Of a stretch of 64,000 bases of DNA, positions 1 through 64,000 are shown in pieces. The stretch is from assembly GCF_003002055.1 (NCBI RefSeq), contig NZ_PVZF01000007.1:186001-250000 (forward strand), in the 5' to 3' direction. Below the pieces are notes generated by a model. That model was not told the origin of the DNA. It did not search any database and saw only the letters and a program-made list of their open reading frames with translations. The first letter of the stretch is position 1. Every line of letters begins with the position of its first letter. A program made the position numbers and the translations under genes. The stretch comes from Kineococcus rhizosphaerae (GTDB taxonomy: Bacteria; Actinomycetota; Actinomycetes; Actinomycetales; Kineococcaceae).

Positions 1-633
1 AAGGCGGTCGACGAGTCCCTGCAGCGCCTGCAGACGGACCGGATCGACCTGTACTGGGCCCACCGGGACGACCAGAGCGTGGAGCTGGCCGAGACCCTGG
101 GCGCGTTCGACGCGCTCGTGACGGCCGGCAAGGTCCGCGCGATCGGCGCCTCGAACTACACCGGCGCCCGCCTCACCGAGGCGCTGGAGACCTCCCGCCG
201 GGAGGGTTTCGCCAGCTACGCCGCGGTGCAGAACCACTACAACCTCGTCGAGCGCGCGGAGTACGAGCAGGACGCGCTGCCCGTCGCCGAGGCCAACGGC
301 CTGGCCTCGCTGCCCTACTACTCCCTCGCGTCGGGGTTCCTCACCGGCAAGTACCGTCCCGGCCGGCTGGCCGAGTCCCAGCGCCAGGCCGGGGCCGCCA
401 AGTACCTCGACGACCCCCGCGGGCCGAAGGTCCTGGAGGCGCTGGACTCCGTCGCCGCCGCCCACGGCGTGCAGGTCGCCTCGGTGGCCCTGGCCTGGTT
501 GCGCCAGCAGCCGACGGTCGTCGCACCGATCGCGAGCGCCCGCACGGTCGAGCAGCTCGCGCCGCTGCTGGCCTCGATGGACCTGGAGCTGAGCGGCGAG
601 GAGCTGGCGACGCTGGACGCCGCCTCGCGCTGA
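1..633 (+). CDS. Aldo/keto reductase, C-terminal part (5' end outside window)
   Basis: The reading frame is open from the first base, so the N-terminus, with the first strands of the barrel and most of the catalytic tetrad, lies outside the window. What remains (210 residues) has the typical aldo/keto reductase second half: an LYWAHRDD segment that supplies the conserved histidine, a GASNY strand about 20 residues later, VQNHYNL, a PYYSLASGFLTGKY loop, and a C-terminal region ending in a VAPIASARTVEQL cofactor-binding stretch. These enzymes are NAD(P)H-dependent, cytosolic, and reduce carbonyls. The substrate is not predictable. A strong hairpin follows the stop codon. Confidence 0.9.
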   Translation, partial: KAVDESLQRLQTDRIDLYWAHRDDQSVELAETLGAFDALVTAGKVRAIGASNYTGARLTEALETSRREGFASYAAVQNHYNLVERAEYEQDALPVAEANGLASLPYYSLASGFLTGKYRPGRLAESQRQAGAAKYLDDPRGPKVLEALDSVAAAHGVQVASVALAWLRQQPTVVAPIASARTVEQLAPLLASMDLELSGEELATLDAASR

Positions 634-668
634 ACGCACAGGAAGCTCACGTTCCCTGCACCCCCACG

Positions 669-693
669 GGCACGCGCGGGCACCGCGCGTGCC
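669..693 (+). terminator. Hairpin after the aldo/keto reductase
   Basis: An 11-bp perfect inverted repeat (GGCACGCGCGG and its complement) with a 3-base loop lies 35 bases after the stop codon. There is no T-tract, which is common for actinobacterial hairpin terminators. The hairpin covers the GTG at 689, which argues against that codon as the start of the next gene. Confidence 0.5.
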
Positions 694-706
694 GCACAGT
701 GGAGGG

Positions 707-1549
707 GTGAGCACGACAGCCGCGCACCAGCCGTACACCCCGTCGCGCCCCCGGGGCGGGCGCAGGACCTGGTCCTGGGTCGCCCTGGGCGGGGCGTGGT
801 GGCAGCTGGTGGCGCTGGGCGTCCTGTACTACGTGTGCGTGCGGACGGCGACGGGCCAGACGCACGAGAACCGGCTGCACGCGCAGGCCGTGGCGACGCG
901 GGGTGCGGAGACGGGCTGGCTGCGGCGGGCGTTCGACCTGGTGGACCGGCTGGAGCCGCAGCACCTCGTGGTGGGGATCGTCCTCGTGGGGGCGGTGGCG
1001 CTGCTGCGGGGCCGTCCGGTGCGGGCGCTGCAGGCGGTCGTGGTGGCGGGCGGGACGCTCGGCCTGACGGAGCTGCTGAAGCTGGTGCTGCTGGAACGCC
1101 CGGACCTGCTGGACCACGGCTGGTCCTCGAACAGCCTGCCGTCCGGGCACACCGCCGCGGTCCTGGGGCTGGTGCTGGGGCTGCTGGTGGCCGCGCCGCG
1201 GTGGCTGCGGTTCCCGCTGGCGCTGGCGGGGGCGGCCGCGGCGGGGGCGATGGGGGCGTTCGTCATCGCCGACGGGTGGCACCGGGTGAGCGACGTGCTG
1301 GCCTCGGCGCTGGTGGGCTCGATCGTGTTCTGCCTGGTGCAGGTGCTGCCGAGCCGGGACCGCCGGTCGCGGGGCGCGCTGGTGTCGGTGTCGGTGCTCG
1401 TCCCGGTGGCCTGCGCCGCGGCGCTGGTGGTGGTCTACGCGGGGGGCGTGCCGCTGCGGACGGCCTACCTGGTGGCGGGCGCGGTCGTGGCGCTGACGGT
1501 CCTGGCGGCGGCCAGGGCCCTCCCGCGGGAGGTGCGGGCCGCGGCCTGA
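707..1549 (+). CDS. PAP2-family membrane phosphatase
   Basis: This 280-residue membrane protein carries the three PAP2 signatures. KLVLLERP lies at about residues 125-132, PSGH at about 145-148, and HRVSD (catalytic histidine and its aspartate) at about 192-196. It has about six hydrophobic helices: one N-terminal, one near 87-100, and the rest around and after the signature motifs. Family members dephosphorylate lipid phosphates such as phosphatidic acid or undecaprenyl pyrophosphate at the outer membrane face; the substrate here is unknown. I chose the GTG at 707; an in-frame GTG at 689 exists but sits inside a strong hairpin. The next gene, bpa, follows after 7 bases. Confidence 0.85.
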   Translation: MSTTAAHQPYTPSRPRGGRRTWSWVALGGAWWQLVALGVLYYVCVRTATGQTHENRLHAQAVATRGAETGWLRRAFDLVDRLEPQHLVVGIVLVGAVALLRGRPVRALQAVVVAGGTLGLTELLKLVLLERPDLLDHGWSSNSLPSGHTAAVLGLVLGLLVAAPRWLRFPLALAGAAAAGAMGAFVIADGWHRVSDVLASALVGSIVFCLVQVLPSRDRRSRGALVSVSVLVPVACAAALVVVYAGGVPLRTAYLVAGAVVALTVLAAARALPREVRAAA

Positions 1550-1556
1550 GGGCAGG

Positions 1557-2138
1557 ATGGTCCGCATGCCGCAGCACTTCGACGAAGACCCGACCCCGCC
1601 CGACGCACCCCGCGAGACCCAGGACGGGCCCGAACCCCGCGTGGTCGTGGTGACCCCGCAGGGCATGGGCATCGCCGAGCCGCCCGAGGACGGCGAGCCG
1701 GGCCCGGCGGACCTGGTGTCGCAGCCGGCGAAGGTCATGCGGATCGGCAGCATGATCAAGCAGCTCCTGGAGGAGGTGCGGTCGGCGCCCCTGGACGAGG
1801 CGGGCCGCAACCGCCTGGCGGAGATCCACGAGCGGTCGCTGAACGAGCTGGAGGACGGTCTCTCGGCCGACCTGGTGGAGGAGCTGCGGCGCATCGCGCT
1901 GCCCTTCGCGGAGGGCCAGACGCCGTCGGAGAGCGAGTTGCGGATCGCGCAGGCCCAGCTCGTCGGGTGGCTGGAGGGTCTGTTCCACGGCATCCAGACG
2001 GCACTGGTGGCCCAGCAGATGGCCGCCCAGGCCCAGCTGCAGGAGATGCGGCGCGCGCTGCCCGGGGGTGTCGTCCCGCAGGGGCGGCACGACCAGATGC
2101 CGCGCGCGCAGGGTCCGGGGACGGGGCAGTACCTCTGA
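1557..2138 (+). CDS. bpa: Bacterial proteasome activator Bpa/PafE
   Basis: The 193-residue protein has a disordered acidic N-terminus, then the conserved helical core of the Bpa family (PSQPAKVMRIGSMIKQLLEE-like segment, then ERSLNELEDGLS and LVGWLEGLFHGIQTAL), and ends exactly in GQYL. In mycobacteria this C-terminal motif docks into the 20S proteasome, opens its gate and allows ATP-independent degradation of unfolded clients. Its presence implies that the genome encodes a 20S proteasome, although no proteasome gene is in this window. The N-terminal extension makes it slightly longer than the roughly 175-residue mycobacterial protein. A second in-frame ATG at 1566 is an alternative start. 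Confidence 0.95.
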   Translation: MVRMPQHFDEDPTPPDAPRETQDGPEPRVVVVTPQGMGIAEPPEDGEPGPADLVSQPAKVMRIGSMIKQLLEEVRSAPLDEAGRNRLAEIHERSLNELEDGLSADLVEELRRIALPFAEGQTPSESELRIAQAQLVGWLEGLFHGIQTALVAQQMAAQAQLQEMRRALPGGVVPQGRHDQMPRAQGPGTGQYL

Positions 2139-2560
2139 GGCTCGCGTTCTGGCGGTCCGCTCCGGACCCCCTCGGGGAGGGGGTCTGGTCGCGGGCCGAC
2201 CACGCCGTCGACCGGGCGGTGCGCCGCGTCGAGATGGTCGTCGCCGGCACCGCCCCGGGCCCGGCGCGCGAGTCGCTGGAGGCGTTCCTGCCGCGGGTGG
2301 ACCTCGTCGCCCGCTCGGTGCGGGCGCAGTGCCTGCGGGCGCAGGAGGTCGCCCCCTCGTCGTCGGCGATGCTCGTGCCGGGCGGGCCGGACGGGGAGCA
2401 CCCGGAGGTCCACCGGCGGCTGACGCGGACGGCGACGGCGTGCGCGCAGGTCGCCGAGGCGGCGGCGATGGTGCGGGTCTCGGGTGAGGCGGACCCGGAC
2501 CTGCTGGCGGCCGTCGAGCGGGCCGTGGTGAAGGCCGAGGAGCTGGCGCTGCTGCGCTGA
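2135..2560 (+). CDS. Uncharacterised protein translationally linked to bpa
   Basis: The frame continues with strong coding character after the bpa stop, giving about 141 residues, mostly helical, with no recognised domain and no membrane segment. The start is unclear. No ATG, GTG or TTG occurs at the expected position; a CTG at 2135 overlaps the bpa stop as CTGA, and the first conventional start is a GTG at 2219, which would leave 113 residues. Position immediately behind bpa suggests co-expression. The protein ends four bases before the convergent TetR gene. I do not recognise the family. Confidence 0.6.
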   Translation: MRLAFWRSAPDPLGEGVWSRADHAVDRAVRRVEMVVAGTAPGPARESLEAFLPRVDLVARSVRAQCLRAQEVAPSSSAMLVPGGPDGEHPEVHRRLTRTATACAQVAEAAAMVRVSGEADPDLLAAVERAVVKAEELALLR

Positions 2561-2563
2561 GCC

Positions 2564-3151
2564 TCAGTCCGCCAGGAGGCGGCGGACGGCGTCGACGACG
2601 ACGTCGCGCCGGTGCCGGGCCGAGCCCGCGGTGAGGTCGTCGAGCTCGGGCACGGCGGCGTGCCAGAGGGTCGAGATCTGCAGGACGAGCCCGAGGAGCT
2701 CGGCCGCCGACCAGCGCTCGGGCAGCCGCCCGTCGGCCTGGGCCGCGGCGATGGCCTCGACCTTGGCGCGGTTGGCGTCCTGGATGGAGCGGACCCGCCC
2801 GCCTCCGGCGGTGCCCTCCCGCGGGTCGCTGCCGCTGTGCTCCAGGCGGTGCCAGGCGGCGATGCGCTGCACCTCGGGCCGGGCGGCGTAGGAGTCGTGG
2901 AGGCGGCCGGCGTAGCCGGGCAGGTCGTCGACGTCGATCGGGACGTCGGTGGTGGTGCGCGTGACGATGGCGTCGAAGACGGCGGTGAACAGCCCGTCCT
3001 TGCTGCCGAAGTAGTGGTAGATCTGCGCCTTGTTCGAGCCGGCCGCGGCGGCGATCCGGTCGACGCGCGCGCCGGCCAGGCCCCGGGCGGAGAACTCCGC
3101 CGTCGCCGCCTCGAGCAGTCGTCCCCTGGTCGCCTCCGCGTCGCCCGCCAC
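2564..3151 (-). CDS. TetR/AcrR-family repressor
   Basis: A 195-residue protein with an N-terminal TetR helix-turn-helix (about residues 8-55, including GARVDRIAAAAGSNKAQIYHYF) and a helical ligand-binding C-terminal domain of usual length. It is divergent from an SDR gene, and the 95-base spacer holds two inverted copies of a perfect 20-bp element, one overlapping a consensus-like promoter. The arrangement strongly suggests autoregulation and repression of the SDR gene, released by an unknown ligand that may be the SDR's substrate. The start codon (GTG) is the only one that keeps the whole HTH. Confidence 0.92.
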   Translation of the reverse strand: MAGDAEATRGRLLEAATAEFSARGLAGARVDRIAAAAGSNKAQIYHYFGSKDGLFTAVFDAIVTRTTTDVPIDVDDLPGYAGRLHDSYAARPEVQRIAAWHRLEHSGSDPREGTAGGGRVRSIQDANRAKVEAIAAAQADGRLPERWSAAELLGLVLQISTLWHAAVPELDDLTAGSARHRRDVVVDAVRRLLAD

Positions 3152-3164
3152 GACGCCATCCTAG

Positions 3165-3233
3165 GACTAACCGTTTGGTTGACAGCCGCAGCGGCGCGAC
3201 GTACGGTCCCTGTTGTCAACCAAACGGTTAGTC
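3165..3233. promoter_or_regulatory. Paired TetR operator, two perfect 20-bp inverted copies
   Basis: GACTAACCGTTTGGTTGACA at 3165-3184 is repeated as its exact reverse complement at 3214-3233, with 29 bases between. Each copy also has an internal dyad (AACC-GTTT-GGTT), as expected for one TetR dimer per copy. One copy sits against the TetR gene and the other against the SDR gene, so both promoters can be blocked. Confidence 0.85.
3179..3207 (+). promoter_or_regulatory. Promoter of the SDR gene
   Basis: A perfect -35 box TTGACA (3179-3184) is followed by a 17-base spacer and a TACGGT -10 box (3202-3207). The -35 lies inside the first operator copy, which explains repression. Start codon at 3247. 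Confidence 0.6.
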
Positions 3234-3246
3234 GAAAGGATCCACC

Positions 3247-4113
3247 GTGAGCCAGGTCTTCCTCGTCACCGGCGCCTCCCGCGGCCTCGGCCGCGCGATC
3301 GCGGAGGCGGCCGCCGCCGCCGGGCACCACGTCCTCGCCACCGCCCGCCGCCCCGAGACCCTCGACGACCTCGTCGCCGCCTCCGACGGGCGCGTGCGCG
3401 CCGCCGCCCTCGACGTCACCGACGCCGCCGCCGCCCAGCGCGCCGTCGCCGCGGCCGTCGAGGCGTTCGGCCGCCTCGACGTCCTCGTCAACAACGCCGG
3501 GTACGCCAACCTCGGCAGCGTCGAGGACACCCCGCTGGACGACTTCCGCGCCCAGGTCGAGACCAACCTGCTCGGCGTCGTCACCCTGACCAAGGCCGCG
3601 CTGCCCGTGATGCGCCGCCAGGGCGGCGGGCACGTCGTGCAGGTCTCCTCCGTCGGTGGCCGGATGGCCACCCCCGGCCTCGGGGCCTACCAGGCGGCCA
3701 AGTGGGCCGTCGGCGGCTTCTCGGAGGTCCTCGCCGCCGAGACCGCCGGCCTCGGGATCAAGGTCACCGTGCTCGAACCCGGGGGGATGCAGACCGACTG
3801 GGCCGGCTCGTCCATGACCGTCCACCCCGCCGGCGAGGCGTACGCGCCGCTCATGGACCGGCTGCGCCGGCTGCACGACGACCTCGCCGGGGGCAGCTCC
3901 GCGAGCACCCCGGAGCAGGTCGCCCAGCTCGTCCTGCGGGTGGCCGCCCTGGACGAGCCGCCGCTGCGCCTGCTCGTGGGGACCGACGCCGCCGACCTCG
4001 GACCCGAGAGCCTGCGTCGCCGCCTCGCGGAGGACGAGCGCTGGCGGGAGCTGTCGCTGTCCGTGGCCCGGGAGGACGCCGCCCCGCTGGACCTGTCCGT
4101 CCTCGGCCACTGA
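3247..4113 (+). CDS. SDR-family oxidoreductase under TetR control
   Basis: A 288-residue short-chain dehydrogenase with a Rossmann fold. The TGASRGLG dinucleotide-binding motif lies near residues 8-15, NNAG near 85, and the catalytic YQAAK (Tyr and Lys) near 155. The serine precedes it in VSSVGG. The C-terminal extension (residues 200-288) is longer than in minimal SDRs. It is a cytosolic NAD(P)H-dependent oxidoreductase of unknown substrate. It starts with GTG after an AAAGGA ribosome site and is alone downstream of the paired TetR operator, so it is probably induced by its own substrate or a related toxic compound. Confidence 0.92.
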   Translation: MSQVFLVTGASRGLGRAIAEAAAAAGHHVLATARRPETLDDLVAASDGRVRAAALDVTDAAAAQRAVAAAVEAFGRLDVLVNNAGYANLGSVEDTPLDDFRAQVETNLLGVVTLTKAALPVMRRQGGGHVVQVSSVGGRMATPGLGAYQAAKWAVGGFSEVLAAETAGLGIKVTVLEPGGMQTDWAGSSMTVHPAGEAYAPLMDRLRRLHDDLAGGSSASTPEQVAQLVLRVAALDEPPLRLLVGTDAADLGPESLRRRLAEDERWRELSLSVAREDAAPLDLSVLGH

Positions 4114-4135
4114 GCCCCGGGGCCGGTGCGCGGTT

Positions 4136-4188
4136 CGGGTCGTGGACGCATCGCGCCAATAGGTTCGCCACGATGCGTCCACGACCCG
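4136..4188. repeat. 18-bp perfect inverted repeat with 17-base loop
   Basis: CGGGTCGTGGACGCATCG (4136-4153) and its exact complement (4171-4188) flank 17 bases. The element is 22 bases after the SDR stop. It may be a terminator, but the loop is long and there is no T-tract, so a dispersed palindromic repeat is also possible. Confidence 0.6.
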
Positions 4189-4305
4189 GACCCACGCGAC
4201 CACCGGCCGGGGCGGGCGGGGTGGCTCGTGTCGGAGGTCGGTGTCACGGTGTGCTCATCCCGGCCGACCACCGGGTGACGGACGAAGCGATCAGGGGGAC
4301 GTCTC

Positions 4306-5280
4306 GTGCACATCGACAACGCTCGTGAACTCAAGGCCCGGCTGCTGTCGGGTGTCGTGCAGGCCTCCTCGCTGGACCAGCCGACGGGGGTCGCCAGCGT
4401 CGGCATCAGCGTGCTGCCGTCCGGCGGGGCCGACGGCCCGCGCTACGGACTGGCGGTGCGGTACTCGGGCAACCGCGGCGAGGTGCTGGCCGACAGCGCC
4501 CGCGAGCTGGCGGCGCGCACGGCCGGGGACGAGGTGGACATCCGCGAGATCGGGCTCGTGCAGGCGCTGACGGCGCCGACCGAGCCGGGCACGTGGGCGC
4601 CGGGGGCGTTGCAGGCCAAGGTGCGTCCGCTGCACCCGGGGCTGTCGATCGCCCAGCGGGACGTCACCGCCGGCACGCTCGGCGGGTTCGTGCGGATCGA
4701 GGGGTCCGACGGCCTGTACGCGCTGTCCAACAACCACGTGCTCGCCAACTCCGACCAGGCGGCCCTGGAGGACCCGGTGCTGCAGCCCGGCCCCTACGAC
4801 GGGGGGACGGCCGCCGACCGCGTGGGGCGCCTCGCGCGGGCGGTGGCCCTGGACGCCGGCGGCGGGAACGCCGTCGACGCCGCCATCGCGCTGCTGGAGG
4901 ACGACCAGGTGGACCTGGAGTACCCGGTGGGCCGCCTCGTCGGCTGGACCGACCCCGACGACGAGGTCGCCGTGGAGAAGGTCGGGCGCACCACCGGCTG
5001 GACGAAGGGCCGCATCAGCGCGATCGAGCTCGACGACGTGGCCGTCCAGTACCCCGTCGGGGTCGTCTCCTTCGACGGTCAGATCGAGGTCGAGGGGGAC
5101 GCGGGCGCGTTCTCCGCCGGCGGCGACTCGGGGTCCCTGGTGTACCGGCCGGACACCCGCCAGGCCGTCGGGCTGCTCTTCGCGGGCAGCGAGCGCGGCG
5201 GGGCGAACGGGGCGGGGCTGACGTTCTGCAACCCGATCGGCCTTGTGCTCAGCGCCCTCGGTGCGACACTGGTGCTCTAG
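4306..5280 (+). CDS. Trypsin-like serine protease, no signal peptide
   Basis: The 324-residue protein has a chymotrypsin-fold triad: His144 in SNNHVLAN, Asp191 in VDAAIAL and Ser275 in GGDSGSLV. There is no signal peptide or membrane segment, so it appears cytoplasmic unless exported by an unusual route. The first 95 residues form a separate domain (VGISV...YGLAVRY...VDIREIG) that resembles the small protein encoded next door. The GTG start at 4306 has a purine-rich CAGGGGGA site 7 bases upstream. Function is unknown; the small partner suggests control by a pro-region-like module acting in trans. Confidence 0.8.
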   Translation: MHIDNARELKARLLSGVVQASSLDQPTGVASVGISVLPSGGADGPRYGLAVRYSGNRGEVLADSARELAARTAGDEVDIREIGLVQALTAPTEPGTWAPGALQAKVRPLHPGLSIAQRDVTAGTLGGFVRIEGSDGLYALSNNHVLANSDQAALEDPVLQPGPYDGGTAADRVGRLARAVALDAGGGNAVDAAIALLEDDQVDLEYPVGRLVGWTDPDDEVAVEKVGRTTGWTKGRISAIELDDVAVQYPVGVVSFDGQIEVEGDAGAFSAGGDSGSLVYRPDTRQAVGLLFAGSERGGANGAGLTFCNPIGLVLSALGATLVL

Positions 5281-5348
5281 GCGCGGCCCTCCCCCCTTCC
5301 CCGGGGCGGACACGCAGACCGGCCGCCGACCGGACCAGGGAGTCGGGT

Positions 5349-5564
5349 GTGAGCGACCGGAACGCTGCACGGGCCGCGAAGTTGCAGGTCAAGGACCTCG
5401 TGGGGGCCGATCCCCGGGTCAACGGGATCGGCCTGACCCACGTGGGCCCGGAGTGGGCCGTGAAGGTCAACGTGGTCGACGACCAGGACTACCCGGACCT
5501 GCCCGAGCGGGTCGCCGGGGTCCCGGTCGTCGTCCGCGGGATCGGGCGGGTCAGCGCGCTCTGA
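5349..5564 (+). CDS. Small protein resembling the protease pro-region
   Basis: A 71-residue acidic/basic protein starting at GTG 5349, 68 bases after the protease stop. Its core (RVNGIGLTHVGPEWAVKVNV ... GVPVVVRGIG) follows the pattern of a short module often found at the N-terminus of bacterial trypsin-like proteases, and resembles residues 28-83 of the neighbouring protease (ASVGISV...YGLAVRY...VDIREIG). It has no signal peptide or cysteine. A role as a partner, inhibitor or chaperone of the protease is inferred from adjacency and this similarity only. Its last 14 bases overlap the convergent HAD gene. Confidence 0.65.
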   Translation: MSDRNAARAAKLQVKDLVGADPRVNGIGLTHVGPEWAVKVNVVDDQDYPDLPERVAGVPVVVRGIGRVSAL

Positions 5565-6402
5565 GCAGGCGCTCCAGCACCTGCGCGACCCCGTCGTCGC
5601 CGCAGTCGGGGGCGACGCCGTCGGCCGCCTCGATGGCCTCGGGGTGGCCGTCGGCCATGGCGTAGGACCGCCCCGCCCAGCGCAGCATCTCCAGGTCGTT
5701 CGGCATGTCCCCGAACGCGACGACCCCGGCGGCGGTGATGCCGCGCTCGGCGGCGACCTCGGCGAGCGTCGAGGCCTTGCTGACGCCCGCGGCCATGATC
5801 TCCACGAGGGAGTCCGCGGCGTTGGAGTGCGTCACGTTGACGAGCCCGTCGACCTGCTCGCGCGCGATCGCGACCATCTCGTCCGAGGCGACGCCCGGGC
5901 ACTTGGCGAGGATCTTCACGACGGGCGGGGCGTCGCGCAGGAGCTCGTCGAACTCCGCGACGCGCTGCTCCAGACCGCTGTCGAAGCGCGTCGCGTACTG
6001 CGGTTCGCGGCGGAACCCGACGACGGCCTCCAGGGCGAACCCGATGCCCGGCAGCGCCGGGCGCAACCGCGCGACGACCTCGCGCAGCACGTCGACGGCG
6101 ATGGGGTGCTGGCGCACGACGGCGTCGGCGTCCAGGTCGTAGACGATCGCGCCGTTCGCGCAGACCACCTGACCCCGCAGCCCCGCCTCGGCCGCCAGCG
6201 GCGTCACCCAGCGCGGCGGGCGGCCCGTGACGGGGACGACGGGGATGCCCGCGGCGTCGCACGCCGCGAACGCGGCCAGCGTGCGGGCGCTGACCGGGGC
6301 GTCGCGCGGGATGACGGTGCCGTCGAGGTCGGTGGCGACCAGCTTCCACGTCCGGGCGAACTCGGTCTCGAGCGTGTCGACTGCGGCTGCCTCGGACGTC
6401 AC
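5551..6402 (-). CDS. HAD-superfamily phosphatase, Cof type
   Basis: A 283-residue protein with the HAD motifs in order. DLDGT at residues 25-29 carries the nucleophile and acid/base aspartates, VTGRPP follows at about 60, a conserved lysine lies in SKAST, and GDMPND at 231-236 binds magnesium. The large insertion between motifs II and III is the C2B cap typical of Cof/YidA proteins, which hydrolyse sugar phosphates and related metabolites. It is cytosolic. A paralogue lies at 12480-13289, on the other side of the sugar importer. The GTG start is followed by a 24-residue extension before the core. It ends by overlapping the small protein gene. Confidence 0.9.
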   Translation of the reverse strand: MTSEAAAVDTLETEFARTWKLVATDLDGTVIPRDAPVSARTLAAFAACDAAGIPVVPVTGRPPRWVTPLAAEAGLRGQVVCANGAIVYDLDADAVVRQHPIAVDVLREVVARLRPALPGIGFALEAVVGFRREPQYATRFDSGLEQRVAEFDELLRDAPPVVKILAKCPGVASDEMVAIAREQVDGLVNVTHSNAADSLVEIMAAGVSKASTLAEVAAERGITAAGVVAFGDMPNDLEMLRWAGRSYAMADGHPEAIEAADGVAPDCGDDGVAQVLERLLRAR

Positions 6403-6466
6403 GGACCCATCCTGTCACCCCGCGCGGGCGGGCCCGCGCACCGTCCCGGTCGCGGGCCGCCCCCGC

Positions 6467-7522
6467 TCACTCGCGCCGGATCGCGACCAGCTTCTGCAGC
6501 GCGACGAAGGCCAGCAGGACCACGCCGATGAACACCCGGGTGTACCAGGAGTCCAGCCCCTCGCGGGCGATGAGCACCTGGATGAGGCCGTAGACCAGCA
6601 CCCCGGCGCCGGTGCCCAGGACGAAACCGACGCCCCCGGACAGCAGCGTCCCGCCGATGACGACGGCGGCGATCGCGTCGAGCTCCATGCCGATGCCGGT
6701 CAGGTTGAAACCCGACTTCGTGTAGAGCGCGAAGAGGAGGCCGGCGATGCCCGCGCAGGTGCCGGAGACGATGTAGACGCCGATCCGGGTCCGCGCCGGG
6801 CGCAGCCCCATGAGTTCCACCGCGGCGCCGCGGTCGCCCGCCCCGAGCCCGTACACGCTGCGGCCGAACCGGGTGTAGTGCAGCACGTACACGGCCAGCA
6901 GCAGGACGGCCAGGGCGATGAGCATGCTGGCGTTGATGCGCCACGTCTCGCGGCCCTCGCCGAACTTCAGGCTCCACGAGGCCAGCGCCGAGAACCCCGG
7001 GTCGTCGATCTTCAGGGAGTTCGTGCTCACCACGTTGGCCAGGCCGCGGGCCAGGAACATCACCGCCAGGGAGGCGATGAAGGGCTGGATGTCGAACACC
7101 TGCACCATCACGCCGATGACCGAGCCGCAGCAGGTGCCGATGAGGACGCCGACGACCAGCACGACCGGCAGCGGGACCCCGGCGGTGAACAGCTTCGCCG
7201 TGACGAGCCCGACGAGGGCGACCACGGCCCCCACCGACAGGTCGATGCCCCCGGCGAGGACGACGAACGTCATCCCCACCGCCAGCACCAGCAGGTAGGA
7301 GTTGTCCAGCAGCAGGTTCGACAGCAGGCGCATGCTGAGGAAGTCCGCGCGGGCCGTGCTGTAGCGCTGCTGGCCGACGCCGAGCATCACGACGAGCGTC
7401 AGCAGGGTGCCCACGACGGGCAGGAAGCGGCGGTCGAGGCGGCCCAGCAGGGCCCGGCCGCGCGGGGTGCGCCGGGTGGCCGGCGCCCCCGGTGCGCGCA
7501 GGGGGGACAGTCGCGTGCTCAC
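6467..7522 (-). CDS. yjfF: Sugar ABC importer permease, YjfF-like
   Basis: A 351-residue inner-membrane permease of the RbsC/branched family with eight to ten hydrophobic helices. It has the LAGGIDLSVGAVVAL segment near residues 85-100 and VIGGTLLSGG near 280 that are conserved in these permeases. It is the last gene of the four-gene importer and overlaps ytfT by 4 bases (GTGA), which indicates translational coupling. With YtfT it should form the heterodimeric channel for the sugar. The assignment as YjfF rests on its place in the set and on the highly YtfQ-like binding protein. An upstream GTG is preferred over later starts because of the GTGA overlap. Confidence 0.85.
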   Translation of the reverse strand: MSTRLSPLRAPGAPATRRTPRGRALLGRLDRRFLPVVGTLLTLVVMLGVGQQRYSTARADFLSMRLLSNLLLDNSYLLVLAVGMTFVVLAGGIDLSVGAVVALVGLVTAKLFTAGVPLPVVLVVGVLIGTCCGSVIGVMVQVFDIQPFIASLAVMFLARGLANVVSTNSLKIDDPGFSALASWSLKFGEGRETWRINASMLIALAVLLLAVYVLHYTRFGRSVYGLGAGDRGAAVELMGLRPARTRIGVYIVSGTCAGIAGLLFALYTKSGFNLTGIGMELDAIAAVVIGGTLLSGGVGFVLGTGAGVLVYGLIQVLIAREGLDSWYTRVFIGVVLLAFVALQKLVAIRRE

Positions 7523-8589
7523 GCCGCCACCTCCACGGGGGCCGGGCGGCGCGGGGCCGTCCGCCGCGACCTCAGCCGGGAGCGCAGCGCGGGCGAGGCC
7601 GCGACGCAGACCGCGATGAGGACGACGGCCTTGAACAGCGGGGTCGTCTGGCTGGGCAGCTCGAAGACGATGACGGCGCGTTCGAGGGTCGACAGCAGCA
7701 GCGCGCCGACGACCAGCCCCCCGAGGTGGAAGCGGCCGCCGTCGAGCCGCGTGCCGCCGAGGACGACGACCATGATGGCGTCGAGCTCCTTCAGCAGGCC
7801 GATGTTGTTGGCGTCCGCGGCCATCGTCGGCGCGCCGTAGACGATCCCGGCCAGGGCGGCGAGCAACCCGGCGATGACGTACACCGTCCAGGTGGTCGAG
7901 CGGGCCTTGACCCCGGCGAGCCGGCTCGCCTCGCGGTTGATGCCGACCGATTCGAGGAACATCCCGAGGGCGGTGCGCCGCACGACGAGCGCGACGAGGA
8001 CGAACACGACGGCGGCGATGACGACCGGGACCGGGATCCCGCCCAGGAAGCCGGAACCGAGGGACTTGAACGGTGCGCTCGTCACCGTGGTGATCTGGCC
8101 CTGGGTGATGAGCATCGCGACCCCGCGCCCGGCGACCATGAGGATCATCGTGGCGATGAACGGCTGGATGCCCAGGGACGTGACCATGAACCCGTTGAAG
8201 GCCCCGACCGCCAGGCCCAGGACGAGCCCGAGCCCGACGGCCACCACGACGTTCGCCGGGGCCGCGGGGTCGCCCGAACCCGCCAGGTAGGTCAGGGAGA
8301 CCGCCAGCGACATGGCCATGACCGCTCCGACGGACAGGTCGATCCCGCCGGTGGCGATGACCAGGCACATGCCCAGGGCCAGCAGCAGCGGGGTGGCGCT
8401 GTTGCGCAGCAGGTCGACGAGCTGGCCGTAGAGGTTCCCGTCGCGGGTGGCGACGTCGAGGAAACCCGGGCTCTTCAGGCCGCACGCCAGCAGCAGGACC
8501 ACCAGCGCCAGGACGGGCCACACGAGCCCGTGCTGGGTGGCCCTGCGCAGCAGCGCGGACGGGTCCGCGCCCTTCGAGGGACCGCTCAC
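7519..8589 (-). CDS. ytfT: Sugar ABC importer permease, YtfT-like
   Basis: A 356-residue permease with a first membrane segment at about residues 22-40, the ATGGIDLSVGAVMAM signature near 100, and VLGGTRLDGG near 275. The C-terminal tail is basic. It overlaps the ATPase gene by 4 bases upstream and the YjfF-like gene by 4 bases downstream, so the three are one translationally coupled unit. It is expected to pair with the second permease and to be energised by the YtfR-like ATPase. Two different permeases rather than one are typical of the galactofuranose (Gaf/Ytf) system and distinguish it from ribose or xylose importers. Confidence 0.87.
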   Translation of the reverse strand: MSGPSKGADPSALLRRATQHGLVWPVLALVVLLLACGLKSPGFLDVATRDGNLYGQLVDLLRNSATPLLLALGMCLVIATGGIDLSVGAVMAMSLAVSLTYLAGSGDPAAPANVVVAVGLGLVLGLAVGAFNGFMVTSLGIQPFIATMILMVAGRGVAMLITQGQITTVTSAPFKSLGSGFLGGIPVPVVIAAVVFVLVALVVRRTALGMFLESVGINREASRLAGVKARSTTWTVYVIAGLLAALAGIVYGAPTMAADANNIGLLKELDAIMVVVLGGTRLDGGRFHLGGLVVGALLLSTLERAVIVFELPSQTTPLFKAVVLIAVCVAASPALRSRLRSRRTAPRRPAPVEVAA

Positions 8590-10136
8590 GAGGCCCTCAC
8601 CTCCGTGTTCGCGATGGTCTCCAGGACGGTGTCGGTCGTCACCGACGCGGTGTTCGTGATCTCGGCGACCTTGTGCCGGTCGCGCATGACGACGATGCGC
8701 TGGCTCAGCCGCAGCACCTCCTCCAGCTCGGAGGAGATGAAGACGATGGACATGCCGTCCGCGGCGAGTTCGGCGATGAGGCGCTGGATCTCCGTCTTGG
8801 CGCCGATGTCGATGCCGCGGGTCGGTTCGTCCAGGACCATCAGCCGGGGTGCGGTGGCCAGCCAGCGGGCCAGCAGGACCTTCTGCTGGTTGCCGCCGGA
8901 CAGGTTGCGGATGAGGGCGTTCGGGTTGGGCGGGTTGATGTTCAGCAGCACCACGTACTTCTGCACGACCTCGTCGAGTTCGCGCTTGGGGATCCGCCGC
9001 CAGGTCCCCCGGCCGGCCTGCAGCGCCAGGGCGATGTTCTCCCGGACGGTGAGGTCGCCGATGATGCCCTCCTTCTTGCGGTCCTCGCTGGACATCGCCA
9101 GGTGCCGGCGCAGCGCCGCCAGCGGGGTCGGCAGCTTCACCGGCCGCCCGTCCAGCGACAGGTTCCCGCGGTCGGGGCGGTCGGCGCCGACGAGCAGGCG
9201 GGCCGCCTCGGTGCGGCCGGAGCCCAGCAGCCCGGCGAAACCGACGATCTCGCCCGGGTACAGGTCCAGGTCGAAGGGCTCGACGGCACCGGAACGGCCG
9301 AGGCCGAGCCCGGTGAGCAGCGGCGTCTCCCGCGGGGAGTGCGGGGTGATGGCGGCGCGGGCCTGTTCCTCGATGCCGGCCAGCGCCTCGCCGGACCGGC
9401 CGATCATGTGGGAGACGAGTTCGCGCCGCGGCAGGTCGGCGGTGAGGAACTCACCGACGAACCGGCCGTTGCGCAGCACCGTCATCCGGTCGGACAGCTC
9501 GTAGACCTGGTCGAGGAAGTGCGAGACGAACAGGATCGCGACGCCGGAGTCCCGCAGGCTGCGCACGACGCGGAACAGCTCGGCCACCTCGGCGCGGTCC
9601 AGGCTGGACGTGGGCTCGTCGAGGACGAGGACCCGGGAGTCGACGACGAGGGCCCGGGCGATGGCGCAGAGCTGCTGCACCGCGATGCTGTGGGCCGACA
9701 GCTGCGAGCGCACGTCGAGGTCGAGGTTCAGCCGTTCCAGGTAGGTGCGGGCCGCCCTGCGGGTCGCCGGCCAGTCGATGAACGGCCCGCGCCGGATCTC
9801 GTGGCCGAGCATGACGTTCTCGGCGACGCTCAGGTTCGGGCAGAGGTTCACCTCCTGGTAGACGGTGCTGATGCCCGCCGCCTGGGCCTGGCTGGGCCCG
9901 GTGAACCGCACCTCGCGGCCGTCGACGGTCATCCCGCCGTGGTCGATGCGGTGGACCCCGGTGAGGGCCTTGATGAGCGTCGACTTCCCCGCGCCGTTCT
10001 CCCCCATGAGGGCGTGCACCTCACCGCGGCGCAGCACGAGGTCGACCCCGTCGAGGGCCTTCACGCCGGGGAACGTGATGGTGATTCCGGTCATGCGGAC
10101 GACGCAGTCGCCGCTCGTGCCGTGGGGTGTGGGCAT
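8586..10136 (-). CDS. ytfR: Sugar ABC importer ATPase with two nucleotide-binding domains, YtfR-like
   Basis: A 516-residue fused ATPase. The first domain has Walker A GENGAGKST (residues 45-53) and Walker B VLVLDEPTSSLD. The second domain has a degenerate P-loop (GLLGSGRTE) but an intact LSGGNQQKV signature and Walker B LDEPTRGID. This asymmetry is normal for the MglA/RbsA/YtfR family. The first domain's ABC signature is also loose (LSAHSIAVQQ). The ATG start gives a protein of family length. It lies 44 bases downstream of the binding-protein gene and overlaps the first permease by 4 bases. Confidence 0.92.
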   Translation of the reverse strand: MPTPHGTSGDCVVRMTGITITFPGVKALDGVDLVLRRGEVHALMGENGAGKSTLIKALTGVHRIDHGGMTVDGREVRFTGPSQAQAAGISTVYQEVNLCPNLSVAENVMLGHEIRRGPFIDWPATRRAARTYLERLNLDLDVRSQLSAHSIAVQQLCAIARALVVDSRVLVLDEPTSSLDRAEVAELFRVVRSLRDSGVAILFVSHFLDQVYELSDRMTVLRNGRFVGEFLTADLPRRELVSHMIGRSGEALAGIEEQARAAITPHSPRETPLLTGLGLGRSGAVEPFDLDLYPGEIVGFAGLLGSGRTEAARLLVGADRPDRGNLSLDGRPVKLPTPLAALRRHLAMSSEDRKKEGIIGDLTVRENIALALQAGRGTWRRIPKRELDEVVQKYVVLLNINPPNPNALIRNLSGGNQQKVLLARWLATAPRLMVLDEPTRGIDIGAKTEIQRLIAELAADGMSIVFISSELEEVLRLSQRIVVMRDRHKVAEITNTASVTTDTVLETIANTEVRAS

Positions 10137-10180
10137 CGCGCGCCTCTCTCAGAGCTCGTGGGACCGGGCGGGCGCGTCGT

Positions 10181-11164
10181 TCAGTAGGCCCGGCCGTCGA
10201 CGACGGACTGGGTGGTGGTCTGGTCGAACGCCTGGTCCTGCACGATGGTCTTCTTCGGGACGTCCTCGCCGGCGGCGACCTTCTTGATGAGCCCGGCGAG
10301 CTGGTCGCCGAAGACGGGGTTGCACTCGACGATGTAGTTGATCTTCTTGTCCACCAGGGCCTGCAGGCCGTCGCGGACGCCGTCGACGGACACGATGCGG
10401 ATGTCCTCGCCCGGGACCTTACCGGCGGCCTCGATGGCCTCGATCGCGCCGAGGGCCATGTCGTCGTTGTGGGAGAAGATGAGCGTGGCGTCCGGGTAGG
10501 TCTGCAGGGCGGCCTCCACGGCGGTCTTGCCCTCGGCCCGCGTGAAGTTCCCGCTGGCCTTGCCGACGACCTGCTTGCCGACGCCGGCGTCGAACCCCTT
10601 CTCGCGGTCGACCTGCGCCCCGGAACCGAGGGTGCCCTGCAGTTCGAAGACCTTGGCGTCGGGGGCGTTCTTCGCGACCCACTCCCCGGCCGTCTTGCCC
10701 TCCTGCTCGAAGTCGGCGCCGATCCAGGTGGCGAACGGGTCCTCCACGGTGGTGTCGACCGTGCGGTCGACCAGGACCACGGGGATGCCGGCGTCCTTGA
10801 TCTCCTGGAGCACCTCGTCCCAGCCGGTCTCGATGACCGGGGAGAAGGCGATGACGTCGACGTCCTGGGTGATGAAGTCGCGCAGCGCCTTGATCTGGTT
10901 CTCCTGCTTCTGCTGGGCGTCGACGAAGGTGAGGTCGAAGCCGTTCGCGGACGTCAGCGCCTTCTTGACGGACTCGGTGTTGGCGGTGCGCCAGCCGCTC
11001 TCGGCCCCCAACTGGGAGAAGCCCACGGTGATGCTGCCGCTGCCCGCCTCCGCGCCGGCGGTCTCGCTGTCGCCGCCGCAGGCGGTCAGCCCGGCCAGGC
11101 CGGCCGCGCCGGCCAGGCCCGCGGCGAAGACCGAACGGCGGCTGAGGGTTCGCGTTGAAAGCAT
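10181..11164 (-). CDS. ytfQ: Sugar-binding lipoprotein, YtfQ/GafA-like (galactofuranose family)
   Basis: A 327-residue binding protein. The N-terminus has SRRSVFAAGLAG followed by lipobox LTAC, so it looks like a Tat-type lipoprotein signal with lipidation at Cys29. The mature part follows the galactofuranose-binding protein YtfQ closely: VGFSQLGAESGWR, AQQKQENQIKALR, VIETGWDEVL, VFELQGTLGSG, SGNFTRAEGK, FSHNDDMALGAI, VSVDGV. This supports galactofuranose or a closely related furanose as the ligand, by family resemblance only. An AGGAGGAG ribosome site sits 3-4 bases upstream of the ATG. It is the first gene of the importer and is preceded by a LacI-type operator. Confidence 0.93.
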   Translation of the reverse strand: MLSTRTLSRRSVFAAGLAGAAGLAGLTACGGDSETAGAEAGSGSITVGFSQLGAESGWRTANTESVKKALTSANGFDLTFVDAQQKQENQIKALRDFITQDVDVIAFSPVIETGWDEVLQEIKDAGIPVVLVDRTVDTTVEDPFATWIGADFEQEGKTAGEWVAKNAPDAKVFELQGTLGSGAQVDREKGFDAGVGKQVVGKASGNFTRAEGKTAVEAALQTYPDATLIFSHNDDMALGAIEAIEAAGKVPGEDIRIVSVDGVRDGLQALVDKKINYIVECNPVFGDQLAGLIKKVAAGEDVPKKTIVQDQAFDQTTTQSVVDGRAY

Positions 11165-11209
11165 GAGCTCCTCCTAGAGCGAGGTCGACTGCTGTGTCGA
11201 TCTGGATGG

Positions 11210-11239
11210 ATTGTGAGCGTTCACAAAGTGCCGGGTCAA
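11210..11239 (-). promoter_or_regulatory. Promoter of the ytfQRT-yjfF operon
   Basis: On the minus strand a TTGACC -35 box (11239-11234) is followed, after 18 bases, by a CACAAT -10 box (11215-11210). The LacI-type operator at 11211-11226 covers the spacer and -10, consistent with repression by blocking polymerase. Confidence 0.55.
11211..11226. promoter_or_regulatory. LacI-type operator before ytfQ
   Basis: TTGTGAGCGTTCACAA is a near-perfect 16-bp palindrome with a central CG, the form expected for LacI/GalR regulators. A closely matching copy occurs before the regulator gene at 12415-12430. Confidence 0.8.
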
Positions 11240-11281
11240 GCGGTTCCGGGTAACGGCGCCGTCACGACGCCGCGGGAGCGG

Positions 11282-12346
11282 TCAGGTGCGCGCCGGGCCG
11301 CTGCTGGCGCGGGCGACGAGGCGGGCCCCCACGAGCACGCCCTCGGCGGGTTCCCCCTCGATCGCCGCCGTCATGCGTTCCAGGCAGCGCGCCCCCAGCG
11401 CCGTCCAGTCCGGGCGCACCGTCGTCAACGGGGGGAAGAAGTGCTCCGAACCCTCCACGTCGTCGTACCCGACCACTGAGACCTCTTGCGGGACAGGCAC
11501 TCCAGCGTCGGCGAAGGCGTGCAGCAGCCCGAGGGCGAGCTGGTCGTTCGCGGTGAACACCGCCGTCGGCAACGGCTGGACGTCGCGCCGGCCGAGGAGT
11601 TCGCGGCCGATGCGGAACCCCGAGGAGGCCGTCCAGTCCCCCGGCAGCGGATCGCTCGTGGCCAGCCCGGCCTGCAGCAGCGCGTCGAGCCAGCCGCGCT
11701 CGCGCGCCCGGGCGTCCAGCCACACGCGGGGACCGCTGACGTGCACGATGTCGCGGTGCCCGAGGTCGATGAGGTGCCCGACCGCGAGCCCGGCCCCGGA
11801 GTACTGGTCGACGGCGACGGTGTGGATGCCGCCACTGACCTGGCTGGGACCCACCATGACGACGGGAACCCTTCTGCTGTAGTCCTTCACGGCCCGCACG
11901 GCCTCGTCGTGGGAGGCGATGACCACCACCCCGTCGACGCCCTGGTCCAGGAAGTGCTCCAGGGTGGCCTGGACGGTCGCCACCTCCCAGCGCGTCACCG
12001 TCGCCACCGAGACGTAGGTGCCCTGGCTGCGCGCCGCGTTCTCCACGGCGATGAGCGTCATGGTCGGCCCGTACAGCGGGGAGTCCTCGGTGATGACCCC
12101 GATGGCCCCCGTGCGGCGGGTCACCAGGGCGCGGGCGGCCTCGTTGCGGCGGTAGCCGAGCTCGGCGATCGCCTCCTGGACCCGTTGCCGCGTAGCGGGT
12201 TTGACGTTGGGGTGGTCGTTCAGCACCCGCGAGACCGTCTGGTGCGAGACCCCGGCGAGCTTGGCGACGTCGCTCATCGCCGGGGGCCGGTCGCGGGCGC
12301 CGCGGGCGGTGCCGTCGCGTTCGAGGCCGGAGGGCGCCTCAGGCAC
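11282..12346 (-). CDS. LacI-family repressor of the sugar importer
   Basis: A 354-residue regulator. A LacI helix-turn-helix and hinge (MSDVAKLAGVSHQTVSRVL, then RNEAARAL) occupy about residues 24-75, followed by a periplasmic-binding-protein-like sensor domain with GAIGVITEDSPLYG, DGVVVIASH and VVGYDDVEGSEHFFPPLTTV. It is upstream of and codirectional with the ytf importer, and both units have the same operator, so it most likely represses both until its sugar binds. The start is uncertain: GTG 12346 gives a 23-residue extension and overlaps a short leader frame; ATG 12277 starts exactly at the HTH but has no visible ribosome site. Confidence 0.92.
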   Translation of the reverse strand: MPEAPSGLERDGTARGARDRPPAMSDVAKLAGVSHQTVSRVLNDHPNVKPATRQRVQEAIAELGYRRNEAARALVTRRTGAIGVITEDSPLYGPTMTLIAVENAARSQGTYVSVATVTRWEVATVQATLEHFLDQGVDGVVVIASHDEAVRAVKDYSRRVPVVMVGPSQVSGGIHTVAVDQYSGAGLAVGHLIDLGHRDIVHVSGPRVWLDARARERGWLDALLQAGLATSDPLPGDWTASSGFRIGRELLGRRDVQPLPTAVFTANDQLALGLLHAFADAGVPVPQEVSVVGYDDVEGSEHFFPPLTTVRPDWTALGARCLERMTAAIEGEPAEGVLVGARLVARASSGPART

Positions 12347-12398
12347 GACGACCGTCCCGCGGCCCCGGCGCGCAGCCGTCGCACCGGTCGATGACCAT
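12339..12398 (-). CDS. Possible 19-residue leader peptide overlapping the LacI start
   Basis: The only good ribosome site (GGAGG) upstream of the repressor belongs to an ATG at 12398, whose frame encodes MVIDRCDGCAPGPRDGRRA and stops across the repressor's GTG (GTGCCTGA). This layout would couple repressor translation to the leader. It contains a CDGC pair. It may be a chance frame; evidence is the ribosome site and the overlap. Confidence 0.35.
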   Translation of the reverse strand: MVIDRCDGCAPGPRDGRRA

Positions 12399-12414
12399 GG
12401 AGTCCTCCGTCGGA

Positions 12415-12430
12415 TTGAGAGCGTTCACAT
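12415..12430. promoter_or_regulatory. LacI-type operator before the repressor gene
   Basis: TTGAGAGCGTTCACAT matches the ytfQ operator at 14 of 16 positions; the flanking bases are also shared. It lies between the leader frame and the upstream HAD gene and indicates autoregulation. Confidence 0.7.
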
Positions 12431-12479
12431 CCTAGGCGTCCACGGGGTCCGGCGGAAGAGAACCGGGGAGTCCACCGCG

Positions 12480-13289
12480 TCAGACGGCGGAGCGGGTCAG
12501 CGCCTCGAGGACCTCGGCCAGCCCGTCGTCCTCGACCGACCCCGTGACGGCGTCGGCGGCGGCCTTCACCTCGTCGGGGGCGTTGCCCATGGCGACCCCG
12601 CGACCGGCCCAGCGCAGCATCTCGACGTCGTTGCGGCCGTCGCCGACCGCCACGGTCCGCTCGCGCTCGACGTCCAGGCGCATCCGGACCTCCTCCAGCG
12701 CGCTGGCCTTCGTCACGCCGTCGGGGGCCAGGTCCAGCCAGGCCGTCCAGCCCACCGAGTACGCGACGCCCTTCAGCCCCACCTCGTCGACCAGCCGGGA
12801 GAACTCCGCCGACGTGTGCTCGGGACTGCGGATGATGACGCGCATGACGGGTTCGGCGAACAGCTCGTCGAACGGCACGACGGTCATCTCCCCGGTGAGC
12901 TCACCGTCCGGGAACGGGGCGGTGAGCTTGTACCCCCGGCCCAGGACCTCGACGGCGAACAACCCGGTGGGCAGGTTCTCGCGCAGGAGCTCGGCCACGC
13001 CCGACGGGTCGAACGTGTGCAGCGAGACGACGCGGTACCCCTCGGGTTCGGCGGGGTCGAGCTGGACCGTGACCGCCCCGTTGGAGCACACCGCGAAACC
13101 GTCGTGCAGCCCGAGGCGCTGCAGCACCGGCAGCGTCCCGTGCAGCGAACGGCCCGTCGCGACGACGACGTGCGCCCCGGAACCGGCGACCCGGTGCACC
13201 GCGTCCCGGACCCGGTCCGACAGGGACTCGTCGAGGTCGACGACGGTGCCGTCGACGTCCAGGGCGACGAGCAGCCCCTCCAGGCTCAC
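12480..13289 (-). CDS. HAD-superfamily phosphatase, Cof type (second copy)
   Basis: A 269-residue paralogue of the phosphatase at 5551-6402. It has ALDVDGTVVDLDE near residues 9-20, VVATGRSL, a VTKASALEEV lysine segment and VGDGRNDVEML. The cap is of the C2B type. It follows serS on the same strand after 11 bases, so it is probably transcribed from the serS promoter. The start is a GTG at 13289 (VSLEGLLVALDVDGT). Substrate is unknown; these enzymes act on sugar phosphates, flavin precursors or pyridoxal phosphate. Confidence 0.88.
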   Translation of the reverse strand: MSLEGLLVALDVDGTVVDLDESLSDRVRDAVHRVAGSGAHVVVATGRSLHGTLPVLQRLGLHDGFAVCSNGAVTVQLDPAEPEGYRVVSLHTFDPSGVAELLRENLPTGLFAVEVLGRGYKLTAPFPDGELTGEMTVVPFDELFAEPVMRVIIRSPEHTSAEFSRLVDEVGLKGVAYSVGWTAWLDLAPDGVTKASALEEVRMRLDVERERTVAVGDGRNDVEMLRWAGRGVAMGNAPDEVKAAADAVTGSVEDDGLAEVLEALTRSAV

Positions 13290-13300
13290 CGCGGGGCCTG

Positions 13301-14578
13301 TCAGCCGGCGACGGGCGTGAGCACGTCGAGCCCCAGGAAAGGCTGCAGCGCAGCCGGGACCCGCACCGAGCCGTCGGCCTGCTGGTGGTTCTCCAGGATC
13401 GCGACGATCCACCGGGTGGTGGCCAGGGTGCCGTTCAGCGTGGCGACCGGCCGCGTGCCCGACCCCTCCTCGAGGCGTTCGCGGACGCCGAGGCGGCGGG
13501 CCTGGAACGTCGTGCAGTTCGACGTCGAACTGAGTTCCCGGTACGCGCCCTGCGACGGGATCCACGCCTCGCAGTCGAACTTGCGGGCCGCCGAGGTGCC
13601 CAGGTCCCCGGCCGCGGTGTCGATGACGCGGTACGGGACCTCGATCGCGGCGAGCACCTCCTTCTCGAACCCCAGCAGGCGCTGGTGCTCGGCGGCGGCG
13701 TCCTCCGGACGGGCGTAGGAGAACATCTCCACCTTGTGGAACTGGTGGACGCGGATGATCCCGCGGGTGTCCTTGCCGTAGGAACCGGCCTCGCGGCGGT
13801 AGCAGGCCGACCAGCCCGCGTAGCGCTTCGGCCCCTTCGACAGGTCGAGGATCTCGTCGCCGTGGTACCCGGCGAGGGCGACCTCGGAGGTCCCCGTGAG
13901 GTACAGGTCGTCCTCCTCGAGGTGGTAGACCTCCGCCGCGTGGGCCCCCAGGAAACCGGTGCCCGCCATCACCTCGGGCTTGACGAGGGTCGGGGTGATC
14001 ATCGGGGTGAAACCGTTCGCGACGGCCCGGCTCACGGCGAGGTTCAGCAGCGCCAGCTCCAGCCGCGCGCCCACACCGGTGAGGAAGTAGAACCGCGAAC
14101 CCGACACCTTCGCGCCGCGCTCCATGTCGATCGCGCCCAGGAGCTCACCGAGTTCGAGGTGGTCGCGCCAGGCGTCCAGGCCCTCGGGCAGCGCCGGCGG
14201 GGCGCCGACCTCCTCGAGCACGACGAAGTCGTCCTCGCCGCCGGGCGGGACGCCGTCCTCGACGACGTTCGGGATGGTGCGCAGGGCGGCCTCGAACTCG
14301 GCCCCGACCGCGTTCGACTCGGCCTCGGCGGCCTTGACCCGCTCGGACAGGTGCTTCACGCCCGCGAGGAGCTTCTGCTTCTCCTCGCCCTTGGCGGCGG
14401 CGACGTCCTTGCCGCGGGACTTCTGCTCGGCGCGCAGCTGCTCGAACTCCGCGATGGCGTTGCGCCGCCGCGCGTCGAGGTCGAGGACCCGGTCGACGAC
14501 GCCGTCGTCCTCACCGCGGGCCCGTTGGCTGGCGCGGACGACGTCCGGTTCGTCCCTCAGCAGTCGCAGGTCGATCAC
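13301..14578 (-). CDS. serS: Seryl-tRNA synthetase
   Basis: A 425-residue class II synthetase that charges tRNA-Ser. Residues 1-100 form the antiparallel coiled-coil arm that recognises the tRNA long variable loop. The catalytic core has the motif 1 helix ([20 protein letters not shown]), the TGTSEVAL serine-binding loop, motif 2 [14 protein letters not shown] with its arginine, and motif 3 near the C-terminus ([16 protein letters not shown]). Length is normal. It starts with GTG at 14578 and ends 11 bases before the downstream phosphatase gene. Confidence 0.98.
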
Positions 14579-14705
14579 GGCTAGACACTAACGGGTCGGC
14601 CCCCGCCGGGCCGCGTGACTTCCCCCCGCCGTGCGGCGGTCCTCGATCACCGCGAGGGGCTCCTCGACCGCGGTGGTGGGGGCGGGCACCCGCTAGCGTG
14701 GGCGG

Positions 14706-15794
14706 ATGACGGTCGCCGACGTGTTCGACACCGGCGCTGTCGCCGTCTTCCTCGCCCTCGCGGCCGTCGTCGCGTTCACCCTGCTCGCCCGCGAGCGCCG
14801 CACGACGCGCCGGCTGCGCACGCTGCAGGTCGCGGACGTCCCGGCCGGGGCGCGGCAGCGGCGGGCGGCGATCGTCGTGAACCCGACGAAGTTCTCGGCC
14901 CTGGACGAGCACGCGCTGCGGCGGCGGCAGGCCTACGTGGCGGCGGTGTTCCGCTCGCACGGCTGGGCGGACCCGCTGTGGTTCGAGACGACGCCGACCG
15001 AGCACGGGCGGCGGCAGGCGCGGGAGGCGCTCGCGCAGGGCGTCGACATCGTGCTGGCGGCGGGGGGCGACGGGACGGTGCGCTCGGTGGCCGAGGGGCT
15101 GACGGGGACCTCGACGCCCATGGGCTTGCTGCCGGCGGGCACGGGGAACCTGCTGGCGCGCAACCTGGACGTGCCGCACACGGACCTGGCGGCGGCGCTG
15201 GACCTGGTGTTCTCCGAGGAGGACGTGCGGGTCGACGTGGGCTGGCTGGAGGTGGACCGCTCGGGCCGGGACACCGACCCCGAGCGGCACCTGTTCCTCG
15301 TCATGGCCGGGCTGGGGTTCGACGCGGCGATGATGGCCGGGGTCGAGGACCGGCTGAAGCAGCGGCTGGGCTACGGGGCGTACGTGGTCTCGGGGGCGCG
15401 GGCGTTGTGGGGGCCGCAGGCGAAGGTGCAGGTCTCGGTGGACGGGCAGGCGCCGACGGCGGTGCGCACGCGGGCGGTGATCGTGGGCAACTGCGGGAAG
15501 CTGACGAAGCAGCTGGTGCTGATGCCGGACGCGCGCATCGACGACGGCCACCTCGACGCGGTGGTGCTGTCCCCGCGCGGCGGCATCGGCTGGGGTGAGG
15601 TGGCCTGGGCGATCGCGACCCGCGACCGGCGCGGTCAGCGACGGGTGAAGCACCTGCACGGCAAGCGGTTCGAGGTCTCGTGCGCGGAGCCGCAGGAGGT
15701 GGAGCTGGACGGGGACCCGATCGGGACGGCGCACCGGCTCACCCTGAGCGTCGACCCGGCCGCGCTGTGGGTGCGCTGCCCCCCGCTGCGCTGA
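14706..15794 (+). CDS. Diacylglycerol kinase-family lipid kinase
   Basis: A 362-residue protein with one N-terminal membrane segment (residues 8-28) and a DAGK/sphingosine-kinase catalytic domain. It has the entry motif VVNPTKF, the nucleotide-binding GGDGT at 120-124, and the LLPAGTGNLLARNL loop. The C-terminal beta-sandwich ends with ELDGDPIG, also typical. Such enzymes phosphorylate diacylglycerol or related lipids at the inner membrane face, in phospholipid recycling or lipid modification. It is divergent from serS and followed closely by the convergent GGDEF gene. Confidence 0.9.
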   Translation: MTVADVFDTGAVAVFLALAAVVAFTLLARERRTTRRLRTLQVADVPAGARQRRAAIVVNPTKFSALDEHALRRRQAYVAAVFRSHGWADPLWFETTPTEHGRRQAREALAQGVDIVLAAGGDGTVRSVAEGLTGTSTPMGLLPAGTGNLLARNLDVPHTDLAAALDLVFSEEDVRVDVGWLEVDRSGRDTDPERHLFLVMAGLGFDAAMMAGVEDRLKQRLGYGAYVVSGARALWGPQAKVQVSVDGQAPTAVRTRAVIVGNCGKLTKQLVLMPDARIDDGHLDAVVLSPRGGIGWGEVAWAIATRDRRGQRRVKHLHGKRFEVSCAEPQEVELDGDPIGTAHRLTLSVDPAALWVRCPPLR

Positions 15795-15798
15795 GGGC

Positions 15799-17277
15799 TC
15801 AGCCCGCCCGCTCGAGGGGGTGCCCGCCGTCGACGACGGTGCGGTCGCGGCCGGTCCGCTTGGCGCGGTAGAGGGCGGCGTCGGCGCGGGCCAGGACGGC
15901 CGGCGGCACCTCGGCGCCGTCCCAGGTGGCGACGCCGATCGAGCAGGTCTGGCCGTCGGGGACGCTGTCGTGGACGGCGCGCAGGACGCCGAGGGCGGTG
16001 TGCGCGGCGACGCCGGGCAGCAGCACGGTGAACTCCTCCCCTCCCCAGCGGGCCAGGAACACCCCCGGCAGGGCGTGCGTCCAGGCCCGGGCGGCCCGGA
16101 CGAGCAGGTCGTCACCGCCGTCGTGGCCGCGGGTGTCGTTGTAGGCCTTGAAGTGGTCGAGGTCGACGATGGCGACGCTGACCGGGCCCCCGGCGCGGGC
16201 GGAGGCGAAGACGCGGGCGACCTCGGCGTCCCAGGCGCGGCGGTTCGGCAGGCCCGTGAGCGGGTCGGTCTCGGCGAGGCGCTCGACGAGGGCGGCCTGG
16301 CTGCGGGTGACGCGCAGCAGGTCCCAGAGGCGGACCAGGACGAGCGCGACGACCACGACGGTCACGATCCCGAGGGCGACGCCGTGGTCGCCGGCGCCGG
16401 GGACCAGGTGCTCGAGGACGCCGGCCAGCGGCGGCAGGAGGGCGGCGGTCCCCAGCAGGGGCAACCGCACGAGCGGCGCGCCGGGGCGGTCGGCGACCGG
16501 CGGGCGCCCGAGCCGCGGCGCCGACGGGCTGCAGGCGGCGGCGGTGACGCAGGCGTAGAACACCAGCCACAGCAACCGCGCCCAGCGCGGCTGCTCCGCC
16601 TGCCCGGCGGCGACGAGGACCGCGACGGTGACGTCGGCGACGACGCTGGCCAGCAGTCCCGCCGTCAGCCACCAGAACGCGCCGGGCCGCCCGCTGCGCC
16701 ACCCCGTCGTGCGGACCAGGAGGAACACGACGGCGATGTCGGCCACGGGGTAGGCGGCGGCGACCAGCCGGGCCAGCAGCTCCTCGCGGGACCCGTCGAG
16801 GGCGGGCAGCACGGTGTAGACGACGAACAGCATGCCCACGCTGCCGGTCACCACGACGACGTCCAGCATCGACCCGCGGCGCAGGCCGCCGCGGGGGGCC
16901 GGCAGCAGCCGCAGGACGGCGAGGAACTGCGCGACCTGCCCGGCCAGGAAGAACACGTCCGCCGGGGAGGGCGAGGGCGAGGCCCCGACCAGGTCCAGGT
17001 GGGCGGTCACGACCTCGGCGGTCGTGAACAGCAGCTGGGTCAGCACGAGGAGCCGCCAGGGCCGTCGGGCCGGGGAGGCGGCGACCACGGCGAGCAGGAC
17101 GAGCGCGCAGGCGACGACGAGGGCGGTGTAGGCCAGGGACTCGGGGCGCCCGGCGGGCAGCAGCAGGTAGCCGGGGGCCAGCAGGACGAGGGCGGCGGCG
17201 ACGAGGAAGTCGTACCGGCGCGCGGGGACGGTCCCGGCCCGGTCCGCGGGTCCGGTCGCGCGCAGGCCCTCCCTCAC
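15799..17277 (-). CDS. Membrane diguanylate cyclase (GGDEF)
   Basis: A 492-residue protein. About eight to nine hydrophobic helices occupy residues 18-310, then a GGDEF domain with the active-site GGEEF at 412-416, LPNRRAWD near 340, and VDLDHFKAYND metal-binding aspartate. The residues five before GGEEF are LPGV rather than RxxD, so no product-inhibition site is visible. It should make c-di-GMP from GTP. It overlaps the upstream EAL gene by four bases (GTGA), so synthesis and breakdown enzymes are produced together. The membrane part may sense an unknown signal. Confidence 0.9.
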   Translation of the reverse strand: MREGLRATGPADRAGTVPARRYDFLVAAALVLLAPGYLLLPAGRPESLAYTALVVACALVLLAVVAASPARRPWRLLVLTQLLFTTAEVVTAHLDLVGASPSPSPADVFFLAGQVAQFLAVLRLLPAPRGGLRRGSMLDVVVVTGSVGMLFVVYTVLPALDGSREELLARLVAAAYPVADIAVVFLLVRTTGWRSGRPGAFWWLTAGLLASVVADVTVAVLVAAGQAEQPRWARLLWLVFYACVTAAACSPSAPRLGRPPVADRPGAPLVRLPLLGTAALLPPLAGVLEHLVPGAGDHGVALGIVTVVVVALVLVRLWDLLRVTRSQAALVERLAETDPLTGLPNRRAWDAEVARVFASARAGGPVSVAIVDLDHFKAYNDTRGHDGGDDLLVRAARAWTHALPGVFLARWGGEEFTVLLPGVAAHTALGVLRAVHDSVPDGQTCSIGVATWDGAEVPPAVLARADAALYRAKRTGRDRTVVDGGHPLERAG

Positions 17278-20120
17278 GCCCGCACCCGCTCGGCGCCGGC
17301 CCCCAGGGCGCGCGCGGCGCGGGCGGCGGCGGCGACGGCGGCGTCGCGCAGCACGGGGGCGAGGTCGTGCTGGGTCTGCCGCCAGCACTGGACCAGGACG
17401 AAGCGGACGCCGCGCTCGTCGACGACGGGGACGGTGAGCACGGCCCGCGCCCCGAAGCGGTGGGCGATCCCGGGGTCGACGACGGAACTGGTGCCGGTGT
17501 CCGGCACCCACACCGGCCGGCGGCTGGCGATGGTGCGGGCGACGGCGCTGCGGCCGCTCGCGTGGAAGGGGACGCCCTCGACGACCGCGGGCTCGACCCG
17601 GCCGAAGTGGGCGACGACGTCCCAGCGGTCCTCCAGCGGGCAGACCTGCCGGACGAGGACGCTGAAGTCGGGGCGCGTGAGGTCGTGGACGGCGCGGGCC
17701 AGGCCCTCGCCGACGGCGGTGTCGTCGGAGGCGCGCTCGACGTCGGCCATGACCTGCAGCAGGCCGTGGAGCCGGTCGAGGACCCCGGCGGGTTCGACGC
17801 CCTCGAGGTGGTCGGCGACGAGCCCGGCCAGGGTCCGCAGCTGCGCGCGCCGGTCGGCGTCGAGGGCCACGGGGCGGCGGTCGTAGACGCACAGGACCCC
17901 GAGGCAGCGGCCGTGGGCGTCGAGGACGGGCACGCCCGTGAGGTGGCGGACCCCGTTCTGCGCGATCGCCCCGCCCACGAACCGCGGGTCGGTCCCGCAG
18001 TCGTACTCGACGACGTCGTGCTGCAGGACCGTCCACGCGCAGGGGGTGCCGTCGCGCGGCACCCGCGTGAGGTCGTGCCCGTGGGCGGCGAGCACGTGGA
18101 CGTGGTCCTCGGTGACGACGTTGAAGCTGGCGAACTCCGTCCCGGCGACGGTCGCGGCGAGCTCGGTGACGCGGCGCAGCAGCCGCTGGGCGCGGTCGGC
18201 GGTGGCCAGGACCTCGTGGGCGAGCCGGGCGCGCCCGGTCTCGTCGACCGGCCGCGGGGCCCGCACGGGACCGTCCAGGCCCGCCGGGGTGAGGTCGAGG
18301 ACCTGCGGGGCGCTCGCGAGCGCACCGGTGAAGACCTCCGCGGCCGGCACCGGCCGCGAGAAGTGGAAGCCCTGCAGGACGTCGGCGCCCAGCCCGCGGA
18401 CGAGGTCGGCGGTGCGGGCGTCCTCGACGCCCTCGGCGACGACCTCCATGGACAGCCGGTGGGCGAGGTCGACGAGCGCGCGCACGATGGCGGCGTCGGT
18501 GGGTGCGTGGGGGGCGGCGGCGACGAAGGAGCGGTCGATCTTCAGCTCGTCCGCCTCGAGCTGGCGCAGCATCGTCAGCGACGTGTAGCCGGTGCCGAAG
18601 TCGTCCAGGGACACGCGGGCCCCGGCGGCGCGCAGCGCGGCGAGGACGGCGGCCGCCCCGCACGGGTCGTCGAGCAGGGCGCTCTCGGTGACCTCCAGGG
18701 TCAGGGTCCCGCGCTCGAGGCGGTGCTCGGCCAGGACGTCGCGGACGGTCTGGACGAGGGTCGGCTCGCCGAGGACGGCGGCGGACAGGTTCACCGAGAC
18801 GCCGACGTCGTGGCCGTCGGCGCGCCAGGCGGCGCACTGGGCGACGGCCTCGCGCAGCACGAAGCGGGTCAGGCCGACGATGGTCTGGCTGCGCTCGGCG
18901 AGCGGGACGAACGCCCCGGGACCCAGCAGACCCCGTTCGGGGTGCTGCCAGCGCACGAGGGCCTCCACGCCGACGACGCGGTGGGTGCCGGCGGTGACCA
19001 GCGGCTGGTAGTGGACGCGCAGCTGCCCGTCGGCGATGGCCCCGGGCAGTTCGGTGTGCAGGGCCAGGGCGTCGACGTCGAGGGCTGCGGTCCCCTCCGC
19101 CACGGCGGTGCGCGTCGGGGTCGTGTGCGCGCCGAGGAGGGCGACGTCGGCGGCGGCGAGCAGTTCCTCGAGGTCACGGCCGTGGTCGGGCACGCAGGCG
19201 ACGCCGACGGAGGTCTCCGGCCGCACGTGCAGCCCGCGCCCGGCGCTGCGCCCGGAGAGCACGACGGGTTCGAGCAGGACGCTGCGCAGGGCGATGCCCT
19301 CCTGGCGGCCGGTGGCCAGGGAGTCCCCGGCGGACCCGGTCGTCAGGGGGCGGACGACGGCGAGGGTGTCGGGTGCCACCCGCGCCACGACCGCGCCGGG
19401 CAGTTCGGCGAGCCGGCGGGCCGACTCGGCCAGGACGACGTCGGCGGCCGGGCCGCCGAGGGCCAGCCGCAGTTCGCGCAGGTCGTCGTGGTGGACGACG
19501 GCGACGGTCCACGCGGTCGGCGCGTCCTCGGGCACGTCCCGCAGCGCGGCGGCGCACCGCTCGAGCAGACCGCGCCGGTTGGGCAGGTCGAGCACGTCGT
19601 CGCGCGCGGCCCGGCGCTGGGCCGCGCGCACGACCAGGCGCACCAGGACCGTCGGCACGACGGTCGTGGCGGGCAGCGCGGCCAGCCAGCCCCCGATCTC
19701 GTGCCCGTGCCCGGCGGTGGCCAGGGCCAGCGGCAGGCCGGCGAAGGGCAGGGCCGTGTGCAGGACGACCGCCCGGCGCGAGCGCAGGGAGGCGGTGCAG
19801 GTGGCGCCGACGGCGTAGAACAGGACGAACGCGCCCGTCGCGGGCGAGCCGTCGGCGAAGTGCACGGACAGGGTCGTCAGGAGCGTGCCGACGGCGACGG
19901 GGACCTGCGGGGACGCGCGGACCAGCGAGGGCACGAGGGCGAACAGCAGGCTCGCGAGCACCCCGACGGCCGCGACGGCCAGCAGCGGCCCGCGGTCCAG
20001 CCCCGACCAGCCCGGCCACCCGGCGATGCCGACGGCCGCCACGGACGCCGTGGCGTGCGCGGCGACGACGACCCGGCGGTCGAGCTCGGGCGCGGGCGCG
20101 CGGTCGGGAGAGCTGGTCAC
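17274..20120 (-). CDS. EAL phosphodiesterase with degenerate GGDEF and two GAF domains
   Basis: A 948-residue protein: about six membrane helices (residues 16-165), a degenerate GGDEF domain (APDTL at 249-253 in place of GGDEF), an EAL domain (about 355-600) and two GAF domains (about 645-770 and 780-935). The EAL site looks complete: EALVRW at 386, SVNLS, EVTES, DDFGTGYTSL at 506, LKIDRSF, VVAEGVED and QGF. It should hydrolyse c-di-GMP. GAF domains after the EAL domain are an uncommon order. It is translationally coupled to the downstream cyclase. The GTG start at 20120 precedes the first membrane helix. Confidence 0.88.
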   Translation of the reverse strand: MTSSPDRAPAPELDRRVVVAAHATASVAAVGIAGWPGWSGLDRGPLLAVAAVGVLASLLFALVPSLVRASPQVPVAVGTLLTTLSVHFADGSPATGAFVLFYAVGATCTASLRSRRAVVLHTALPFAGLPLALATAGHGHEIGGWLAALPATTVVPTVLVRLVVRAAQRRAARDDVLDLPNRRGLLERCAAALRDVPEDAPTAWTVAVVHHDDLRELRLALGGPAADVVLAESARRLAELPGAVVARVAPDTLAVVRPLTTGSAGDSLATGRQEGIALRSVLLEPVVLSGRSAGRGLHVRPETSVGVACVPDHGRDLEELLAAADVALLGAHTTPTRTAVAEGTAALDVDALALHTELPGAIADGQLRVHYQPLVTAGTHRVVGVEALVRWQHPERGLLGPGAFVPLAERSQTIVGLTRFVLREAVAQCAAWRADGHDVGVSVNLSAAVLGEPTLVQTVRDVLAEHRLERGTLTLEVTESALLDDPCGAAAVLAALRAAGARVSLDDFGTGYTSLTMLRQLEADELKIDRSFVAAAPHAPTDAAIVRALVDLAHRLSMEVVAEGVEDARTADLVRGLGADVLQGFHFSRPVPAAEVFTGALASAPQVLDLTPAGLDGPVRAPRPVDETGRARLAHEVLATADRAQRLLRRVTELAATVAGTEFASFNVVTEDHVHVLAAHGHDLTRVPRDGTPCAWTVLQHDVVEYDCGTDPRFVGGAIAQNGVRHLTGVPVLDAHGRCLGVLCVYDRRPVALDADRRAQLRTLAGLVADHLEGVEPAGVLDRLHGLLQVMADVERASDDTAVGEGLARAVHDLTRPDFSVLVRQVCPLEDRWDVVAHFGRVEPAVVEGVPFHASGRSAVARTIASRRPVWVPDTGTSSVVDPGIAHRFGARAVLTVPVVDERGVRFVLVQCWRQTQHDLAPVLRDAAVAAAARAARALGAGAERVRA

Positions 20121-20254
20121 GCAGAGTGGATCGACCCATCACGTCAACCTCTAGATGCGCCGTCCGAGTGTCACGCCCCCGGCGGGTACGGGATGCGCAC
20201 CGGCCCGGTGCGTGGTGTCGTTCCCCGCGCACGTGGTGAGCGGGAGGAGACGTC

Positions 20255-21025
20255 GTGGGACTGCTGGACCGACTGTTCGGGCGGCGCGGGGACGGGGCGG
20301 AGCAGGAGCCCCGGCCGGAGCCGCCGCGCTCCCCCTCGCCCCCGCCCGCGAGCGCCGGCGGCGGGGGCCCGGCCCCTCAGGACCCCGACCGCGCGGCGAT
20401 CGAGCGGTACCGCTACCTGCTGCGCACGGCCCCGCCGGACCAGCTGGAGGAGGCGCACGCCGAGGCCTTCGCCAAGCTCACCCCCGAGCAGCGCCGGCAG
20501 GTCCTGGAGCAGCTGTCCGCCGTCGTCCCGGCCTCCGAGCGGGGCGCGGACGACCCCCGGAGCCTGGCGCGGGCCGCGACCCGCGCCGAGGTCCGGCAGC
20601 CCGGGACGCTCGTGCAGGTCTTCACCGGCCCCGGACCCGGCTACGGACCCGGCTACGGCGGCGGGTTCGGCGGTGGTGGGTTCGGCCGGGGCTTCGGAGG
20701 AGGCTTCGGAGGGGGGATGGGCCTGGGCGGGACGCTGCTCACGAGCGTCGCGGGCGCCTTCGTCGGCACGGCCCTCGCCGACGCGCTGATCCCGGACGAC
20801 TTCGGCAACGAGCACTGGGGCGACGACCAGGCCTTCGAGGCCGGCCAGGAGCAGGGGTACGACCAGGGCTACGACGCCGGGTACGACCAGGGGCAGGACC
20901 AGGGGCAGGACCAGGGGCAGGGCCACGAGGACGCCGGGTACTCCGACGCGGGGTACTCCGACGGTGGTTTCGACGGCGGGGGCTTCGACGACGGCGGGTT
21001 CGACGGCGGGGACCTCGACGTCTGA
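20255..21025 (+). CDS. Glycine-rich low-complexity protein of unknown function
   Basis: A 256-residue protein with an amphipathic N-terminus (GLLDRLFGRR), a proline-rich linker, a conserved-looking helical block (residues 45-95, ERYRYLLRTAPPDQLEEAHA ... LTPEQRRQVLEQL), a glycine/tyrosine-rich stretch (125-150), a short hydrophobic segment (TLLTSVAGAFVGTALADAL), and an acidic tail with DQGQ and GGFD repeats. Relatives in other actinobacteria share the helical block; function is unknown. A GGAGGAGA ribosome site precedes the GTG start. The repeats are encoded by near-identical DNA units and could vary in length between strains. Confidence 0.8.
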   Translation: MGLLDRLFGRRGDGAEQEPRPEPPRSPSPPPASAGGGGPAPQDPDRAAIERYRYLLRTAPPDQLEEAHAEAFAKLTPEQRRQVLEQLSAVVPASERGADDPRSLARAATRAEVRQPGTLVQVFTGPGPGYGPGYGGGFGGGGFGRGFGGGFGGGMGLGGTLLTSVAGAFVGTALADALIPDDFGNEHWGDDQAFEAGQEQGYDQGYDAGYDQGQDQGQDQGQGHEDAGYSDAGYSDGGFDGGGFDDGGFDGGDLDV

Positions 21026-21053
21026 GGACGGCCCGTCCCGCCGATCACGACGG

Positions 21054-21935
21054 GTGCCCGAGCACGGCGGTCCGCCCGCCGTCCCCGCCGAACCGGTCGC
21101 GGGCTGGTCCGCAGGCCGGCTGGTGCAGTACGACCGACGGGTGGAGCAGAAGAGGTCCTCGCCGGAGCCGACCGCGTCCGAGCAGCGACGGCTGCTGGAG
21201 GAGCAGTGGCAGGCGTTCGACGCCCGCTGGCAGGCACTGGCCGATCGACCGGAGCTGGCACGGGCGCGACGACGCGCCCTGGCCGGTCTCGACCGGTTGG
21301 CCGAGGGCCGTGACACCTCCGCCACCGAGCGCGACACCGCAGCCTCCGAACGCGACGACCAGGCCGAGGGGCGCGACACCGCAGCCACCGAGCGCGACCT
21401 CACCTCCTTCGAGCGCGACGCGGCCGCCGACGACCGGGACGCGGCCGGCGCGCAGGCCGACGACGTCCGCGGTGCGCGCGGTGAGGACACCACCGCCTCC
21501 CGAGCCGACCGGCAGATGGCCCGCTCCGACCGGCGCGCAGCCGCGCACGACCGGCGCAGGGCGTTCGCCGACCGCGAAGCCGCCGACCGGGACCGTGACG
21601 ACGCCCGTGGTGACCGGGCGGGCTCCGCCGGCGACCGCGGCCACTCCGGCGACGACCGTCAGCGGTCGGCGCAGCTGCGCCGGCAGGAGGACGCCCACCG
21701 GGCAGCGGGTCGGGAGCGCGAGCAGGCGGTGACCACCGCCGCCATCGAGGCGTGCGAGCAGCTGGCCCTGACGCTGGAGCACTGCAGCACGCTGTACGAG
21801 CAGCTGGCCGTGCGCGAGGACGACGAGCAGCACGCAGCGCAGCTGCGCGTCATGGCCGAACGCCAACGGACCCGAGCCGGTGAGGCCTCGGCCCGGGCAC
21901 ACCGACTGGCCCACCCACCCGGCACCGGTTCCTGA
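21054..21935 (+). CDS. Hydrophilic protein with ERD/RDTAA repeats
   Basis: About 293 residues from GTG 21054, 28 bases after the glycine-rich gene. Residues about 90-205 are a run of seven-residue units such as ERDTAAS, GRDTAAT and ERDLTSF, almost entirely charged residues and alanine, predicted to form one long charged helix. The C-terminal 80 residues are a more ordinary helical domain with two cysteines. Similar RD-repeat helices are seen attached to sensory domains in actinobacteria, but no such domain is present here. A GTG at 21123 is an alternative start. Function unknown. Confidence 0.65.
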   Translation: MPEHGGPPAVPAEPVAGWSAGRLVQYDRRVEQKRSSPEPTASEQRRLLEEQWQAFDARWQALADRPELARARRRALAGLDRLAEGRDTSATERDTAASERDDQAEGRDTAATERDLTSFERDAAADDRDAAGAQADDVRGARGEDTTASRADRQMARSDRRAAAHDRRRAFADREAADRDRDDARGDRAGSAGDRGHSGDDRQRSAQLRRQEDAHRAAGREREQAVTTAAIEACEQLALTLEHCSTLYEQLAVREDDEQHAAQLRVMAERQRTRAGEASARAHRLAHPPGTGS

Positions 21936-21968
21936 GCACCACCGGGCGCAGGACCCGCACCCCGGTGC

Positions 21969-22565
21969 TCACCGCCCCCACCCCCGGGTCCCCGGGGGTG
22001 GACCGGGAGGGACCTGAGCGGAGACCAGCTCCGGCACGCCCAGCCGGGTCGCCGTCGACTGCAGGCGCGAGAGCTGCGTGCGCTGGCGCAGACCTGCGCC
22101 GCGGACGGACGTCACCCACAGCCGGGCGTTCAGCCGCCCGGCACGCTGTCCGGCCAGCTCGGCCCGTTCCAAGCAGGCAGCGAGGTGCGTGGCGGGGTCT
22201 CCGAGGCCGACCACCGTCGCCCCGCCGTCCACCACGACCACGGCCGCAGGAGCGGCGGTCGCGGTGGCGGTGATGCGGACCCTCACCTGGTCACCGACCC
22301 CCTCGACCCGCAGGCTCGGCGCGCCGTCCAGGTGCAGACCTCGCCGGTCGGCCTGCTCGGTGAGCCGTGCCCGCACGCGGTGCCGCAGGGTCTGCGGGTA
22401 GCGCTGCCACTCGGTCCAGGCGGCGACGGTCACCACGGTGAGGTGGACGGTGGGAGGCACGGCGGTCCTGACCAGGAGCGGCAGCCGGGTCCTCGACACG
22501 GCCGCGCGGTGAGAGCCGGGGGCTCGACTCCGCTCCAGGGTGCAGTCCGCGCTCCGTCCCGGCAA
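21969..22565 (-). CDS. Hypothetical protein, orphan
   Basis: A 198-residue frame with consistently GC-rich third codon positions and ordinary amino-acid composition, in an otherwise empty 700-base stretch, converging on the repeat protein gene. It has a hydrophobic stretch near residues 30-50 followed by an alternating strand-like region (VRVRITATATAAPAAVVVVD) and a helical C-terminus. No motif is recognised. The start could be GTG 22565 or GTG 22499. Evidence is codon pattern only. Confidence 0.5.
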   Translation of the reverse strand: MPGRSADCTLERSRAPGSHRAAVSRTRLPLLVRTAVPPTVHLTVVTVAAWTEWQRYPQTLRHRVRARLTEQADRRGLHLDGAPSLRVEGVGDQVRVRITATATAAPAAVVVVDGGATVVGLGDPATHLAACLERAELAGQRAGRLNARLWVTSVRGAGLRQRTQLSRLQSTATRLGVPELVSAQVPPGPPPGTRGWGR

Positions 22566-22637
22566 CCCGCGGTCGCAGCGCCCCGTGATCGGTGTCGCGA
22601 CCCCGCGCGACCCAGCCGTCCGGGCCGCAGGACGGTC

Positions 22638-22895
22638 CTACCCCAGCCGGGCGCGCAGCTCCTCGTCGCTGGGTTCGACCAGGTGGGAGCCGTCGGGCCA
22701 CACGATGGTGGGGATGCGCCGCGCGCCGCCCTGCAGCCGGCGCACCAGCTCGGTGGCGGCCTCGTCGGCCTCGACGTCGACGTAGCGGTGCGGCACGCCC
22801 TCGGCCTCCAGCAGCGCCCGGCTGCGCCGCACGTCCGGGCACCAGCCCGCGCCGTACACCACCAGCTCGGCGCTGCCGTCGTCGACGGGTTCCAC
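22638..22895 (-). CDS. Glutaredoxin/mycoredoxin-like protein with a single active-site cysteine
   Basis: An 85-residue protein with the glutaredoxin fold pattern: VVYGAGWCPDVRRSRALLE (active-site helix), HRYVDVEAD, and the cis-proline IPTIVWPDGS. The usual second cysteine of the CxxC pair is replaced by valine, so a dithiol mechanism is not possible; a monothiol mechanism with mycothiol is possible. Related actinobacterial proteins have CPDT at this site. It is a stand-alone gene between an orphan frame and pheA. Confidence 0.8.
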   Translation of the reverse strand: MEPVDDGSAELVVYGAGWCPDVRRSRALLEAEGVPHRYVDVEADEAATELVRRLQGGARRIPTIVWPDGSHLVEPSDEELRARLG

Positions 22896-22980
22896 GGGCT
22901 CTCCTCGGGTCGGGGTCCGGCGGCGGGCGTTCCCGCCGCCGCAGGACAGTCTCCTCCGCCCGGGGCGCGCGGGCGCGGTC

Positions 22981-23919
22981 TCAGGAGGCCGAGCCGGCGC
23001 GCAGCCCGTCGAGCCAGCCCTGGGCGGCCACGAAGTCGTCCTCGGTCGGCCCGGTGCCGGTGACGGTGCGGCCGCCGTCGGCGCGGGGGTAGCTGCCGAC
23101 GAACCGCACCTTCTCGCAGACGCGGTGCAGGCCCATGAGGGCCTCCCCGACGCGGGCGTCGCTGACGTGCCCGTCGCAGTCGATGGAGAAGCAGTACCGG
23201 CCGAGGGCGTCGCCGGCGGGGCGGGACTCGATGCGGGTCAGGTTGATGCCGCGCGTGACGAACTGCTCGAGCGCCTCGACGAGCGCACCGGGGCGTTCCT
23301 CGCGCAGGAACACGACGAGCGACGTCTTGTCGTCGCCGGTGGGCTCGGGGACCACGCCGGGCCGCGAGAGCAGGACGAAGCGGGTCTGCGCGCCGGCGCG
23401 GTCCTCGATCGCCTCGGCGAGGACGTCGAGGCCGTGGGTGCGGGCGGCGAAGGGCGCGCAGATGGCGCCCTCGAACCCGGCCGGCTCCCCGCCGGCGAGC
23501 TCGTCGGCGAGGGCCTGGGCCGAGGCGGCCGTGGAGGTCGCCGGGACGTACGCGGCCCCGGGCAGGTTGGTGTGCAGCCAGCGCCGGACCTGCGCGTACG
23601 CGTGCGAGTGGGTGCTGACGCGGGTGATGTCGGCCAGCCCCACGCCCGGCCGGGCGGCCAGGACGAAGCTGACGGGGATGACGACCTCGGCGACGACGAC
23701 GAGCGGGTCACCGACCGCGAGCCCGTCGAGGGTGGCGGGGACGCCGCCCTCGACGGAGTTCTCGATCGGCACGCACCCGACGTCGGCCGCCCCGGTCCGG
23801 ACGGCTTCGATCGTGGCGTCGACGCTGGTCACGGGCACGGCGGGCGCGTCGCCGACGACGGTCCGCAGCGCGGCTTCCGAGAAGGTCCCGACCGGGCCGA
23901 AGAACGCGTAGCGCAGCAC
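22981..23919 (-). CDS. pheA: Prephenate dehydratase
   Basis: A 312-residue enzyme that converts prephenate to phenylpyruvate in phenylalanine synthesis. The periplasmic-binding-like catalytic domain (residues 2-185) has FFGPVGTFSEAAL at the N-terminus and VGCVPIENSVEGGV near 55-68. The C-terminal ACT regulatory domain (about 200-285) has the NLTRIESRP signature that binds phenylalanine for feedback inhibition. It is monofunctional, without a chorismate mutase domain, as usual in actinobacteria. GTG start. Confidence 0.97.
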   Translation of the reverse strand: MLRYAFFGPVGTFSEAALRTVVGDAPAVPVTSVDATIEAVRTGAADVGCVPIENSVEGGVPATLDGLAVGDPLVVVAEVVIPVSFVLAARPGVGLADITRVSTHSHAYAQVRRWLHTNLPGAAYVPATSTAASAQALADELAGGEPAGFEGAICAPFAARTHGLDVLAEAIEDRAGAQTRFVLLSRPGVVPEPTGDDKTSLVVFLREERPGALVEALEQFVTRGINLTRIESRPAGDALGRYCFSIDCDGHVSDARVGEALMGLHRVCEKVRFVGSYPRADGGRTVTGTGPTEDDFVAAQGWLDGLRAGSAS

Positions 23920-23965
23920 GGTCGGACACAGTAGCCGTCCGGCCGCCCCGCTCAGCCGGCCGTGC

Positions 23966-24271
23966 TCACCCGGCTCTGCGCAGCTTGCGCTTGTCGGTGC
24001 GCCCGCTCCAGATGGCGTCGCGCTGGTCCTCGGTCAGCCCGCCCCAGACCCCGTAGTTCTCCCGGTGCGTCAGGACGTGCTGGCGGCACTGGCGCAGCAC
24101 GGGACACTCGGCGCAGATCGCCAGCGCCGCCGCGTCGCGGTGCTGGCGGGCTGCGCCCCGTTCGAGCTCGGGGTGGAAGAACAGCTCGGGGTCTGCTTCC
24201 CGGCAGGCGCCTGTGAGCTGCCACTCCCAGGCGTCGACCGTGGGGCGAAGGCCTCTGCTCGTCTCACTCAT
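23966..24271 (-). CDS. WhiB-family iron-sulfur regulator, WhiB3/WhiD-like
   Basis: A 101-residue protein with the four cluster-binding cysteines at 23, 53, 56 and 62 (CxxC within ICAECPVLRQC), followed by the GVWGGLT turn and a basic C-terminus (TDKRKLRR) for DNA contact. The segment WQLTGACREADPELFFHPE resembles WhiB3/WhiD more than WhiB1 or WhiB4. Members sense nitric oxide or redox state and act with the principal sigma factor. I chose the ATG at 24271 because it has an AGGGGG ribosome site; a GTG at 24298 would add nine residues. Confidence 0.93.
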   Translation of the reverse strand: MSETSRGLRPTVDAWEWQLTGACREADPELFFHPELERGAARQHRDAAALAICAECPVLRQCRQHVLTHRENYGVWGGLTEDQRDAIWSGRTDKRKLRRAG

Positions 24272-24349
24272 TGAATTGCCCCCTCGGTCGTGGTGCACGT
24301 GCGGCCACGTGCGGTCACATGGACCGCTCTTGCCCTCAGGGGAGAAAAC

Positions 24350-25597
24350 CTAAACGCTACGCGACCGATCCGTCACTACCCGTGATTCCCGATCGGCGTG
24401 TCGCACCACCAGGCGCCACATCACCACCACCGACGCGCACGCCCACCAGAGGTCGCCGTTCTGCACCACCCGGGCCAGCACCGTCGGCACGCTGCGTGAC
24501 GCCAGGAGGTTCGCGCCCCACCACGGCCACGCGATCCACAGCAGCAGCAACCCCACGATCCCCGCCACCGCGCGGGCCCGCACCCGGGCGTCCCCGACCA
24601 CCGCGCCCAGCACGACGACACCCCACAGGTAGTGGTGCAGCCACGACACCGGCGAGACCAGCACCGCGACCATCCCGCACGCCGCGACCTCCCCCACCAG
24701 CGAGCCCTGCCGGTGCATCCGGCGCGCCAGCGCGTACCCCGCCACGGCCGCGACCAGCGCCAGGACGCCCCACACGGCCGTCGTCGCCCCGTCCGACAGG
24801 TACAACCGCAGCACGAAGCCCCGCAACGACTGGTTCGACGACCCCGCGTTGGGCCCCAGCCGGTCGGAGTTCAGCAGCGCCGACGTCCAGAACTCCAGCG
24901 ACCCCTCCGGCGCGACGAGGAACGTCGCCACCGTGACCCCCACCGCCGCCAGCACCGCGTTGCGCAGCTCCCGCCACTGCCGCGTGATCGCGAAGTGCAC
25001 CAGGAACACGCCCGGCGTCAGCTTGATCGCCACCGCGATCCCGACGAGCGCACCCCGCGGCCAGCGCAGCGTGAACCGCCCCACCCGCAGACCGTCCGCG
25101 CCCTTCAGCAGGTCCAGCAGGCACAGCGTCACCAGGATCACGTTGACCTGGCCGAACCGGATGTTCTCCCCCACCGGCGAGATCCACACGCACGCCGCCG
25201 CGACCAGCCCCTGGGCGAGCCCCGCGAACCGGCCCGCGCGGGCCAGCAGCGGAGCGAACGCCAGGCCCACGATCACCCACAGCAGGAGGAGCTGGAACGC
25301 CGTCCACACCCAGCCCGCCACCGTCCACGGCAGCAGCGCCAGCGGGATCGACAGGACCGCCGAGAACGTCGGGTACGTGAAGGGCAGCAGCTGCGGGACC
25401 TCGGTCTCGAACTGGTACACCGGCCGGCCCAGCAGCAGCGAGCGCCCCGCCTCCCGGTACACCTCCAGGTCCACCTGCCACTGGTCGTCGGGGTAGGCGA
25501 CGAGGTAGCGGTGGACGATGGGCGCGACCGCGACCAGGAGCACCAGGACCCCCAGCCACCGCCACGCACCGGTCCGGGTGGTCCCCTGGCTCAGCAC
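24350..25597 (-). CDS. Membrane glycosyltransferase, GT87 family (mannosyltransferase-like)
   Basis: A 415-residue integral membrane protein with about ten helices. After the first helix comes an extracytoplasmic loop with WQVDLEVYREAGRSLLLGRPVYQ, carrying the acidic catalytic site of polyprenol-phosphate-dependent GT-C enzymes, then LPFTYPTFSAVL. GFVLRLY and SWLHHYLWG later in the chain are also typical. Mycobacterial relatives transfer mannose to phosphatidylinositol mannosides or lipoarabinomannan. A role in envelope glycolipid or glycan synthesis is likely; the donor is not determined. Start GTG 25597 has a GGAGG site. It is divergent from the large membrane protein gene. Confidence 0.85.
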   Translation of the reverse strand: MLSQGTTRTGAWRWLGVLVLLVAVAPIVHRYLVAYPDDQWQVDLEVYREAGRSLLLGRPVYQFETEVPQLLPFTYPTFSAVLSIPLALLPWTVAGWVWTAFQLLLLWVIVGLAFAPLLARAGRFAGLAQGLVAAACVWISPVGENIRFGQVNVILVTLCLLDLLKGADGLRVGRFTLRWPRGALVGIAVAIKLTPGVFLVHFAITRQWRELRNAVLAAVGVTVATFLVAPEGSLEFWTSALLNSDRLGPNAGSSNQSLRGFVLRLYLSDGATTAVWGVLALVAAVAGYALARRMHRQGSLVGEVAACGMVAVLVSPVSWLHHYLWGVVVLGAVVGDARVRARAVAGIVGLLLLWIAWPWWGANLLASRSVPTVLARVVQNGDLWWACASVVVMWRLVVRHADRESRVVTDRSRSV

Positions 25598-25651
25598 CCC
25601 CCGATCCTCCCCCAGCGGCACACGGGTCCCGACCACCCGCGCCCCTAGCCT

Positions 25652-27925
25652 GTGACGGTGCCCCACCCGACCGTGCCCCCGTCCCCCGCGCGAAGCACAC
25701 CTTCCGCCCTGAGCAAGCGCTTCCTCGGGGCCCTGGGTGTGCTCTGCGCCCTCGTGGGGGTGTTCGTCACGGTGGGCGCGGCGCCCGCGGGGGCGGCTCC
25801 GGACCGGCGCGCCCCCCTCGTCGTCGTCGGGTTCAGCGGGGTCCGCTGGAGCGACGTCTCCGCCGAGGCCACCCCGGCGCTCGCCTCGATGACGTCGGGA
25901 GCCGTCGGGACCGTCGCGGTCCGCAGCGTCTTCACCGCGGCCTGCCCCGCCGACGGCTGGCTGGCCCTGTCCGCCGGCCGGCGCGCCACCGACTTCGACG
26001 GCACGTCCGCGCAGCACGCGAGCGCCGCGTGCGCGCCCGTCCCGACGCCCGTCGTGACGGCCGACGCCACCGGCGGCCCGACGTCGGTGCAGATGCAGGA
26101 GTACCGGCGCATCGCGGACGGCGACACCTTCAGCGCCGTCCCGGGCACCCTCGGGGCGGCCCTGGCCGCCGCCGGCACCCGCACGCTGGCCGTCAACCAG
26201 GGCGCGGCGATCGCCCTGGCGGACACGGCGGGGACCGTCCCGCGCTACGTCCCGGCGAACACCCCCGACGCGGTCGGCGGCTACGTCCAGGACGCGCTGG
26301 AGTCCGGCACGCAGGTCGTCGTCGTCGACGCCGGCGTCGTGCGCGACCCCGCGGACCTGCCGTCGCAGGAGAACGCCCCGGCCGCCTCGCGCGCCGAGCA
26401 GGTCGTCGCCGTCGACGCGGACCTCGCCGCCGTCCAGCGGGCGATCGCCGCCTCCACCGGAGCCGACGCCACGACCCTGCTCGCCGTCTCGCTGGCCGAC
26501 GCGGGCAAGACCGCCCACCTGCAGTTCGGGGCGGCGACGGGCCCGCAGCCGGGGTCGGGCACCTACGACGGGTTCCTCGGGTCCCGCTCGACGCGCCAGA
26601 CGGCGATCGTGCAGACCACCGACCTGACCCCGACGGTCCTGGCGCTGGCCCTGGGCAGCGACCACGGGACGGCGGGCCTGGTGGGGGCGCCGGTGACCTC
26701 GACGGACGCGGGCACGAGCGCCGCGGCGCGCGAGGAGAAGGTCCGCGACCTCGACGCCGCCGCGCAGGCCGTCCAGCCGCTCGTCGGGCCGTTCTTCACG
26801 GTGTGGGGGGCCTCGCAGATCGTCCTGTACGCGGTCGCGACGATCGCGCTGCGCAAGGCGTGGGGCGGGCAGACCGGGCGCCGCCGGGTCCTGGCGTGGT
26901 TGCGGGCGCTCGCGGTCGTCTTCGGCGCGGTGTGCGCCTCGACGTTCCTGGCGAACACGATCCCGTGGTGGCGGGCCGGGGACTCGACGGGCTCGCACCT
27001 GCTGGCCGTCACCGGGGCGGTGGGGCTGTACGTCGCCGTCATCACGGCGCTGGCGCTGCTGGGCCCGTGGCGCCGGCACCCGCTCGGGCCGCTGGGGTTC
27101 GTCGGGTTCGTGACGGCGGCCGTGCTGGCGGTCGACTGCGCGACGGGCTCGCGGCTCATCACCTCCAGCCTCAACGGGTTGCAGCCCGTGGTGGCGGGCC
27201 GGTTCTACGGGCTGGGCAACCAGCAGTTCGCGCTGTTCGCGACGGGGTCGCTGCTGTTCACGATCGCCGTCGCGGACTGGCTGGTCCGCACGGGCCGCCG
27301 CACGCCGGCCGTGGTGTTCGTCGCGGCCGCCGGGCTGCTGGCCACGTACGTCGACGGCGTGCTGGGCTCGGACTTCGGCGGCCCGCCGGCGATCCTGCCG
27401 GCCTTCGGGTTCCTGGCCCTCGTCGTGGCGGGGGTGCGGATCACGTGGCGGCGCGTCGTCGTCCTCCTGGGCGCGACGGTGCTCGTGCTGGCCGCGATCT
27501 CGTTCGCGGACTGGCTGCGCCCCACCGACGACCAGACGCACCTGGGACGGTTCGTCCAGACCCTGATCGACGGCGGGGCGTGGCAGATCGTCGAGCGCAA
27601 GGGGGCGCAGAACCTGCGGATCCTCTACGGCAACTGGCTGCTGTCGCTGGTCCTGGCCGTGGCGGCCGTGTTCATCGCGTTCGTCCTGGCCCGCCCGAAG
27701 GTGCTGGGGGTCTCGGTCCTCGAACGCGCCTACGCCGCGTTCCCCGTCCTGAAGCCGGGGCTGGCGTGCCTGCTCGTGCTGCTGGTCATCGGGTTCGCGG
27801 TCAACGACTCCGGCGCGGCGATCCCGGCGGTCGGGGCGATGCTCGCGGTGCCGCTGCTCATCGCCTGCATCACCCGCGTCCCGGAGGAACTGCCGGCCGT
27901 GGAGGAGTCGCCGGCGCGGGTCTGA
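25652..27925 (+). CDS. Large membrane protein with extracytoplasmic phosphatase-like domain
   Basis: A 757-residue protein. A signal/anchor helix (residues 25-48) precedes an extracytoplasmic domain of about 330 residues (starting APLVVVGFSGVRWSDV, with a late TTDLTPTVLALAL segment), which looks like a diverged alkaline-phosphatase-superfamily fold. Ten or so membrane helices follow (about 395-745), with a conserved loop RFYGLGNQQFALF. Similar two-part proteins of unknown function occur in many actinobacteria. It is divergent from the GT87 gene, suggesting a shared role in envelope assembly. A strong bidirectional terminator follows. Confidence 0.75.
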   Translation: MTVPHPTVPPSPARSTPSALSKRFLGALGVLCALVGVFVTVGAAPAGAAPDRRAPLVVVGFSGVRWSDVSAEATPALASMTSGAVGTVAVRSVFTAACPADGWLALSAGRRATDFDGTSAQHASAACAPVPTPVVTADATGGPTSVQMQEYRRIADGDTFSAVPGTLGAALAAAGTRTLAVNQGAAIALADTAGTVPRYVPANTPDAVGGYVQDALESGTQVVVVDAGVVRDPADLPSQENAPAASRAEQVVAVDADLAAVQRAIAASTGADATTLLAVSLADAGKTAHLQFGAATGPQPGSGTYDGFLGSRSTRQTAIVQTTDLTPTVLALALGSDHGTAGLVGAPVTSTDAGTSAAAREEKVRDLDAAAQAVQPLVGPFFTVWGASQIVLYAVATIALRKAWGGQTGRRRVLAWLRALAVVFGAVCASTFLANTIPWWRAGDSTGSHLLAVTGAVGLYVAVITALALLGPWRRHPLGPLGFVGFVTAAVLAVDCATGSRLITSSLNGLQPVVAGRFYGLGNQQFALFATGSLLFTIAVADWLVRTGRRTPAVVFVAAAGLLATYVDGVLGSDFGGPPAILPAFGFLALVVAGVRITWRRVVVLLGATVLVLAAISFADWLRPTDDQTHLGRFVQTLIDGGAWQIVERKGAQNLRILYGNWLLSLVLAVAAVFIAFVLARPKVLGVSVLERAYAAFPVLKPGLACLLVLLVIGFAVNDSGAAIPAVGAMLAVPLLIACITRVPEELPAVEESPARV

Positions 27926-28000
27926 GGGCGACGCCACGCACCCGGTGCGCCCGGGCCGTGCAGGGAGGGTGGACGTCCAGCGATCCTGCACGTCCGGGAT

Positions 28001-28032
28001 CACCGGGCCGGGCGCGCACGCCCGGCCCGGTG
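28001..28032. terminator. Bidirectional hairpin terminator
   Basis: A 14-bp perfect stem (CACCGGGCCGGGCG and complement) with a CGCA tetraloop lies between the convergent membrane-protein and chemotaxis-receptor genes and ends one base before the latter's stop codon. Confidence 0.8.
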
Positions 28033-28033
28033 C

Positions 28034-29653
28034 TCAGATCCGGAAGCTCGCGACCAGCGCGTTGAGGTCGGCGGCGGCCTGGGACACCTCGGCCGCGGTG
28101 GCCGCGGTGGCGTCGGCGCTGCCGGTCGTGCGGCCCGCCGAGGCGGCGATGCCGGAGATGTTCGCGGCGATCTCCTGCGACCCGGTGGACACCTCGGTGA
28201 CGTTGCGGACCATCTCGCTGGTCGTGGCGGACTGCTCCTCCACGGCGGCGGCGATGGTGGCCTGCAGGCCGTCGATGCGGGCGATGACCTCGGCGATCTG
28301 ACCGATGGCGACGGTGGCGGCCTCGGCGTCGGTCTGGGTCGCCCCGACCCGCCCGACGATCTCCTCGGTGGCCCGCGCGGTCTGCTGGGCCAGTTCCTTG
28401 ACCTCCCCGGCCACGACGGCGAACCCCTTGCCCATCTCGCCGGCGCGGGCGGCCTCGATGGTGGCGTTCAGCGCGAGCAGGTTGGTCTGCTCGGCGATGG
28501 AGGTGATGAGCTTGACCACGTCGCCGATCTCGCGCGAGGAGGTCCCCAGCCGCTGGATCGTCGCGCTGGCCTCGTCGGCGGACATGACAGCCGTGCTCGC
28601 CGTCGAGGACGCCTCGGCGGTGGCGGCGGCGATCTCGCGGATCGCCGAGGTCATCTGGTCCCCGGCCGCGGCCACGGTGCCGATGTTGGCGCTGATCTCC
28701 TCGGTGGCCGCGGAGACGACCTGGGCCTGAGCGGCGGAGTCCTGCGCCCCGGCGGACAGCTCCCCGGCGACCGCGGTGAGCTGCTGGGAGGAGGCGGCCA
28801 GGCCCGCGGCGGAGGCCGACATGCGGCCCACGAGGGAGCTGATGCCGGCGCGGGCGCGGTTGGTGGCCTCGGCCATGGCGCCCAGCTCGTCGGTGGCGTG
28901 GACCTCGGCCGCGACCGTCAGGTCACCGGCGGCGACGGCGTCGAGGGCGGCGGAGACGGTGCTCAGCTGGCGGCGGATCAGCCGCAGGACGGCGACGGCG
29001 ATGCCCCCGGCCAGCAGGAGACCACCGACGAGGACGGTGACGACGATCGTGCGGGCGCGGGCGACGACGGCCTCGGCGTGGGCCTGCCGGGCCGCGGCCT
29101 GGCTGGTCTCGACCTCCTGCAGGGTGGCAACGGCCTTGTTGAAGCCGTCCTCGGCGGCGCCGAAGCGGGCGCCGATCTGGTCGTTCGCGGGCATCTCGAA
29201 CCCGGCGGGCGGGGCCTGGTGCAGGACCAGGACGTCGCGCAGCGCGGCGTAGTCGGTGTAGGAGCTGCGCAGCGCCTCGGTGGCGGCGAGCGCCTCGGCG
29301 CCGGGGGCCCGCCGGGCGTAGCTGTCGAGGGCGGCGGCCAGGTCGGCGTCGGCGGCGTGGGCCTGCTGCACGGACGCGGGGACGTCGGGGTTGGGGATGA
29401 GGGCCAGGAACTCGGCGCGGTACTGCGCGGCGATCGCACCGCGGGCCGTGGCGATGTCCTGCATGCCCGCGACGTGGTGGGCGCTGATCTGCCGGACCTC
29501 GGCGTTGGCGCGCTGCATGCCGACGACCCCGACGACCCCGACGCCGACCGCGACGGCGGAGGCGGCGACCACAGCAGCGGTGATCTTGGTGGTGACGGAG
29601 CGGTCGGCCAGGGGCCGACGGGGGCGGGGGGTCTGCGTGGCGCCGGCGGACAT
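28034..29653 (-). CDS. Methyl-accepting chemotaxis protein
   Basis: A 539-residue transducer. Membrane helix 1 lies at about residues 22-48, then an extracytoplasmic four-helix sensor of about 150 residues, helix 2 at about 205-228, and a HAMP domain. A long coiled-coil signalling domain follows, with the conserved hairpin tip [19 protein letters not shown] and [13 protein letters not shown]. It should control CheA kinase, so the organism is probably motile. The ligand is unknown. Start ATG 29653 has a GAGGAG site; the frame is open further upstream but without a comparable signal. Confidence 0.95.
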
Positions 29654-29864
29654 GGCTCTCCTCGTCGAACGGTCGGTGGGCGGCCGGCGCGGGTTTCGGC
29701 GGGTCCCCAGCTCTGCGCATCGGCACCCCGGGGACCGGTCTTGACCCGGTGGCGGGAGAACGTCCGGAGAAACGTCGCGCCCGGTGCATCCGGGGACGGC
29801 CACCGGCCGGAAGAGGGGGGTGACGGGCCGCGCGAGGCGGCCCGCGGACCCGGAGGAGAGAACG

Positions 29865-30707
29865 ATGCGCACCACCCGCAGCACCGCCGCCCTCGTCGCC
29901 GCTCCCGCGCTCGCGCTGGCGGTCCCGCTCGCCCTGGTCGCCACGGCCGCCCCCGCGGGCGCCGCCACGCAGGGCCGGGCCACCGTCTCGGTCCTGCACG
30001 CCGTCCCCGGCCTGACGGTCGACGTGTGGGCCAACGGCTCACCCCTGCTGCCCGGTTTCACCCCCGGCACGCTCACCGACCCGCAGCAGCTGCCCGCCGG
30101 CAGCTACGACCTGGCCGTCTACCCCGCCGGGTCGGACCCGGCCACCACGCAGCCGGCGATCTCGGCGAACGACGTCGAGGTCCCCGCGGGGGCGAACGTG
30201 ACCGTGGTGGCGCACCTGGACGCCAACGGCACCCCGACGCTGACCCCGTTCGTCAACAGCCCCGACGACCTGGCCGCCGGGCAGGCCGAGCTGACGGTGC
30301 GCCACGTGGCCGCCGCCCCCGCCGTCGACGTGCGCGCCGGCGGCACGCCCGTGCTGAGCGGGCTGACGAACCCGAACGAGGCGAGCACGACCGTCCCGGC
30401 CGGGACGGTGAGCGCCGACGTGGTGCTGGCCGGGACCGCCCAGGTGGCGATCGGGCCGGCGGACGTGGACCTGGCCGAGGGGGCCGAGACGATCGTCTAC
30501 GCCTGGGGTTCGGCCGAGGACGCGAACCTCGCCCTGGCCACCCAGGTCGTGCGCGGGGGCGGGCAGTCCCCGACGGGCGTGCCCGCCGGCGACGGCGGGG
30601 GCGCCGGGGCCGGCTGGGCGCCGTGGGTCGCCGCCGCCGGGGGGCTGGCCCTCGTCGGGGCCGGGGCCAGCACGCTGATGGCCCGGCGTTCGCGTGCGGC
30701 GGCCTGA
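29865..30707 (+). CDS. DUF4397 surface protein with C-terminal anchor
   Basis: A 280-residue exported protein. The signal peptide ends at about residue 35 (APAGAA), followed by two tandem DUF4397 beta-sandwich units ([18 protein letters not shown] and [18 protein letters not shown]). A glycine-rich stretch, a membrane helix ([20 protein letters not shown]) and a basic tail (ARRSRAAA) end the chain. The tail looks like a sortase sorting signal but lacks LPxTG; the nearest sequence is [11 protein letters not shown]. The ATG at 29865 has a GGAGGAG site. The last 14 bases overlap a class F sortase gene, so the two are co-translated. Confidence 0.88.
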
Positions 30708-31371
30708 GCGCACCGCGCACCGCTGGAACCTGCTCGCCGCGGCCCTGGCCGTGACCGGGACCTGCCTGAGCGTCGGGTGGTGGACCGCGCGGCCCGCCCC
30801 CGGGTTCGGGCAGCTCCCGGTCGCGGCCCCCGCGCCCGCGCCCCCGACCCGGACCCCGACCGCTGCGGCCGGTCCGGTCGCCGCCGCTCCGGTGATCGGG
30901 CGGACGCTCGCCACCCCGACCGTCGCGCCGCGGCCGCCCGCCCCGGTGCGCCTGGAGGTCCCCTCCCTGGGGGTCGACGCCGAGGTGGTCGCGGTGGGCG
31001 TGCGCGACGACGGGGCGATGGAGCTGCCCGAGGACCCGCGCCGGGTCGGCTGGTACCGCTGGGGACCGGTGCCGGGGCAGGAGGGCAACGCCGTGCTGGC
31101 CGGGCACGTCGACACCCGCCGGGCCGGGGCCGGGGCCCTGCTGGACCTGGCCTCGGTCGAACCGGGCGCGCTCGTGCGGGTCACCGGCGCCGACGGCGCG
31201 GTCCGGGAGTTCCACGTCACGGCGCGCGTGGCGGTCGCCAAGGAGGAACTGCCGACGGCCGAGGTGTTCGCCCGGCAGGGACCGGCGCGGCTGGTCGTCA
31301 TCACGTGCGGGGGGCCGTTCGACCGGGCGAGCGGACGGTACGAGCAGAACGTCGTCGTGACCGCCGGGTGA
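30694..31371 (+). CDS. Class F sortase
   Basis: A 225-residue sortase with an N-terminal membrane anchor (residues 11-32), a proline/alanine-rich spacer, and a catalytic domain with His138 in LAGHVDT, Cys205 in VVITCGG and Arg215 in SGRYEQN. The compact size and IxCGGxF context match class F. These transpeptidases attach surface proteins to the cell wall or to one another. It overlaps the DUF4397 gene by 14 bases, which makes that protein the obvious substrate, even though a canonical LPxTG is missing there. Confidence 0.88.
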   Translation: MRRPERTAHRWNLLAAALAVTGTCLSVGWWTARPAPGFGQLPVAAPAPAPPTRTPTAAAGPVAAAPVIGRTLATPTVAPRPPAPVRLEVPSLGVDAEVVAVGVRDDGAMELPEDPRRVGWYRWGPVPGQEGNAVLAGHVDTRRAGAGALLDLASVEPGALVRVTGADGAVREFHVTARVAVAKEELPTAEVFARQGPARLVVITCGGPFDRASGRYEQNVVVTAG

Positions 31372-31394
31372 GTTCGGCGGCGGGTCCTCGTGGG

Positions 31395-31439
31395 GGTTCC
31401 GGTGAGGGTTCCGGTGGAGGTTCCGGTTCCGGGTTCCGG
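31395..31439 (+). repeat. 12-bp tandem repeat after the sortase gene
   Basis: GGTTCCGGT recurs at 31395, 31407 and 31419 with a 12-base period, then in compressed form to 31439. It is intergenic. A GGGGTT...AACCCC hairpin at 31455-31479 follows and may terminate the sortase transcript. Confidence 0.6.
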
Positions 31440-31581
31440 CGTCCCGGCCCCGGTGGGGTTCTCCCGTGACGGAAACCCCCTCCCGTTGCGGCGCAGAGGA
31501 TCGAGCAGACCCGCGAACCGGCGCGGGGTTTCCCCGTCCCGCTCCGGTGGCGGTCCGGGGACCACGCCCTACCGTGGTGCC

Positions 31582-32214
31582 GTGACCCCAGGGCCCCAGT
31601 CCCCGGCCGGGGCCGGACGGTCGCCCGGTGGGGCCGAACCGGCCTCCTGGGACGACGCGAGCGTCGGGCGCGCCGTGCGCGCCGGCGACGAGCGCGGGCT
31701 GCGCGAGGCCTACCAGCGCTTCGGTCCCCTCGTCCACGGACTGGCCCGCCGCCGCCTCGGGGAGCAGGACGCGCAGGACGTGGTGCAGGCCGTCTTCGTC
31801 TCCGCCTGGCGCTCGCGGGAGACGTTCGACCCGCAGCGGTCGTCGTTCGCGGCCTGGCTGGTCGGCATCACCCGGCACCGCGTCGCCGACGCGCTGGCCC
31901 AGCGGTACCGGGCCGACGAGGTCCTCACCGGGACCGAGCCGCTGCCCCCGGGCGGGGACGGTGCGGTGCTGCTGTCGGCCCCCCCGGACCCCGGCCCGCA
32001 GGACGCCGTCGCGGACCGCGTCGTGCTGCTCGCGGAGGTCGACGACCTCGGCGAGCCCCAGCGCACGGTCGTGCGGCTGGCGTTCTTCGCCGACCTGACG
32101 CACGAGCAGGTCGCCGCCGCCACGGGCCTGCCGCTCGGTACGGTGAAGAGCCACCTGCGACGGTCCCTGCGCCGGCTGCGCACACGCCTGGAGGAGGACG
32201 GTGCCCGTGACTGA
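31582..32214 (+). CDS. ECF-type RNA polymerase sigma factor
   Basis: A 210-residue sigma-70 protein of the ECF group. Region 2 spans about residues 37-105, with LGEQDAQDVVQAVFVSAWRS and FAAWLVGITRHRVADALAQR. Region 4 spans about 150-205, with LTHEQVAAATGLPLGTVKSHLRRSL as the helix-turn-helix. It is followed, with a 14-base overlap, by a zinc-finger anti-sigma factor gene, the usual sigma/anti-sigma arrangement. The GTG start at 31582 was chosen because the frame upstream is repetitive and lacks sigma homology. It resembles SigK-type factors; the regulon is unknown. Confidence 0.92.
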   Translation: MTPGPQSPAGAGRSPGGAEPASWDDASVGRAVRAGDERGLREAYQRFGPLVHGLARRRLGEQDAQDVVQAVFVSAWRSRETFDPQRSSFAAWLVGITRHRVADALAQRYRADEVLTGTEPLPPGGDGAVLLSAPPDPGPQDAVADRVVLLAEVDDLGEPQRTVVRLAFFADLTHEQVAAATGLPLGTVKSHLRRSLRRLRTRLEEDGARD

Positions 32215-33028
32215 GCGCACCGCCGCAGGGCAGCCCACCGCTCACCTGGACGAGGACGAGGCGCTGCTGGCCGCGCTGGGCGACCCCCTGCCCCCCGCGG
32301 CCGAGGAGCACCTCGCGGGGTGCGCCCGCTGCGGGCAGGAGGTGGCCGGCTGGGCCCGGCTGGCCGCGGCGCGCGCCGCCGACGACGTCACCCCCGGCGA
32401 GCCGTCCGAGGACACGTGGGCGCGCATCGCGGCCGAGGTGGGGTTCACCGGTGCCACGGTCACCCCCCTTACGACCGTCCCCGCCCCGGACCCCGCCCCC
32501 GACCTCCGGCCCGCGCCCGCCCCCGTGGACCTGGCCGCGCGGCGCGGCCGCCGGGAGCGCGGCGTGCGGGGGACCCGGCTGCTGCGGCGCTGGCCGCTGG
32601 CGGCCGCCGCGGTGCTGGGCCTGGTCGCCGGGGTGGCCGGGACCCGGTGGGCGGACGCGCCGGACCCGGCGCCGCAGGCGGTGCGGCCCACGGTGGTCTC
32701 CGCGACGACGCTGCGCCCGCTGACCGCGGGGGACGCCGGGGCGGGGGGCACCGCGCAGGTGACCGACGAGGACGGCGCGGTGCACCTCCACCTGGCCCTG
32801 CACGACGTGCCGTCCCCGCGCGAGGGCTACCTGGAGGTGTGGCTGCTGGACGCCGACGGCGGCCTGGTCTCGCTGGGGGCGCTGGCCGGCGACGACGTGA
32901 CGCTCGCGCTGCCCGGGGACGTGGACCTGGGGCGCTTCGACGTCGTCGACGTCTCGCGCGAACCGCTGGACGGGAACCCGGGGCACTCCTCCGACAGCGT
33001 CCTGCGGGGCACGCTGTCCGCCGTCTGA
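32201..33028 (+). CDS. Anti-sigma factor, zinc-finger and RskA-like
   Basis: A 275-residue single-pass membrane protein. The N-terminal cytoplasmic part has a zinc-type anti-sigma motif, HLAGCARC, near residues 34-41. A membrane helix (RRWPLAAAAVLGLVAGVAG) lies at about 128-147. The extracytoplasmic C-terminal domain (GYLEVWLLDADGGLVSLGAL, then VVDVSREPLDGNPGHSSDSV) matches the RskA anti-sigma-K fold. It should bind and inhibit the sigma factor until the outer domain is cleaved or altered. It starts at GTG 32201, inside the end of the sigma gene. Confidence 0.92.
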   Translation: MPVTERTAAGQPTAHLDEDEALLAALGDPLPPAAEEHLAGCARCGQEVAGWARLAAARAADDVTPGEPSEDTWARIAAEVGFTGATVTPLTTVPAPDPAPDLRPAPAPVDLAARRGRRERGVRGTRLLRRWPLAAAAVLGLVAGVAGTRWADAPDPAPQAVRPTVVSATTLRPLTAGDAGAGGTAQVTDEDGAVHLHLALHDVPSPREGYLEVWLLDADGGLVSLGALAGDDVTLALPGDVDLGRFDVVDVSREPLDGNPGHSSDSVLRGTLSAV

Positions 33029-33081
33029 GGCGTTCGGCGGGGCCGGGTGCGGGCGGGCGCCCACGACGGGCGTACAGTTGT

Positions 33082-33096
33082 TGGGAATCGTTCCCA
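33082..33096. promoter_or_regulatory. Zur-like operator before the metal importer
   Basis: TGGGAATCGTTCCCA is a perfect palindrome apart from its centre, 18 bases before the start codon of the metal-binding protein gene. It has the TGnnAATnnTTnnCA form of Fur-family zinc regulators and shares AATC(G/A)TTCCC with the box at 63880-63894. Confidence 0.65.
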
Positions 33097-33114
33097 TCGT
33101 CAGGAAGCCGTCGC

Positions 33115-34038
33115 ATGCTCTCGCGTCGTTCGTCCCTCGCCCTCGTCGCCGCCCTCACGGCCTCCCTCGCGCTCGGCGCCTGCGGCGACGGCGGCAGCGC
33201 GGCCTCCTCCCCCGCGGCGAACGGCGGCAGCACCCTGAGCGTCGTCACCTCCACCAACGTCTACGGCTCCATCGCCCAGGCCGTCGCCGGCGACCGGGCG
33301 AGCGTCACCTCGATCATCAGCGACCCCAGCGCCGACCCGCACAGCTACGAGGCGAACACCCGCACGCAGCTGGAGCTGTCCAAGGCCAGCGTCGTCGTCG
33401 AGAACGGCGGCGGCTACGACGACTTCGTCGACACCATGCTGAAGTCGGCCGGGTCGGGGGCGACCGTCCTGAACGCCGTCGAGCTGTCCGGCAAGACCGC
33501 CGCCGCGGGCGGGGAGCTCAACGAGCACGTCTGGTACGACGTCGAGACCGTCCGCACCGTCGCGCAGGCGATCGAGGGCGCGCTCGCGAAGGCCGCCCCC
33601 GACGACGCGGCGACGTTCGAGGCCAACCTGAAGACCTTCGAGGCCGGCCTGGACACCCTCGAGGCGAAGATCGCCGCCGACAGGGCCGAGACCGAGGGCA
33701 AGGCCGTCGCCATCACCGAACCCGTCCCCGGCTACCTGCTCGACGCGCTCGGCGCGACGAACCGGACGCCGGAGAAGTTCTCCGAGGCGATCGAGGAGGA
33801 GACCGACGTCCCCGTCGACGTCCTGCAGGAGACCCTGGCCCTGTTCACCGGCCACCAGGTGCGCGCCCTGGTGTACAACGAGCAGACCACGGGCGCCCAG
33901 ACCGAGAAGGTCCTGGCCGCCGCGAAGGAGAACTCCGTCGCCGTGGTGCCGGTGACCGAGACGCTCCCCGAGGGCAAGGACTACACGACGTGGATGACCG
34001 AGAACGTCGACGCGATCGCGGCGGCGCTGAAGGGATGA
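33115..34038 (+). CDS. Zinc/manganese-binding lipoprotein of an ABC importer
   Basis: A 307-residue cluster A-I metal-binding protein, ZnuA/TroA type. A lipoprotein signal with lipobox LGAC ends at Cys23. Metal ligands are visible as DPHSYE (His), LNEHVWYD (His), a glutamate in the later VTEPVPGY/EEETD region and a C-terminal aspartate near LVYNEQ. The usual His-rich loop between the lobes is absent. It delivers Zn or Mn to the two genes behind it, with which it overlaps in an ATGA arrangement. A Zur-like box directly upstream points to zinc. Confidence 0.92.
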   Translation: MLSRRSSLALVAALTASLALGACGDGGSAASSPAANGGSTLSVVTSTNVYGSIAQAVAGDRASVTSIISDPSADPHSYEANTRTQLELSKASVVVENGGGYDDFVDTMLKSAGSGATVLNAVELSGKTAAAGGELNEHVWYDVETVRTVAQAIEGALAKAAPDDAATFEANLKTFEAGLDTLEAKIAADRAETEGKAVAITEPVPGYLLDALGATNRTPEKFSEAIEEETDVPVDVLQETLALFTGHQVRALVYNEQTTGAQTEKVLAAAKENSVAVVPVTETLPEGKDYTTWMTENVDAIAAALKG

Positions 34039-34850
34039 GCCCCGCTCCCGCCCTGCGGCTGGCGGGCGCGTCCCTGGCCTACGGCGAGCGCCGGTTGTGG
34101 TCCGGCCTCGACCTCGACGTCGCGCCCGGCGAGTTCGTCGCGGTCCTCGGCGCCAACGGGGCCGGCAAGTCCAGCCTGCTCAAGGTCGTCCTCGGCCAGC
34201 AGCCCCTCGAGCGCGGCACGGTCGAGGTCGCCGGCCGGGGGGTCCGGCGCGGGAACCGGCACGTCGGGTACGTCCCCCAGCAGAAGGGGCTCGACCCCGA
34301 CACCCCGCTGCGGGCCCGCGACTTCGTCCGCCTCGGCCTCGACGGGCACCGCTGGGGTCCGCTGCTGCCCTCCCGCCGGGCGCGCGCGGCGGTCGACCGG
34401 GTCCTGGCCGCCGTCGGCGCCACGAGCTACGCCGACGCCCCCGTCGGGCGGCTGTCCGGCGGCGAGCAGCAGCGGCTGCGCGTCGCGCAGAGCATCGTCG
34501 GCGACCCCGCCCTGCTGCTCGCCGACGAGCCCCTGCTGTCCCTGGACCTGAACCACGCCGCCGCCGTCAGCGCCCTGTTCCACGAGTCGCGCCTGCGCAC
34601 GGGCGCGGCCGTGGTCTTCGTGACCCACGACGTGAACCCCGTCCTGCCCTACGCCGACCGGGTCCTCTACCTCGCCGGGGGGCGGTTCCGCGTCGGCACC
34701 CCCGAGGAGGTCATGAACTCCCGCACGCTCAGCGACCTGTACGGCTCGCCCGTCGAGGTCGTCCGCTCCGGTGGGCGGCTGCTCGTCGCCGGCGGCGCCG
34801 CCCCCAGCGACCACCCGCACGCGCACCAGCACGAGGAAGCAGCACCGTGA
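34035..34850 (+). CDS. Metal ABC importer ATPase with histidine-rich tail
   Basis: A 271-residue ATPase with Walker A GANGAGKSS at about residues 39-47, signature LSGGEQQR near 139, Walker B ALLLADEPL near 160, and the H-loop VTHD. The C-terminus ends in HPHAHQHEEAAP, a likely metal-binding tail not present in most such ATPases. It overlaps the binding-protein gene by four bases (ATGA) and the permease gene by four bases (GTGA). It powers uptake of the metal. Confidence 0.93.
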   Translation: MSPAPALRLAGASLAYGERRLWSGLDLDVAPGEFVAVLGANGAGKSSLLKVVLGQQPLERGTVEVAGRGVRRGNRHVGYVPQQKGLDPDTPLRARDFVRLGLDGHRWGPLLPSRRARAAVDRVLAAVGATSYADAPVGRLSGGEQQRLRVAQSIVGDPALLLADEPLLSLDLNHAAAVSALFHESRLRTGAAVVFVTHDVNPVLPYADRVLYLAGGRFRVGTPEEVMNSRTLSDLYGSPVEVVRSGGRLLVAGGAAPSDHPHAHQHEEAAP

Positions 34851-35731
34851 GCACCATCGCCTGGGAGAAGGTCTTCGACTTCTCCGACTACTCCGAACTC
34901 CTCGCCCTCGTGCACAACTCGCTGTGGGCGGGCGCGCTGCTCGGGCTCATCGGCGGGCTCGTCGGAGTCTTCGTCGTCGCGCGCGACCTGCCGTTCGCCG
35001 TCCACGGCATCGCCGAGCTCAGCTTCGCCGGTGCCGCGTTCGCGCTGCTGATCGGCGTGAACGTCGTCGCGGGCTCGCTCGTGGGGTCCGTCCTGGCGGC
35101 CGTGCTGTTCGGGGTCCTCGGCAACCGGGCCCGCGAGCACAACTCCGCCATCGGGGTCCTCATGCCGTTCGGGCTGGGGCTCGGCGTGCTGTTCCTGGCC
35201 CTGTACCAGGGCCGGGCGGCGAACAAGTTCGGGTTGCTGACGGGCCAGATCGTCGCCGTCGACAACCCGCAGCTCGTCTCCCTGGCGGTGATCTCGGCGG
35301 TCGTGCTCGTGGCCCTGCTCGTGGTGTGGCGGCCCCTGCTGTTCGCCTCCCTCGACGCCGACGTCGCCGCCGCGCGCGGGGTCCCCGTGCGCCTGCTGTC
35401 GCCGGTGTTCATGCTCGTGCTCGGCCTGGCCGTGGCGATGAGCGTGCAGATCGTCGGCGCCCTGCTCGTGCTGGCGCTGCTCGTGACCCCCGCCGCCGCC
35501 GCGACCCGGGTGAGTTCCTCGCCGTTCACGGTGCCGCTGCTGTCGGTGGGTTTCGCGTTGACGGCGATGGTCGGCGGGATGCTGCTGGCCCTGGGGTCCT
35601 CGGTGCCGATCAGCCCCTACGTGACGACGGTGTCGTTCACGATCTACCTCGTCTGCCGGATCGTCGCGCGGTGGCGCCGGCCGGCGGACCGTCCCGAGGC
35701 CGCCCGGCCGGCCGTCGCCGAGATCGCCTGA
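34847..35731 (+). CDS. Metal ABC importer permease
   Basis: A 294-residue membrane protein of the ABC-3 (ZnuB/TroC) family with about eight helices. FVVARDLPFAVHGIAELSFAGAAFALL near residues 40-66, DADVAAARGVPV near 172-183 and VQIVGALLVLALLVTPAAAA are conserved features of the family. It is the last gene of the coupled operon, and it ends three bases before the convergent regulator gene. With the ATPase and binding protein it makes a complete Zn/Mn importer. Confidence 0.93.
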   Translation: MSTIAWEKVFDFSDYSELLALVHNSLWAGALLGLIGGLVGVFVVARDLPFAVHGIAELSFAGAAFALLIGVNVVAGSLVGSVLAAVLFGVLGNRAREHNSAIGVLMPFGLGLGVLFLALYQGRAANKFGLLTGQIVAVDNPQLVSLAVISAVVLVALLVVWRPLLFASLDADVAAARGVPVRLLSPVFMLVLGLAVAMSVQIVGALLVLALLVTPAAAATRVSSSPFTVPLLSVGFALTAMVGGMLLALGSSVPISPYVTTVSFTIYLVCRIVARWRRPADRPEAARPAVAEIA

Positions 35732-35734
35732 CCC

Positions 35735-36538
35735 TCAGCGGGAGAGCGCGGCCAGGACGCGCTCGGACCGGCTGCCCGCCGCGGCGTGGTACGTCACGAC
35801 GACCTGCCCCGGCGCGCTGGCGACCTCCAGCGCCTCCCACCCCACGGTCACCGTCTCCCGGCCCCCGTCCGCGAGCGGGACGGCGATGCGCTTGGTCCCC
35901 GCGGACTTCGACCGGACGCCGTGCCGGGCCCACAGCCGGGCGAACTCGGCGCTCTTGAGCGACAGCTCCCCCACGAGCCGGGTCAGCCGGGGATCGTCGA
36001 GGTACCGCACGGCCGCCCCCCGGGTGGACCCGACGGCCTCGGCCGCCAGCTCGGCCCAGTCCGGGTAGAGGGCACGGGAACCGGGGTCGAGGAACAGGTG
36101 CCGCAGCACGTTGGCGGGCATGCCCCCGTGCAGCCGGTGGGCGGCCCCGTTCGCGGCCAGGACGTCCATGAACCGGCCCACGACGAAGGCCGGGGCCGGG
36201 GCGCGCTCGACGAACGCGACGATGGCCGGGCTGCACACCTCGGGCCCGGCGCCGCGCGCGGGCAACGCGTTCCCGGCGAGGGAGGCCAGGTAGTCGCGCG
36301 ACTCCGCGTCCAGCCCCAGCACCCGCGCCAGCGCGTCGAGCACCGGTGGGGACGGGTGGCGGTCCCGGCCGCGTTCGAGGCGGACGTAGTACTCGGCGCT
36401 GACGCCCGCGAGCATCGCGACCTCCTCGCGGCGCAGCCCGGGGACCCGACGGCGCGGGCCGTCGGGCAGACCCGCCTCGACGGGCCGGACGAGTTCGCGC
36501 CGGGCCCGGAGGAACTCGCCCAGCAGGTTCTCACTCAC
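35735..36538 (-). CDS. XRE-family regulator with MmyB-like ligand domain
   Basis: A 267-residue regulator. The N-terminal helix-turn-helix (about residues 8-75) has PGLRREEVAMLAGVSAEYYVRLERGRD, and the C-terminal domain (about 105-265) has the MmyB fold markers SRALYPDWAELAAEAV and FARLWARHGVR. In actinobacteria such proteins usually sit next to, and control, an oxidoreductase gene; here that is the divergent SDR. The ligand is unknown, possibly a fatty acid. A 6-bp inverted repeat (AGGGGT/ACCCCT, 36569-36592) in the spacer could be its operator. Confidence 0.92.
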   Translation of the reverse strand: MSENLLGEFLRARRELVRPVEAGLPDGPRRRVPGLRREEVAMLAGVSAEYYVRLERGRDRHPSPPVLDALARVLGLDAESRDYLASLAGNALPARGAGPEVCSPAIVAFVERAPAPAFVVGRFMDVLAANGAAHRLHGGMPANVLRHLFLDPGSRALYPDWAELAAEAVGSTRGAAVRYLDDPRLTRLVGELSLKSAEFARLWARHGVRSKSAGTKRIAVPLADGGRETVTVGWEALEVASAPGQVVVTYHAAAGSRSERVLAALSR

Positions 36539-36639
36539 GCCCCCACGGTAGGACGGTTCCGCGGTGCGAGGGGTGACCCCGCCGCTACCCCTGTCCGCAC
36601 GGTCTGGAACGGCACCGGCGGCGGGCCGAACCTCGGGGC

Positions 36640-37401
36640 ATGACCACCGACCAGACCACCGACCAGACCACCGACCTGACCCACCGCACCGCCGTCGTCA
36701 CCGGAGCCTCCGGGGGCATCGGAGAGGCCACCGCCCGCCGCCTGGCCGCCGCCGGCGCCCGCGTCGCCGTCCTGGGCCGGCGCGCGGCCGAGCTCGACCG
36801 CGTCGCCGCCGAGATCGGCGGTCTCGCCGTCGTCGCCGACGTGACCGCCGGACCGGAGCACCTCGCCGACGCCGCCGCCCGGGTCCGGGCCGGGCTGGGC
36901 CGCCCCGACCTCGTCGTGGCCAACGCGGGCGTCATGCTCGGGGCGCCGTTCGCGACGGCCCAGCACCGGGAACTGTCCGCGATGGTCGCCACGAACGTCA
37001 CCGGGCTGATCGACACCGCGCACGCCTTCGTCGACGACCTGCTCGCCGCCGACGGACCCGCCGACCTCGTGCTCATCGGCTCGGTCGCCTCGACGAACTT
37101 CTGGCCCGGGTACGCGACCTACTCGGCGACCAAGGCCGCCGTCGCCGCGCTGGGCAGGGGCCTGCGCGTCGAACTCGGCCCGCGCGGGGTGCGGGTCCGC
37201 ACCCTCGAACCGGGCATGACGGCCAGCGACCTCGGCAGCGGGATGCTCGACGCCGAGGCCCGCGAACGGCTGGCCGGGTTCCGCGAGGCCGTCCCCGCGA
37301 TCCCCGCCTCCGACGTCGCCGAGGCCGTGGCGTGGGCGGCGGCGCTACCGGCGCGGGTGAACGTCGCCGAACTCGTGGTGCTGCCGACCGTCCAGGGGTA
37401 G
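36640..37401 (+). CDS. SDR-family oxidoreductase
   Basis: A 253-residue classical SDR. TGASGGIG lies near residues 21-28, a VANAG variant of NNAG near 95, and the catalytic YSATK near 163-167 with the serine in IGSVAS. The N-terminus carries three TDQT repeats encoded by a 12-base repeat. It is divergent from the MmyB-type regulator and 28 bases upstream of the azoreductase gene, with which it probably forms an operon. Cytosolic NAD(P)-dependent enzyme; substrate unknown. Confidence 0.9.
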   Translation: MTTDQTTDQTTDLTHRTAVVTGASGGIGEATARRLAAAGARVAVLGRRAAELDRVAAEIGGLAVVADVTAGPEHLADAAARVRAGLGRPDLVVANAGVMLGAPFATAQHRELSAMVATNVTGLIDTAHAFVDDLLAADGPADLVLIGSVASTNFWPGYATYSATKAAVAALGRGLRVELGPRGVRVRTLEPGMTASDLGSGMLDAEARERLAGFREAVPAIPASDVAEAVAWAAALPARVNVAELVVLPTVQG

Positions 37402-37429
37402 GGACCGGACCGGCGGGTAGCCTGCGCGC

Positions 37430-38062
37430 ATGCCGCACCTGTTGCACCTGGACTCCTCCGCCGACCTCACGACGTCGCGGTCGCGGGCCGTCACGGCCGC
37501 CTTCGCCGAGGCCTGGAGGAGCCGCGGGGACGACTTCACCGTCACCCACCGCGACCTGCACCGCGACCCGTTGCCGCACTTCGCGACGAACGAGCAGCAC
37601 TGGCCGGCCGCGGACCGCCGCCCGGACGCGCAGGTGCCCGCCGACCAGGACGCGCTCACGGAGCAGATCCACGCCGAACTCCTCGCCGCGGACGTCCTCG
37701 TCGTCGGCGCGCCGCTGTACAACTACACGGTCCCCTCGACGCTGAAGGTGTGGCTGGACCACGTCCACATCCCCGGCGCCCTGGCCGGTGAGGGGTCGCA
37801 GCCGCTGAAGGGGCGGCCCGCCGTCGTCGTCAGCGCCCGCGGGGCGACCTACGACGCAGGCACCCCGACCGAGAGCTGGGACCACGGCGTCCCGGTGCTG
37901 CAGATCATCCTCGGGAACTCGCTCGGCATGCAGGTGCACGTCGTGCAGACCAGCGCGACCCTCGCCGACCGGCTGCCGGACCTGGCGGACCTCAAGGAGC
38001 GCGCCGACGCCGAACTGGAAGCCGCGCAGGCCGCTGCGCGCGAACTCGCCCTGACCCTCTGA
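37430..38062 (+). CDS. azoR: FMN-dependent NADH azoreductase/quinone reductase
   Basis: A 210-residue flavodoxin-fold enzyme. LHLDSSADLTTSRSR near residues 4-18 binds the FMN phosphate, PLYNYTVPSTLKVWLDHV near 95-112 is the family's most conserved segment, and SARGATYD near 142 contacts the flavin. AzoR enzymes reduce quinones by two electrons and can cleave azo dyes; a quinone-detoxifying role is usual. It lies directly behind an SDR gene and ends 22 bases before a convergent SDR gene. Confidence 0.92.
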   Translation: MPHLLHLDSSADLTTSRSRAVTAAFAEAWRSRGDDFTVTHRDLHRDPLPHFATNEQHWPAADRRPDAQVPADQDALTEQIHAELLAADVLVVGAPLYNYTVPSTLKVWLDHVHIPGALAGEGSQPLKGRPAVVVSARGATYDAGTPTESWDHGVPVLQIILGNSLGMQVHVVQTSATLADRLPDLADLKERADAELEAAQAAARELALTL

Positions 38063-38084
38063 GTCCCCTGGCCGCGACGGGGTT

Positions 38085-38861
38085 TCAGGGCAGGATCGCG
38101 TCCACGTACCCGCCGTCGACGCGCACCGCGGCCCCCGTCGTCGCCGACGCCAGCGGCGAAGCCAGGTAGCAGACCATGTTCGCGATCTCCTCGGGTTCGA
38201 TGAGCCGCTGCAGCAGCGACTGCGGCCGGAACCGCGTCATGAACTCGCGCTGCTTCTCCTCCCACGGCCCGTCGCCCACGAGCTCGCGCGCGAACTCCTC
38301 GACGCCCTCGGTGTGGGTGGGTCCCGCGAGGACGGAGTTCACCGTGACGCCCGTCCCGGCGGCCGCCTTCGCGAAACCCCGGTGGACCCCGAGCAGCGCC
38401 GTCTTCGAGACGCCGTAGTGGATCATCTCCGCGGGCGTCACGACGGCGGAGTCGCTGGAGGTGTAGAGCACGCGCCCCCACCCCTTCGCCGTCATGGCGG
38501 GCAGGTAGTGGCGGGTGAGGCGCACCGCGGTGAGGACGTTGGTGTCGAAGTACCGGCGCCACTCGTCGTCGCTGATCTCCAGCGGGTCGGCGGCCCCGAA
38601 GATCCCGAGGTTGTTCACCAGGACGTCGACCTCGGGGACGGCGGCGACGAGGTCGGAGTGGCCCGACACGCTCGTGACGTCGCCCGCCACGGTCCGCACG
38701 TCGCCGTCGATCGTCGCGGCCGCCGCCTCCAGCCGGCCGGGGTCGCGGCCGGTGAGGACGACGGCGGCACCGCAGCCGGCCAGGCCCTGCGCGATGGCCA
38801 GGCCGATGCCGGAGCTGGAGCCCGTGACGAGGACGGTCTTCCCGGTGAGGTCGATGCGCAC
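38085..38861 (-). CDS. SDR-family oxidoreductase
   Basis: A 258-residue SDR starting at GTG 38861. It has VTGSSSGIG near residues 11-19, VNNLG near 85, the catalytic serine in YTSSDSAVV and YGVSK near 150, and a GGYVDAILP C-terminus. Resemblance to 3-oxoacyl-ACP reductases is general and does not fix a substrate. It is convergent with azoR and divergent from the phosphotransferase gene. The open frame continues upstream of the GTG without SDR-like sequence. Confidence 0.9.
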   Translation of the reverse strand: MRIDLTGKTVLVTGSSSGIGLAIAQGLAGCGAAVVLTGRDPGRLEAAAATIDGDVRTVAGDVTSVSGHSDLVAAVPEVDVLVNNLGIFGAADPLEISDDEWRRYFDTNVLTAVRLTRHYLPAMTAKGWGRVLYTSSDSAVVTPAEMIHYGVSKTALLGVHRGFAKAAAGTGVTVNSVLAGPTHTEGVEEFARELVGDGPWEEKQREFMTRFRPQSLLQRLIEPEEIANMVCYLASPLASATTGAAVRVDGGYVDAILP

Positions 38862-38952
38862 GACGCCTTTCCTACCGGCCCGTGCGCCGGTCGGCACCCG
38901 CGCGGGTCGACGTGCCCCGCGAGCCCGGTGCGCGGTCCGTACGCTCGGCCCC

Positions 38953-39801
38953 GTGCTGCCGCCCGGGGTGTCGATGCTGTGGGAGCCCGTCGACGCCGCG
39001 ACCGCGCTGCGCGAGCGCTTCGGCTTCACCGGCCTCGACGACGTCGGCGCGTGGATCACCGGTGTCCTGCGCGGGACCTGGGGCCTGGACGTCGAGGCGG
39101 TCCCGCGCGTCGTGCTCAGCGACCAGAACCTCATCGCCTGGGCCGCACCGGGAACGGTCGTCAAGCTCTGCCGCGACCCGGACCGGTTCGCCCGTCTCGA
39201 CACCTCGACCCGGCTGCTGCGGGCCCTGGCCGGTCTCGGGCTCCCCGTCGCCGACCCGCTCCCCGACACGGGCGGTCGCGTCCGCGTCGTGCTCGACGGC
39301 CCGCTCGGCCCGCTGTCCGCGGCGGTCCTGCCCGAGCTCGACGGCGACTGGCTCGACGTGGGCGACCTCGCCGCCGTGCGCGACGCGGGCGCCTGGCTGG
39401 CCCGGCTGCACACCGCGCTCGCCGGCCGCGCCACCGCTGCGAGCGACCTGCGCGAGCGCGTGGCGGCCTCCGGCGGCGCGGACCTCGTGGCGGGCCTGCC
39501 GGACCTCGACGACGTCCCCCAGCTCGTGCACCGCGACTACCGCGCCGCGAACCTGCTGACCCGGGACTCCCGCGTCGTGGGGATCCTGGACTTCGACGAG
39601 GTCCGCGTCGAGCACCGCGTGCACGACCTCGCCCAGGCCAGCGTGTTCCTCGCGACGCGGTTCACCGACTGGGGTCCGACGCCCCCGGCCGCCCGCGACG
39701 CCCTGCGGCAGGGGTACGAGTCGGTGCGCCCGCTCAACGCCGCCGAGGCGGCGTGGCTCGGCGCCCTGGTGCCGTGGCTGGAGCGCCACACCGGGTTCTG
39801 A
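38953..39801 (+). CDS. Aminoglycoside-phosphotransferase-family kinase
   Basis: A 282-residue protein-kinase-like enzyme with a short N-lobe (VVKLCRDPDRF carries the ATP-binding lysine), the catalytic loop VHRDYRAANLL near residues 195-205 with its aspartate, and the metal-binding ILDFDEV near 215. The family phosphorylates antibiotics, choline or other small metabolites, so resistance should not be assumed. Possible starts are GTG 38953, GTG 38968 or ATG 38974. It is divergent from an SDR gene. Confidence 0.85.
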   Translation: MLPPGVSMLWEPVDAATALRERFGFTGLDDVGAWITGVLRGTWGLDVEAVPRVVLSDQNLIAWAAPGTVVKLCRDPDRFARLDTSTRLLRALAGLGLPVADPLPDTGGRVRVVLDGPLGPLSAAVLPELDGDWLDVGDLAAVRDAGAWLARLHTALAGRATAASDLRERVAASGGADLVAGLPDLDDVPQLVHRDYRAANLLTRDSRVVGILDFDEVRVEHRVHDLAQASVFLATRFTDWGPTPPAARDALRQGYESVRPLNAAEAAWLGALVPWLERHTGF

Positions 39802-39816
39802 CGCCGGGCACCCCGG

Positions 39817-40701
39817 TCAGGCCCCCGACGCGGCAGGGAACGCCCCGGCGGCCGACAGGTGCAGGGTGTACGGGTTGCCGAGGTGGCCGTACCGGGCCGT
39901 CACCCGGGCGATGAGCTCCGCGGCGCTGTCGCTGGCGGCCACCGCCTCGTCGTAGTCGACGAGGTACCGGCGCGTCTGGTCCAGGACGCGGGCCGCGTCC
40001 TCGTCGGGGGCGCCCGGGTCGCGGTGCCCCGTCACGACCCGCCGGGCGCCGAGCCGCTCGACGGCGTCGAGGGCCGCGAGCCACTCGCGGCGCCCGGCCG
40101 CGTCGGCGGCGGCCAGGTACGGGTGGATGCCGTCGTAGGCGACGTCCCCGCTGAGGACGAGGTCGGCGTCGGGCACGTGCACGACGGTCGTGGGGGTGGT
40201 GTCGCTGCGCCCGACGTCCACGACGTGCAGCGGGCGGCCCTCGACCTCCAGCTCCCCGTCGAAGGGTCCCGGCGCGACGAGCTCGGCCGGCAGCTGCCCG
40301 GGGAAGATGCCCTCCCACACCGCCCGGCCGCCCGCCGAGGCCTGGGCCGCGGCCTCGGGGGCGACCTGCGGCAGGCAGACGAGGTCCGCGCCGGGGAAAG
40401 CGGCCAGGGTGCCGCCCAGCCCCAGGAAGTGGTCCCCGTGCCCGTGGGTCACGTAGACGCGCGTGAGCCGCTTGCCGCTGCCCACGATCCAGTCGGTCAG
40501 CGCGAGCGACTCCGCCTCGGTGACGAGGCCGTCGACGAGGACCGCCTCGCGCTCGCCGCTGACCAGGGTGCAGGTCGTGGCGGGCCAGGTGGCCGGCTGC
40601 GCCCGGTCCCAGCTGGGCAGGGGGTCGCGCACGGTCTTGTACGGGCTGACGTGGAAGGTCGCGGTGAGCGTGCTGGCGGCGCTGGCCGGGGAGGTCGTCA
40701 T
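39817..40701 (-). CDS. Metallo-beta-lactamase-fold hydrolase
   Basis: A 294-residue protein with the zinc motif THGHGDH at residues 85-91, a later histidine in VDVGRSDTTPTTVV/VHVPDA, the bridging aspartate in LVLSGDVAYDG and VTGHRDPG near 225. The family hydrolyses thioesters, lactones or phosphodiesters; the long lid (residues 110-165) and C-terminal helices resemble lactonase-like or glyoxalase II-like members. It is downstream of the first large LuxR regulator on the same strand but has its own copy of the 17-bp regional motif 34 bases before the start, so it may be part of the local regulon. Confidence 0.88.
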   Translation of the reverse strand: MTTSPASAASTLTATFHVSPYKTVRDPLPSWDRAQPATWPATTCTLVSGEREAVLVDGLVTEAESLALTDWIVGSGKRLTRVYVTHGHGDHFLGLGGTLAAFPGADLVCLPQVAPEAAAQASAGGRAVWEGIFPGQLPAELVAPGPFDGELEVEGRPLHVVDVGRSDTTPTTVVHVPDADLVLSGDVAYDGIHPYLAAADAAGRREWLAALDAVERLGARRVVTGHRDPGAPDEDAARVLDQTRRYLVDYDEAVAASDSAAELIARVTARYGHLGNPYTLHLSAAGAFPAASGA

Positions 40702-40735
40702 GCCCCGGACGCTAGGGAGAACGGCGCGTCCCACG

Positions 40736-40752
40736 CATCGGTCGAACCACTG
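40736..40752 (-). promoter_or_regulatory. Regional 17-bp motif, copy before the MBL hydrolase gene
   Basis: Read toward the gene this is CAGTGGTTCGACCGATG, ending 34 bases before the start codon. It matches the copy at 56121-56137 at 16 of 17 positions and lies at nearly the same distance from the start. Confidence 0.6.
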
Positions 40753-40775
40753 CTCGCGCCGGGCGGCGCGGGCGG

Positions 40776-43514
40776 TCACACCCGTCCGGCGAGCGCGTCG
40801 GCCAGGTGCGAGCGCCGGTTCACCTGCAGCTTGGCGAAGGCGTGGTGCAGGTGCGAGCCGACCGTCCGGTGCGAGAGGTACACCTGGTCCGCGATCTCCC
40901 GGTTGGACAGCCCCTGCGCGGCCAGCACGGCCACCATGAGCTCCTGCGCGGTCAGCGACCGGACCGCGAGGTCGCGCGCGGGTCCCGCGTCCGCCCCGGC
41001 GTCGTCCGCGCCGCCCGCGGCCCGCAGCTCCACGCGCGCCCGCTCGGCCAGGGGCAGCACGAGGTGCTCCTCGAAGAACCGCAGGGCCTCGACGAGCTGC
41101 TCCCGCGCCTCGGTGATCCTGCGCTGGCGGCGCAACCACTCGCCGTGGTGCAGCCGGGTGCGGGCCACGTCGAGGCCCGTCCCCCCGCGGCGGCCGAGCT
41201 CCAGCGCGGCCCGGAAGTGCTGCTCGGCCGTGCCGTCGTCGGCCAGCAGCGCGCGCGAACGCTCCAGCAGCAGTTCCAGGTGGACCGACCCGCTGACCCG
41301 CACGACGTCGGACGCCGTGCGCAGCCAGTCGTGGACGGCGTCGGGCCGGCCGGTGCGGACGGCCGCCTCGGCCAGGTCCCCACCGGCCCACAGGGCGACG
41401 GAGGCGTTGGCGGCCGTCCCGGTCAGCTCCCGCAGCGCGTCCGCGTACCGCCCGTCGGTCAGGGCCAGCACCCCGGCCGCCCACGCGGCGCTCGCCGCCA
41501 CCCGCGCGAACGGCGCGGCCGCCGGGAGGGCCTCGGCCTGCCGCAGGGCCTGCAGGGCGCGGTCGCGTTCACCGCCCCAGGCGCGCGCCCGGGCCACGAC
41601 GGCGGCGGCCATGGCGGCCACGACGGGCAGGTCCAGCTCGCGGCTCAGGCGCAGGGCCTGCTCGGCGTCGGCCAGCCCACCCGCCAGGTCACCCGCCGTG
41701 ACGCGGGGGGTGGCCCGCCCGCACAGGGCGATCGTCTCGTCGCCGGCGCGCCCGGAGGCGTGGAAGGCGTCGACGGCGCTGCTCCAGCACGTCTCGGCGA
41801 CCACCAGGTCGCCGGCGTCCTCGGCCGAGAACGCCAGGCAGTTCAGCAGGACGCCGTCCACGTCCTGCACCTCGGTGCGGAACCGCTCGAACGTCGCGAC
41901 GTCCAGGGGGGCGCGGGGGTCGACCAGGGCCAGCCCGATCCGGCGCAGGCTGCTGCCGGGGTCCTCACCGGCCAGGGCCGAGCGCACCGCGGCGCGGACG
42001 TCGTCGGGTTCCTGCAGGACGGAGCACTTCGTCGCGGCCCAGACGAGGACCTCGACCCGGTCGGCGCTGCCGGGCAGGCCCCGGGCCAGGTCGACGAGGT
42101 CGAGGGTGCTGCGCCCCCGGTGGTCGGCGGTCATGCTGAGCAACCAGTCCGTGCGGGCGGCACGGCGCACGACCTCGAACTGCGTCGGGGCGACGACCGC
42201 GCGCACCTGCGTCAGGAGCGCCGCCGCGTCCACCGAGGCGCCCGCCTGCCGCGCCGCCTCGGCGGCGGAGGACAGCAGCCGCGCCCGGTCCTGCGGCTGC
42301 GGGGTCAGCGCGCTCGCGCGTCGCCACAGCGTCGACGCCTCCGCCGTCGCCCCCTGCCGGAAGACGGCCTCGGCGACGTCGGCGAGCTCGGCGGCGACCC
42401 CCGCGTCCCAGCCCGTCACGGCGGCGGCGCGGTGCTGGACGCGCCGCGCCGGGGAGGGCACGGCCCGCGCCAGGGCCGTGTGGGCCTGCGAACGCTCGGC
42501 GGACCCCGCGCCGTCGTAGAGGGCCGAGCCGACGAGGGGGTGGCGGAAGAGGAACCGGTCGCCCTCGGAGCCCAGCAGCCCCACCCGCTCGGCCGGTGCC
42601 AGGTCCTGCTCCCCCAGCCCCAGCAGGTCCAGGGCGCCGAGGACCTCCGGGCGGGAGGCGTCCTGGCCCGCGGCGACGACGAGCAGGGCCCGGCGGGTGC
42701 CGGCGGGGAGCCCGTGGACCTCGCCGAGGAACGCCTGCTCCAGGCGCCGGCTCATGGAGACGCGGTGCCCGCCGTCGGCCCCGCCGGTGCGGGTCCACTG
42801 CGTGGCCAGCTCGGTGAGGGCCAGCGGGTTGCCGAGGGACTCCTCCAGCACCTGGGCCCGGACCCGGGCCGGCAGGTCGGGGCGGCGGGCGGACAGCAGC
42901 GCCTTGGCCTCGCGCGGGGGCAGCGGCCCCAGGCGCACGACGTGCGGGAAGTCGCGGGCCGGGGACGGGCGGGACGGGTCGGGGCGGGTGGTGGCCAGCA
43001 CCAGGGCCCGGGCGCCGTCCAGCCGCCGCGGCAACGAGACGAGGGTCTCGGTGCTGGAGGGGTCCACCCAGTGCAGGTCCTCCAGGACGAGCAGCAGCGG
43101 CTCGGCCTGCGCCGCCTCCTCCAGCAGCCCCGTGGTGGCCAGGCTCAGGACCAGCCGGTCCACCGCGGCGCCGTCCGCGAGCCCGAAGACCACCTCCAGG
43201 GCTTCGCGCTGGCGCGCGGGCAGGGCGTCGACGCGGTCCAGGACGGGGTGGAGCAGTTCGTGCAGCCCTGCGAAACCGGTCCCCTCGCCGCCGCGGAACC
43301 CCCGGCACCGCAGCACCCGGAACCCCGTCGCGGCGGCCTCGGCGGCGAGCGCGGAGACCAGCGCGGTCTTGCCGAGGCCGGCCTCGCCCACCACGAGCGC
43401 ACCCGAACCCCGGCCGGCGGCGGCCTGCCCGAGCAGGCCGCGCAGCAGCGTGAGCTCGTCGAGGCGTCCCACGAGGACGGCGGCCGGGTCGTGCGGGCCG
43501 GTGGACGTCGTCAT
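40776..43514 (-). CDS. Large ATP-binding LuxR-family regulator (LAL), first copy
   Basis: A 912-residue regulator. An N-terminal AAA-type ATPase (Walker A GEAGLGKT at residues 43-50, Walker B LLLVLEDLHWVD near 145) is followed by a long helical repeat region (about 350-840) and a C-terminal LuxR helix-turn-helix (about 845-905, LTAQELMVAVLAAQGLSNRE then SHRTVGSHL). LAL proteins are ATP-controlled transcription activators. It is divergent from an alpha/beta hydrolase gene, and the 205-base spacer holds one copy of the 17-bp regional motif. Two further LAL proteins with very similar HTH domains lie within 11 kb. Confidence 0.93.
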   Translation of the reverse strand: MTTSTGPHDPAAVLVGRLDELTLLRGLLGQAAAGRGSGALVVGEAGLGKTALVSALAAEAAATGFRVLRCRGFRGGEGTGFAGLHELLHPVLDRVDALPARQREALEVVFGLADGAAVDRLVLSLATTGLLEEAAQAEPLLLVLEDLHWVDPSSTETLVSLPRRLDGARALVLATTRPDPSRPSPARDFPHVVRLGPLPPREAKALLSARRPDLPARVRAQVLEESLGNPLALTELATQWTRTGGADGGHRVSMSRRLEQAFLGEVHGLPAGTRRALLVVAAGQDASRPEVLGALDLLGLGEQDLAPAERVGLLGSEGDRFLFRHPLVGSALYDGAGSAERSQAHTALARAVPSPARRVQHRAAAVTGWDAGVAAELADVAEAVFRQGATAEASTLWRRASALTPQPQDRARLLSSAAEAARQAGASVDAAALLTQVRAVVAPTQFEVVRRAARTDWLLSMTADHRGRSTLDLVDLARGLPGSADRVEVLVWAATKCSVLQEPDDVRAAVRSALAGEDPGSSLRRIGLALVDPRAPLDVATFERFRTEVQDVDGVLLNCLAFSAEDAGDLVVAETCWSSAVDAFHASGRAGDETIALCGRATPRVTAGDLAGGLADAEQALRLSRELDLPVVAAMAAAVVARARAWGGERDRALQALRQAEALPAAAPFARVAASAAWAAGVLALTDGRYADALRELTGTAANASVALWAGGDLAEAAVRTGRPDAVHDWLRTASDVVRVSGSVHLELLLERSRALLADDGTAEQHFRAALELGRRGGTGLDVARTRLHHGEWLRRQRRITEAREQLVEALRFFEEHLVLPLAERARVELRAAGGADDAGADAGPARDLAVRSLTAQELMVAVLAAQGLSNREIADQVYLSHRTVGSHLHHAFAKLQVNRRSHLADALAGRV

Positions 43515-43626
43515 CTGCGGTGCGTCGTGCTCCCGTTCAGCGGTCCCGGCGTCCTCGTCGGGACGACTCCTCGGTACCGCCGCCCGTCAGCCTAGCGAGC
43601 GGCGGACGGCCCGGGACCGCGAACGT

Positions 43627-43643
43627 GAGTCATCCTCCTGATG
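43627..43643 (+). promoter_or_regulatory. Regional 17-bp motif, copy before the alpha/beta hydrolase gene
   Basis: GAGTCATCCTCCTGATG lies 76 bases before the hydrolase start and 113 bases from the divergent LAL start. The CATC-5-GATG core is a dyad, so it could serve both genes. Confidence 0.55.
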
Positions 43644-43719
43644 CCCGGGACCGGCGGCGGCCGGGAAGGTCGGTGGCACGCCCGGGTGACCGGGACCCAC
43701 CGCTTCCGAGGAGCCCCCC

Positions 43720-44466
43720 GTGCCCGAGCCGACCCCCGAGCAGACCCCCACCGTCGTGCTGGTGCACGGCGCCTTCGCCGAGTCCGCGAGCTGGACGGGT
43801 GTCGTCGAGCGGCTGCGCGCCCGCGACGTCGACGTGCTGGCCGTGGCGAACCCGCTGCGCGACCTGGAGGGCGACGCGCGCTACGTCCGCGACGTCGTCG
43901 CCTCCGTCGCCGGGCCGGTCCTGCTGGTCGGCCACTCCTACGGCGGGGCGGTGATCACCGCGGCGGCCGCCGACCTGCCGTCCGTCGTGGGTCTGGTCCA
44001 CGTCGCCGGGTTCGCCCCGCAGACCGGGGAGTCGGCGCTGGACCTGTCGAACCGGTTCCCCGGCAGCACCCTCGCCGACACGCTGCAGACCTACCCGGTC
44101 TCCTCGGGCGGGGTGGAGTTCCGCATCGCGCCGGACGCCTTCCACCACCAGTTCGCCGCCGACGTCCCGCTCCCGGAGGCGGCGGTGATGGCCCTCACCC
44201 AGCGCCCCGTCACCGAGGCCGCCCTCGCTGCGCCGCTGACGACGCAGGCCGCGTGGACCCGGCTGCCGTCGTGGTTCGTCTTCGGCGACCAGGACCTCAA
44301 CATCCCCGTGGCCGCGCACCGGTTCATGGCCCAGCGCGCCGGGGCGGCCGGCACCCGCGAGGTCCCCGGCGCCTCGCACGCGATCGCCGTCTCCCGGCCC
44401 GACGTCGTGGCCGAGGTGATCGTCGAGGCGCTCACCACGGCCGGCCGGGCCACCGCCTCCGTCTGA
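43720..44466 (+). CDS. Alpha/beta hydrolase
   Basis: A 248-residue hydrolase with oxyanion-side VHGAFAESASW, nucleophile elbow GHSYGG (Ser73), an acidic residue in FVFGDQDLNIP near 190 and the histidine in GASHAIAVSRP near 220. It has no signal peptide, so it is cytosolic. Similar short enzymes include esterases and salicylate-ester-hydrolase-like proteins. It is preceded by the regional motif and followed, after a 42-base C-rich spacer, by a second hydrolase gene on the same strand. Confidence 0.9.
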   Translation: MPEPTPEQTPTVVLVHGAFAESASWTGVVERLRARDVDVLAVANPLRDLEGDARYVRDVVASVAGPVLLVGHSYGGAVITAAAADLPSVVGLVHVAGFAPQTGESALDLSNRFPGSTLADTLQTYPVSSGGVEFRIAPDAFHHQFAADVPLPEAAVMALTQRPVTEAALAAPLTTQAAWTRLPSWFVFGDQDLNIPVAAHRFMAQRAGAAGTREVPGASHAIAVSRPDVVAEVIVEALTTAGRATASV

Positions 44467-44508
44467 CCCCCACCACCCCACCCACCACCCCACCCGAGGA
44501 GTCCCGTC

Positions 44509-45471
44509 GTGACCGAGATCGAGATCGTGCTCGAACCCGCCGCCCAGGCGTTCGTGGAGGCGAACTCCACCCCGCCGTTCCTGTACCAGCTCACCCCCGC
44601 CCAGGGCCGCGAGATCGCCACCACCCTGCAGTCCGGGTACCCGCACCTGCTGCCCGTCGACCAGGAGGACCTGGAGGTCCCCGGCGGCCCCACCGGCTCC
44701 GTCCCGGTCCGCATCACCCGCCCGCAGGGCGCGACCGGCCCGCTGCCCGTCGTGATCTACACCCACGGCCTGGGCTGGGTGTACGGCGGCAAGGACACCC
44801 ACGACCGCCTCGTGCGCGAGATCGCCGTCGGGACCGGGGCGGCCGTCGTCTTCACCGACTACGCCCTGTCCCCGGAGGCGAAGTACCCCGTCGCGATCGA
44901 GCAGGTGTTCACCGTCGCGCAGTGGGTCGCGAAGGAGGGCGCCGAGCACGGCCTGGACCCCACCCGCATCGCCGCCGCCGGGGACTCCGTGGGCGGGAAC
45001 ATGACCGCGGTCCTGGCCCTGATGGCCAAGGAGCGCGGCGGGGTCCCCCTGCTGGCGCAGGTGATGTTCTACCCCGTCACCGACGCCGACTTCGACACCC
45101 CCAGCTCCCACGAGTTCGCCACCGGGTACTTCCTGCACCGCGAGGGCATGCAGTGGTTCTGGGACCAGTACACGACCGACCCCGCCCAGCGCGCCGAGCC
45201 GTACGCCTCGCCGTTGAAGGCCAGCATCGAGCAGCTCACCGGCCTGCCGCCGGCCCTGGTGATCGTCGGGCAGGCCGACGTCCTGCGCGACGAGGGCGAG
45301 GCGTACGCGAACAGGCTGCGCCGCGCCGGGGTCCCGGTGACGGCCACCCGGTACCAGGGGATCGTCCACGACTTCGTCGGGCTGAACCCGCTGCGCGCCA
45401 CGAACGCCGCCGAGGCCGCGATCGACCAGGCCGTCGACTTCCTCCGGCGGGCGCTGTCCACCGACTCCTGA
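44509..45471 (+). CDS. Alpha/beta hydrolase, esterase of the hormone-sensitive-lipase type
   Basis: A 320-residue esterase. The oxyanion segment is THGLGWVYGGK, where HGGG is usual in the family, so one glycine position is changed. The nucleophile elbow is GDSVGG (Ser160), the acid lies in VIVGQADVLRDEG and the histidine in YQGIVHDFVGLN. It is probably a cytosolic carboxylesterase for short acyl chains. It is expressed with the upstream hydrolase; a strong hairpin follows before the TDT transporter gene. Confidence 0.9.
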   Translation: MTEIEIVLEPAAQAFVEANSTPPFLYQLTPAQGREIATTLQSGYPHLLPVDQEDLEVPGGPTGSVPVRITRPQGATGPLPVVIYTHGLGWVYGGKDTHDRLVREIAVGTGAAVVFTDYALSPEAKYPVAIEQVFTVAQWVAKEGAEHGLDPTRIAAAGDSVGGNMTAVLALMAKERGGVPLLAQVMFYPVTDADFDTPSSHEFATGYFLHREGMQWFWDQYTTDPAQRAEPYASPLKASIEQLTGLPPALVIVGQADVLRDEGEAYANRLRRAGVPVTATRYQGIVHDFVGLNPLRATNAAEAAIDQAVDFLRRALSTDS

Positions 45472-45480
45472 CCTCGACCC

Positions 45481-45513
45481 GCCCCGCGGGCCCCGCACCG
45501 GGGCCCGCGGGGC
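45481..45513 (+). terminator. Hairpin between esterase and transporter genes
   Basis: A 15-bp perfect G+C stem with a three-base loop (CAC), nine bases after the esterase stop. There is no T-tract. It may stop or slow transcription into the transporter gene, which starts 26 bases later. Confidence 0.65.
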
Positions 45514-45538
45514 CCTCCTCCCCGAAGGGACCGGCACC

Positions 45539-46555
45539 GTGACCACGACCGACCCGCTCACCCCCGCACCCCCACCCGCGCCGGTGGTGGCGCCGGTGGC
45601 CCCCACCCGGGTCCGTCTGACCCCCAACCTGTTCGGCACGTCCTTCGGGCTCGCCGGGCTGGCGGCCACCTGGACCGCCGCGGCGGCCGCCGTCGGCCTG
45701 CCGACCTGGCCGGCGACGGCGCTGTGGGCGGCCGCCGCGCTCGTGCACGTCGTCGTCGCCGTCGCCTACCTGCGCGACGCGCCGCGCCACCGGCGGCTGG
45801 CCTCCGACGTGGCCGACCCCACCCTGGGCCCGTTCACCGCGCTGGGGTTCGTACCGGTGATGCTGCTCGGGGCGTGGCTGCACGGCTACCAGGGCACCGC
45901 CGGGCAGGTCGTCGTGGTCGTGGGCGTCCTCGGCACCGTGCTGCTCGGCGCGCACCTGACCGGTGGGTGGATCACCTCCCCCGGGCCGTTGCAGCGCTGG
46001 CACCCCGGGTACTTCCTGCCCAGCGTCGCCGGGGGCCTGGTCGCCGCGCAGTCGCTGGCGAAGGTGGGCTGGCACGACGCCGGCCTCGTCGCGTTCGGCT
46101 ACGGCGCGGTGTCCTGGCTGGTGCTGGGCTCGATCCTGCTCGTGCGCCTCATGACCCAGCCCGCGCTGCCGGCCCCGCTGCTGCCGACGATGGCCATCGA
46201 GGTCGCCCCGGCCGTGGTGGCCAGCAACGCGTGGTTCACGCTGAACGGCGGCCGCTCCGACACCGTCGTCGTCCTCCTGGCCGGGTACGCGGTGTTCATG
46301 GCCCTGGTGCAGGTGAGGCTGGTCCCGCTGTACCTGCGGTCCGCGTTCGGCCCGGGGTTCTGGTCCTTCAGCTTCTCCTACGCCGCGCTCGCCACCACCG
46401 CCGTCACCTGGCTGCACCTGACGGCGCCGGCCGGGTGGAGGGCCTGGGTCGTCGTGGTGCTGGCCGTCCTGACCCTCGGCTACGCGGCGCTGGTCGCGCG
46501 CACCGTCCTCGCCCTGGCCCGCGGCACGTACTTCGCGCGGGTACCGGCCGTCTGA
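45539..46555 (+). CDS. TDT/SLAC1-TehA family transporter
   Basis: A 338-residue protein with ten predicted membrane helices after a proline-rich N-terminus. The pattern of short helices with FGTSFGLAGLAATW at the start, HPGYFLPSVAGGLVAAQS in the middle and FSFSYAALATTAVTWLH near the end is that of the tellurite-resistance/dicarboxylate transporter family, which carries small anions across the inner membrane. The cargo here is unknown; the nearby hydrolases suggest an organic acid product. The gene follows the esterase gene. Confidence 0.82.
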   Translation: MTTTDPLTPAPPPAPVVAPVAPTRVRLTPNLFGTSFGLAGLAATWTAAAAAVGLPTWPATALWAAAALVHVVVAVAYLRDAPRHRRLASDVADPTLGPFTALGFVPVMLLGAWLHGYQGTAGQVVVVVGVLGTVLLGAHLTGGWITSPGPLQRWHPGYFLPSVAGGLVAAQSLAKVGWHDAGLVAFGYGAVSWLVLGSILLVRLMTQPALPAPLLPTMAIEVAPAVVASNAWFTLNGGRSDTVVVLLAGYAVFMALVQVRLVPLYLRSAFGPGFWSFSFSYAALATTAVTWLHLTAPAGWRAWVVVVLAVLTLGYAALVARTVLALARGTYFARVPAV

Positions 46556-46562
46556 GCCCGCG

Positions 46563-49313
46563 TCAGCCGGCGGCCGGGCCGAGGAGGTCGAGGTCGGCCA
46601 GCGCGGTCCGCAGCCGGGCGCGGCTGGTGATCCCCACCTTGGGGAACAGCTTGTACAGGTGCGCCCCCACCGTGCGGTGGGACAGGTACAGCCGGTCGGC
46701 GATCTCCTTGTTGCTCATCCCCTGCGCGGCGAGCCGGGCGATCTGCAGCTCCTGGGCGGTCAGCGGGGCGCCGGAGCCCGGGCGCACGTCGCCCGCCCGC
46801 ACGGCGCCCCCGGCCGCGCGCAGCTCCTGGGCCGCCCGCTCGGCCAGCGCCCGGGCCCCGCGACGCTCGAACCCGCCCACCGCGGCGGCCAGCACGGGAC
46901 GGGCGTCGACGGGACGCTGCTCGCGGCGCAGCCACTGCCCGTACGCCAGCTGCGTCCGGGCCAGCTCCACGGGGGCGTCGGCCCGCTCACCGGCCGCCAG
47001 GGCGGCCAGGAAGTGCTCCTCGGCGCCGGAGCCCGCCAGGAGGGCGCGCGCCCGGTGGACCAGGAGCCGCAGGTGGTCGGAGCCGAACAGCTCGGCCTCG
47101 GGTGCGACCCGTTCCAGGGCGGGCAGGGCCTGCGTCGGGGTCCCCGCGCCCGCGGCGGCCTCCGCCAGGTCCGCCACGGACCACGCCGCGAACAGCGGGT
47201 AGGTGCCGACGTCGAGGAGGTGGGCCAGCGCGTCCCCGGAGCGGCCCTCCTGCAGGGCGACGAGGCCGGCCGCCCACGAGGCGCCCGCGGGCACCTGCGG
47301 CACGGCGTCGGCCGGGCCGGCCGCCCGGACCCGGGCCAGCGCCTCGGCCGCCTCCGCCGTCCGCCCCGTCAGCGCCAGGGCGCGGGCCGCGGTCGCGCTC
47401 GCCGACGCCGCGACCATCGCCATCCCCACGTCCACCCCCGTGCGGTGGGCGTTCTCCGCGTCCTGCAACGCCTCCGTCAGCTGCCCGCGGGCCACCCGCA
47501 CGGACGCCAGGCCGTTGAGGGCCTGCCCCTCGTCGCCCGGGGACCCGGCGCGGTGGAACGCCTCGACGGCCCGGCTCCACGCGGCCTGCGCGATCGGCAG
47601 GTCCTGCAACCGCTCCGCGACCTGCCCGAGGGCCAGCAGCATGTACGGCTCGTCGGCGAACGTGGCGAGCAGGTCCGGCAACCGGTCCCGCACGTCCGGG
47701 TGGGCGCGCGGGTCGACGACCGCGAGCGCCAGCTGCTGCAGCGGGTGCGGGCCGGCGTCGACCGCGGCGAGCCGGTCGTGGACGGCGCGGCGCCACGTCG
47801 CGTCGGTGGCCTGGTTGGCGGCGTGGAAGGCGGCGTTGGCCAGGACGACGACGCGCTGCCCGGGGTCGCCGGCGGCGGCGAGCTCGTCGTCCAGCTCCAG
47901 GGCCTCGTGGACGAAGCGCCCGGTGTCGTGGGGCGCCTCACCGGCAGCGATGCCGAGCATCGAGCGCAGGTAGGCCACCTGGAAGCGCTCCTGCGGTGCG
48001 CTGACGAGCGCGGCCGCGGTGTCCAGGGTGGCGGCGGCCTCGGCGGTCGCCCCGGCCTGGCGCAGGTACTGCGCGGCGCTGAGCAGCCGGGTGGCCCGCC
48101 GGGAGGGGTCGGGCGTGAGTTCGGCGGCCCGCCGCAGGGCCGCGGCCGCCTCGCTGCGCGCACCCCGCTCGGCGGCCCGGGTCCCGGCCGCCTCGAGCTC
48201 GGCGGCGACCGCCTCGTCGCGATCGGGCACCGCGGCGGCGCGGTGCCAGGCGGCCCGCCCCGGGTCGTGGCTGGCCGCGGCCAGGGCCTGGTGCGCCCGG
48301 AACCGCTCCGCGGAGGAGGCCGCGCCGTGGACGGCCGAGCGCACCAGCGGGTGGCGCAGCCGCGCGCGTCCGCCGGTGGTGTCGACCAGCCCCTCGCGTT
48401 CGAGGAGGTCCAGGTCCTGCGGGGCCAGGCCCAGCGCGGCGGCGGCGTCGAGCAGCTCGGCGACCAGGAGGTCCTCGCCCGTGGCGGCCAGCAGGAGCAT
48501 CGTCCGGCTGGGGACCGGCAGGGGCGCGACGGCGTCGAGGAAGGCCCGTTCCAGGCGCCGGGTCGTGGGCAGGGGGCCGCTGGTGAGGGCCGTCCCGCCG
48601 TCGAGCGCGGCGGCGAACTCGCGCAGCGCCAGCGGGTTGCCGTGCGCCTCGTCCAGGACCCGTCGCCGGCCCGCGGTGCCGAGGTCGGTCCCCCGGGGGT
48701 CCAGGGAGTCCAGCAGGCGTCGCGCGTCGTCGTCGTCGAGCGGCCCCAGGGACAGCACCTCGGCGACCTCCTCCAGGGCCGCCGTCGACGGCTGCGCGGT
48801 GGGCGCGGCGGGGTCGCGGCGGACCGTGGCCACCAGCAGCACGGGCGCGGCGCCCAGGCGGCGGGCGACGAAGGCGACGGCCTCCGCGGTGGAGGCGTCC
48901 AGCCAGTGCGCGTCCTCGACGTGCAGCAGGACGGGCCGCGTCGCGGCGGCCTCCTCCAGCAGGCCCAGGACGGCGAGGCCGATGAGCAGCCGGTCCGGCG
49001 AGGGGCCGGCCTGCAGGCCGAGGGCGGTCAGCAGCGCGGAGCGCTGGCGCGGGGGCAGGGCGTCGACCTGGTCCAGGGCGGGGTGCAGCAGCTCGTGCAG
49101 GCCGGCGAAGCCGGTGGCGGCCTCGCCCTCGAACCCCTGGCAGCGCAGCACGAGGAACCCGGCGTCCTGCGCGGTGCGCGCGACGGCCGTCACGAGGGTG
49201 GTCTTGCCGATGCCGGCCTCCCCCTCGACCAGCACGGCGCCGCCTCCCCCGCCGGAGCGCAGCGCGGAGAGGAGCTCGTCGAAGCGGGCCAGTTCCCGCT
49301 CGCGGCCGATCAC
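46563..49313 (-). CDS. Large ATP-binding LuxR-family regulator (LAL), second copy
   Basis: A 916-residue LAL protein. Walker A GEAGIGKT lies at residues 31-38, Walker B VLLHVEDAHWLD near 135, a helical repeat region spans about 340-830, and the LuxR HTH is at about 855-912 (LTAQELQIARLAAQGMSNKE then SHRTVGAHLYKLF). It is closely related to the third LAL protein, especially in the HTH (Q-M-S-N-K-E-I-A-D and SHRTV), and less so to the first. It converges on the transporter gene and follows the LAL-SpoIIE gene on the same strand. GTG start directly at the ATPase domain. Confidence 0.92.
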   Translation of the reverse strand: MIGRERELARFDELLSALRSGGGGGAVLVEGEAGIGKTTLVTAVARTAQDAGFLVLRCQGFEGEAATGFAGLHELLHPALDQVDALPPRQRSALLTALGLQAGPSPDRLLIGLAVLGLLEEAAATRPVLLHVEDAHWLDASTAEAVAFVARRLGAAPVLLVATVRRDPAAPTAQPSTAALEEVAEVLSLGPLDDDDARRLLDSLDPRGTDLGTAGRRRVLDEAHGNPLALREFAAALDGGTALTSGPLPTTRRLERAFLDAVAPLPVPSRTMLLLAATGEDLLVAELLDAAAALGLAPQDLDLLEREGLVDTTGGRARLRHPLVRSAVHGAASSAERFRAHQALAAASHDPGRAAWHRAAAVPDRDEAVAAELEAAGTRAAERGARSEAAAALRRAAELTPDPSRRATRLLSAAQYLRQAGATAEAAATLDTAAALVSAPQERFQVAYLRSMLGIAAGEAPHDTGRFVHEALELDDELAAAGDPGQRVVVLANAAFHAANQATDATWRRAVHDRLAAVDAGPHPLQQLALAVVDPRAHPDVRDRLPDLLATFADEPYMLLALGQVAERLQDLPIAQAAWSRAVEAFHRAGSPGDEGQALNGLASVRVARGQLTEALQDAENAHRTGVDVGMAMVAASASATAARALALTGRTAEAAEALARVRAAGPADAVPQVPAGASWAAGLVALQEGRSGDALAHLLDVGTYPLFAAWSVADLAEAAAGAGTPTQALPALERVAPEAELFGSDHLRLLVHRARALLAGSGAEEHFLAALAAGERADAPVELARTQLAYGQWLRREQRPVDARPVLAAAVGGFERRGARALAERAAQELRAAGGAVRAGDVRPGSGAPLTAQELQIARLAAQGMSNKEIADRLYLSHRTVGAHLYKLFPKVGITSRARLRTALADLDLLGPAAG

Positions 49314-49400
49314 CCTCGCTGCCCTCCTCCCGGCGCCCGCCGTGGGCGGCCCGTCGCAGGGGGACGACAGTACGCGCCGGTGACGGGGCGGGTCAGCGGG

Positions 49401-52400
49401 TCAGAGCAGCGCCCCCGGCGCCGGTGCGGCGGGGACGGGGGGAAGGGCCTGGGCGGGCAGCGCGGGCCGGGCGGGACCGGTGGGGTCGGTGGGGTCGGCA
49501 GCGAGCGGACCGAGCCGGGCGACCAGGACGGTGACGTCGTCCTCCACCTCCGTGGCGACGCCCTCCAGCAACCGGTCCACGAGCACCTGCGGGGGCAGGC
49601 CCCTGCTGCGGGCCAGGTCGGCGCCCAGCTTCCCCAACCCGGCGACGACGTCCTGCGTGCGGGTCTCCAGCACCCCGTCGGTGACCAGGACCAGGGTCGA
49701 GCCGGCGGGCACCTCGCGCTGGTGGTCGCGGCGCACGGCGTCCACGTCCACCCCCACCGGCAGCTCGGGGGCGCTGCGCAGCGGCACCACCGCGCCGTCC
49801 GGCAGCAGCACCAGCGGCGGTGGGTGCCCGGCGTTCGACCAGCGCAGGCGGTAGTCCCCCGCCGGGGTCGGCGCCGCCTCCAGCACGACCGCGGTGGCCC
49901 CGGCGGGCAGGGCCAGGCGCTCCACGGCGCAGTCCAGGCGGGTCAGGGCGTGCGCCGGGGAGGGGCGCTCGAGGGCGTGGCTGGCCAGCACCGCGCGCAG
50001 CGAGGCCGCCGTGGCGGCGACCGCCGGGCCGTGACCGGTGACGTCGCCGACGATCAGGACGGTCGAGCCGTCCTCGCCGTCGAAGGCGTCGTACCAGTCC
50101 CCGCCGACCTCCTCCCCGGCGTGCGGACCCGGTCCCCCGGCCAGCCCGGCGGCCAGGCGCCGGCCGGCGAGCTGGGCGTGGGGCGTGGAGACCAGCCGCC
50201 CGGGGACCACCGCCTGCAGCGAGCGCAGCAGCGAGTTCCCCCGGGTGGCGGCCAGGACGCGTTCCAGCGCCCGGGCGCAGGTCGCGGCGAACTCCTCCAG
50301 CGCCCCGCGCACGGCCGGCGGCAGGTCCTGCTCGGTGTCCCAGCCGAGGACGAGGAAGCCGACGACCCGCCCGGACGCCGCCAGCGGCAGGTCCACCAGG
50401 GCCCGCAGCCCGGCGGAGCGGACGACCGACTGGACGAGGGGGCAGCGGGTCTCGAAGGTGTCGAGGGTCTCGTGGAAGTCCCCCCGCCCCCCTCGCCCGG
50501 GGGCCAGGGACGGCGACTCGCGCGGCAGGGACGCCGTGCGCCAGCCGTGGGCGTCGACGTCGAGGCCGCCCCCGCGCACGGACCAGTGCCGCAGCACCCC
50601 GGGGCGCGGGCCGCGCAGCACGACGCTGACCAGCGTGGGGTCGAACTCGGCGATGAGCTGCCGGGCGGCCGCGGCGGCGACCTCGTCGGCGCTGGCGGCG
50701 ACCACGGCGACGTCCGCGAACCGGGCGGCCGGGGCGGCCGGGGCGGCCGGGGCGGCCGGGGCGGGGGCGACGTCGGGGGACGCACCCGCCGTCCCCACCG
50801 GCACGGGTGCGGGTCCCGGCGCGGGGTCCGGGGGCGCGGCGGCCGGGACGGGCCCGTCGGTGCCCGCGGGGTGGGCGCGCGGACCGGCGATGGCGTCGCG
50901 CAGCTGGGTCCGGTGGGTGATGCCGAGCTTGGGGAAGGCCTTGTACAGGTGCGCGGCGACGGTGCGGTGCGACAGGTAGACCTTGTCCGCGATCTCCTTG
51001 TTGGTCAGGCCGCCGGCCGCCAGGCGGGCGATCTGCAGCTCCTGGGCCGTCAGCAGCGCGGCCGGGTCCTGCCCGTCCGCGTCCGCCGCGACCGCGGGCA
51101 CGACCCCGGCGGCGCGCAGCTCGGCCCCGGCACGCCGGGCCAGGGACCGGGCCCCGGCGGTCTCGAACCCCGTCAGCGCGGCCGCGAGCAGCTCGCGGGC
51201 GTCGACGATGCGCCGCTGCCGGCGCAGCCACTCCCCGTGCAGCAGCCGCGTGCGGGCCAGCTCCAGCGGGCAGGAGCCGTCCGCCCCGGCCCGCCCGGCC
51301 GCTTCGAACGCGGCCCGCGCCCCCTCGCCGTCGCCGTCGTGGGTGTGCAGCAGGGCCCGGGCCCGGTGCACCAGCGCCCGCAGGTGGGAGGCCGCCGGGA
51401 AGGCCCGCGCGTCGCGCTCGGCGGCGTCCACGGCGGCCCGGGCGGTGGCGAGCGCCTCGGCCCGGCCGGTCCGCACGGCCGCCTCGACGAGGTCACCCAG
51501 GGCCAGCGCGGCGGTCGGCGGGTGCACCCCGACGCCCTGCAGCTGGGTCCAGGCGTCGGCGGGGCGCTGCTCGGCGAGGGCGACCAGACCGGCCGCCCAG
51601 GACCGGGAGGCGGCGGTGATGGCGAACGGCCGGGGACCGGTCAGCTCCGCCGAGCGCGCGCACGCGGCCAGGGCCTGCACGTGCTCCCCGCGCCAGGCGT
51701 GGGCCCGGGCCAGCAGGGCCTCGACGTACCCGGCCATCAGCAGCTGCTCGGACTCCAGCGCGATCCGCAGGGCCAGCTGCAGGTCCGCCACGGCCCCCTC
51801 CACCTCGCCGGTGACCACGCGCAGGGACCCGCGCCCGGCCAGGGCGTGGGCCTCGTCGGAGACGGCGCCGGCGTCGTGGGCGGCGCGCACCGCCACGTCC
51901 CACACCTCGCGCGCCCCCGGCAGGTCGTGGACGGCCTCGGCGACGTGGGCGACGTGGGCGGTGCCGTCGGGCTGGCGCTGGGCGGCGTGCGCGGCCAGGG
52001 CGGGGAAGCGGCCGCAGACCCGCCCGGCGTACCGGCGCGGGTCCAGGGCCGCCAGGGCCACGTCCAGCAGCGGGTGGCCCTCCGGCACGGGCAGGGCGGT
52101 GAGCGCGTCGGCGACCAGGGTCCGCACGCGCTCGTCCGCCCCGAAACCGGCGGCCTGCACCGCGGCGCGGAACAGCAGGCACAGCCGCTGCTCGACGGCG
52201 CCGTCGCCGTCGGGGCCGGCGAGGCGCTCGCAGACCTCCACGAGCCCGCGGACCAGGTCGGCGGGCTCGCGGCCGTCGCCGGTGTGGACGACCGACAGGA
52301 CGCTGGAGGTGAGGGCGAGCCGGCACACGACCGCGGGGTCCTCGGCGAGGGGGACGGCGGCCCGCACCACGCGGGCCGCCTCCGCGGCCAGCCCGGCCCG

Positions 52401-53807
52401 GCGGGCGACCTCGCCGGCGGCGGCGAGCCGGCGGACGCGGGCGGGCACGTCGGGGGACAGCGCCGCGGCGCGTTCCACGGCCGCGAACGCCTCCTCGGGC
52501 GCGCCGCGGCGCACCGCGCGGTGCGCGCTCGCCTCCAGGGCGGCCGCGACGTCCTCGTCGGCGACGTGGGTGCCGGCCGCCCGGTGCCACACGGCCCGGT
52601 CGGGGTCGGGGGCCACCGCGGCCAGGGCCCGGTGGGCGGCCGCGCGCTCGGGCAGGCCGGCGCCGCCGTAGACGGCCGAGCGCACCAGGGGGTGGCGGAA
52701 GCGGACCTGGCCGTGGGTGACGGCGACGAGATCGGCGTGCTCGGCGGGGTCGAGGTCGGCGACGGCGCGGCCCGGGGCGCCGGAGGCGGCGACCAGCCGG
52801 GACAGCGGGATCTCCCCGCCCTCGGCGGCGGCGAGCAGCAGGAGCCGGCGGGTGGCCGGGGGCAGCCGGTGGACGTCGGCGAGGAAGGCCCGCTCCAGCC
52901 GCTGGGTCGTGGGCAGGCCCTGCCCGGGCGGGAGCACGTGGCCGGCGGCGGCCAGGGCGCTGCCCAGTTCCCGCAGGGCCAGCGGGTTCCCCCGGGCCTC
53001 CTCCAGCACCCGGGCGCGGGCGGCGGGCCGCAGCCCCGTGACGCGGGAGTCCAGCAGCGCGGCCGCCGCGGCGGGGGCCAGCGGCCGCAGCTCCAAGTGC
53101 TCCCAGGGCGCGGCGCGCCAGCGGGAGGAGGTGGTGCCGCTGGTGCGCACGGTGGCGACCAGCAGCACCGGGGAGGTCGTGAGCCGCCGGGCGGTGAAGG
53201 ACACGACGTCGGCGCTGGCCGCGTCGAGCCACTGCAGGTCCTCGACGACGACGAGCAGGGGCCCCGCCGCGGCGGCCTCCTCGAGGAGCCCCAGCGCGGC
53301 CAGACCGGTGAGCAGCCGGTCGGGGGCGGGACCGTCCTCGCGGCCGAAGGCGGTCAGCAGCGCCGAGCGCTGCCTCGGCGGCAGCGCGTCGACCTGCGGC
53401 AGCAGGGGGTGCAGGAGCTCGTGCAGCCCCGTGAAGCCGCCGGCGGTCTCGGCGTCCAGACCGGTGCAGCGCAGCACCCGGGTCCCGGGACCGGCGGCGC
53501 GCACCAGCGCCGAGACGAGGGTGGTCTTGCCGATGCCCGCCTCGCCCTCCACGACCACCGCCACGCCGTGCTCGCGGGAGGCCGCGAGCCGCCCGCGCAG
53601 GTGCGCCAGCTCGTCCTCGCGCCCGACGACCCCCGCGTCGAGGGGGGACGCGTCGACGGGGGACGCGGCCCCCTCCCCCGAGACCCGCGACGGGACCGGC
53701 GGCGGGGGGAGCACCACCGCGGGCGCAGCGGCGGACCGGGCACCTCGTCCCCGTCCGCCGGCACGTGCGGTGGTCTCGACCAGGGTCCGGTCGTCGGTGG
53801 TGGTCAC
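49401..53807 (-). CDS. LAL regulator fused to GAF-like and SpoIIE/PP2C phosphatase domains
   Basis: A 1468-residue protein joining two usually separate proteins. Part one is a full LAL regulator: Walker A GEAGIGKT near residue 88, a helical repeat region, and a LuxR HTH at about 918-975 (LTAQELQIARLAAGGLTNKE, SHRTVAAHLYKAF). After a Pro/Ala linker (about 978-1020) come a GAF-like domain (about 1030-1185) and a SpoIIE-type PP2C phosphatase (about 1190-1440) with EVGGDWYDAF, VGDVTGHG, SNAGHPPPL, VTDGVLE and EDDVTVLV, all metal-binding aspartates present. The reading frame is continuous through the junction, so it is not two genes. It suggests a regulator with its own phosphatase output. Confidence 0.93.
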   Translation of the reverse strand: MTTTDDRTLVETTARAGGRGRGARSAAAPAVVLPPPPVPSRVSGEGAASPVDASPLDAGVVGREDELAHLRGRLAASREHGVAVVVEGEAGIGKTTLVSALVRAAGPGTRVLRCTGLDAETAGGFTGLHELLHPLLPQVDALPPRQRSALLTAFGREDGPAPDRLLTGLAALGLLEEAAAAGPLLVVVEDLQWLDAASADVVSFTARRLTTSPVLLVATVRTSGTTSSRWRAAPWEHLELRPLAPAAAAALLDSRVTGLRPAARARVLEEARGNPLALRELGSALAAAGHVLPPGQGLPTTQRLERAFLADVHRLPPATRRLLLLAAAEGGEIPLSRLVAASGAPGRAVADLDPAEHADLVAVTHGQVRFRHPLVRSAVYGGAGLPERAAAHRALAAVAPDPDRAVWHRAAGTHVADEDVAAALEASAHRAVRRGAPEEAFAAVERAAALSPDVPARVRRLAAAGEVARRAGLAAEAARVVRAAVPLAEDPAVVCRLALTSSVLSVVHTGDGREPADLVRGLVEVCERLAGPDGDGAVEQRLCLLFRAAVQAAGFGADERVRTLVADALTALPVPEGHPLLDVALAALDPRRYAGRVCGRFPALAAHAAQRQPDGTAHVAHVAEAVHDLPGAREVWDVAVRAAHDAGAVSDEAHALAGRGSLRVVTGEVEGAVADLQLALRIALESEQLLMAGYVEALLARAHAWRGEHVQALAACARSAELTGPRPFAITAASRSWAAGLVALAEQRPADAWTQLQGVGVHPPTAALALGDLVEAAVRTGRAEALATARAAVDAAERDARAFPAASHLRALVHRARALLHTHDGDGEGARAAFEAAGRAGADGSCPLELARTRLLHGEWLRRQRRIVDARELLAAALTGFETAGARSLARRAGAELRAAGVVPAVAADADGQDPAALLTAQELQIARLAAGGLTNKEIADKVYLSHRTVAAHLYKAFPKLGITHRTQLRDAIAGPRAHPAGTDGPVPAAAPPDPAPGPAPVPVGTAGASPDVAPAPAAPAAPAAPAARFADVAVVAASADEVAAAAARQLIAEFDPTLVSVVLRGPRPGVLRHWSVRGGGLDVDAHGWRTASLPRESPSLAPGRGGRGDFHETLDTFETRCPLVQSVVRSAGLRALVDLPLAASGRVVGFLVLGWDTEQDLPPAVRGALEEFAATCARALERVLAATRGNSLLRSLQAVVPGRLVSTPHAQLAGRRLAAGLAGGPGPHAGEEVGGDWYDAFDGEDGSTVLIVGDVTGHGPAVAATAASLRAVLASHALERPSPAHALTRLDCAVERLALPAGATAVVLEAAPTPAGDYRLRWSNAGHPPPLVLLPDGAVVPLRSAPELPVGVDVDAVRRDHQREVPAGSTLVLVTDGVLETRTQDVVAGLGKLGADLARSRGLPPQVLVDRLLEGVATEVEDDVTVLVARLGPLAADPTDPTGPARPALPAQALPPVPAAPAPGALL
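50723..50758. repeat. Four perfect 9-bp repeats in the LAL-SpoIIE linker
   Basis: GGGCGGCCG occurs four times head to tail and encodes Pro-Ala-Ala units in the linker between the DNA-binding and GAF-like domains. A change in copy number would keep the frame and alter linker length. Confidence 0.85.
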
Positions 53808-53856
53808 GGGTCCTCCTCGGCTCGACCGCGATCGTGGTCCGGCCGCACCCCGCCGT

Positions 53857-53873
53857 CACCGGTCGGATGACTC
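53857..53873 (-). promoter_or_regulatory. Regional 17-bp motif, copy before the LAL-SpoIIE gene
   Basis: Read toward the gene it is GAGTCATCCGACCGGTG, 49 bases before the start codon. It is the most divergent copy at the last half (GGTG for GATG). Confidence 0.5.
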
Positions 53874-53911
53874 AACTTCGCGGGGCCGTCGCCCCGGGCG
53901 GGCCTCCCGGA

Positions 53912-55279
53912 TCACTCGGCCGCCAGCACCCGCGCCGGGTCGCGCCGCAGCGCCACCGCCGTCGGCAGCACCGTCGCGGCGAGCAGCAGGACGAGCGCCG
54001 CACCGGCCGTGACCAGCGTGGCGGGCAGCCCCGTCGCGGGCGGGCGCAGCGGGACGGCGGCCGAGACGGTCCACGCGGCGGCCGCCGCCGTGGTGAACAC
54101 CCCGACGAGACCCAGCACGGTGGCGGTGACGACGTGGATCAGCGCCTCCCAGGCCGCGGCGAGCAGCACCGCGGCGGGCGTGGCGCCGGCGGCCAGCAGC
54201 AGGGCCGCTTCGCGGTCGCGGGTGCGGCCGGCCACGAAGACCGTCGCCGCGGCGCCGACCGCGGCCAGCAGCAGCGGTCCGCCCAGCACCAGGACCACCG
54301 ATCGGGCCGACACGGCGGTGGCCGGCACGCCCAGGGACGACAGGGCGTCGCGCAGGGTGCCGCTGCCCGCGAACAGGCCGCCGGTCAGGGCCACGGCCAG
54401 CACCAGCGGCGCGCTCACCGCGGTGCTGCGCCCCGCGGCGTGGGCCACCGCGGCCCGGGCCAGGTGCCACGACGCGGAGGCGCGCGCGGGCACCAGCGAC
54501 GTCCAGGCCGCGAGCACGGGCACGGTGACGAGGGGGGACAGCAGGACGAGCACCCCGGCGGTCAGCGGCGACAGCAGCAGCAGCGCCGACTGCGCCGCGG
54601 CCAGCTCCTCGACGCTGCGGCGCCCGCCCAGGCTCGCGACGACCGAGACGACGACCAGCACCAGCACCGCGGCCGCCGCCCACCGCAGCGGGCCGACGCG
54701 CACCGGCACCGGGACGGGGGCGCGCAGCAGGTGCAGACCCTCGGCGCGCGACGCGACCCCGGCGCTGCGCCAGGCCCCGGCGACGACGACGAGGAGCACG
54801 CCGGCCACCACCCAGCCGCTGCCGCCGCCCTGCAGCCGCACCCCGTCCAGACCGCTCGTGCCCGCCAGCACCCACCGGCCCACGGCGGGCACCAGCGGAC
54901 GGACCCCCACCACCGCGACCCCGGCACCGGCCGCCCCCACGAGCAGCAGCTGGGCGAGCACGATGACGCGCACCGCCGCGGGCGGGACGCCGACGAGCTG
55001 CCAGGAGGCGTGGGAGCGCTGCTGCAGCTCCACCGTCAGCGCGGCCACGGACCCCACGACGGCGACCCCGGCGACGAGGGTGAAGGCGAGGACCGTCCCG
55101 CTCAGGGCGTACAGCCCCAGGCCCCGGGTGCCGCCGACCCGCCCGGCGGTGACGACGAGGGCGGCGGCCAGCGACCCCACGGCGGCGGCGGTGGCGGCCA
55201 CCACCGCGGTCCCCGTCCACGTGCGCGGGTCGGCGAGGACGTCGCCGACCACCAGCCGGGCGGTGGCCCGCGCCCTCAC
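53912..55279 (-). CDS. ABC exporter permease, FtsX/MacB-like
   Basis: A 455-residue membrane protein with about ten helices. A FtsX-like half at the C-terminus (about residues 330-450) has VFVAGRTRDREAALLLAAGATPAAVLLAAAWEAL and ends VALRRDPARVLAAE, the classical ending of these permeases; the N-terminal half (GTVLAFTLVAGVAVVGSVAALTVELQQRSHASWQLVGV) is a related unit. It overlaps the ATPase gene by four bases (GTGA). The pair is likely an exporter of peptides, lipids or antibiotics, or a mechanotransmission module. GTG start at 55279. Confidence 0.85.
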   Translation of the reverse strand: MRARATARLVVGDVLADPRTWTGTAVVAATAAAVGSLAAALVVTAGRVGGTRGLGLYALSGTVLAFTLVAGVAVVGSVAALTVELQQRSHASWQLVGVPPAAVRVIVLAQLLLVGAAGAGVAVVGVRPLVPAVGRWVLAGTSGLDGVRLQGGGSGWVVAGVLLVVVAGAWRSAGVASRAEGLHLLRAPVPVPVRVGPLRWAAAAVLVLVVVSVVASLGGRRSVEELAAAQSALLLLSPLTAGVLVLLSPLVTVPVLAAWTSLVPARASASWHLARAAVAHAAGRSTAVSAPLVLAVALTGGLFAGSGTLRDALSSLGVPATAVSARSVVLVLGGPLLLAAVGAAATVFVAGRTRDREAALLLAAGATPAAVLLAAAWEALIHVVTATVLGLVGVFTTAAAAAWTVSAAVPLRPPATGLPATLVTAGAALVLLLAATVLPTAVALRRDPARVLAAE

Positions 55280-56085
55280 CGGCCCACCGCGCCGGCCGCC
55301 GGGGCAGCGGCGGCGGTGACCGCCGCCAGGAGCTCGGCGGGCCCGGCCCCGCGCAGCTCGGCGTGCAGGAGCCCGTCGCGCAGGACCAGGACGCGGTCGG
55401 CGCGCGCCGCGGCCTGCAGGTCGTGGGTGACCAGGACGACGGCGCGGGACCCGGACGCGGCCGCCCGCAGCAGGTCCAGGACCTGGGCGCCGGCGGCGGT
55501 GTCGAGGGCGCCGGTGGGTTCGTCGGCGAACACGAGGTCGCGGTCCACGGCCAGCGCCCGCGCCACGGCCACCCGCTGCTGCTGCCCCCCGGACAGGGCC
55601 GACGGCTTGGCGCGGGCGCGGTCGGCCAGGCCGACGCGGGCCAGGGCGCGGTCGACGTTCTGCACGCGCACGGTCCGGCGCGCCAGGCGGGCCGGGAGCG
55701 CGACGTTGTCCCACGCGGTGAGGGAGGAGATGAGGTTGTAGGCCTGGAAGACGAACCCGACCCGTTCGCGCCGCAGCTTCGCCAGGGCGCCGCGGCTGAG
55801 CCCGCCCAGCTCCGTCCCGGCGATCTCGACGGTCCCGGACGACGGACGGTCCAGCCCCGAGAGGCAGTGCAGCAGCGTGGACTTGCCCGACCCGCTGGGA
55901 CCGACGACCGCCACCAGCTCCCCCGCCGCGACCTCCATGGAGATCCCGCGCAGGACCGGCACGGGGGTCCCGTCCGGCCCCGGGTGGGTCTTGACGAGGT
56001 CGCGGGCCCGCAGCAGGGGCGCGGGTGCGACGGCGGGCGGCGGGGTGGGACGGGGGACCGTCGGTTCGTCCGGGGAGGTGCTCAC
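55276..56085 (-). CDS. ABC exporter ATPase, LolD/MacB type
   Basis: A 269-residue ATPase. After a proline-rich leader it has Walker A GPSGSGKST near residue 67, the Q-loop VGFVFQAYNLISSLTAWDNV, signature SGGQQQRVAVARAL, Walker B LVFADEPTGALD and the H-loop VTHD. These are typical of the MacB/LolD/FtsE subfamily that partners FtsX-like permeases. The GTG at 56085 was chosen; the frame is open upstream but without ABC-like sequence. A copy of the 17-bp regional motif lies 35 bases before the start, as before the MBL hydrolase gene. Confidence 0.9.
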   Translation of the reverse strand: MSTSPDEPTVPRPTPPPAVAPAPLLRARDLVKTHPGPDGTPVPVLRGISMEVAAGELVAVVGPSGSGKSTLLHCLSGLDRPSSGTVEIAGTELGGLSRGALAKLRRERVGFVFQAYNLISSLTAWDNVALPARLARRTVRVQNVDRALARVGLADRARAKPSALSGGQQQRVAVARALAVDRDLVFADEPTGALDTAAGAQVLDLLRAAASGSRAVVLVTHDLQAAARADRVLVLRDGLLHAELRGAGPAELLAAVTAAAAPAAGAVGR

Positions 56086-56120
56086 GTCCTGCGACGTTAC
56101 GAACCGCCACCCGGGTCCGG

Positions 56121-56137
56121 CATCGGTCGAAGCACTG
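56121..56137 (-). promoter_or_regulatory. Regional 17-bp motif, copy before the ABC exporter genes
   Basis: Read toward the gene: CAGTGCTTCGACCGATG, 35 bases before the ATPase start codon. It differs from the MBL copy at a single base. Confidence 0.6.
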
Positions 56138-56273
56138 GACCTGCCGGGCGTTCGTCGCGGGTGCGGGGCTCCGCCGGTGGCGGTCCGGCCGATGCCGGGA
56201 CGCGGGGCGTCCGCCCGCGGACCGAGGCCGGGGGCACCTCCCGTCGCCCCCCGCACCGGTCCGGGGACGGAGG

Positions 56274-56290
56274 TGGTCATCGTGCTGATG
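56274..56290 (+). promoter_or_regulatory. Regional 17-bp motif, copy before the MFS gene
   Basis: TGGTCATCGTGCTGATG, 96 bases before the MFS start codon. The bases that follow (CCCGCGGACCG) also resemble those after the alpha/beta hydrolase copy (CCCGGGACCGG). Confidence 0.55.
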
Positions 56291-56386
56291 CCCGCGGACC
56301 GTCGCGGCTCCTAGCGTCCGGGAGGCGAGGCACCACCGGCCCGGCCGGTGGACGCCACCCCCCGCTCCGCACCGGAAGGACCCGCC

Positions 56387-57661
56387 GTGCCCGCACCCCC
56401 GGACCACCGCCCGCCCGCCCCGGCCGACACCGCGCACCGCGCCGCGACCGGCCCCGGGCCGGTCGAGCCGGGCGCGCCGCGCCGGGCCGGCACCCTCGCC
56501 CGCACCCTGCTGCCCGCCTCGATCACCGTCACCGTGCTGGCCTCCTCCAGCGCCCCGACCCCGCTGTACGCCACCTACGAGCGCGAGTGGGGTTTCGGCG
56601 CGCTCACGACGACCGTGGTCTTCGGCGTCTACGCCCTCGCCGTCCTGCTGGCCCTGCTGGTGCTGGGCCGGTTGTCCGACCACCTGGGCCGGCGGCCGGT
56701 GCTGCTGGTGGCGCTGGCCGTGCAGGTCGTGGCGGTGCTCGTGCTGGCCACGGCCCCGGAGGTCGCCGAGCTCCTGCTCGCCCGCGTGCTGCAGGGGCTC
56801 TCGACCGGCGCGGCGGTGGGCGCGGCGGGCGCGATGGCGCTGGACGTCGACCCGCGGCGCGGGGCGCTCGCGAACTCCGTGGCCCCACCGGTCGGCACGG
56901 CGACGGGGGCGGTGCTGTCGGCCGCCGTCGTGCAGTTCCTGCCGTGGCCGACCCACCTGGTGTACCTGCTGCTGCTGGCCCTGTACGTGCTGCAGGGGGT
57001 GGCGGTGGCGCTGGCCCCCGAGACCGTCCGGCGCGACGGGACCGCCTGGGCCCGGGCGCTGTCCTCGCTGGTGCCGCGCATCGGGCTGCCGCGCCGGTTG
57101 CGGGCCCCGTTCGCCGTCGCGGCGCCGGTGGTGTTCGCGGTGTGGGCGCTGGCTGGGTTGTACGGCTCGCTGGCCCCCTCGCTCGTGCGGACCGTCCTGG
57201 GCTGGGACTCGCCGTTCGCGGGGGCCTCGACGTTGTCCCTGCAGACCGCCGTCGCCGCGGTCACCGTGGCCGCGACGTACTCGACCGCCGCCCGGACCGG
57301 CGTCGTCGTCGCGGTCGTGGCGCTGGCGGCCGGGATGGCGCTGACCCTGCTGGCGCTGTCCGGCACGTCGGCGGCGGTCTTCTTCCTCGGCACGGCCGTC
57401 GCCGGGGTGGGTTTCGGCGCGGGTTTCCAGGGCGGGATCCGCCTGGTCGTGCCCCGGGCCGAACCGTCCGAGCGGGCCGGGGTGCTGTCCTCGGTGTACG
57501 TCGCGGCCTACCTCGGTCTGGGGCTGCCGGCGGTGCTCGCCGGGTTCCTGGTCGTCCACGGCCCGGGGTTGCTGACGACCGCGCGGGGGTACGCCGTGGC
57601 GGTCGTGGTGCTGGCCGCGGTGGCCGCCCTGGCGATGCTGCGCCGCCCGGCCCGCGGCTGA
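56387..57661 (+). CDS. MFS efflux transporter
   Basis: A 424-residue major facilitator with twelve predicted helices after a proline-rich N-terminus of about 35 residues. The loop 2-3 motif is GRLSDHLGRRPVLL (about residues 102-115), and helix 1 is followed by SSAPTPLYATYEREWGF, a pattern of drug- and metabolite-export subfamilies. GTG 56387 has a GGAAGGA site at the right spacing; an upstream in-frame ATG at 56348 does not. It is probably cotranscribed with the aldo/keto reductase gene 115 bases downstream, past a short tandem repeat. Confidence 0.9.
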   Translation: MPAPPDHRPPAPADTAHRAATGPGPVEPGAPRRAGTLARTLLPASITVTVLASSSAPTPLYATYEREWGFGALTTTVVFGVYALAVLLALLVLGRLSDHLGRRPVLLVALAVQVVAVLVLATAPEVAELLLARVLQGLSTGAAVGAAGAMALDVDPRRGALANSVAPPVGTATGAVLSAAVVQFLPWPTHLVYLLLLALYVLQGVAVALAPETVRRDGTAWARALSSLVPRIGLPRRLRAPFAVAAPVVFAVWALAGLYGSLAPSLVRTVLGWDSPFAGASTLSLQTAVAAVTVAATYSTAARTGVVVAVVALAAGMALTLLALSGTSAAVFFLGTAVAGVGFGAGFQGGIRLVVPRAEPSERAGVLSSVYVAAYLGLGLPAVLAGFLVVHGPGLLTTARGYAVAVVVLAAVAALAMLRRPARG

Positions 57662-57694
57662 AACCTCCCCGCCGCCCGGGGGCGGGACTCTCCC

Positions 57695-57760
57695 CGACCC
57701 GGAACCCCCGACCCGGAACCCTCGACCCGGAACCCTCGACCCGAAACTCCCCGACCCGAC
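57695..57760 (+). repeat. 14-bp tandem repeat between MFS and aldo/keto reductase genes
   Basis: Three nearly identical units of CGACCCGGAACCCT (57695, 57709, 57723), then two decaying copies at 57737 and 57752. It lies in the 5' region of the reductase gene, just before its GGAGA ribosome site. Confidence 0.85.
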
Positions 57761-57775
57761 GAACTGGAGATCCTC

Positions 57776-58654
57776 GTGACCACGACCGACGACCGGACCG
57801 GCACCGCACCCGCGGCCGCCTCCGGCACCTTCCTCATCGGCGGCGACCTGCCGGTGCACCGCCTCGGGTACGGCACGATGCAGCTGCCCGGCCCCGGGGT
57901 CTGGGGACCCTCCCGCGACCGCGACGGGGCCCTGCGGGTCCTGCGCCGCGCGGCGGACCTGGGGGTCGACCTCTTCGACACCGCCGACGCCTACGGCCCG
58001 GGGGTCGCGGAGGAACTCGTCCACGACGCACTGCACCCCTACGACGGGATCGTCGTGGCGACCAAGGTCGGTTTCACCCGCCCGGGTCCGGGACGCTGGG
58101 CCACCGACGGGCGCCCGTCGCACCTGCGGGCCGCGACCGAGGCCAGTCTGCGGCGGCTGGGGGTGGAACGCGTCGACCTGCTCCAGCTGCACCGGATCGA
58201 CCCGGCGGTGCCGCTGGCCGACCAGGTCGGGACGCTGGCGGACCTGCAGCGGGAGGGGAAGGTCCGCCACCTCGGGTTGAGCGAGGTCAGCGTCGCGGAA
58301 CTGGACGCCGCCTCCACGATCGCCCCGATCGCGACGGTGCAGAACCTGTACAACCTGGCCGACCGCTCCTCGCAGGACCTGCTGCGGGTCTGCGAGCAGC
58401 GCGGGACCGGGTTCATCCCGTGGTTCCCGCTGGCCACCGGGCAGCTCAGCGACCCGCGCGGCCCCCTGGCCCGCCTCGCGGGTTCCCTGGGCCTGGCCCC
58501 GTCGCAGGTGGCGCTGGCGTGGCTGCTGGGCAGTTCCCCCATCCTGCTGCCGATCCCGGGGACCTCCTCGGTCGCGCACCTGGAGGAGAACGTCGCCGCG
58601 GCCGGCACCGTGCTCGACCCGGCGGTCCTCGCCCGGCTCGACCGGCTCGCCTGA
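57776..58654 (+). CDS. Aldo/keto reductase
   Basis: A complete 292-residue enzyme of the barrel-fold family. The catalytic tetrad is visible as Asp and Tyr in VDLFDTADAYGPG (near residues 61-73), Lys in VVATKVGF (near 97) and His in LLQLHRID (near 140). The cofactor-binding end is IPGTSSVAHLEEN. It reduces aldehydes or ketones with NADPH. It sits between the MFS exporter and the isochorismatase operon and may modify the exported or imported compound. GTG start with a GGAGA site. Confidence 0.92.
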   Translation: MTTTDDRTGTAPAAASGTFLIGGDLPVHRLGYGTMQLPGPGVWGPSRDRDGALRVLRRAADLGVDLFDTADAYGPGVAEELVHDALHPYDGIVVATKVGFTRPGPGRWATDGRPSHLRAATEASLRRLGVERVDLLQLHRIDPAVPLADQVGTLADLQREGKVRHLGLSEVSVAELDAASTIAPIATVQNLYNLADRSSQDLLRVCEQRGTGFIPWFPLATGQLSDPRGPLARLAGSLGLAPSQVALAWLLGSSPILLPIPGTSSVAHLEENVAAAGTVLDPAVLARLDRLA

Positions 58655-58687
58655 ACCGCGCGCCCGGACCGCGCGCCCGGACGACGA

Positions 58688-58704
58688 CAGTCATCGTGCC
58701 GATG
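58688..58704 (+). promoter_or_regulatory. Regional 17-bp motif, copy before the isochorismatase-like operon
   Basis: CAGTCATCGTGCCGATG, 89 bases before the start codon of the cysteine hydrolase gene. It shares TCATCGTGC-GATG with the MFS copy. Confidence 0.6.
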
Positions 58705-58793
58705 GTGCCCGCCGTCGCGCGCCGCGACGATGGGACACCGGAAACCCCACCGCGAACCCCACCGCGAACCCCCGAACTGCGAGGACCGACCCC

Positions 58794-59456
58794 GTGAGAT
58801 TCTCCCCCGACGACACCGCCGTGGTCGTCACCGACCCGCAGAACGACGTCCTGCGCCCGGCGAACCCCGCGTGGGCACTGCTGAGCGGTGCGTTGCACGA
58901 CAACGACACGGTGGCGAACCTGCAGACCCTCCTCGAAGGGGCCGCCGGGTCCGGGTACGGCGTCTTCGTCTCCCCGCACTACAACTTCGACGCCGACCTG
59001 CGGTGGCGCTTCGGGGGCCCGATCGAGACGATGATGCACGAGGAGAAGATGTTCTCACGGTCCTCGGCGTTGTCCCTCGACGGTTTCCGCGGGTCGGGGG
59101 CGGACTGGCTGGAGAACCTGGCCCCCGTGATCGAAGACGGGAAGACCGTGGTCACGAGCCCGCACAAGATCTTCGGCCCGGCCTCGAACGACCTCGTCCT
59201 GCAACTGCGCAAGCGCGGGACCACCCGCGTGGTGCTGGCCGGGATGCTCGCCAACCTCTGCGTCGAGTCGCACCTGCGGGAACTCCTGGAGGCCGGGTTC
59301 CAGGTCGCGGTGGCCGCCGACGCGGTCGCCGCGCCGCGCCACCCGGACTTCGGCGACGGGAACACGGCGGCGCAGATCAACTACCGCTTCCTGACCGACA
59401 CCGTCCTGCCCACCGAACAGGTGGTCGCCGCCCTGCGCGCAGGCGCCGGCGCCTGA
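58794..59456 (+). CDS. Isochorismatase-like cysteine hydrolase
   Basis: A 220-residue cytosolic enzyme with the family triad Asp14 (VTDPQND), Lys125 (SPHK) and Cys156 (ANLCVES). An acidic loop (residues 77-105) lies before the lysine. Members hydrolyse amides, ureido groups or N-carbamoyl compounds, as well as isochorismate; without a ring-binding signature the substrate is open. It is the first gene of a five-gene plus-strand run and is preceded by the 17-bp regional motif. Confidence 0.92.
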   Translation: MRFSPDDTAVVVTDPQNDVLRPANPAWALLSGALHDNDTVANLQTLLEGAAGSGYGVFVSPHYNFDADLRWRFGGPIETMMHEEKMFSRSSALSLDGFRGSGADWLENLAPVIEDGKTVVTSPHKIFGPASNDLVLQLRKRGTTRVVLAGMLANLCVESHLRELLEAGFQVAVAADAVAAPRHPDFGDGNTAAQINYRFLTDTVLPTEQVVAALRAGAGA

Positions 59457-59485
59457 CGTCCCCACCCCACCCCCTGGGAGTTCAC

Positions 59486-60349
59486 GTGACCGCACCCACC
59501 GACGTCCCCACCCGCCGGGAGTTCCGCTCCGACGACGCCCCCACCGAGTTCGCCGAGCACGGCGGGTACCGCTACGCCTACCGGCGGTTCGGCCCACGAG
59601 GCGGAACCCCCCTCGTCCTGTGCCTGCGCTTCCGCGGCACGATGGACCACTGGGACCCCGCCTTCCTGGAGGTCCTCAGCGACGAGCGCGACGTGGTCGT
59701 GTTCGACAACCGCGGGCTGAACCTCACCTCGGGCCCGCCCGCGCAGTCCATCGAGGAGATGGGCCGTGGCCTGCTCGACCTGCTCGACGCGCTGGGGTTG
59801 CCCGAGGTCGACGTCCTGGGCTGGTCCCTGGGCGGGATGGTCGCCCAGGCCGCGGTGCTGGCCGAACCGGGGCGGTTCCGCCACCTCGTCGTCGCCGGCA
59901 GCACGTCGCAGGGGGTCCCGGGTCAGCCCGCGCCCGAGCCGAAGGTCTGGCAGGTCGCCGGGCGCGGGGCGAACGACGACGAGGACTTCCTCTACCTGTT
60001 CTTCCCCGAGACCCCCGCGGGCCGGGCGGCCGGGCTGGCCTCGCTGCGCCGGCTGGACCACCGGCTCCTCGCGTCGGGGGCGGTCGCCTCCCCCGAGGCG
60101 GTGCAGGGCCAGCTCACCGCGATCCGCACGTTCACGGAGGGTTTCTGGGAACGCCTGCCGGAGCTGACGCTGCCGGTGCTGGTCGCCAACGGGTCCCACG
60201 ACGTGATGATCAACAGCTACGCCACCTACGCGATGTCCACGCGGCTGCCGGACGCCCGCGCGCTGCTGTACAGCGACGCCGGGCACGGCTTCCTGTTCCA
60301 GCACGCCGAGGAGTTCGGGGCCGAGGTGCTGCGCTTCCTGCGCGGCTGA
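59486..60349 (+). CDS. Alpha/beta hydrolase (first of a tandem pair)
   Basis: A 287-residue hydrolase with oxyanion strand LCLRFRGTMDHWDP (near residues 44-57), VVFDNRGLNLTSG, nucleophile elbow GWSLGG (Ser114), acid in VANGSHDVMI and His in DAGHGFLFQH near the C-terminus. It starts at GTG 59486 with a GGGAG site. The arrangement and sequence are close to the next gene, so the pair arose by duplication. No signal peptide. Substrate unknown; sequence type fits haloperoxidase/carboxyl-esterase-like enzymes. Confidence 0.9.
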   Translation: MTAPTDVPTRREFRSDDAPTEFAEHGGYRYAYRRFGPRGGTPLVLCLRFRGTMDHWDPAFLEVLSDERDVVVFDNRGLNLTSGPPAQSIEEMGRGLLDLLDALGLPEVDVLGWSLGGMVAQAAVLAEPGRFRHLVVAGSTSQGVPGQPAPEPKVWQVAGRGANDDEDFLYLFFPETPAGRAAGLASLRRLDHRLLASGAVASPEAVQGQLTAIRTFTEGFWERLPELTLPVLVANGSHDVMINSYATYAMSTRLPDARALLYSDAGHGFLFQHAEEFGAEVLRFLRG

Positions 60350-60417
60350 GACCTCGCGCACGCACCCCTGGAACCCACGACGCCGCCGGCGCGGGCCGGC
60401 CCGAGGAGGAACCCACC

Positions 60418-61314
60418 GTGACCACCACCCCTGATCTGCGCGAGACCGCCCCGGCGGACGGCACCGGCCCCACCGGCGCTGCCGCGGCACCCACCCGGAC
60501 CGTGCGGGTCGGCGAGGACACCTTCGCCTACCGCCGCTTCGGCGAACCGTCGGCCACGCTGCCGCCGTTGCTGCTGCTGCAGCACTTCCGGGGCAACCTG
60601 GACTTCTGGGACCCGATCCTGCTGGACGTCCTGGCCGCCGACCGCGAGGTCGTCACCGTCGACCAGCGCGGGGTCGGGGCGTCCACCGGCACCACCCGCG
60701 ACGACGTCGCCGCCACCGCCACCGACACCGCGGCCTTCGCCGCCGCGCTGGGCCTGCGGCACGTCGACGTCCTGGGTTTCTCCCTCGGCGGTCACGTCGC
60801 GCAGGACCTGGCGCTGCGCCACCCGCGGCTGGTGCGCCGGCTGGTCCTGGGCGGTACCGCCCCGCAGGGCGCGCCGAACCTGCACCCGTGGAGCGAGGAC
60901 GTGTTCGCCCTGGCCACCGCCGACGTCACCACGGGCGAGGACTTCGTCGCGCTGTTCTTCTCCGGGTCCACCGAGAGCACCCGCCTGGGCTGGGAGCACC
61001 TGGCCCGGACCGCCGCCCGGCGACAGGACCGCGACGTCCCGACCGACCTGGCCACCCGGGACGCGCAGTACACCGCCCTCATGGCGTGGGGGGTCCCCGA
61101 GTCCGCCAAGCTGGAACGACTGTCCGCGATCCGCCAGCCGACCCTCGTCGCGAACGGCGACGACGACACCATGATGGACACCCGGAACAGCCACTTGCTG
61201 GCCGAGCGGATCCCGGGTGCCCAACTGCGGATCTACCCCGACGCCGGTCACGGCTTCCTCGACCAGTACCCGCGGCTGTTCGGCGAGCACGTGCGCGCCT
61301 TCCTCGGCCGCTGA
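60418..61314 (+). CDS. Alpha/beta hydrolase (second of a tandem pair)
   Basis: A 298-residue paralogue of the preceding enzyme: LLQHFRGNLDFWDP, VVTVDQRGVGAST, elbow GFSLGG (Ser122), acid in VANGDDDTMM and His in DAGHGFLDQYP. The oxyanion HFRG segment and the spacing of motifs match the first copy. It starts at GTG 60418 with a strong GAGGAGGA site. The two differ mainly in the cap region (about residues 145-215), so they may act on related but different substrates. Confidence 0.92.
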   Translation: MTTTPDLRETAPADGTGPTGAAAAPTRTVRVGEDTFAYRRFGEPSATLPPLLLLQHFRGNLDFWDPILLDVLAADREVVTVDQRGVGASTGTTRDDVAATATDTAAFAAALGLRHVDVLGFSLGGHVAQDLALRHPRLVRRLVLGGTAPQGAPNLHPWSEDVFALATADVTTGEDFVALFFSGSTESTRLGWEHLARTAARRQDRDVPTDLATRDAQYTALMAWGVPESAKLERLSAIRQPTLVANGDDDTMMDTRNSHLLAERIPGAQLRIYPDAGHGFLDQYPRLFGEHVRAFLGR

Positions 61315-61353
61315 CGACCCGTGACCACCCCACCCACCCCCCAAGGAGAACCC

Positions 61354-62073
61354 GTGAGTCACCTGCTGGACACGACACTGAAGGCCTACGGCGGTCTGGA
61401 ACGCTGGCGGGAGGTGACCTCGATCTCCGCCCACCGCGTCTTCGACGGGGGCCTGTGGGACCTCAAGCAGGTTCCCGGCGTCGTCGACGAGGGCGAGATC
61501 ACCGTCCGCGTGCAGGAGGAGCACGTCGAGATGCGGCCCTTCACCGCCCCGGACCGCCACCTCACGTTCACGCCCGGGCGGGTGAGCGTCGAGTCCGACG
61601 CGGGTGAGGTCGTCGAGAGCCTCGACGACCCCGTCGCCTCCTTCGCCGGGCACGGCGTGGAGACGCCGTGGACGCACCTGCAGCTGGGGTACTTCTGCGG
61701 GCACGCCATGTGGACGTACCTCACCGAGCCGTACGTGTTCACGTACCCCGGGGTCGAGGTGGAGGAGATCGGTCCCTGGAGCGAGCAGGGCCGGACCTGG
61801 CAGCGGCTGCGGGTCCGGTTCCCGGCGGGGATCGCCACGATGAGCCGTGAGCAGGTGGTCTACGTCGACGACGACGGCCTGGTGCAGCGCCGCGACTACC
61901 AGGTGGACGTCATGGGCGGTTCCCCCGCGGCGCACTACCTGTCGGGCCACCGGGAGGTGAACGGCATCGTGGTCGCGACGTCGCGGCGCATCTACGTGCG
62001 CGGCGAGGACGGCCACCCGCTACCCGAACCGCTGCTGGTGTCGATCGAACTGTCGGACGTCAGCGTCGCCTGA
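61354..62073 (+). CDS. Uncharacterised protein of the hydrolase operon
   Basis: A 239-residue cytosolic protein with no known catalytic motif. It begins LLDTTLKAYGGLERWREVTSISAH and is rich in beta strands, with an aromatic, histidine-containing segment near residues 105-130 (ETPWTHLQLGYFCGHAMWTYL). The overall form resembles a LolA-like beta-barrel that holds a hydrophobic molecule. Homologues are widespread but uncharacterised. GTG 61354 has an AAGGAG site; an earlier in-frame GTG at 61321 does not. It is the fourth gene of the operon. Confidence 0.75.
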   Translation: MSHLLDTTLKAYGGLERWREVTSISAHRVFDGGLWDLKQVPGVVDEGEITVRVQEEHVEMRPFTAPDRHLTFTPGRVSVESDAGEVVESLDDPVASFAGHGVETPWTHLQLGYFCGHAMWTYLTEPYVFTYPGVEVEEIGPWSEQGRTWQRLRVRFPAGIATMSREQVVYVDDDGLVQRRDYQVDVMGGSPAAHYLSGHREVNGIVVATSRRIYVRGEDGHPLPEPLLVSIELSDVSVA

Positions 62074-62100
62074 CGGCGCGGCGGTGGGCAGACTGGCCCG

Positions 62101-62988
62101 GTGACCGCCCTGGCCGACCGCGTCGAGGAGTTCCAGTCCGCCCCCGTCGCGGCGGCGTTCTTCGTCCTGGCCCACCGCAACGACCTCACCCCCGACGACC
62201 TCGCGGACCCGGCCGTCGCCTGCGCGGCCGCGAGCACCGCGCTGCGGGAGCTGAACCCGTGGTCGGGAACGGCGGCGTGGGTCCGGGACGCGGCGGTCGA
62301 GGCCGCGCGTCCCCTGCGCTCCCTCGTGCGGGAGGTGCTGTCGGACGAGCGGAACACCTGGTGGCGGGCCCCGGTCCGGGGCGGTTCCCAGCTCCTGCTG
62401 ACCGGGCGGGAGGACCGCGGGCCCGAGCCCGCCGACGTGCCGGTGCCGACCGGCCCGGTCGACCCGTGGGAGACGTACGCGCAGAAACCCCTGCGGCCGG
62501 TCATCACCTCCACCGAGGTGTCCGGCGGGCCGGTGCGCTCCAGCGCCCATGCTGAACTGGCGTGCGGCCTCAGCGACTGGGACGCGCAGTACCCGGTGCG
62601 GGTCCGCCGGCTGCACGTGGACGAGGGGGCGCGCGTGGCGGAGGTGGGGTCGGCGCGGGACTGGCACGACCTCGTGGTGCGCTACGGCGACCCGGCGACG
62701 CACCCCGGGTCGAGCACGAACCTGGCATCGGCGTCCGGCCTGGACAACGGCCTGGCTCCGACGTGGAGCGCGGTCGCCGCCGACCTCGACGGGGTCCACC
62801 TGAGCTTCGCCGGGTTGCTCAGCGCCCTGTACGTCCCCGTCCACAGCGCCGCCGTCGGGACGACGACGCTGTGGGGGTGGGACTGGGAGTGCACGCACTG
62901 GATCCGCCCGGTCCTCACCGTGGTCGAGGAACTGCCCGAACTCGACGACGCCCCCCGCGCCGCCGAGTTCTGGTTGTCGTTCGACTGA
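62101..62988 (+). CDS. Hypothetical protein at the end of the hydrolase run
   Basis: A 295-residue protein starting at GTG 62101, 27 bases after the previous gene. The N-terminal 80 residues are helical and the rest mixed, with many tryptophans (NPWSGTAAWV, LWGWDWECTHWIRPV). No domain, signal peptide or membrane helix is recognised. Its stop codon is three bases before the rpmJ stop of the convergent ribosomal operon. It may be the last gene of the hydrolase operon or independent. Confidence 0.7.
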   Translation: MTALADRVEEFQSAPVAAAFFVLAHRNDLTPDDLADPAVACAAASTALRELNPWSGTAAWVRDAAVEAARPLRSLVREVLSDERNTWWRAPVRGGSQLLLTGREDRGPEPADVPVPTGPVDPWETYAQKPLRPVITSTEVSGGPVRSSAHAELACGLSDWDAQYPVRVRRLHVDEGARVAEVGSARDWHDLVVRYGDPATHPGSSTNLASASGLDNGLAPTWSAVAADLDGVHLSFAGLLSALYVPVHSAAVGTTTLWGWDWECTHWIRPVLTVVEELPELDDAPRAAEFWLSFD

Positions 62989-62991
62989 ACG

Positions 62992-63114
62992 TCAGCCCTG
63001 GCGGGCCTTCCACCGGGGGTTGCGCTTGTTGACGACGAACACCTTGCCGTGCCGCCGGACGACGATGGAGCCGTCCTTGTCCTTCAGCGACCGCAGCGAC
63101 TTCACGACCTTCAC
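62992..63114 (-). CDS. rpmJ: Ribosomal protein L36, zinc-free paralogue
   Basis: A 40-residue protein, [20 protein letters not shown] followed by [20 protein letters not shown], which is the YkgO-type L36 without the zinc-binding cysteines. The GTG start at 63114 has an AGGAGG site that overlaps the rpsN stop. It is the last gene of a zinc-independent ribosomal operon. Confidence 0.92.
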
Positions 63115-63124
63115 CCCGAACCTC

Positions 63125-63430
63125 CTACCAGCTCGACTTCGTGACGCCGGGCAGTTCCCCGGCGTGGGCCATCTCCCGCAGCGTGACCCGCGAGACCCCG
63201 AACTTGCGCAGGAACCCCCGCGGCCGTCCGTCGGTGGCGTCGCGGTTGCGCAGCCGGGTGGGGCTCGCGTCGCGCGGCAGCCGCTGGAGCGCGAGCTGCG
63301 CCGCGGCCCGCTCGGCCGCGCCCAGCGCGGGGTCCACCGCCGCCGCCTTCAGGTCCCTGCGGCGGGCGGCGAAGCGTTCGACGACGGCCCGGCGCTGCTC
63401 GTTCCGGGCGATCTTCGACGTCTTCGCCAT
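63125..63430 (-). CDS. rpsN: Ribosomal protein S14, zinc-free paralogue
   Basis: A 101-residue S14 of the long form, starting [20 protein letters not shown] and ending [25 protein letters not shown]. The [17 protein letters not shown] segment is intact and there is no CxxC pair, so it does not bind zinc. Its ATG shares one base with the rpmG stop. Confidence 0.97.
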
Positions 63431-63597
63431 CAGCGTTCCTCGCGGAACTCGACGTGCTGGCGCACGACGGGGTCGAACTTGCGGACGACCATGCGGTCGG
63501 GGTCGTTGCGGCGGTTCTTGCGGGTGACGTAGGTGTACCCGGTCCCCGCGGTCGACCTCAGCTTGATCACCGGACGGACGTCGGCGGACTTCGCCAT
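63430..63597 (-). CDS. rpmG: Ribosomal protein L33, zinc-free paralogue
   Basis: A 55-residue L33 ([40 protein letters not shown]) without cysteines. It replaces the zinc-containing form during zinc limitation in related bacteria. Its ATG overlaps the rpmB stop by one base. Confidence 0.96.
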
Positions 63598-63833
63598 CAG
63601 ATGCGCTCCCCTCGCGCTCGGATCTGCGCCACCACGGACTCGATGCCCTGGCGGTCGATGGTCTTGATGCCCCGCGCCGACACGGTCAGCGTGACCGTGC
63701 GCCCCAGCGAGGGCACGTAGTACTTCCTGGCCTGGAGGTTGGGGTCCCAGCGCCGGCTGGTCCGGCGGTGCGAGTGCGAGACGGACTTCCCGAACCCGGG
63801 TCGTGCCCCCGTCACCTGGCATCGAGCCGACAC
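63597..63833 (-). CDS. rpmB: Ribosomal protein L28, zinc-free paralogue
   Basis: A 78-residue L28 with [20 protein letters not shown], then [14 protein letters not shown] and [18 protein letters not shown]. It has a single cysteine rather than the four of the zinc form. It is the first gene of the operon, starts with GTG, and reads away from the Zur-like box at 63880. Confidence 0.96.
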
Positions 63834-63879
63834 GTCATCTCCTCTGGTCGCCGTACGGTCTGTGCAACACTATCGCGAC

Positions 63880-63894
63880 TGACAATCATTCCCG
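63880..63894. promoter_or_regulatory. Zur-like operator between rpmB and rpmE
   Basis: TGACAATCATTCCCG is an imperfect dyad (TGnnAATnnTTnnCA form) in the 77-base divergent spacer, 16 bases from the rpmE start. It shares AATC-TTCCC with the box before the metal importer at 33082-33096. Confidence 0.6.
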
Positions 63895-63910
63895 ACACGA
63901 GGAGCCCGTC

Positions 63911-64000
63911 GTGCGTCCCGACCTCCACCCCGCCTACGGCGACGTCGTCTTCCGCGACCGCTCCGCCGGCACCGCGTTCCTGGCGGGGTCCACGCTCGTG
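63911..64000 (+). CDS. rpmE: Ribosomal protein L31 type B, N-terminal part
   Basis: The first 30 codons (GTG start, MRPDLHPAYGDVVFRDRSAG, then TAFLAGSTLV) match the type B L31, which lacks zinc-binding cysteines. The 3' end lies outside the window. It is divergent from the rpmB-rpmG-rpsN-rpmJ operon and shares its Zur-like box. Confidence 0.95.
   Translation, partial: MRPDLHPAYGDVVFRDRSAGTAFLAGSTLV

Follow-up and report, generated by a model that had tools for sequence, protein, structure and literature searches.

The window, a 64,000-nucleotide stretch of the Kineococcus rhizosphaerae genome, contains a cluster of hydrolase, exporter and regulator genes. The architecture of LAL regulators (N-terminal AAA_16 ATPase, about 900 aa, C-terminal GerE helix-turn-helix (HTH)) is found in three of its proteins: LAL1 (AAA_16 + GerE, 912 aa; 40776..43514, minus strand), a candidate regulator; LAL2 (AAA_16 + GerE, 916 aa; 46563..49313, minus strand), encoded downstream of LAL3 on the same strand; and LAL3 (1468 aa; 49401..53807, minus strand), which has AAA_16 and GerE domains and, after its HTH, a C-terminal SpoIIE phosphatase domain, and which is both a putative target and a candidate regulator. 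The other putative targets are an MBL-fold hydrolase gene (Lactamase_B; 39817..40701, minus strand); a plus-strand unit (43720..46555) of Abhydrolase_6 (43720-44466), Abhydrolase_3 (44509-45471) and a SLAC1-type channel (45584-46555); a minus-strand unit (53912..56085) of an ABC ATPase (55276-56085) and an FtsX-like permease (53912-55279); a plus-strand unit (56387..58654) of an MFS exporter (56387-57661) and an aldo/keto reductase (AKR; 57776-58654); and a plus-strand unit (58794..62988) of an isochorismatase-like gene (58794-59456), two abhydrolases (59486-60349 and 60502-61314) and two genes without a Pfam match. Co-transcription within the abhydrolase/SLAC1, MFS/AKR and isochorismatase-like units is inferred from gene spacing. 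As a guess, the gene content would suit a cluster that senses a small ester- or lactone-like compound and hydrolyses or exports it. The 18 proteins scanned at 37.4-63.0 kb show no DNA-binding domain outside the three LALs; none is a sigma factor, the only Sigma70_r4_2 matches being sub-threshold and overlapping the GerE helix.

Six boxes at a fixed distance from -10-like hexamers

A sequence-only reading of this DNA had described six copies of a 17-mer, each read toward the gene downstream, and proposed a shared operator or an alternative-sigma promoter that would unite the genes in one regulon. All six copies are present at 40736(-), 43627(+), 53857(-), 56121(-), 56274(+) and 58688(+), each pointing to its own downstream gene; a recount of the alignment gave the same seven invariant columns, and the MBL copy, 34 bases upstream of the start codon at 40701, has a single mismatch to the ABC copy, 35 bases upstream of the start codon at 56085. 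The framing fared less well, as a better block begins 2 bp further downstream, at GT. Nor does a single consensus hold: two sub-types can be told apart, GTCATC... and GT..TTCGACCGATG, and without its -10 the motif is not diagnostic.

So framed, the A-type boxes are GTGGTTCGACCGATGCG (40734..40750, minus strand), upstream of the MBL-fold hydrolase gene and kept in the congener G001, and GTGCTTCGACCGATGCC (56119..56135, minus strand), upstream of the ABC exporter, which have TTCGACCGAT in common. The B-type boxes precede the abhydrolase operon (GTCATCCTCCTGATGCC; 43629..43645, plus strand), the MFS exporter (GTCATCGTGCTGATGCC; 56276..56292, plus strand) and the isochorismatase-like unit (GTCATCGTGCCGATGGT; 58690..58706, plus strand), and a near-dyad, GTCATCCGACCGGTGAC (53855..53871, minus strand), lies upstream of LAL3-SpoIIE. 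No box of this kind points to the LAL1 gene. The conserved block is 15-17 bp long at the six promoters. Recurrent 16-20-bp sites with dyad symmetry would be expected of a class II LuxR/GerE activator. Four of the six boxes match a dyad, GTCATC-N5-GATGAC (or with a right half G(A/G)TGAC), with 1-2 mismatches, whereas both A-type boxes are poor dyads that do not fit GTCATC-N5-GATGAC; dyads as good as these turn up at random in the window's coding DNA as well.

At all six boxes a -10-like hexamer, NANNNT, lies 18-19 nt 3' of the 17-mer, and the spacer sequence between the two is not common to the six promoters. The hexamers are TAGCGT for the MBL gene (40709..40714, minus strand; start codon 7 nt on, predicted leaderless), TAACGT for the ABC exporter (56094..56099, minus strand; start codon 8 nt on, predicted leaderless), TAGCGT for the MFS exporter (56312..56317, plus strand), and the -10-like GAAGGT for the abhydrolase unit (43665..43670, plus strand; GAGGGT in G001), CACGAT for LAL3-SpoIIE (53831..53836, minus strand) and GACGAT for the isochorismatase-like unit (58726..58731, plus strand). 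The six promoters have no -35 consensus, and a search of 40600-58900 for sigma-70 consensus promoters found none.

Two conserved blocks at a fixed spacing in 6/6 promoters could be taken for the -35 and -10 elements of an alternative (ECF-type) sigma factor. Sigma promoters usually have a -35/-10 spacing of 16-18 nt, whereas here the hexamer follows the last conserved TG by 20-21 nt and the left half-site by about 30 nt. Since the block is 15-17 bp long and ends 18-19 nt before the hexamer, it is not a -35 element; moreover, of the housekeeping -10 the hexamer retains no more than the characteristic A and T, and the 18 proteins include no sigma factor. The alternative-sigma half of the original proposal is thus very improbable. 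If the -10 begins at -12, the box is predicted to span about -48 to -32, with its centre near -40. This predicted position would overlap the -35 region at 6/6 boxes of the window, at 5/5 in G001 and, by -10 spacing, at 16/19 of the sister boxes described below, a layout best read as a class II LuxR/GerE activator site rather than a sigma element.

Box plus -10 is nearly confined to the cluster

As the sites had been picked by eye, chance resemblance had to be weighed, and the bare core GTNNTNNNNCNGATG, which fits five of the six boxes (the box at 53857 has GGTG instead), is common enough to lend it some weight, with 153 genome matches against 93 for the reversed pattern. Requiring TANNNT 20-22 nt downstream of the core left three matches in the 5.61-Mb genome, all three in the cluster, and none for the reversed control. 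A looser BANNNT gave 14 genome matches against 5 reversed; of the 14, the five with a 21-nt gap are the cluster sites, and the nine with 20 nt all lie elsewhere. We also built leave-one-out matrices of box plus -10, each trained on five window sites, and scanned the 320,793-bp contig C7 (641,466 positions; one of 63 contigs). The left-out sites ranked 4, 5, 5, 6, 6 and 9, outscoring every non-training position in 5/6 scans; above the LAL3 site lay three such positions. With matrices lacking the -10, the non-training positions above the left-out site numbered 0, 0, 2, 4, 10 and 25. With an all-six matrix the sites scored 26.5-32.7 and the next position of contig C7 17.7. Box plus -10 is therefore near-absent from the genome outside the cluster, and chance alone is disfavoured. 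Together with the -10 spacing, orthologue conservation and the independent sister boxes, the leave-one-out scans refute it as far as computation reaches, leaving it scarcely credible.

Two other patterns were discarded as detectors. The consensus of the sequence-only reading, at <=2 mismatches, proved useless (95 window matches against a shuffle mean of 42.9, mostly coding by position), and a strict TCGNNC + TANNNT pattern matched only 1/6 boxes because the CG of A-type sites sits elsewhere. The 205-bp intergenic stretch had no blastn match among plasmids.

Related boxes in the genus

In G001, box and -10 are both kept at all five orthologous promoters. The congener is close (LAL1 is 90% identical to its orthologue), so conservation is by itself weak evidence; at the LAL3 and MFS promoters, alignment with G001 extends no more than about 10 bases beyond the upstream edge of the box. 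The ABC exporter unit and its box are both missing from the congener's cluster, and its LAL3 orthologue has the same domains as LAL3.

None of 13 other LAL loci (L004, L116-L127) matched the loose pattern of the window. Other LAL clusters of the genus have a sister box, GTCAC(G/C)TGACGGATG, upstream of similar genes. In the form GTCACSTGACGGATG it has 15 matches in the three congeners with LAL2-like clusters and 5 in the remaining 195 of the 198 genomes of the order, with 0 for the reversed control. With <=1 mismatch, 6/8 matches in G005 lie inside its 67-kb LAL region and 3/4 in G001 inside its second LAL cluster; matches in the own genome include C2:197227 and C5:171739. An A...T hexamer stands at offset 18/19 in 16/19 sister boxes, against <=3 at any offset beyond 21, and 3/19 lack a -10 there; leaving aside the six boxes first spotted through the -10 filter, the hexamer is at 18/19 in 10/13. 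One box-like site, L122:10812 in the own second LAL region, coincides in part with a called gene start; these counts do not include it.

Gene families of the window, namely Abhydrolase_3, MFS and MBL, recur downstream of sister boxes. Gene calls came from a simple GC-by-codon-position script that performs poorly in the AT-richer G005 region, where the gene downstream of each box is the best same-strand ORF; one of the 19 boxes, L125:6330, sits where its contig ends and has no ORF downstream. What window and sister classes have in common is the frame GTCA....C.GATG together with the -10 spacing rather than the full sequence. A single consensus for both was tried and rejected, the sister matrix recovering only the box at 53855 (ranks 8 and 12). 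In all, relatives supply over two dozen further matching sites.

A-type boxes beside LAL genes in other genera

The A-type core occurs twice upstream of a LAL1 relative in Cellulosimicrobium, and it adjoins LALs in G255, G623 and G715. A LAL adjoined 2/8 non-own A-type matches in one search and 1/3 non-orthologous ones in another, and the background rate of a LAL neighbour is 1/14 stretches of contig C7. The stretches examined around the matches of G062, G611, G467, G580, G449, G669 and G337 contained no LAL; for the genus match G010:C166, the nearest thing to a LAL was a short HTH-only match at a distance of 6.6 kb.

The box might instead be the operator of a different factor, encoded elsewhere or of MerR/XRE type, with the LALs mere neighbours. 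That 8/11 non-orthologous A-type matches lack an adjoining LAL speaks for this, and another regulator is possible where MerR genes sit behind sister boxes (L119 and L125) and where an XRE/MLTR-type gene lies downstream of the second Cellulosimicrobium box. MerR operators are located inside the -35/-10 spacer, however, which here differs between the promoters, and none of the 18 window proteins scanned is of MerR or XRE type. Among annotated genes, LALs are the sole regulator type common to the loci of the window, G001, G005, G010, Cellulosimicrobium, G255, G623 and G715. We consider a different factor unlikely; in other bacteria, similar boxes adjoin related regulators, which points to the cluster's LALs as the activator.

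Proposed regulation by a LAL activator

LAL regulators are common in actinomycetes; they often lie in gene clusters of unknown use, and their operators are poorly defined. Judging from the sequence comparisons above, we take the six repeats, with a probability of roughly three in four, to be operator sites for a LuxR/GerE-type activator; the likeliest candidates are the cluster's three LALs, singly or together, which supply GerE-domain regulators close at hand. Four observations speak for the shared operator and single regulon first proposed: the -10 lies at a fixed distance, the congener keeps the sites, the genome almost lacks box plus -10 outside the cluster, and other LAL clusters with similar gene types carry related boxes. 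Activated by ligand and ATP, a LAL dimer would bind the box, overlap the -35 region and recruit RNA polymerase by touching sigma region 4, the alpha C-terminal domain or both. Such class II activation would turn on six units together: the MBL hydrolase, the abhydrolases plus SLAC1, LAL3-SpoIIE with LAL2, the ABC exporter, the MFS exporter plus AKR, and the isochorismatase/abhydrolase operon. Activation of LAL3-SpoIIE and LAL2 would be a feed-forward, and LAL1, lacking such a box, may be the resident sensor.

A site over the -35 region would also suit occlusion by a repressor, and the LAL SCO6993 is reported as one (PMC9628970). Nevertheless, there is no -35 consensus there to occlude, the weak -10 hexamers suggest that an activator is needed, and the LAL TpdR is reported to work as an activator (PMC6099782); a repressor operator is quite improbable.

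Regulation by a LAL activator is of a known kind, and our search of the literature found no report of these boxes. The TpdR-dependent promoter of Rhodococcus jostii TMP1 likewise joins a LAL activator to small-molecule degradation genes, and its promoter-proximal 15-nt repeat, at -51 to -37, overlaps the -35 region; it differs in having two direct repeats, TnnAAnnGCGGAnTC, of another sequence, and one promoter region against six here (PMC6099782). MalT of the E. coli maltose regulon, the prototype of LAL architecture, also serves several promoters, but through short sites in direct repeat, whereas here there is one block per promoter, mostly an imperfect inverted repeat (PMC9628970, PMC6099782). 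SCO6993 of Streptomyces coelicolor is described as a LAL that binds palindromic stretches in promoters, though its authors report negative regulation and no consensus site, stating that none was predictable for this LAL (PMC9628970). PimM/PteF of Streptomyces, too, are LuxR-type DNA-binding regulators acting at several promoters of one cluster, but are PAS-LuxR proteins rather than LALs, with an unrelated 16-nt dyad, CTVGGGAWWTCCCBAG, as operator (PMC6448028, PMC5930380).

The present cluster offers six matching sites with fixed promoter geometry. If the proposal is right, LAL regulons could be predicted by sequence scans, probes for binding are already available, the reading of bases by helix residues becomes testable, and hydrolases and two exporters form a self-contained regulon with a LAL-SpoIIE fusion inside it.

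Box classes and recognition helices

The motif SHRTVG(S/A)HLH is common to LAL1, the Cellulosimicrobium LAL and the G623 LAL, whereas G255 and G715 encode LALs whose helices differ from that of LAL1. Because LALs with near-identical helices adjoin the same sub-type in two other lineages, the A-type TTCGACCGAT is the best candidate site for LAL1 itself, a pairing of helix and box that is based on few loci. More tentatively, and at somewhat less than even odds, paralogous LALs of one genus may have split an ancestral operator into the classes GTCACSTGACGGATGC, GTCATCNNNCNGATG and GTNNTTCGACCGATGC, all 18-19 nt upstream of a -10, with helix residue and box class changing together; the third would be a LAL1-type box of old origin, recurring in different actinomycete families and chiefly at leaderless promoters. 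If helix residue and box class do co-vary, they would make the DNA code of orphan LALs readable for the first time. A start-codon distance of 31-33 nt past the box, absent at both Cellulosimicrobium copies and G715, is found at 5/8 LAL-adjacent A-type copies, those of the window MBL and ABC genes, G001, G255 and G623.

Promoter architecture of the LAL cluster

Re-checking the sequence bore out the six motif copies proposed in the sequence-only reading, both in position and in the orientation of every copy to its downstream gene; that reading had missed a -10-like hexamer lying 18–19 nt past the GT-starting 17-mer (the box) at all six sites. Gene calls and Pfam matches place these promoters among three large AAA_16–GerE regulators, LAL1 to LAL3. 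On the minus strand, the hexamer is TAGCGT (40709–40714) ahead of an MBL-fold hydrolase (39817–40701), CACGAT ahead of LAL3 with its C-terminal SpoIIE domain (49401–53807), and TAACGT (56094–56099) ahead of an FtsX and ABC ATPase pair (53912–56085). On the plus strand, it is GAAGGT ahead of Abhydrolase_6, Abhydrolase_3 and SLAC1 genes (43720–46555), TAGCGT ahead of MFS and aldo/keto reductase genes (56387–58654), and GACGAT ahead of an isochorismatase-like gene, two abhydrolases and two final genes with no Pfam match (61354–62073 and 62101–62988; whole unit 58794–62988). LAL1 (40776–43514) and LAL2 (46563–49313) are also on the minus strand, LAL2 lying downstream of LAL3. Provided that the gene spacings mean operons, LAL1 is the only unit of the stretch that no box precedes. 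LAL3 is a complete LAL regulator fused to a SpoIIE-type phosphatase domain (1468 aa); its orthologue in the congener G001 (L114:12762–17201, 1479 aa) has the same domains with a weak GAF match in between.

The conserved block is centred near -40 and the -35 consensus is absent, in agreement with a sigma-70 consensus scan of 40600–58900 that returned zero promoter-like sites; the hexamers retain the housekeeping A and T. A block near -40 with a -10 and no -35 consensus is the class II activation layout of GerE-type regulators. We put the chance that the boxes are LAL class II activator sites at roughly three in four: LAL dimers would bind the boxes and, once bound, recruit RNA polymerase. Our confidence is slightly lowered because the block is dyad-like in only four of the six copies and because the association of A-type boxes (the MBL and ABC sub-type) with LALs outside the genus is modest. 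The placement resembles that of the proximal repeat of Rhodococcus TpdR, which lies at -51 to -37 (PMC6099782). The alternative-sigma promoter suggested by the sequence-only reading is made very unlikely by the spacing and the block length, both unfit for a sigma factor, and a MerR-type promoter was rejected because the promoters have no spacer in common. The MBL and ABC start codons lie 7–8 nt past the -10, so these mRNAs are probably leaderless.

Specificity of box and hexamer

The bare core GTNNTNNNNCNGATG is without specificity, with 153 matches in the 5.61-Mb genome vs 93 for the reversed pattern. Adding TANNNT 20–22 nt beyond the 15-mer left three genome matches, all in the window cluster; the looser BANNNT gave 14, five of them in the cluster (reversed control, 5), and only those five have a 21-nt gap. 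The GGTG of the LAL3 site puts it beyond the reach of both patterns. Across the 64-kb window, a relaxed regular expression able to fit both sub-types picked out exactly the six sites. When leave-one-out matrices of box plus -10 were scanned over the window's own contig (641,466 positions), the left-out sites ranked 4 (MFS), 5 (abhydrolase, ABC), 6 (isochorismatase, MBL) and 9 (LAL3); five of the six were outscored by training sites only, and LAL3 by three other positions as well. Without the -10, ranks were 5–31 and just two of the six left-out sites scored above all positions outside the training set, a poorer performance indicating that some of the signal comes from the -10.

Conservation in a congener

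G001 has the same cluster, with LAL1 90% identical and five boxes in the corresponding promoters, -10 hexamers included. The ABC/FtsX pair and its A-type box are both absent from this otherwise syntenic cluster, which is an insertion or loss between two boxed promoters. Upstream of LAL3 and MFS, where this indel interrupts the alignment, the conserved block starts ~10 bases before the box. As the species are closely related, this conservation is supporting and not decisive.

A-type boxes and recognition helices

The MBL and ABC boxes have GTNNTTCGACCGATGC in common. In 1.97 Mb of loci, matches to GT..T(T/C)CGACCG(A/G)T were confined to the window cluster, the orthologous cluster of G001 and Cellulosimicrobium sp. 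CUA-896, where two copies lie directly upstream of a LAL1 relative (50% identity over query residues 3–911). With the -10 added, the A-type box had six matches in 396 genomes of the order (two in the window, one each in G001, G010, G255 and G337; reversed control, 0). A slightly different pattern without the -10 had nine in 394 genomes of the class (control, 0); outside the window's genome, two of eight (G623, G715) had a LAL ~1 kb away and the other six had none within the 13–18 kb read. Against a background of one LAL in 14 stretches of the window's contig, this association is by itself modest. The G623 box precedes an Abhydrolase_3 gene. In G255 (L185:6933–10858), the box covers the last bases of a LAL gene ahead of a leaderless-looking PPDK_N gene, the three succeeding one another within ~50 bp.

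Start codons lie 31–33 nt past the 17-mer for window MBL and ABC, G001 MBL, G255 and G623, which therefore look leaderless; the distance is 74 nt at the second Cellulosimicrobium box and at least 49 nt at that of G715. Recognition helices read SHRTVGSHLHHAFAKL in LAL1, SHRTVGAHLHRAFAKL in Cellulosimicrobium and SHRTVGSHLHAAYPKL in G623; LAL2 and LAL3 have HLYK.FPK, most sister-cluster LALs HLY, and the differing LALs of G255 and G715 HLD and HLY, respectively.

This type of regulation is already known; the boxes, the regulon and a possible helix-to-box pairing appear to be new. Among the open-licence matches listed, no title or abstract start concerned these boxes, and the words LuxR and SpoIIE are absent from the main text of the K. 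radiotolerans genome paper (PMC2587704).

Sister boxes in other LAL clusters

None of 13 other LAL loci gave a match to the loose pattern of the window; a dyad scan of these loci yielded a recurrent sister box. Allowing one mismatch, GTCACCTGACRGATG had 26 matches in 11 genomes of this genus, against 2 for the reversed pattern: six of eight matches in G005 fell inside a LAL region (C2:4645001–4712000), three of four in G001 inside a second LAL cluster, and four of eight in G010 on contigs carrying a LAL or LAL fragment, the remainder on other contigs. Both matches in the window's genome lie outside its cluster. Exact GTCACSTGACGGATG occurred 3, 5 and 7 times in G001, G005 and G010 and as five single matches in the other 195 of 198 genomes of the order (reversed control, 0). 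Own genome aside, these same three, among 12 family genomes, were the only ones with a best LAL match at E < 1e-140.

We compiled 30 boxes (6 window, 5 G001 orthologues, 19 sister boxes). In the sister boxes an A...T hexamer starts at offset 18 in six and 19 in ten, with one each at 20 and 21 and no more than three at each remaining offset in the 0–59 range; once the six first seen through a -10 filter are removed, 10 of 13 have it at 18 or 19. The sister-box matrix finds no window site but 53855, and the putative kinship of the two classes rests on the common frame GTCA....C.GATG, equal -10 spacing and LAL neighbourhood.

Sixteen sister boxes precede genes for F420-type oxidoreductases (4), SnoaL (3), Abhydrolase_3 (2), GFA (2), MerR (2, one followed by a LAL), MFS (1), MBL (1) and a product with no match (1). 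One lies at a contig end, and two without a -10 point away from adjoining genes (L162:1568–3307, L120:1148–2869) for proteins with response-regulator receiver and thioredoxin-reductase-like domains. Nine sister boxes accompany the five LAL genes of the G005 region (L118–L121), all at most 120 kb from one contig end and in lower-GC DNA (0.69–0.72).
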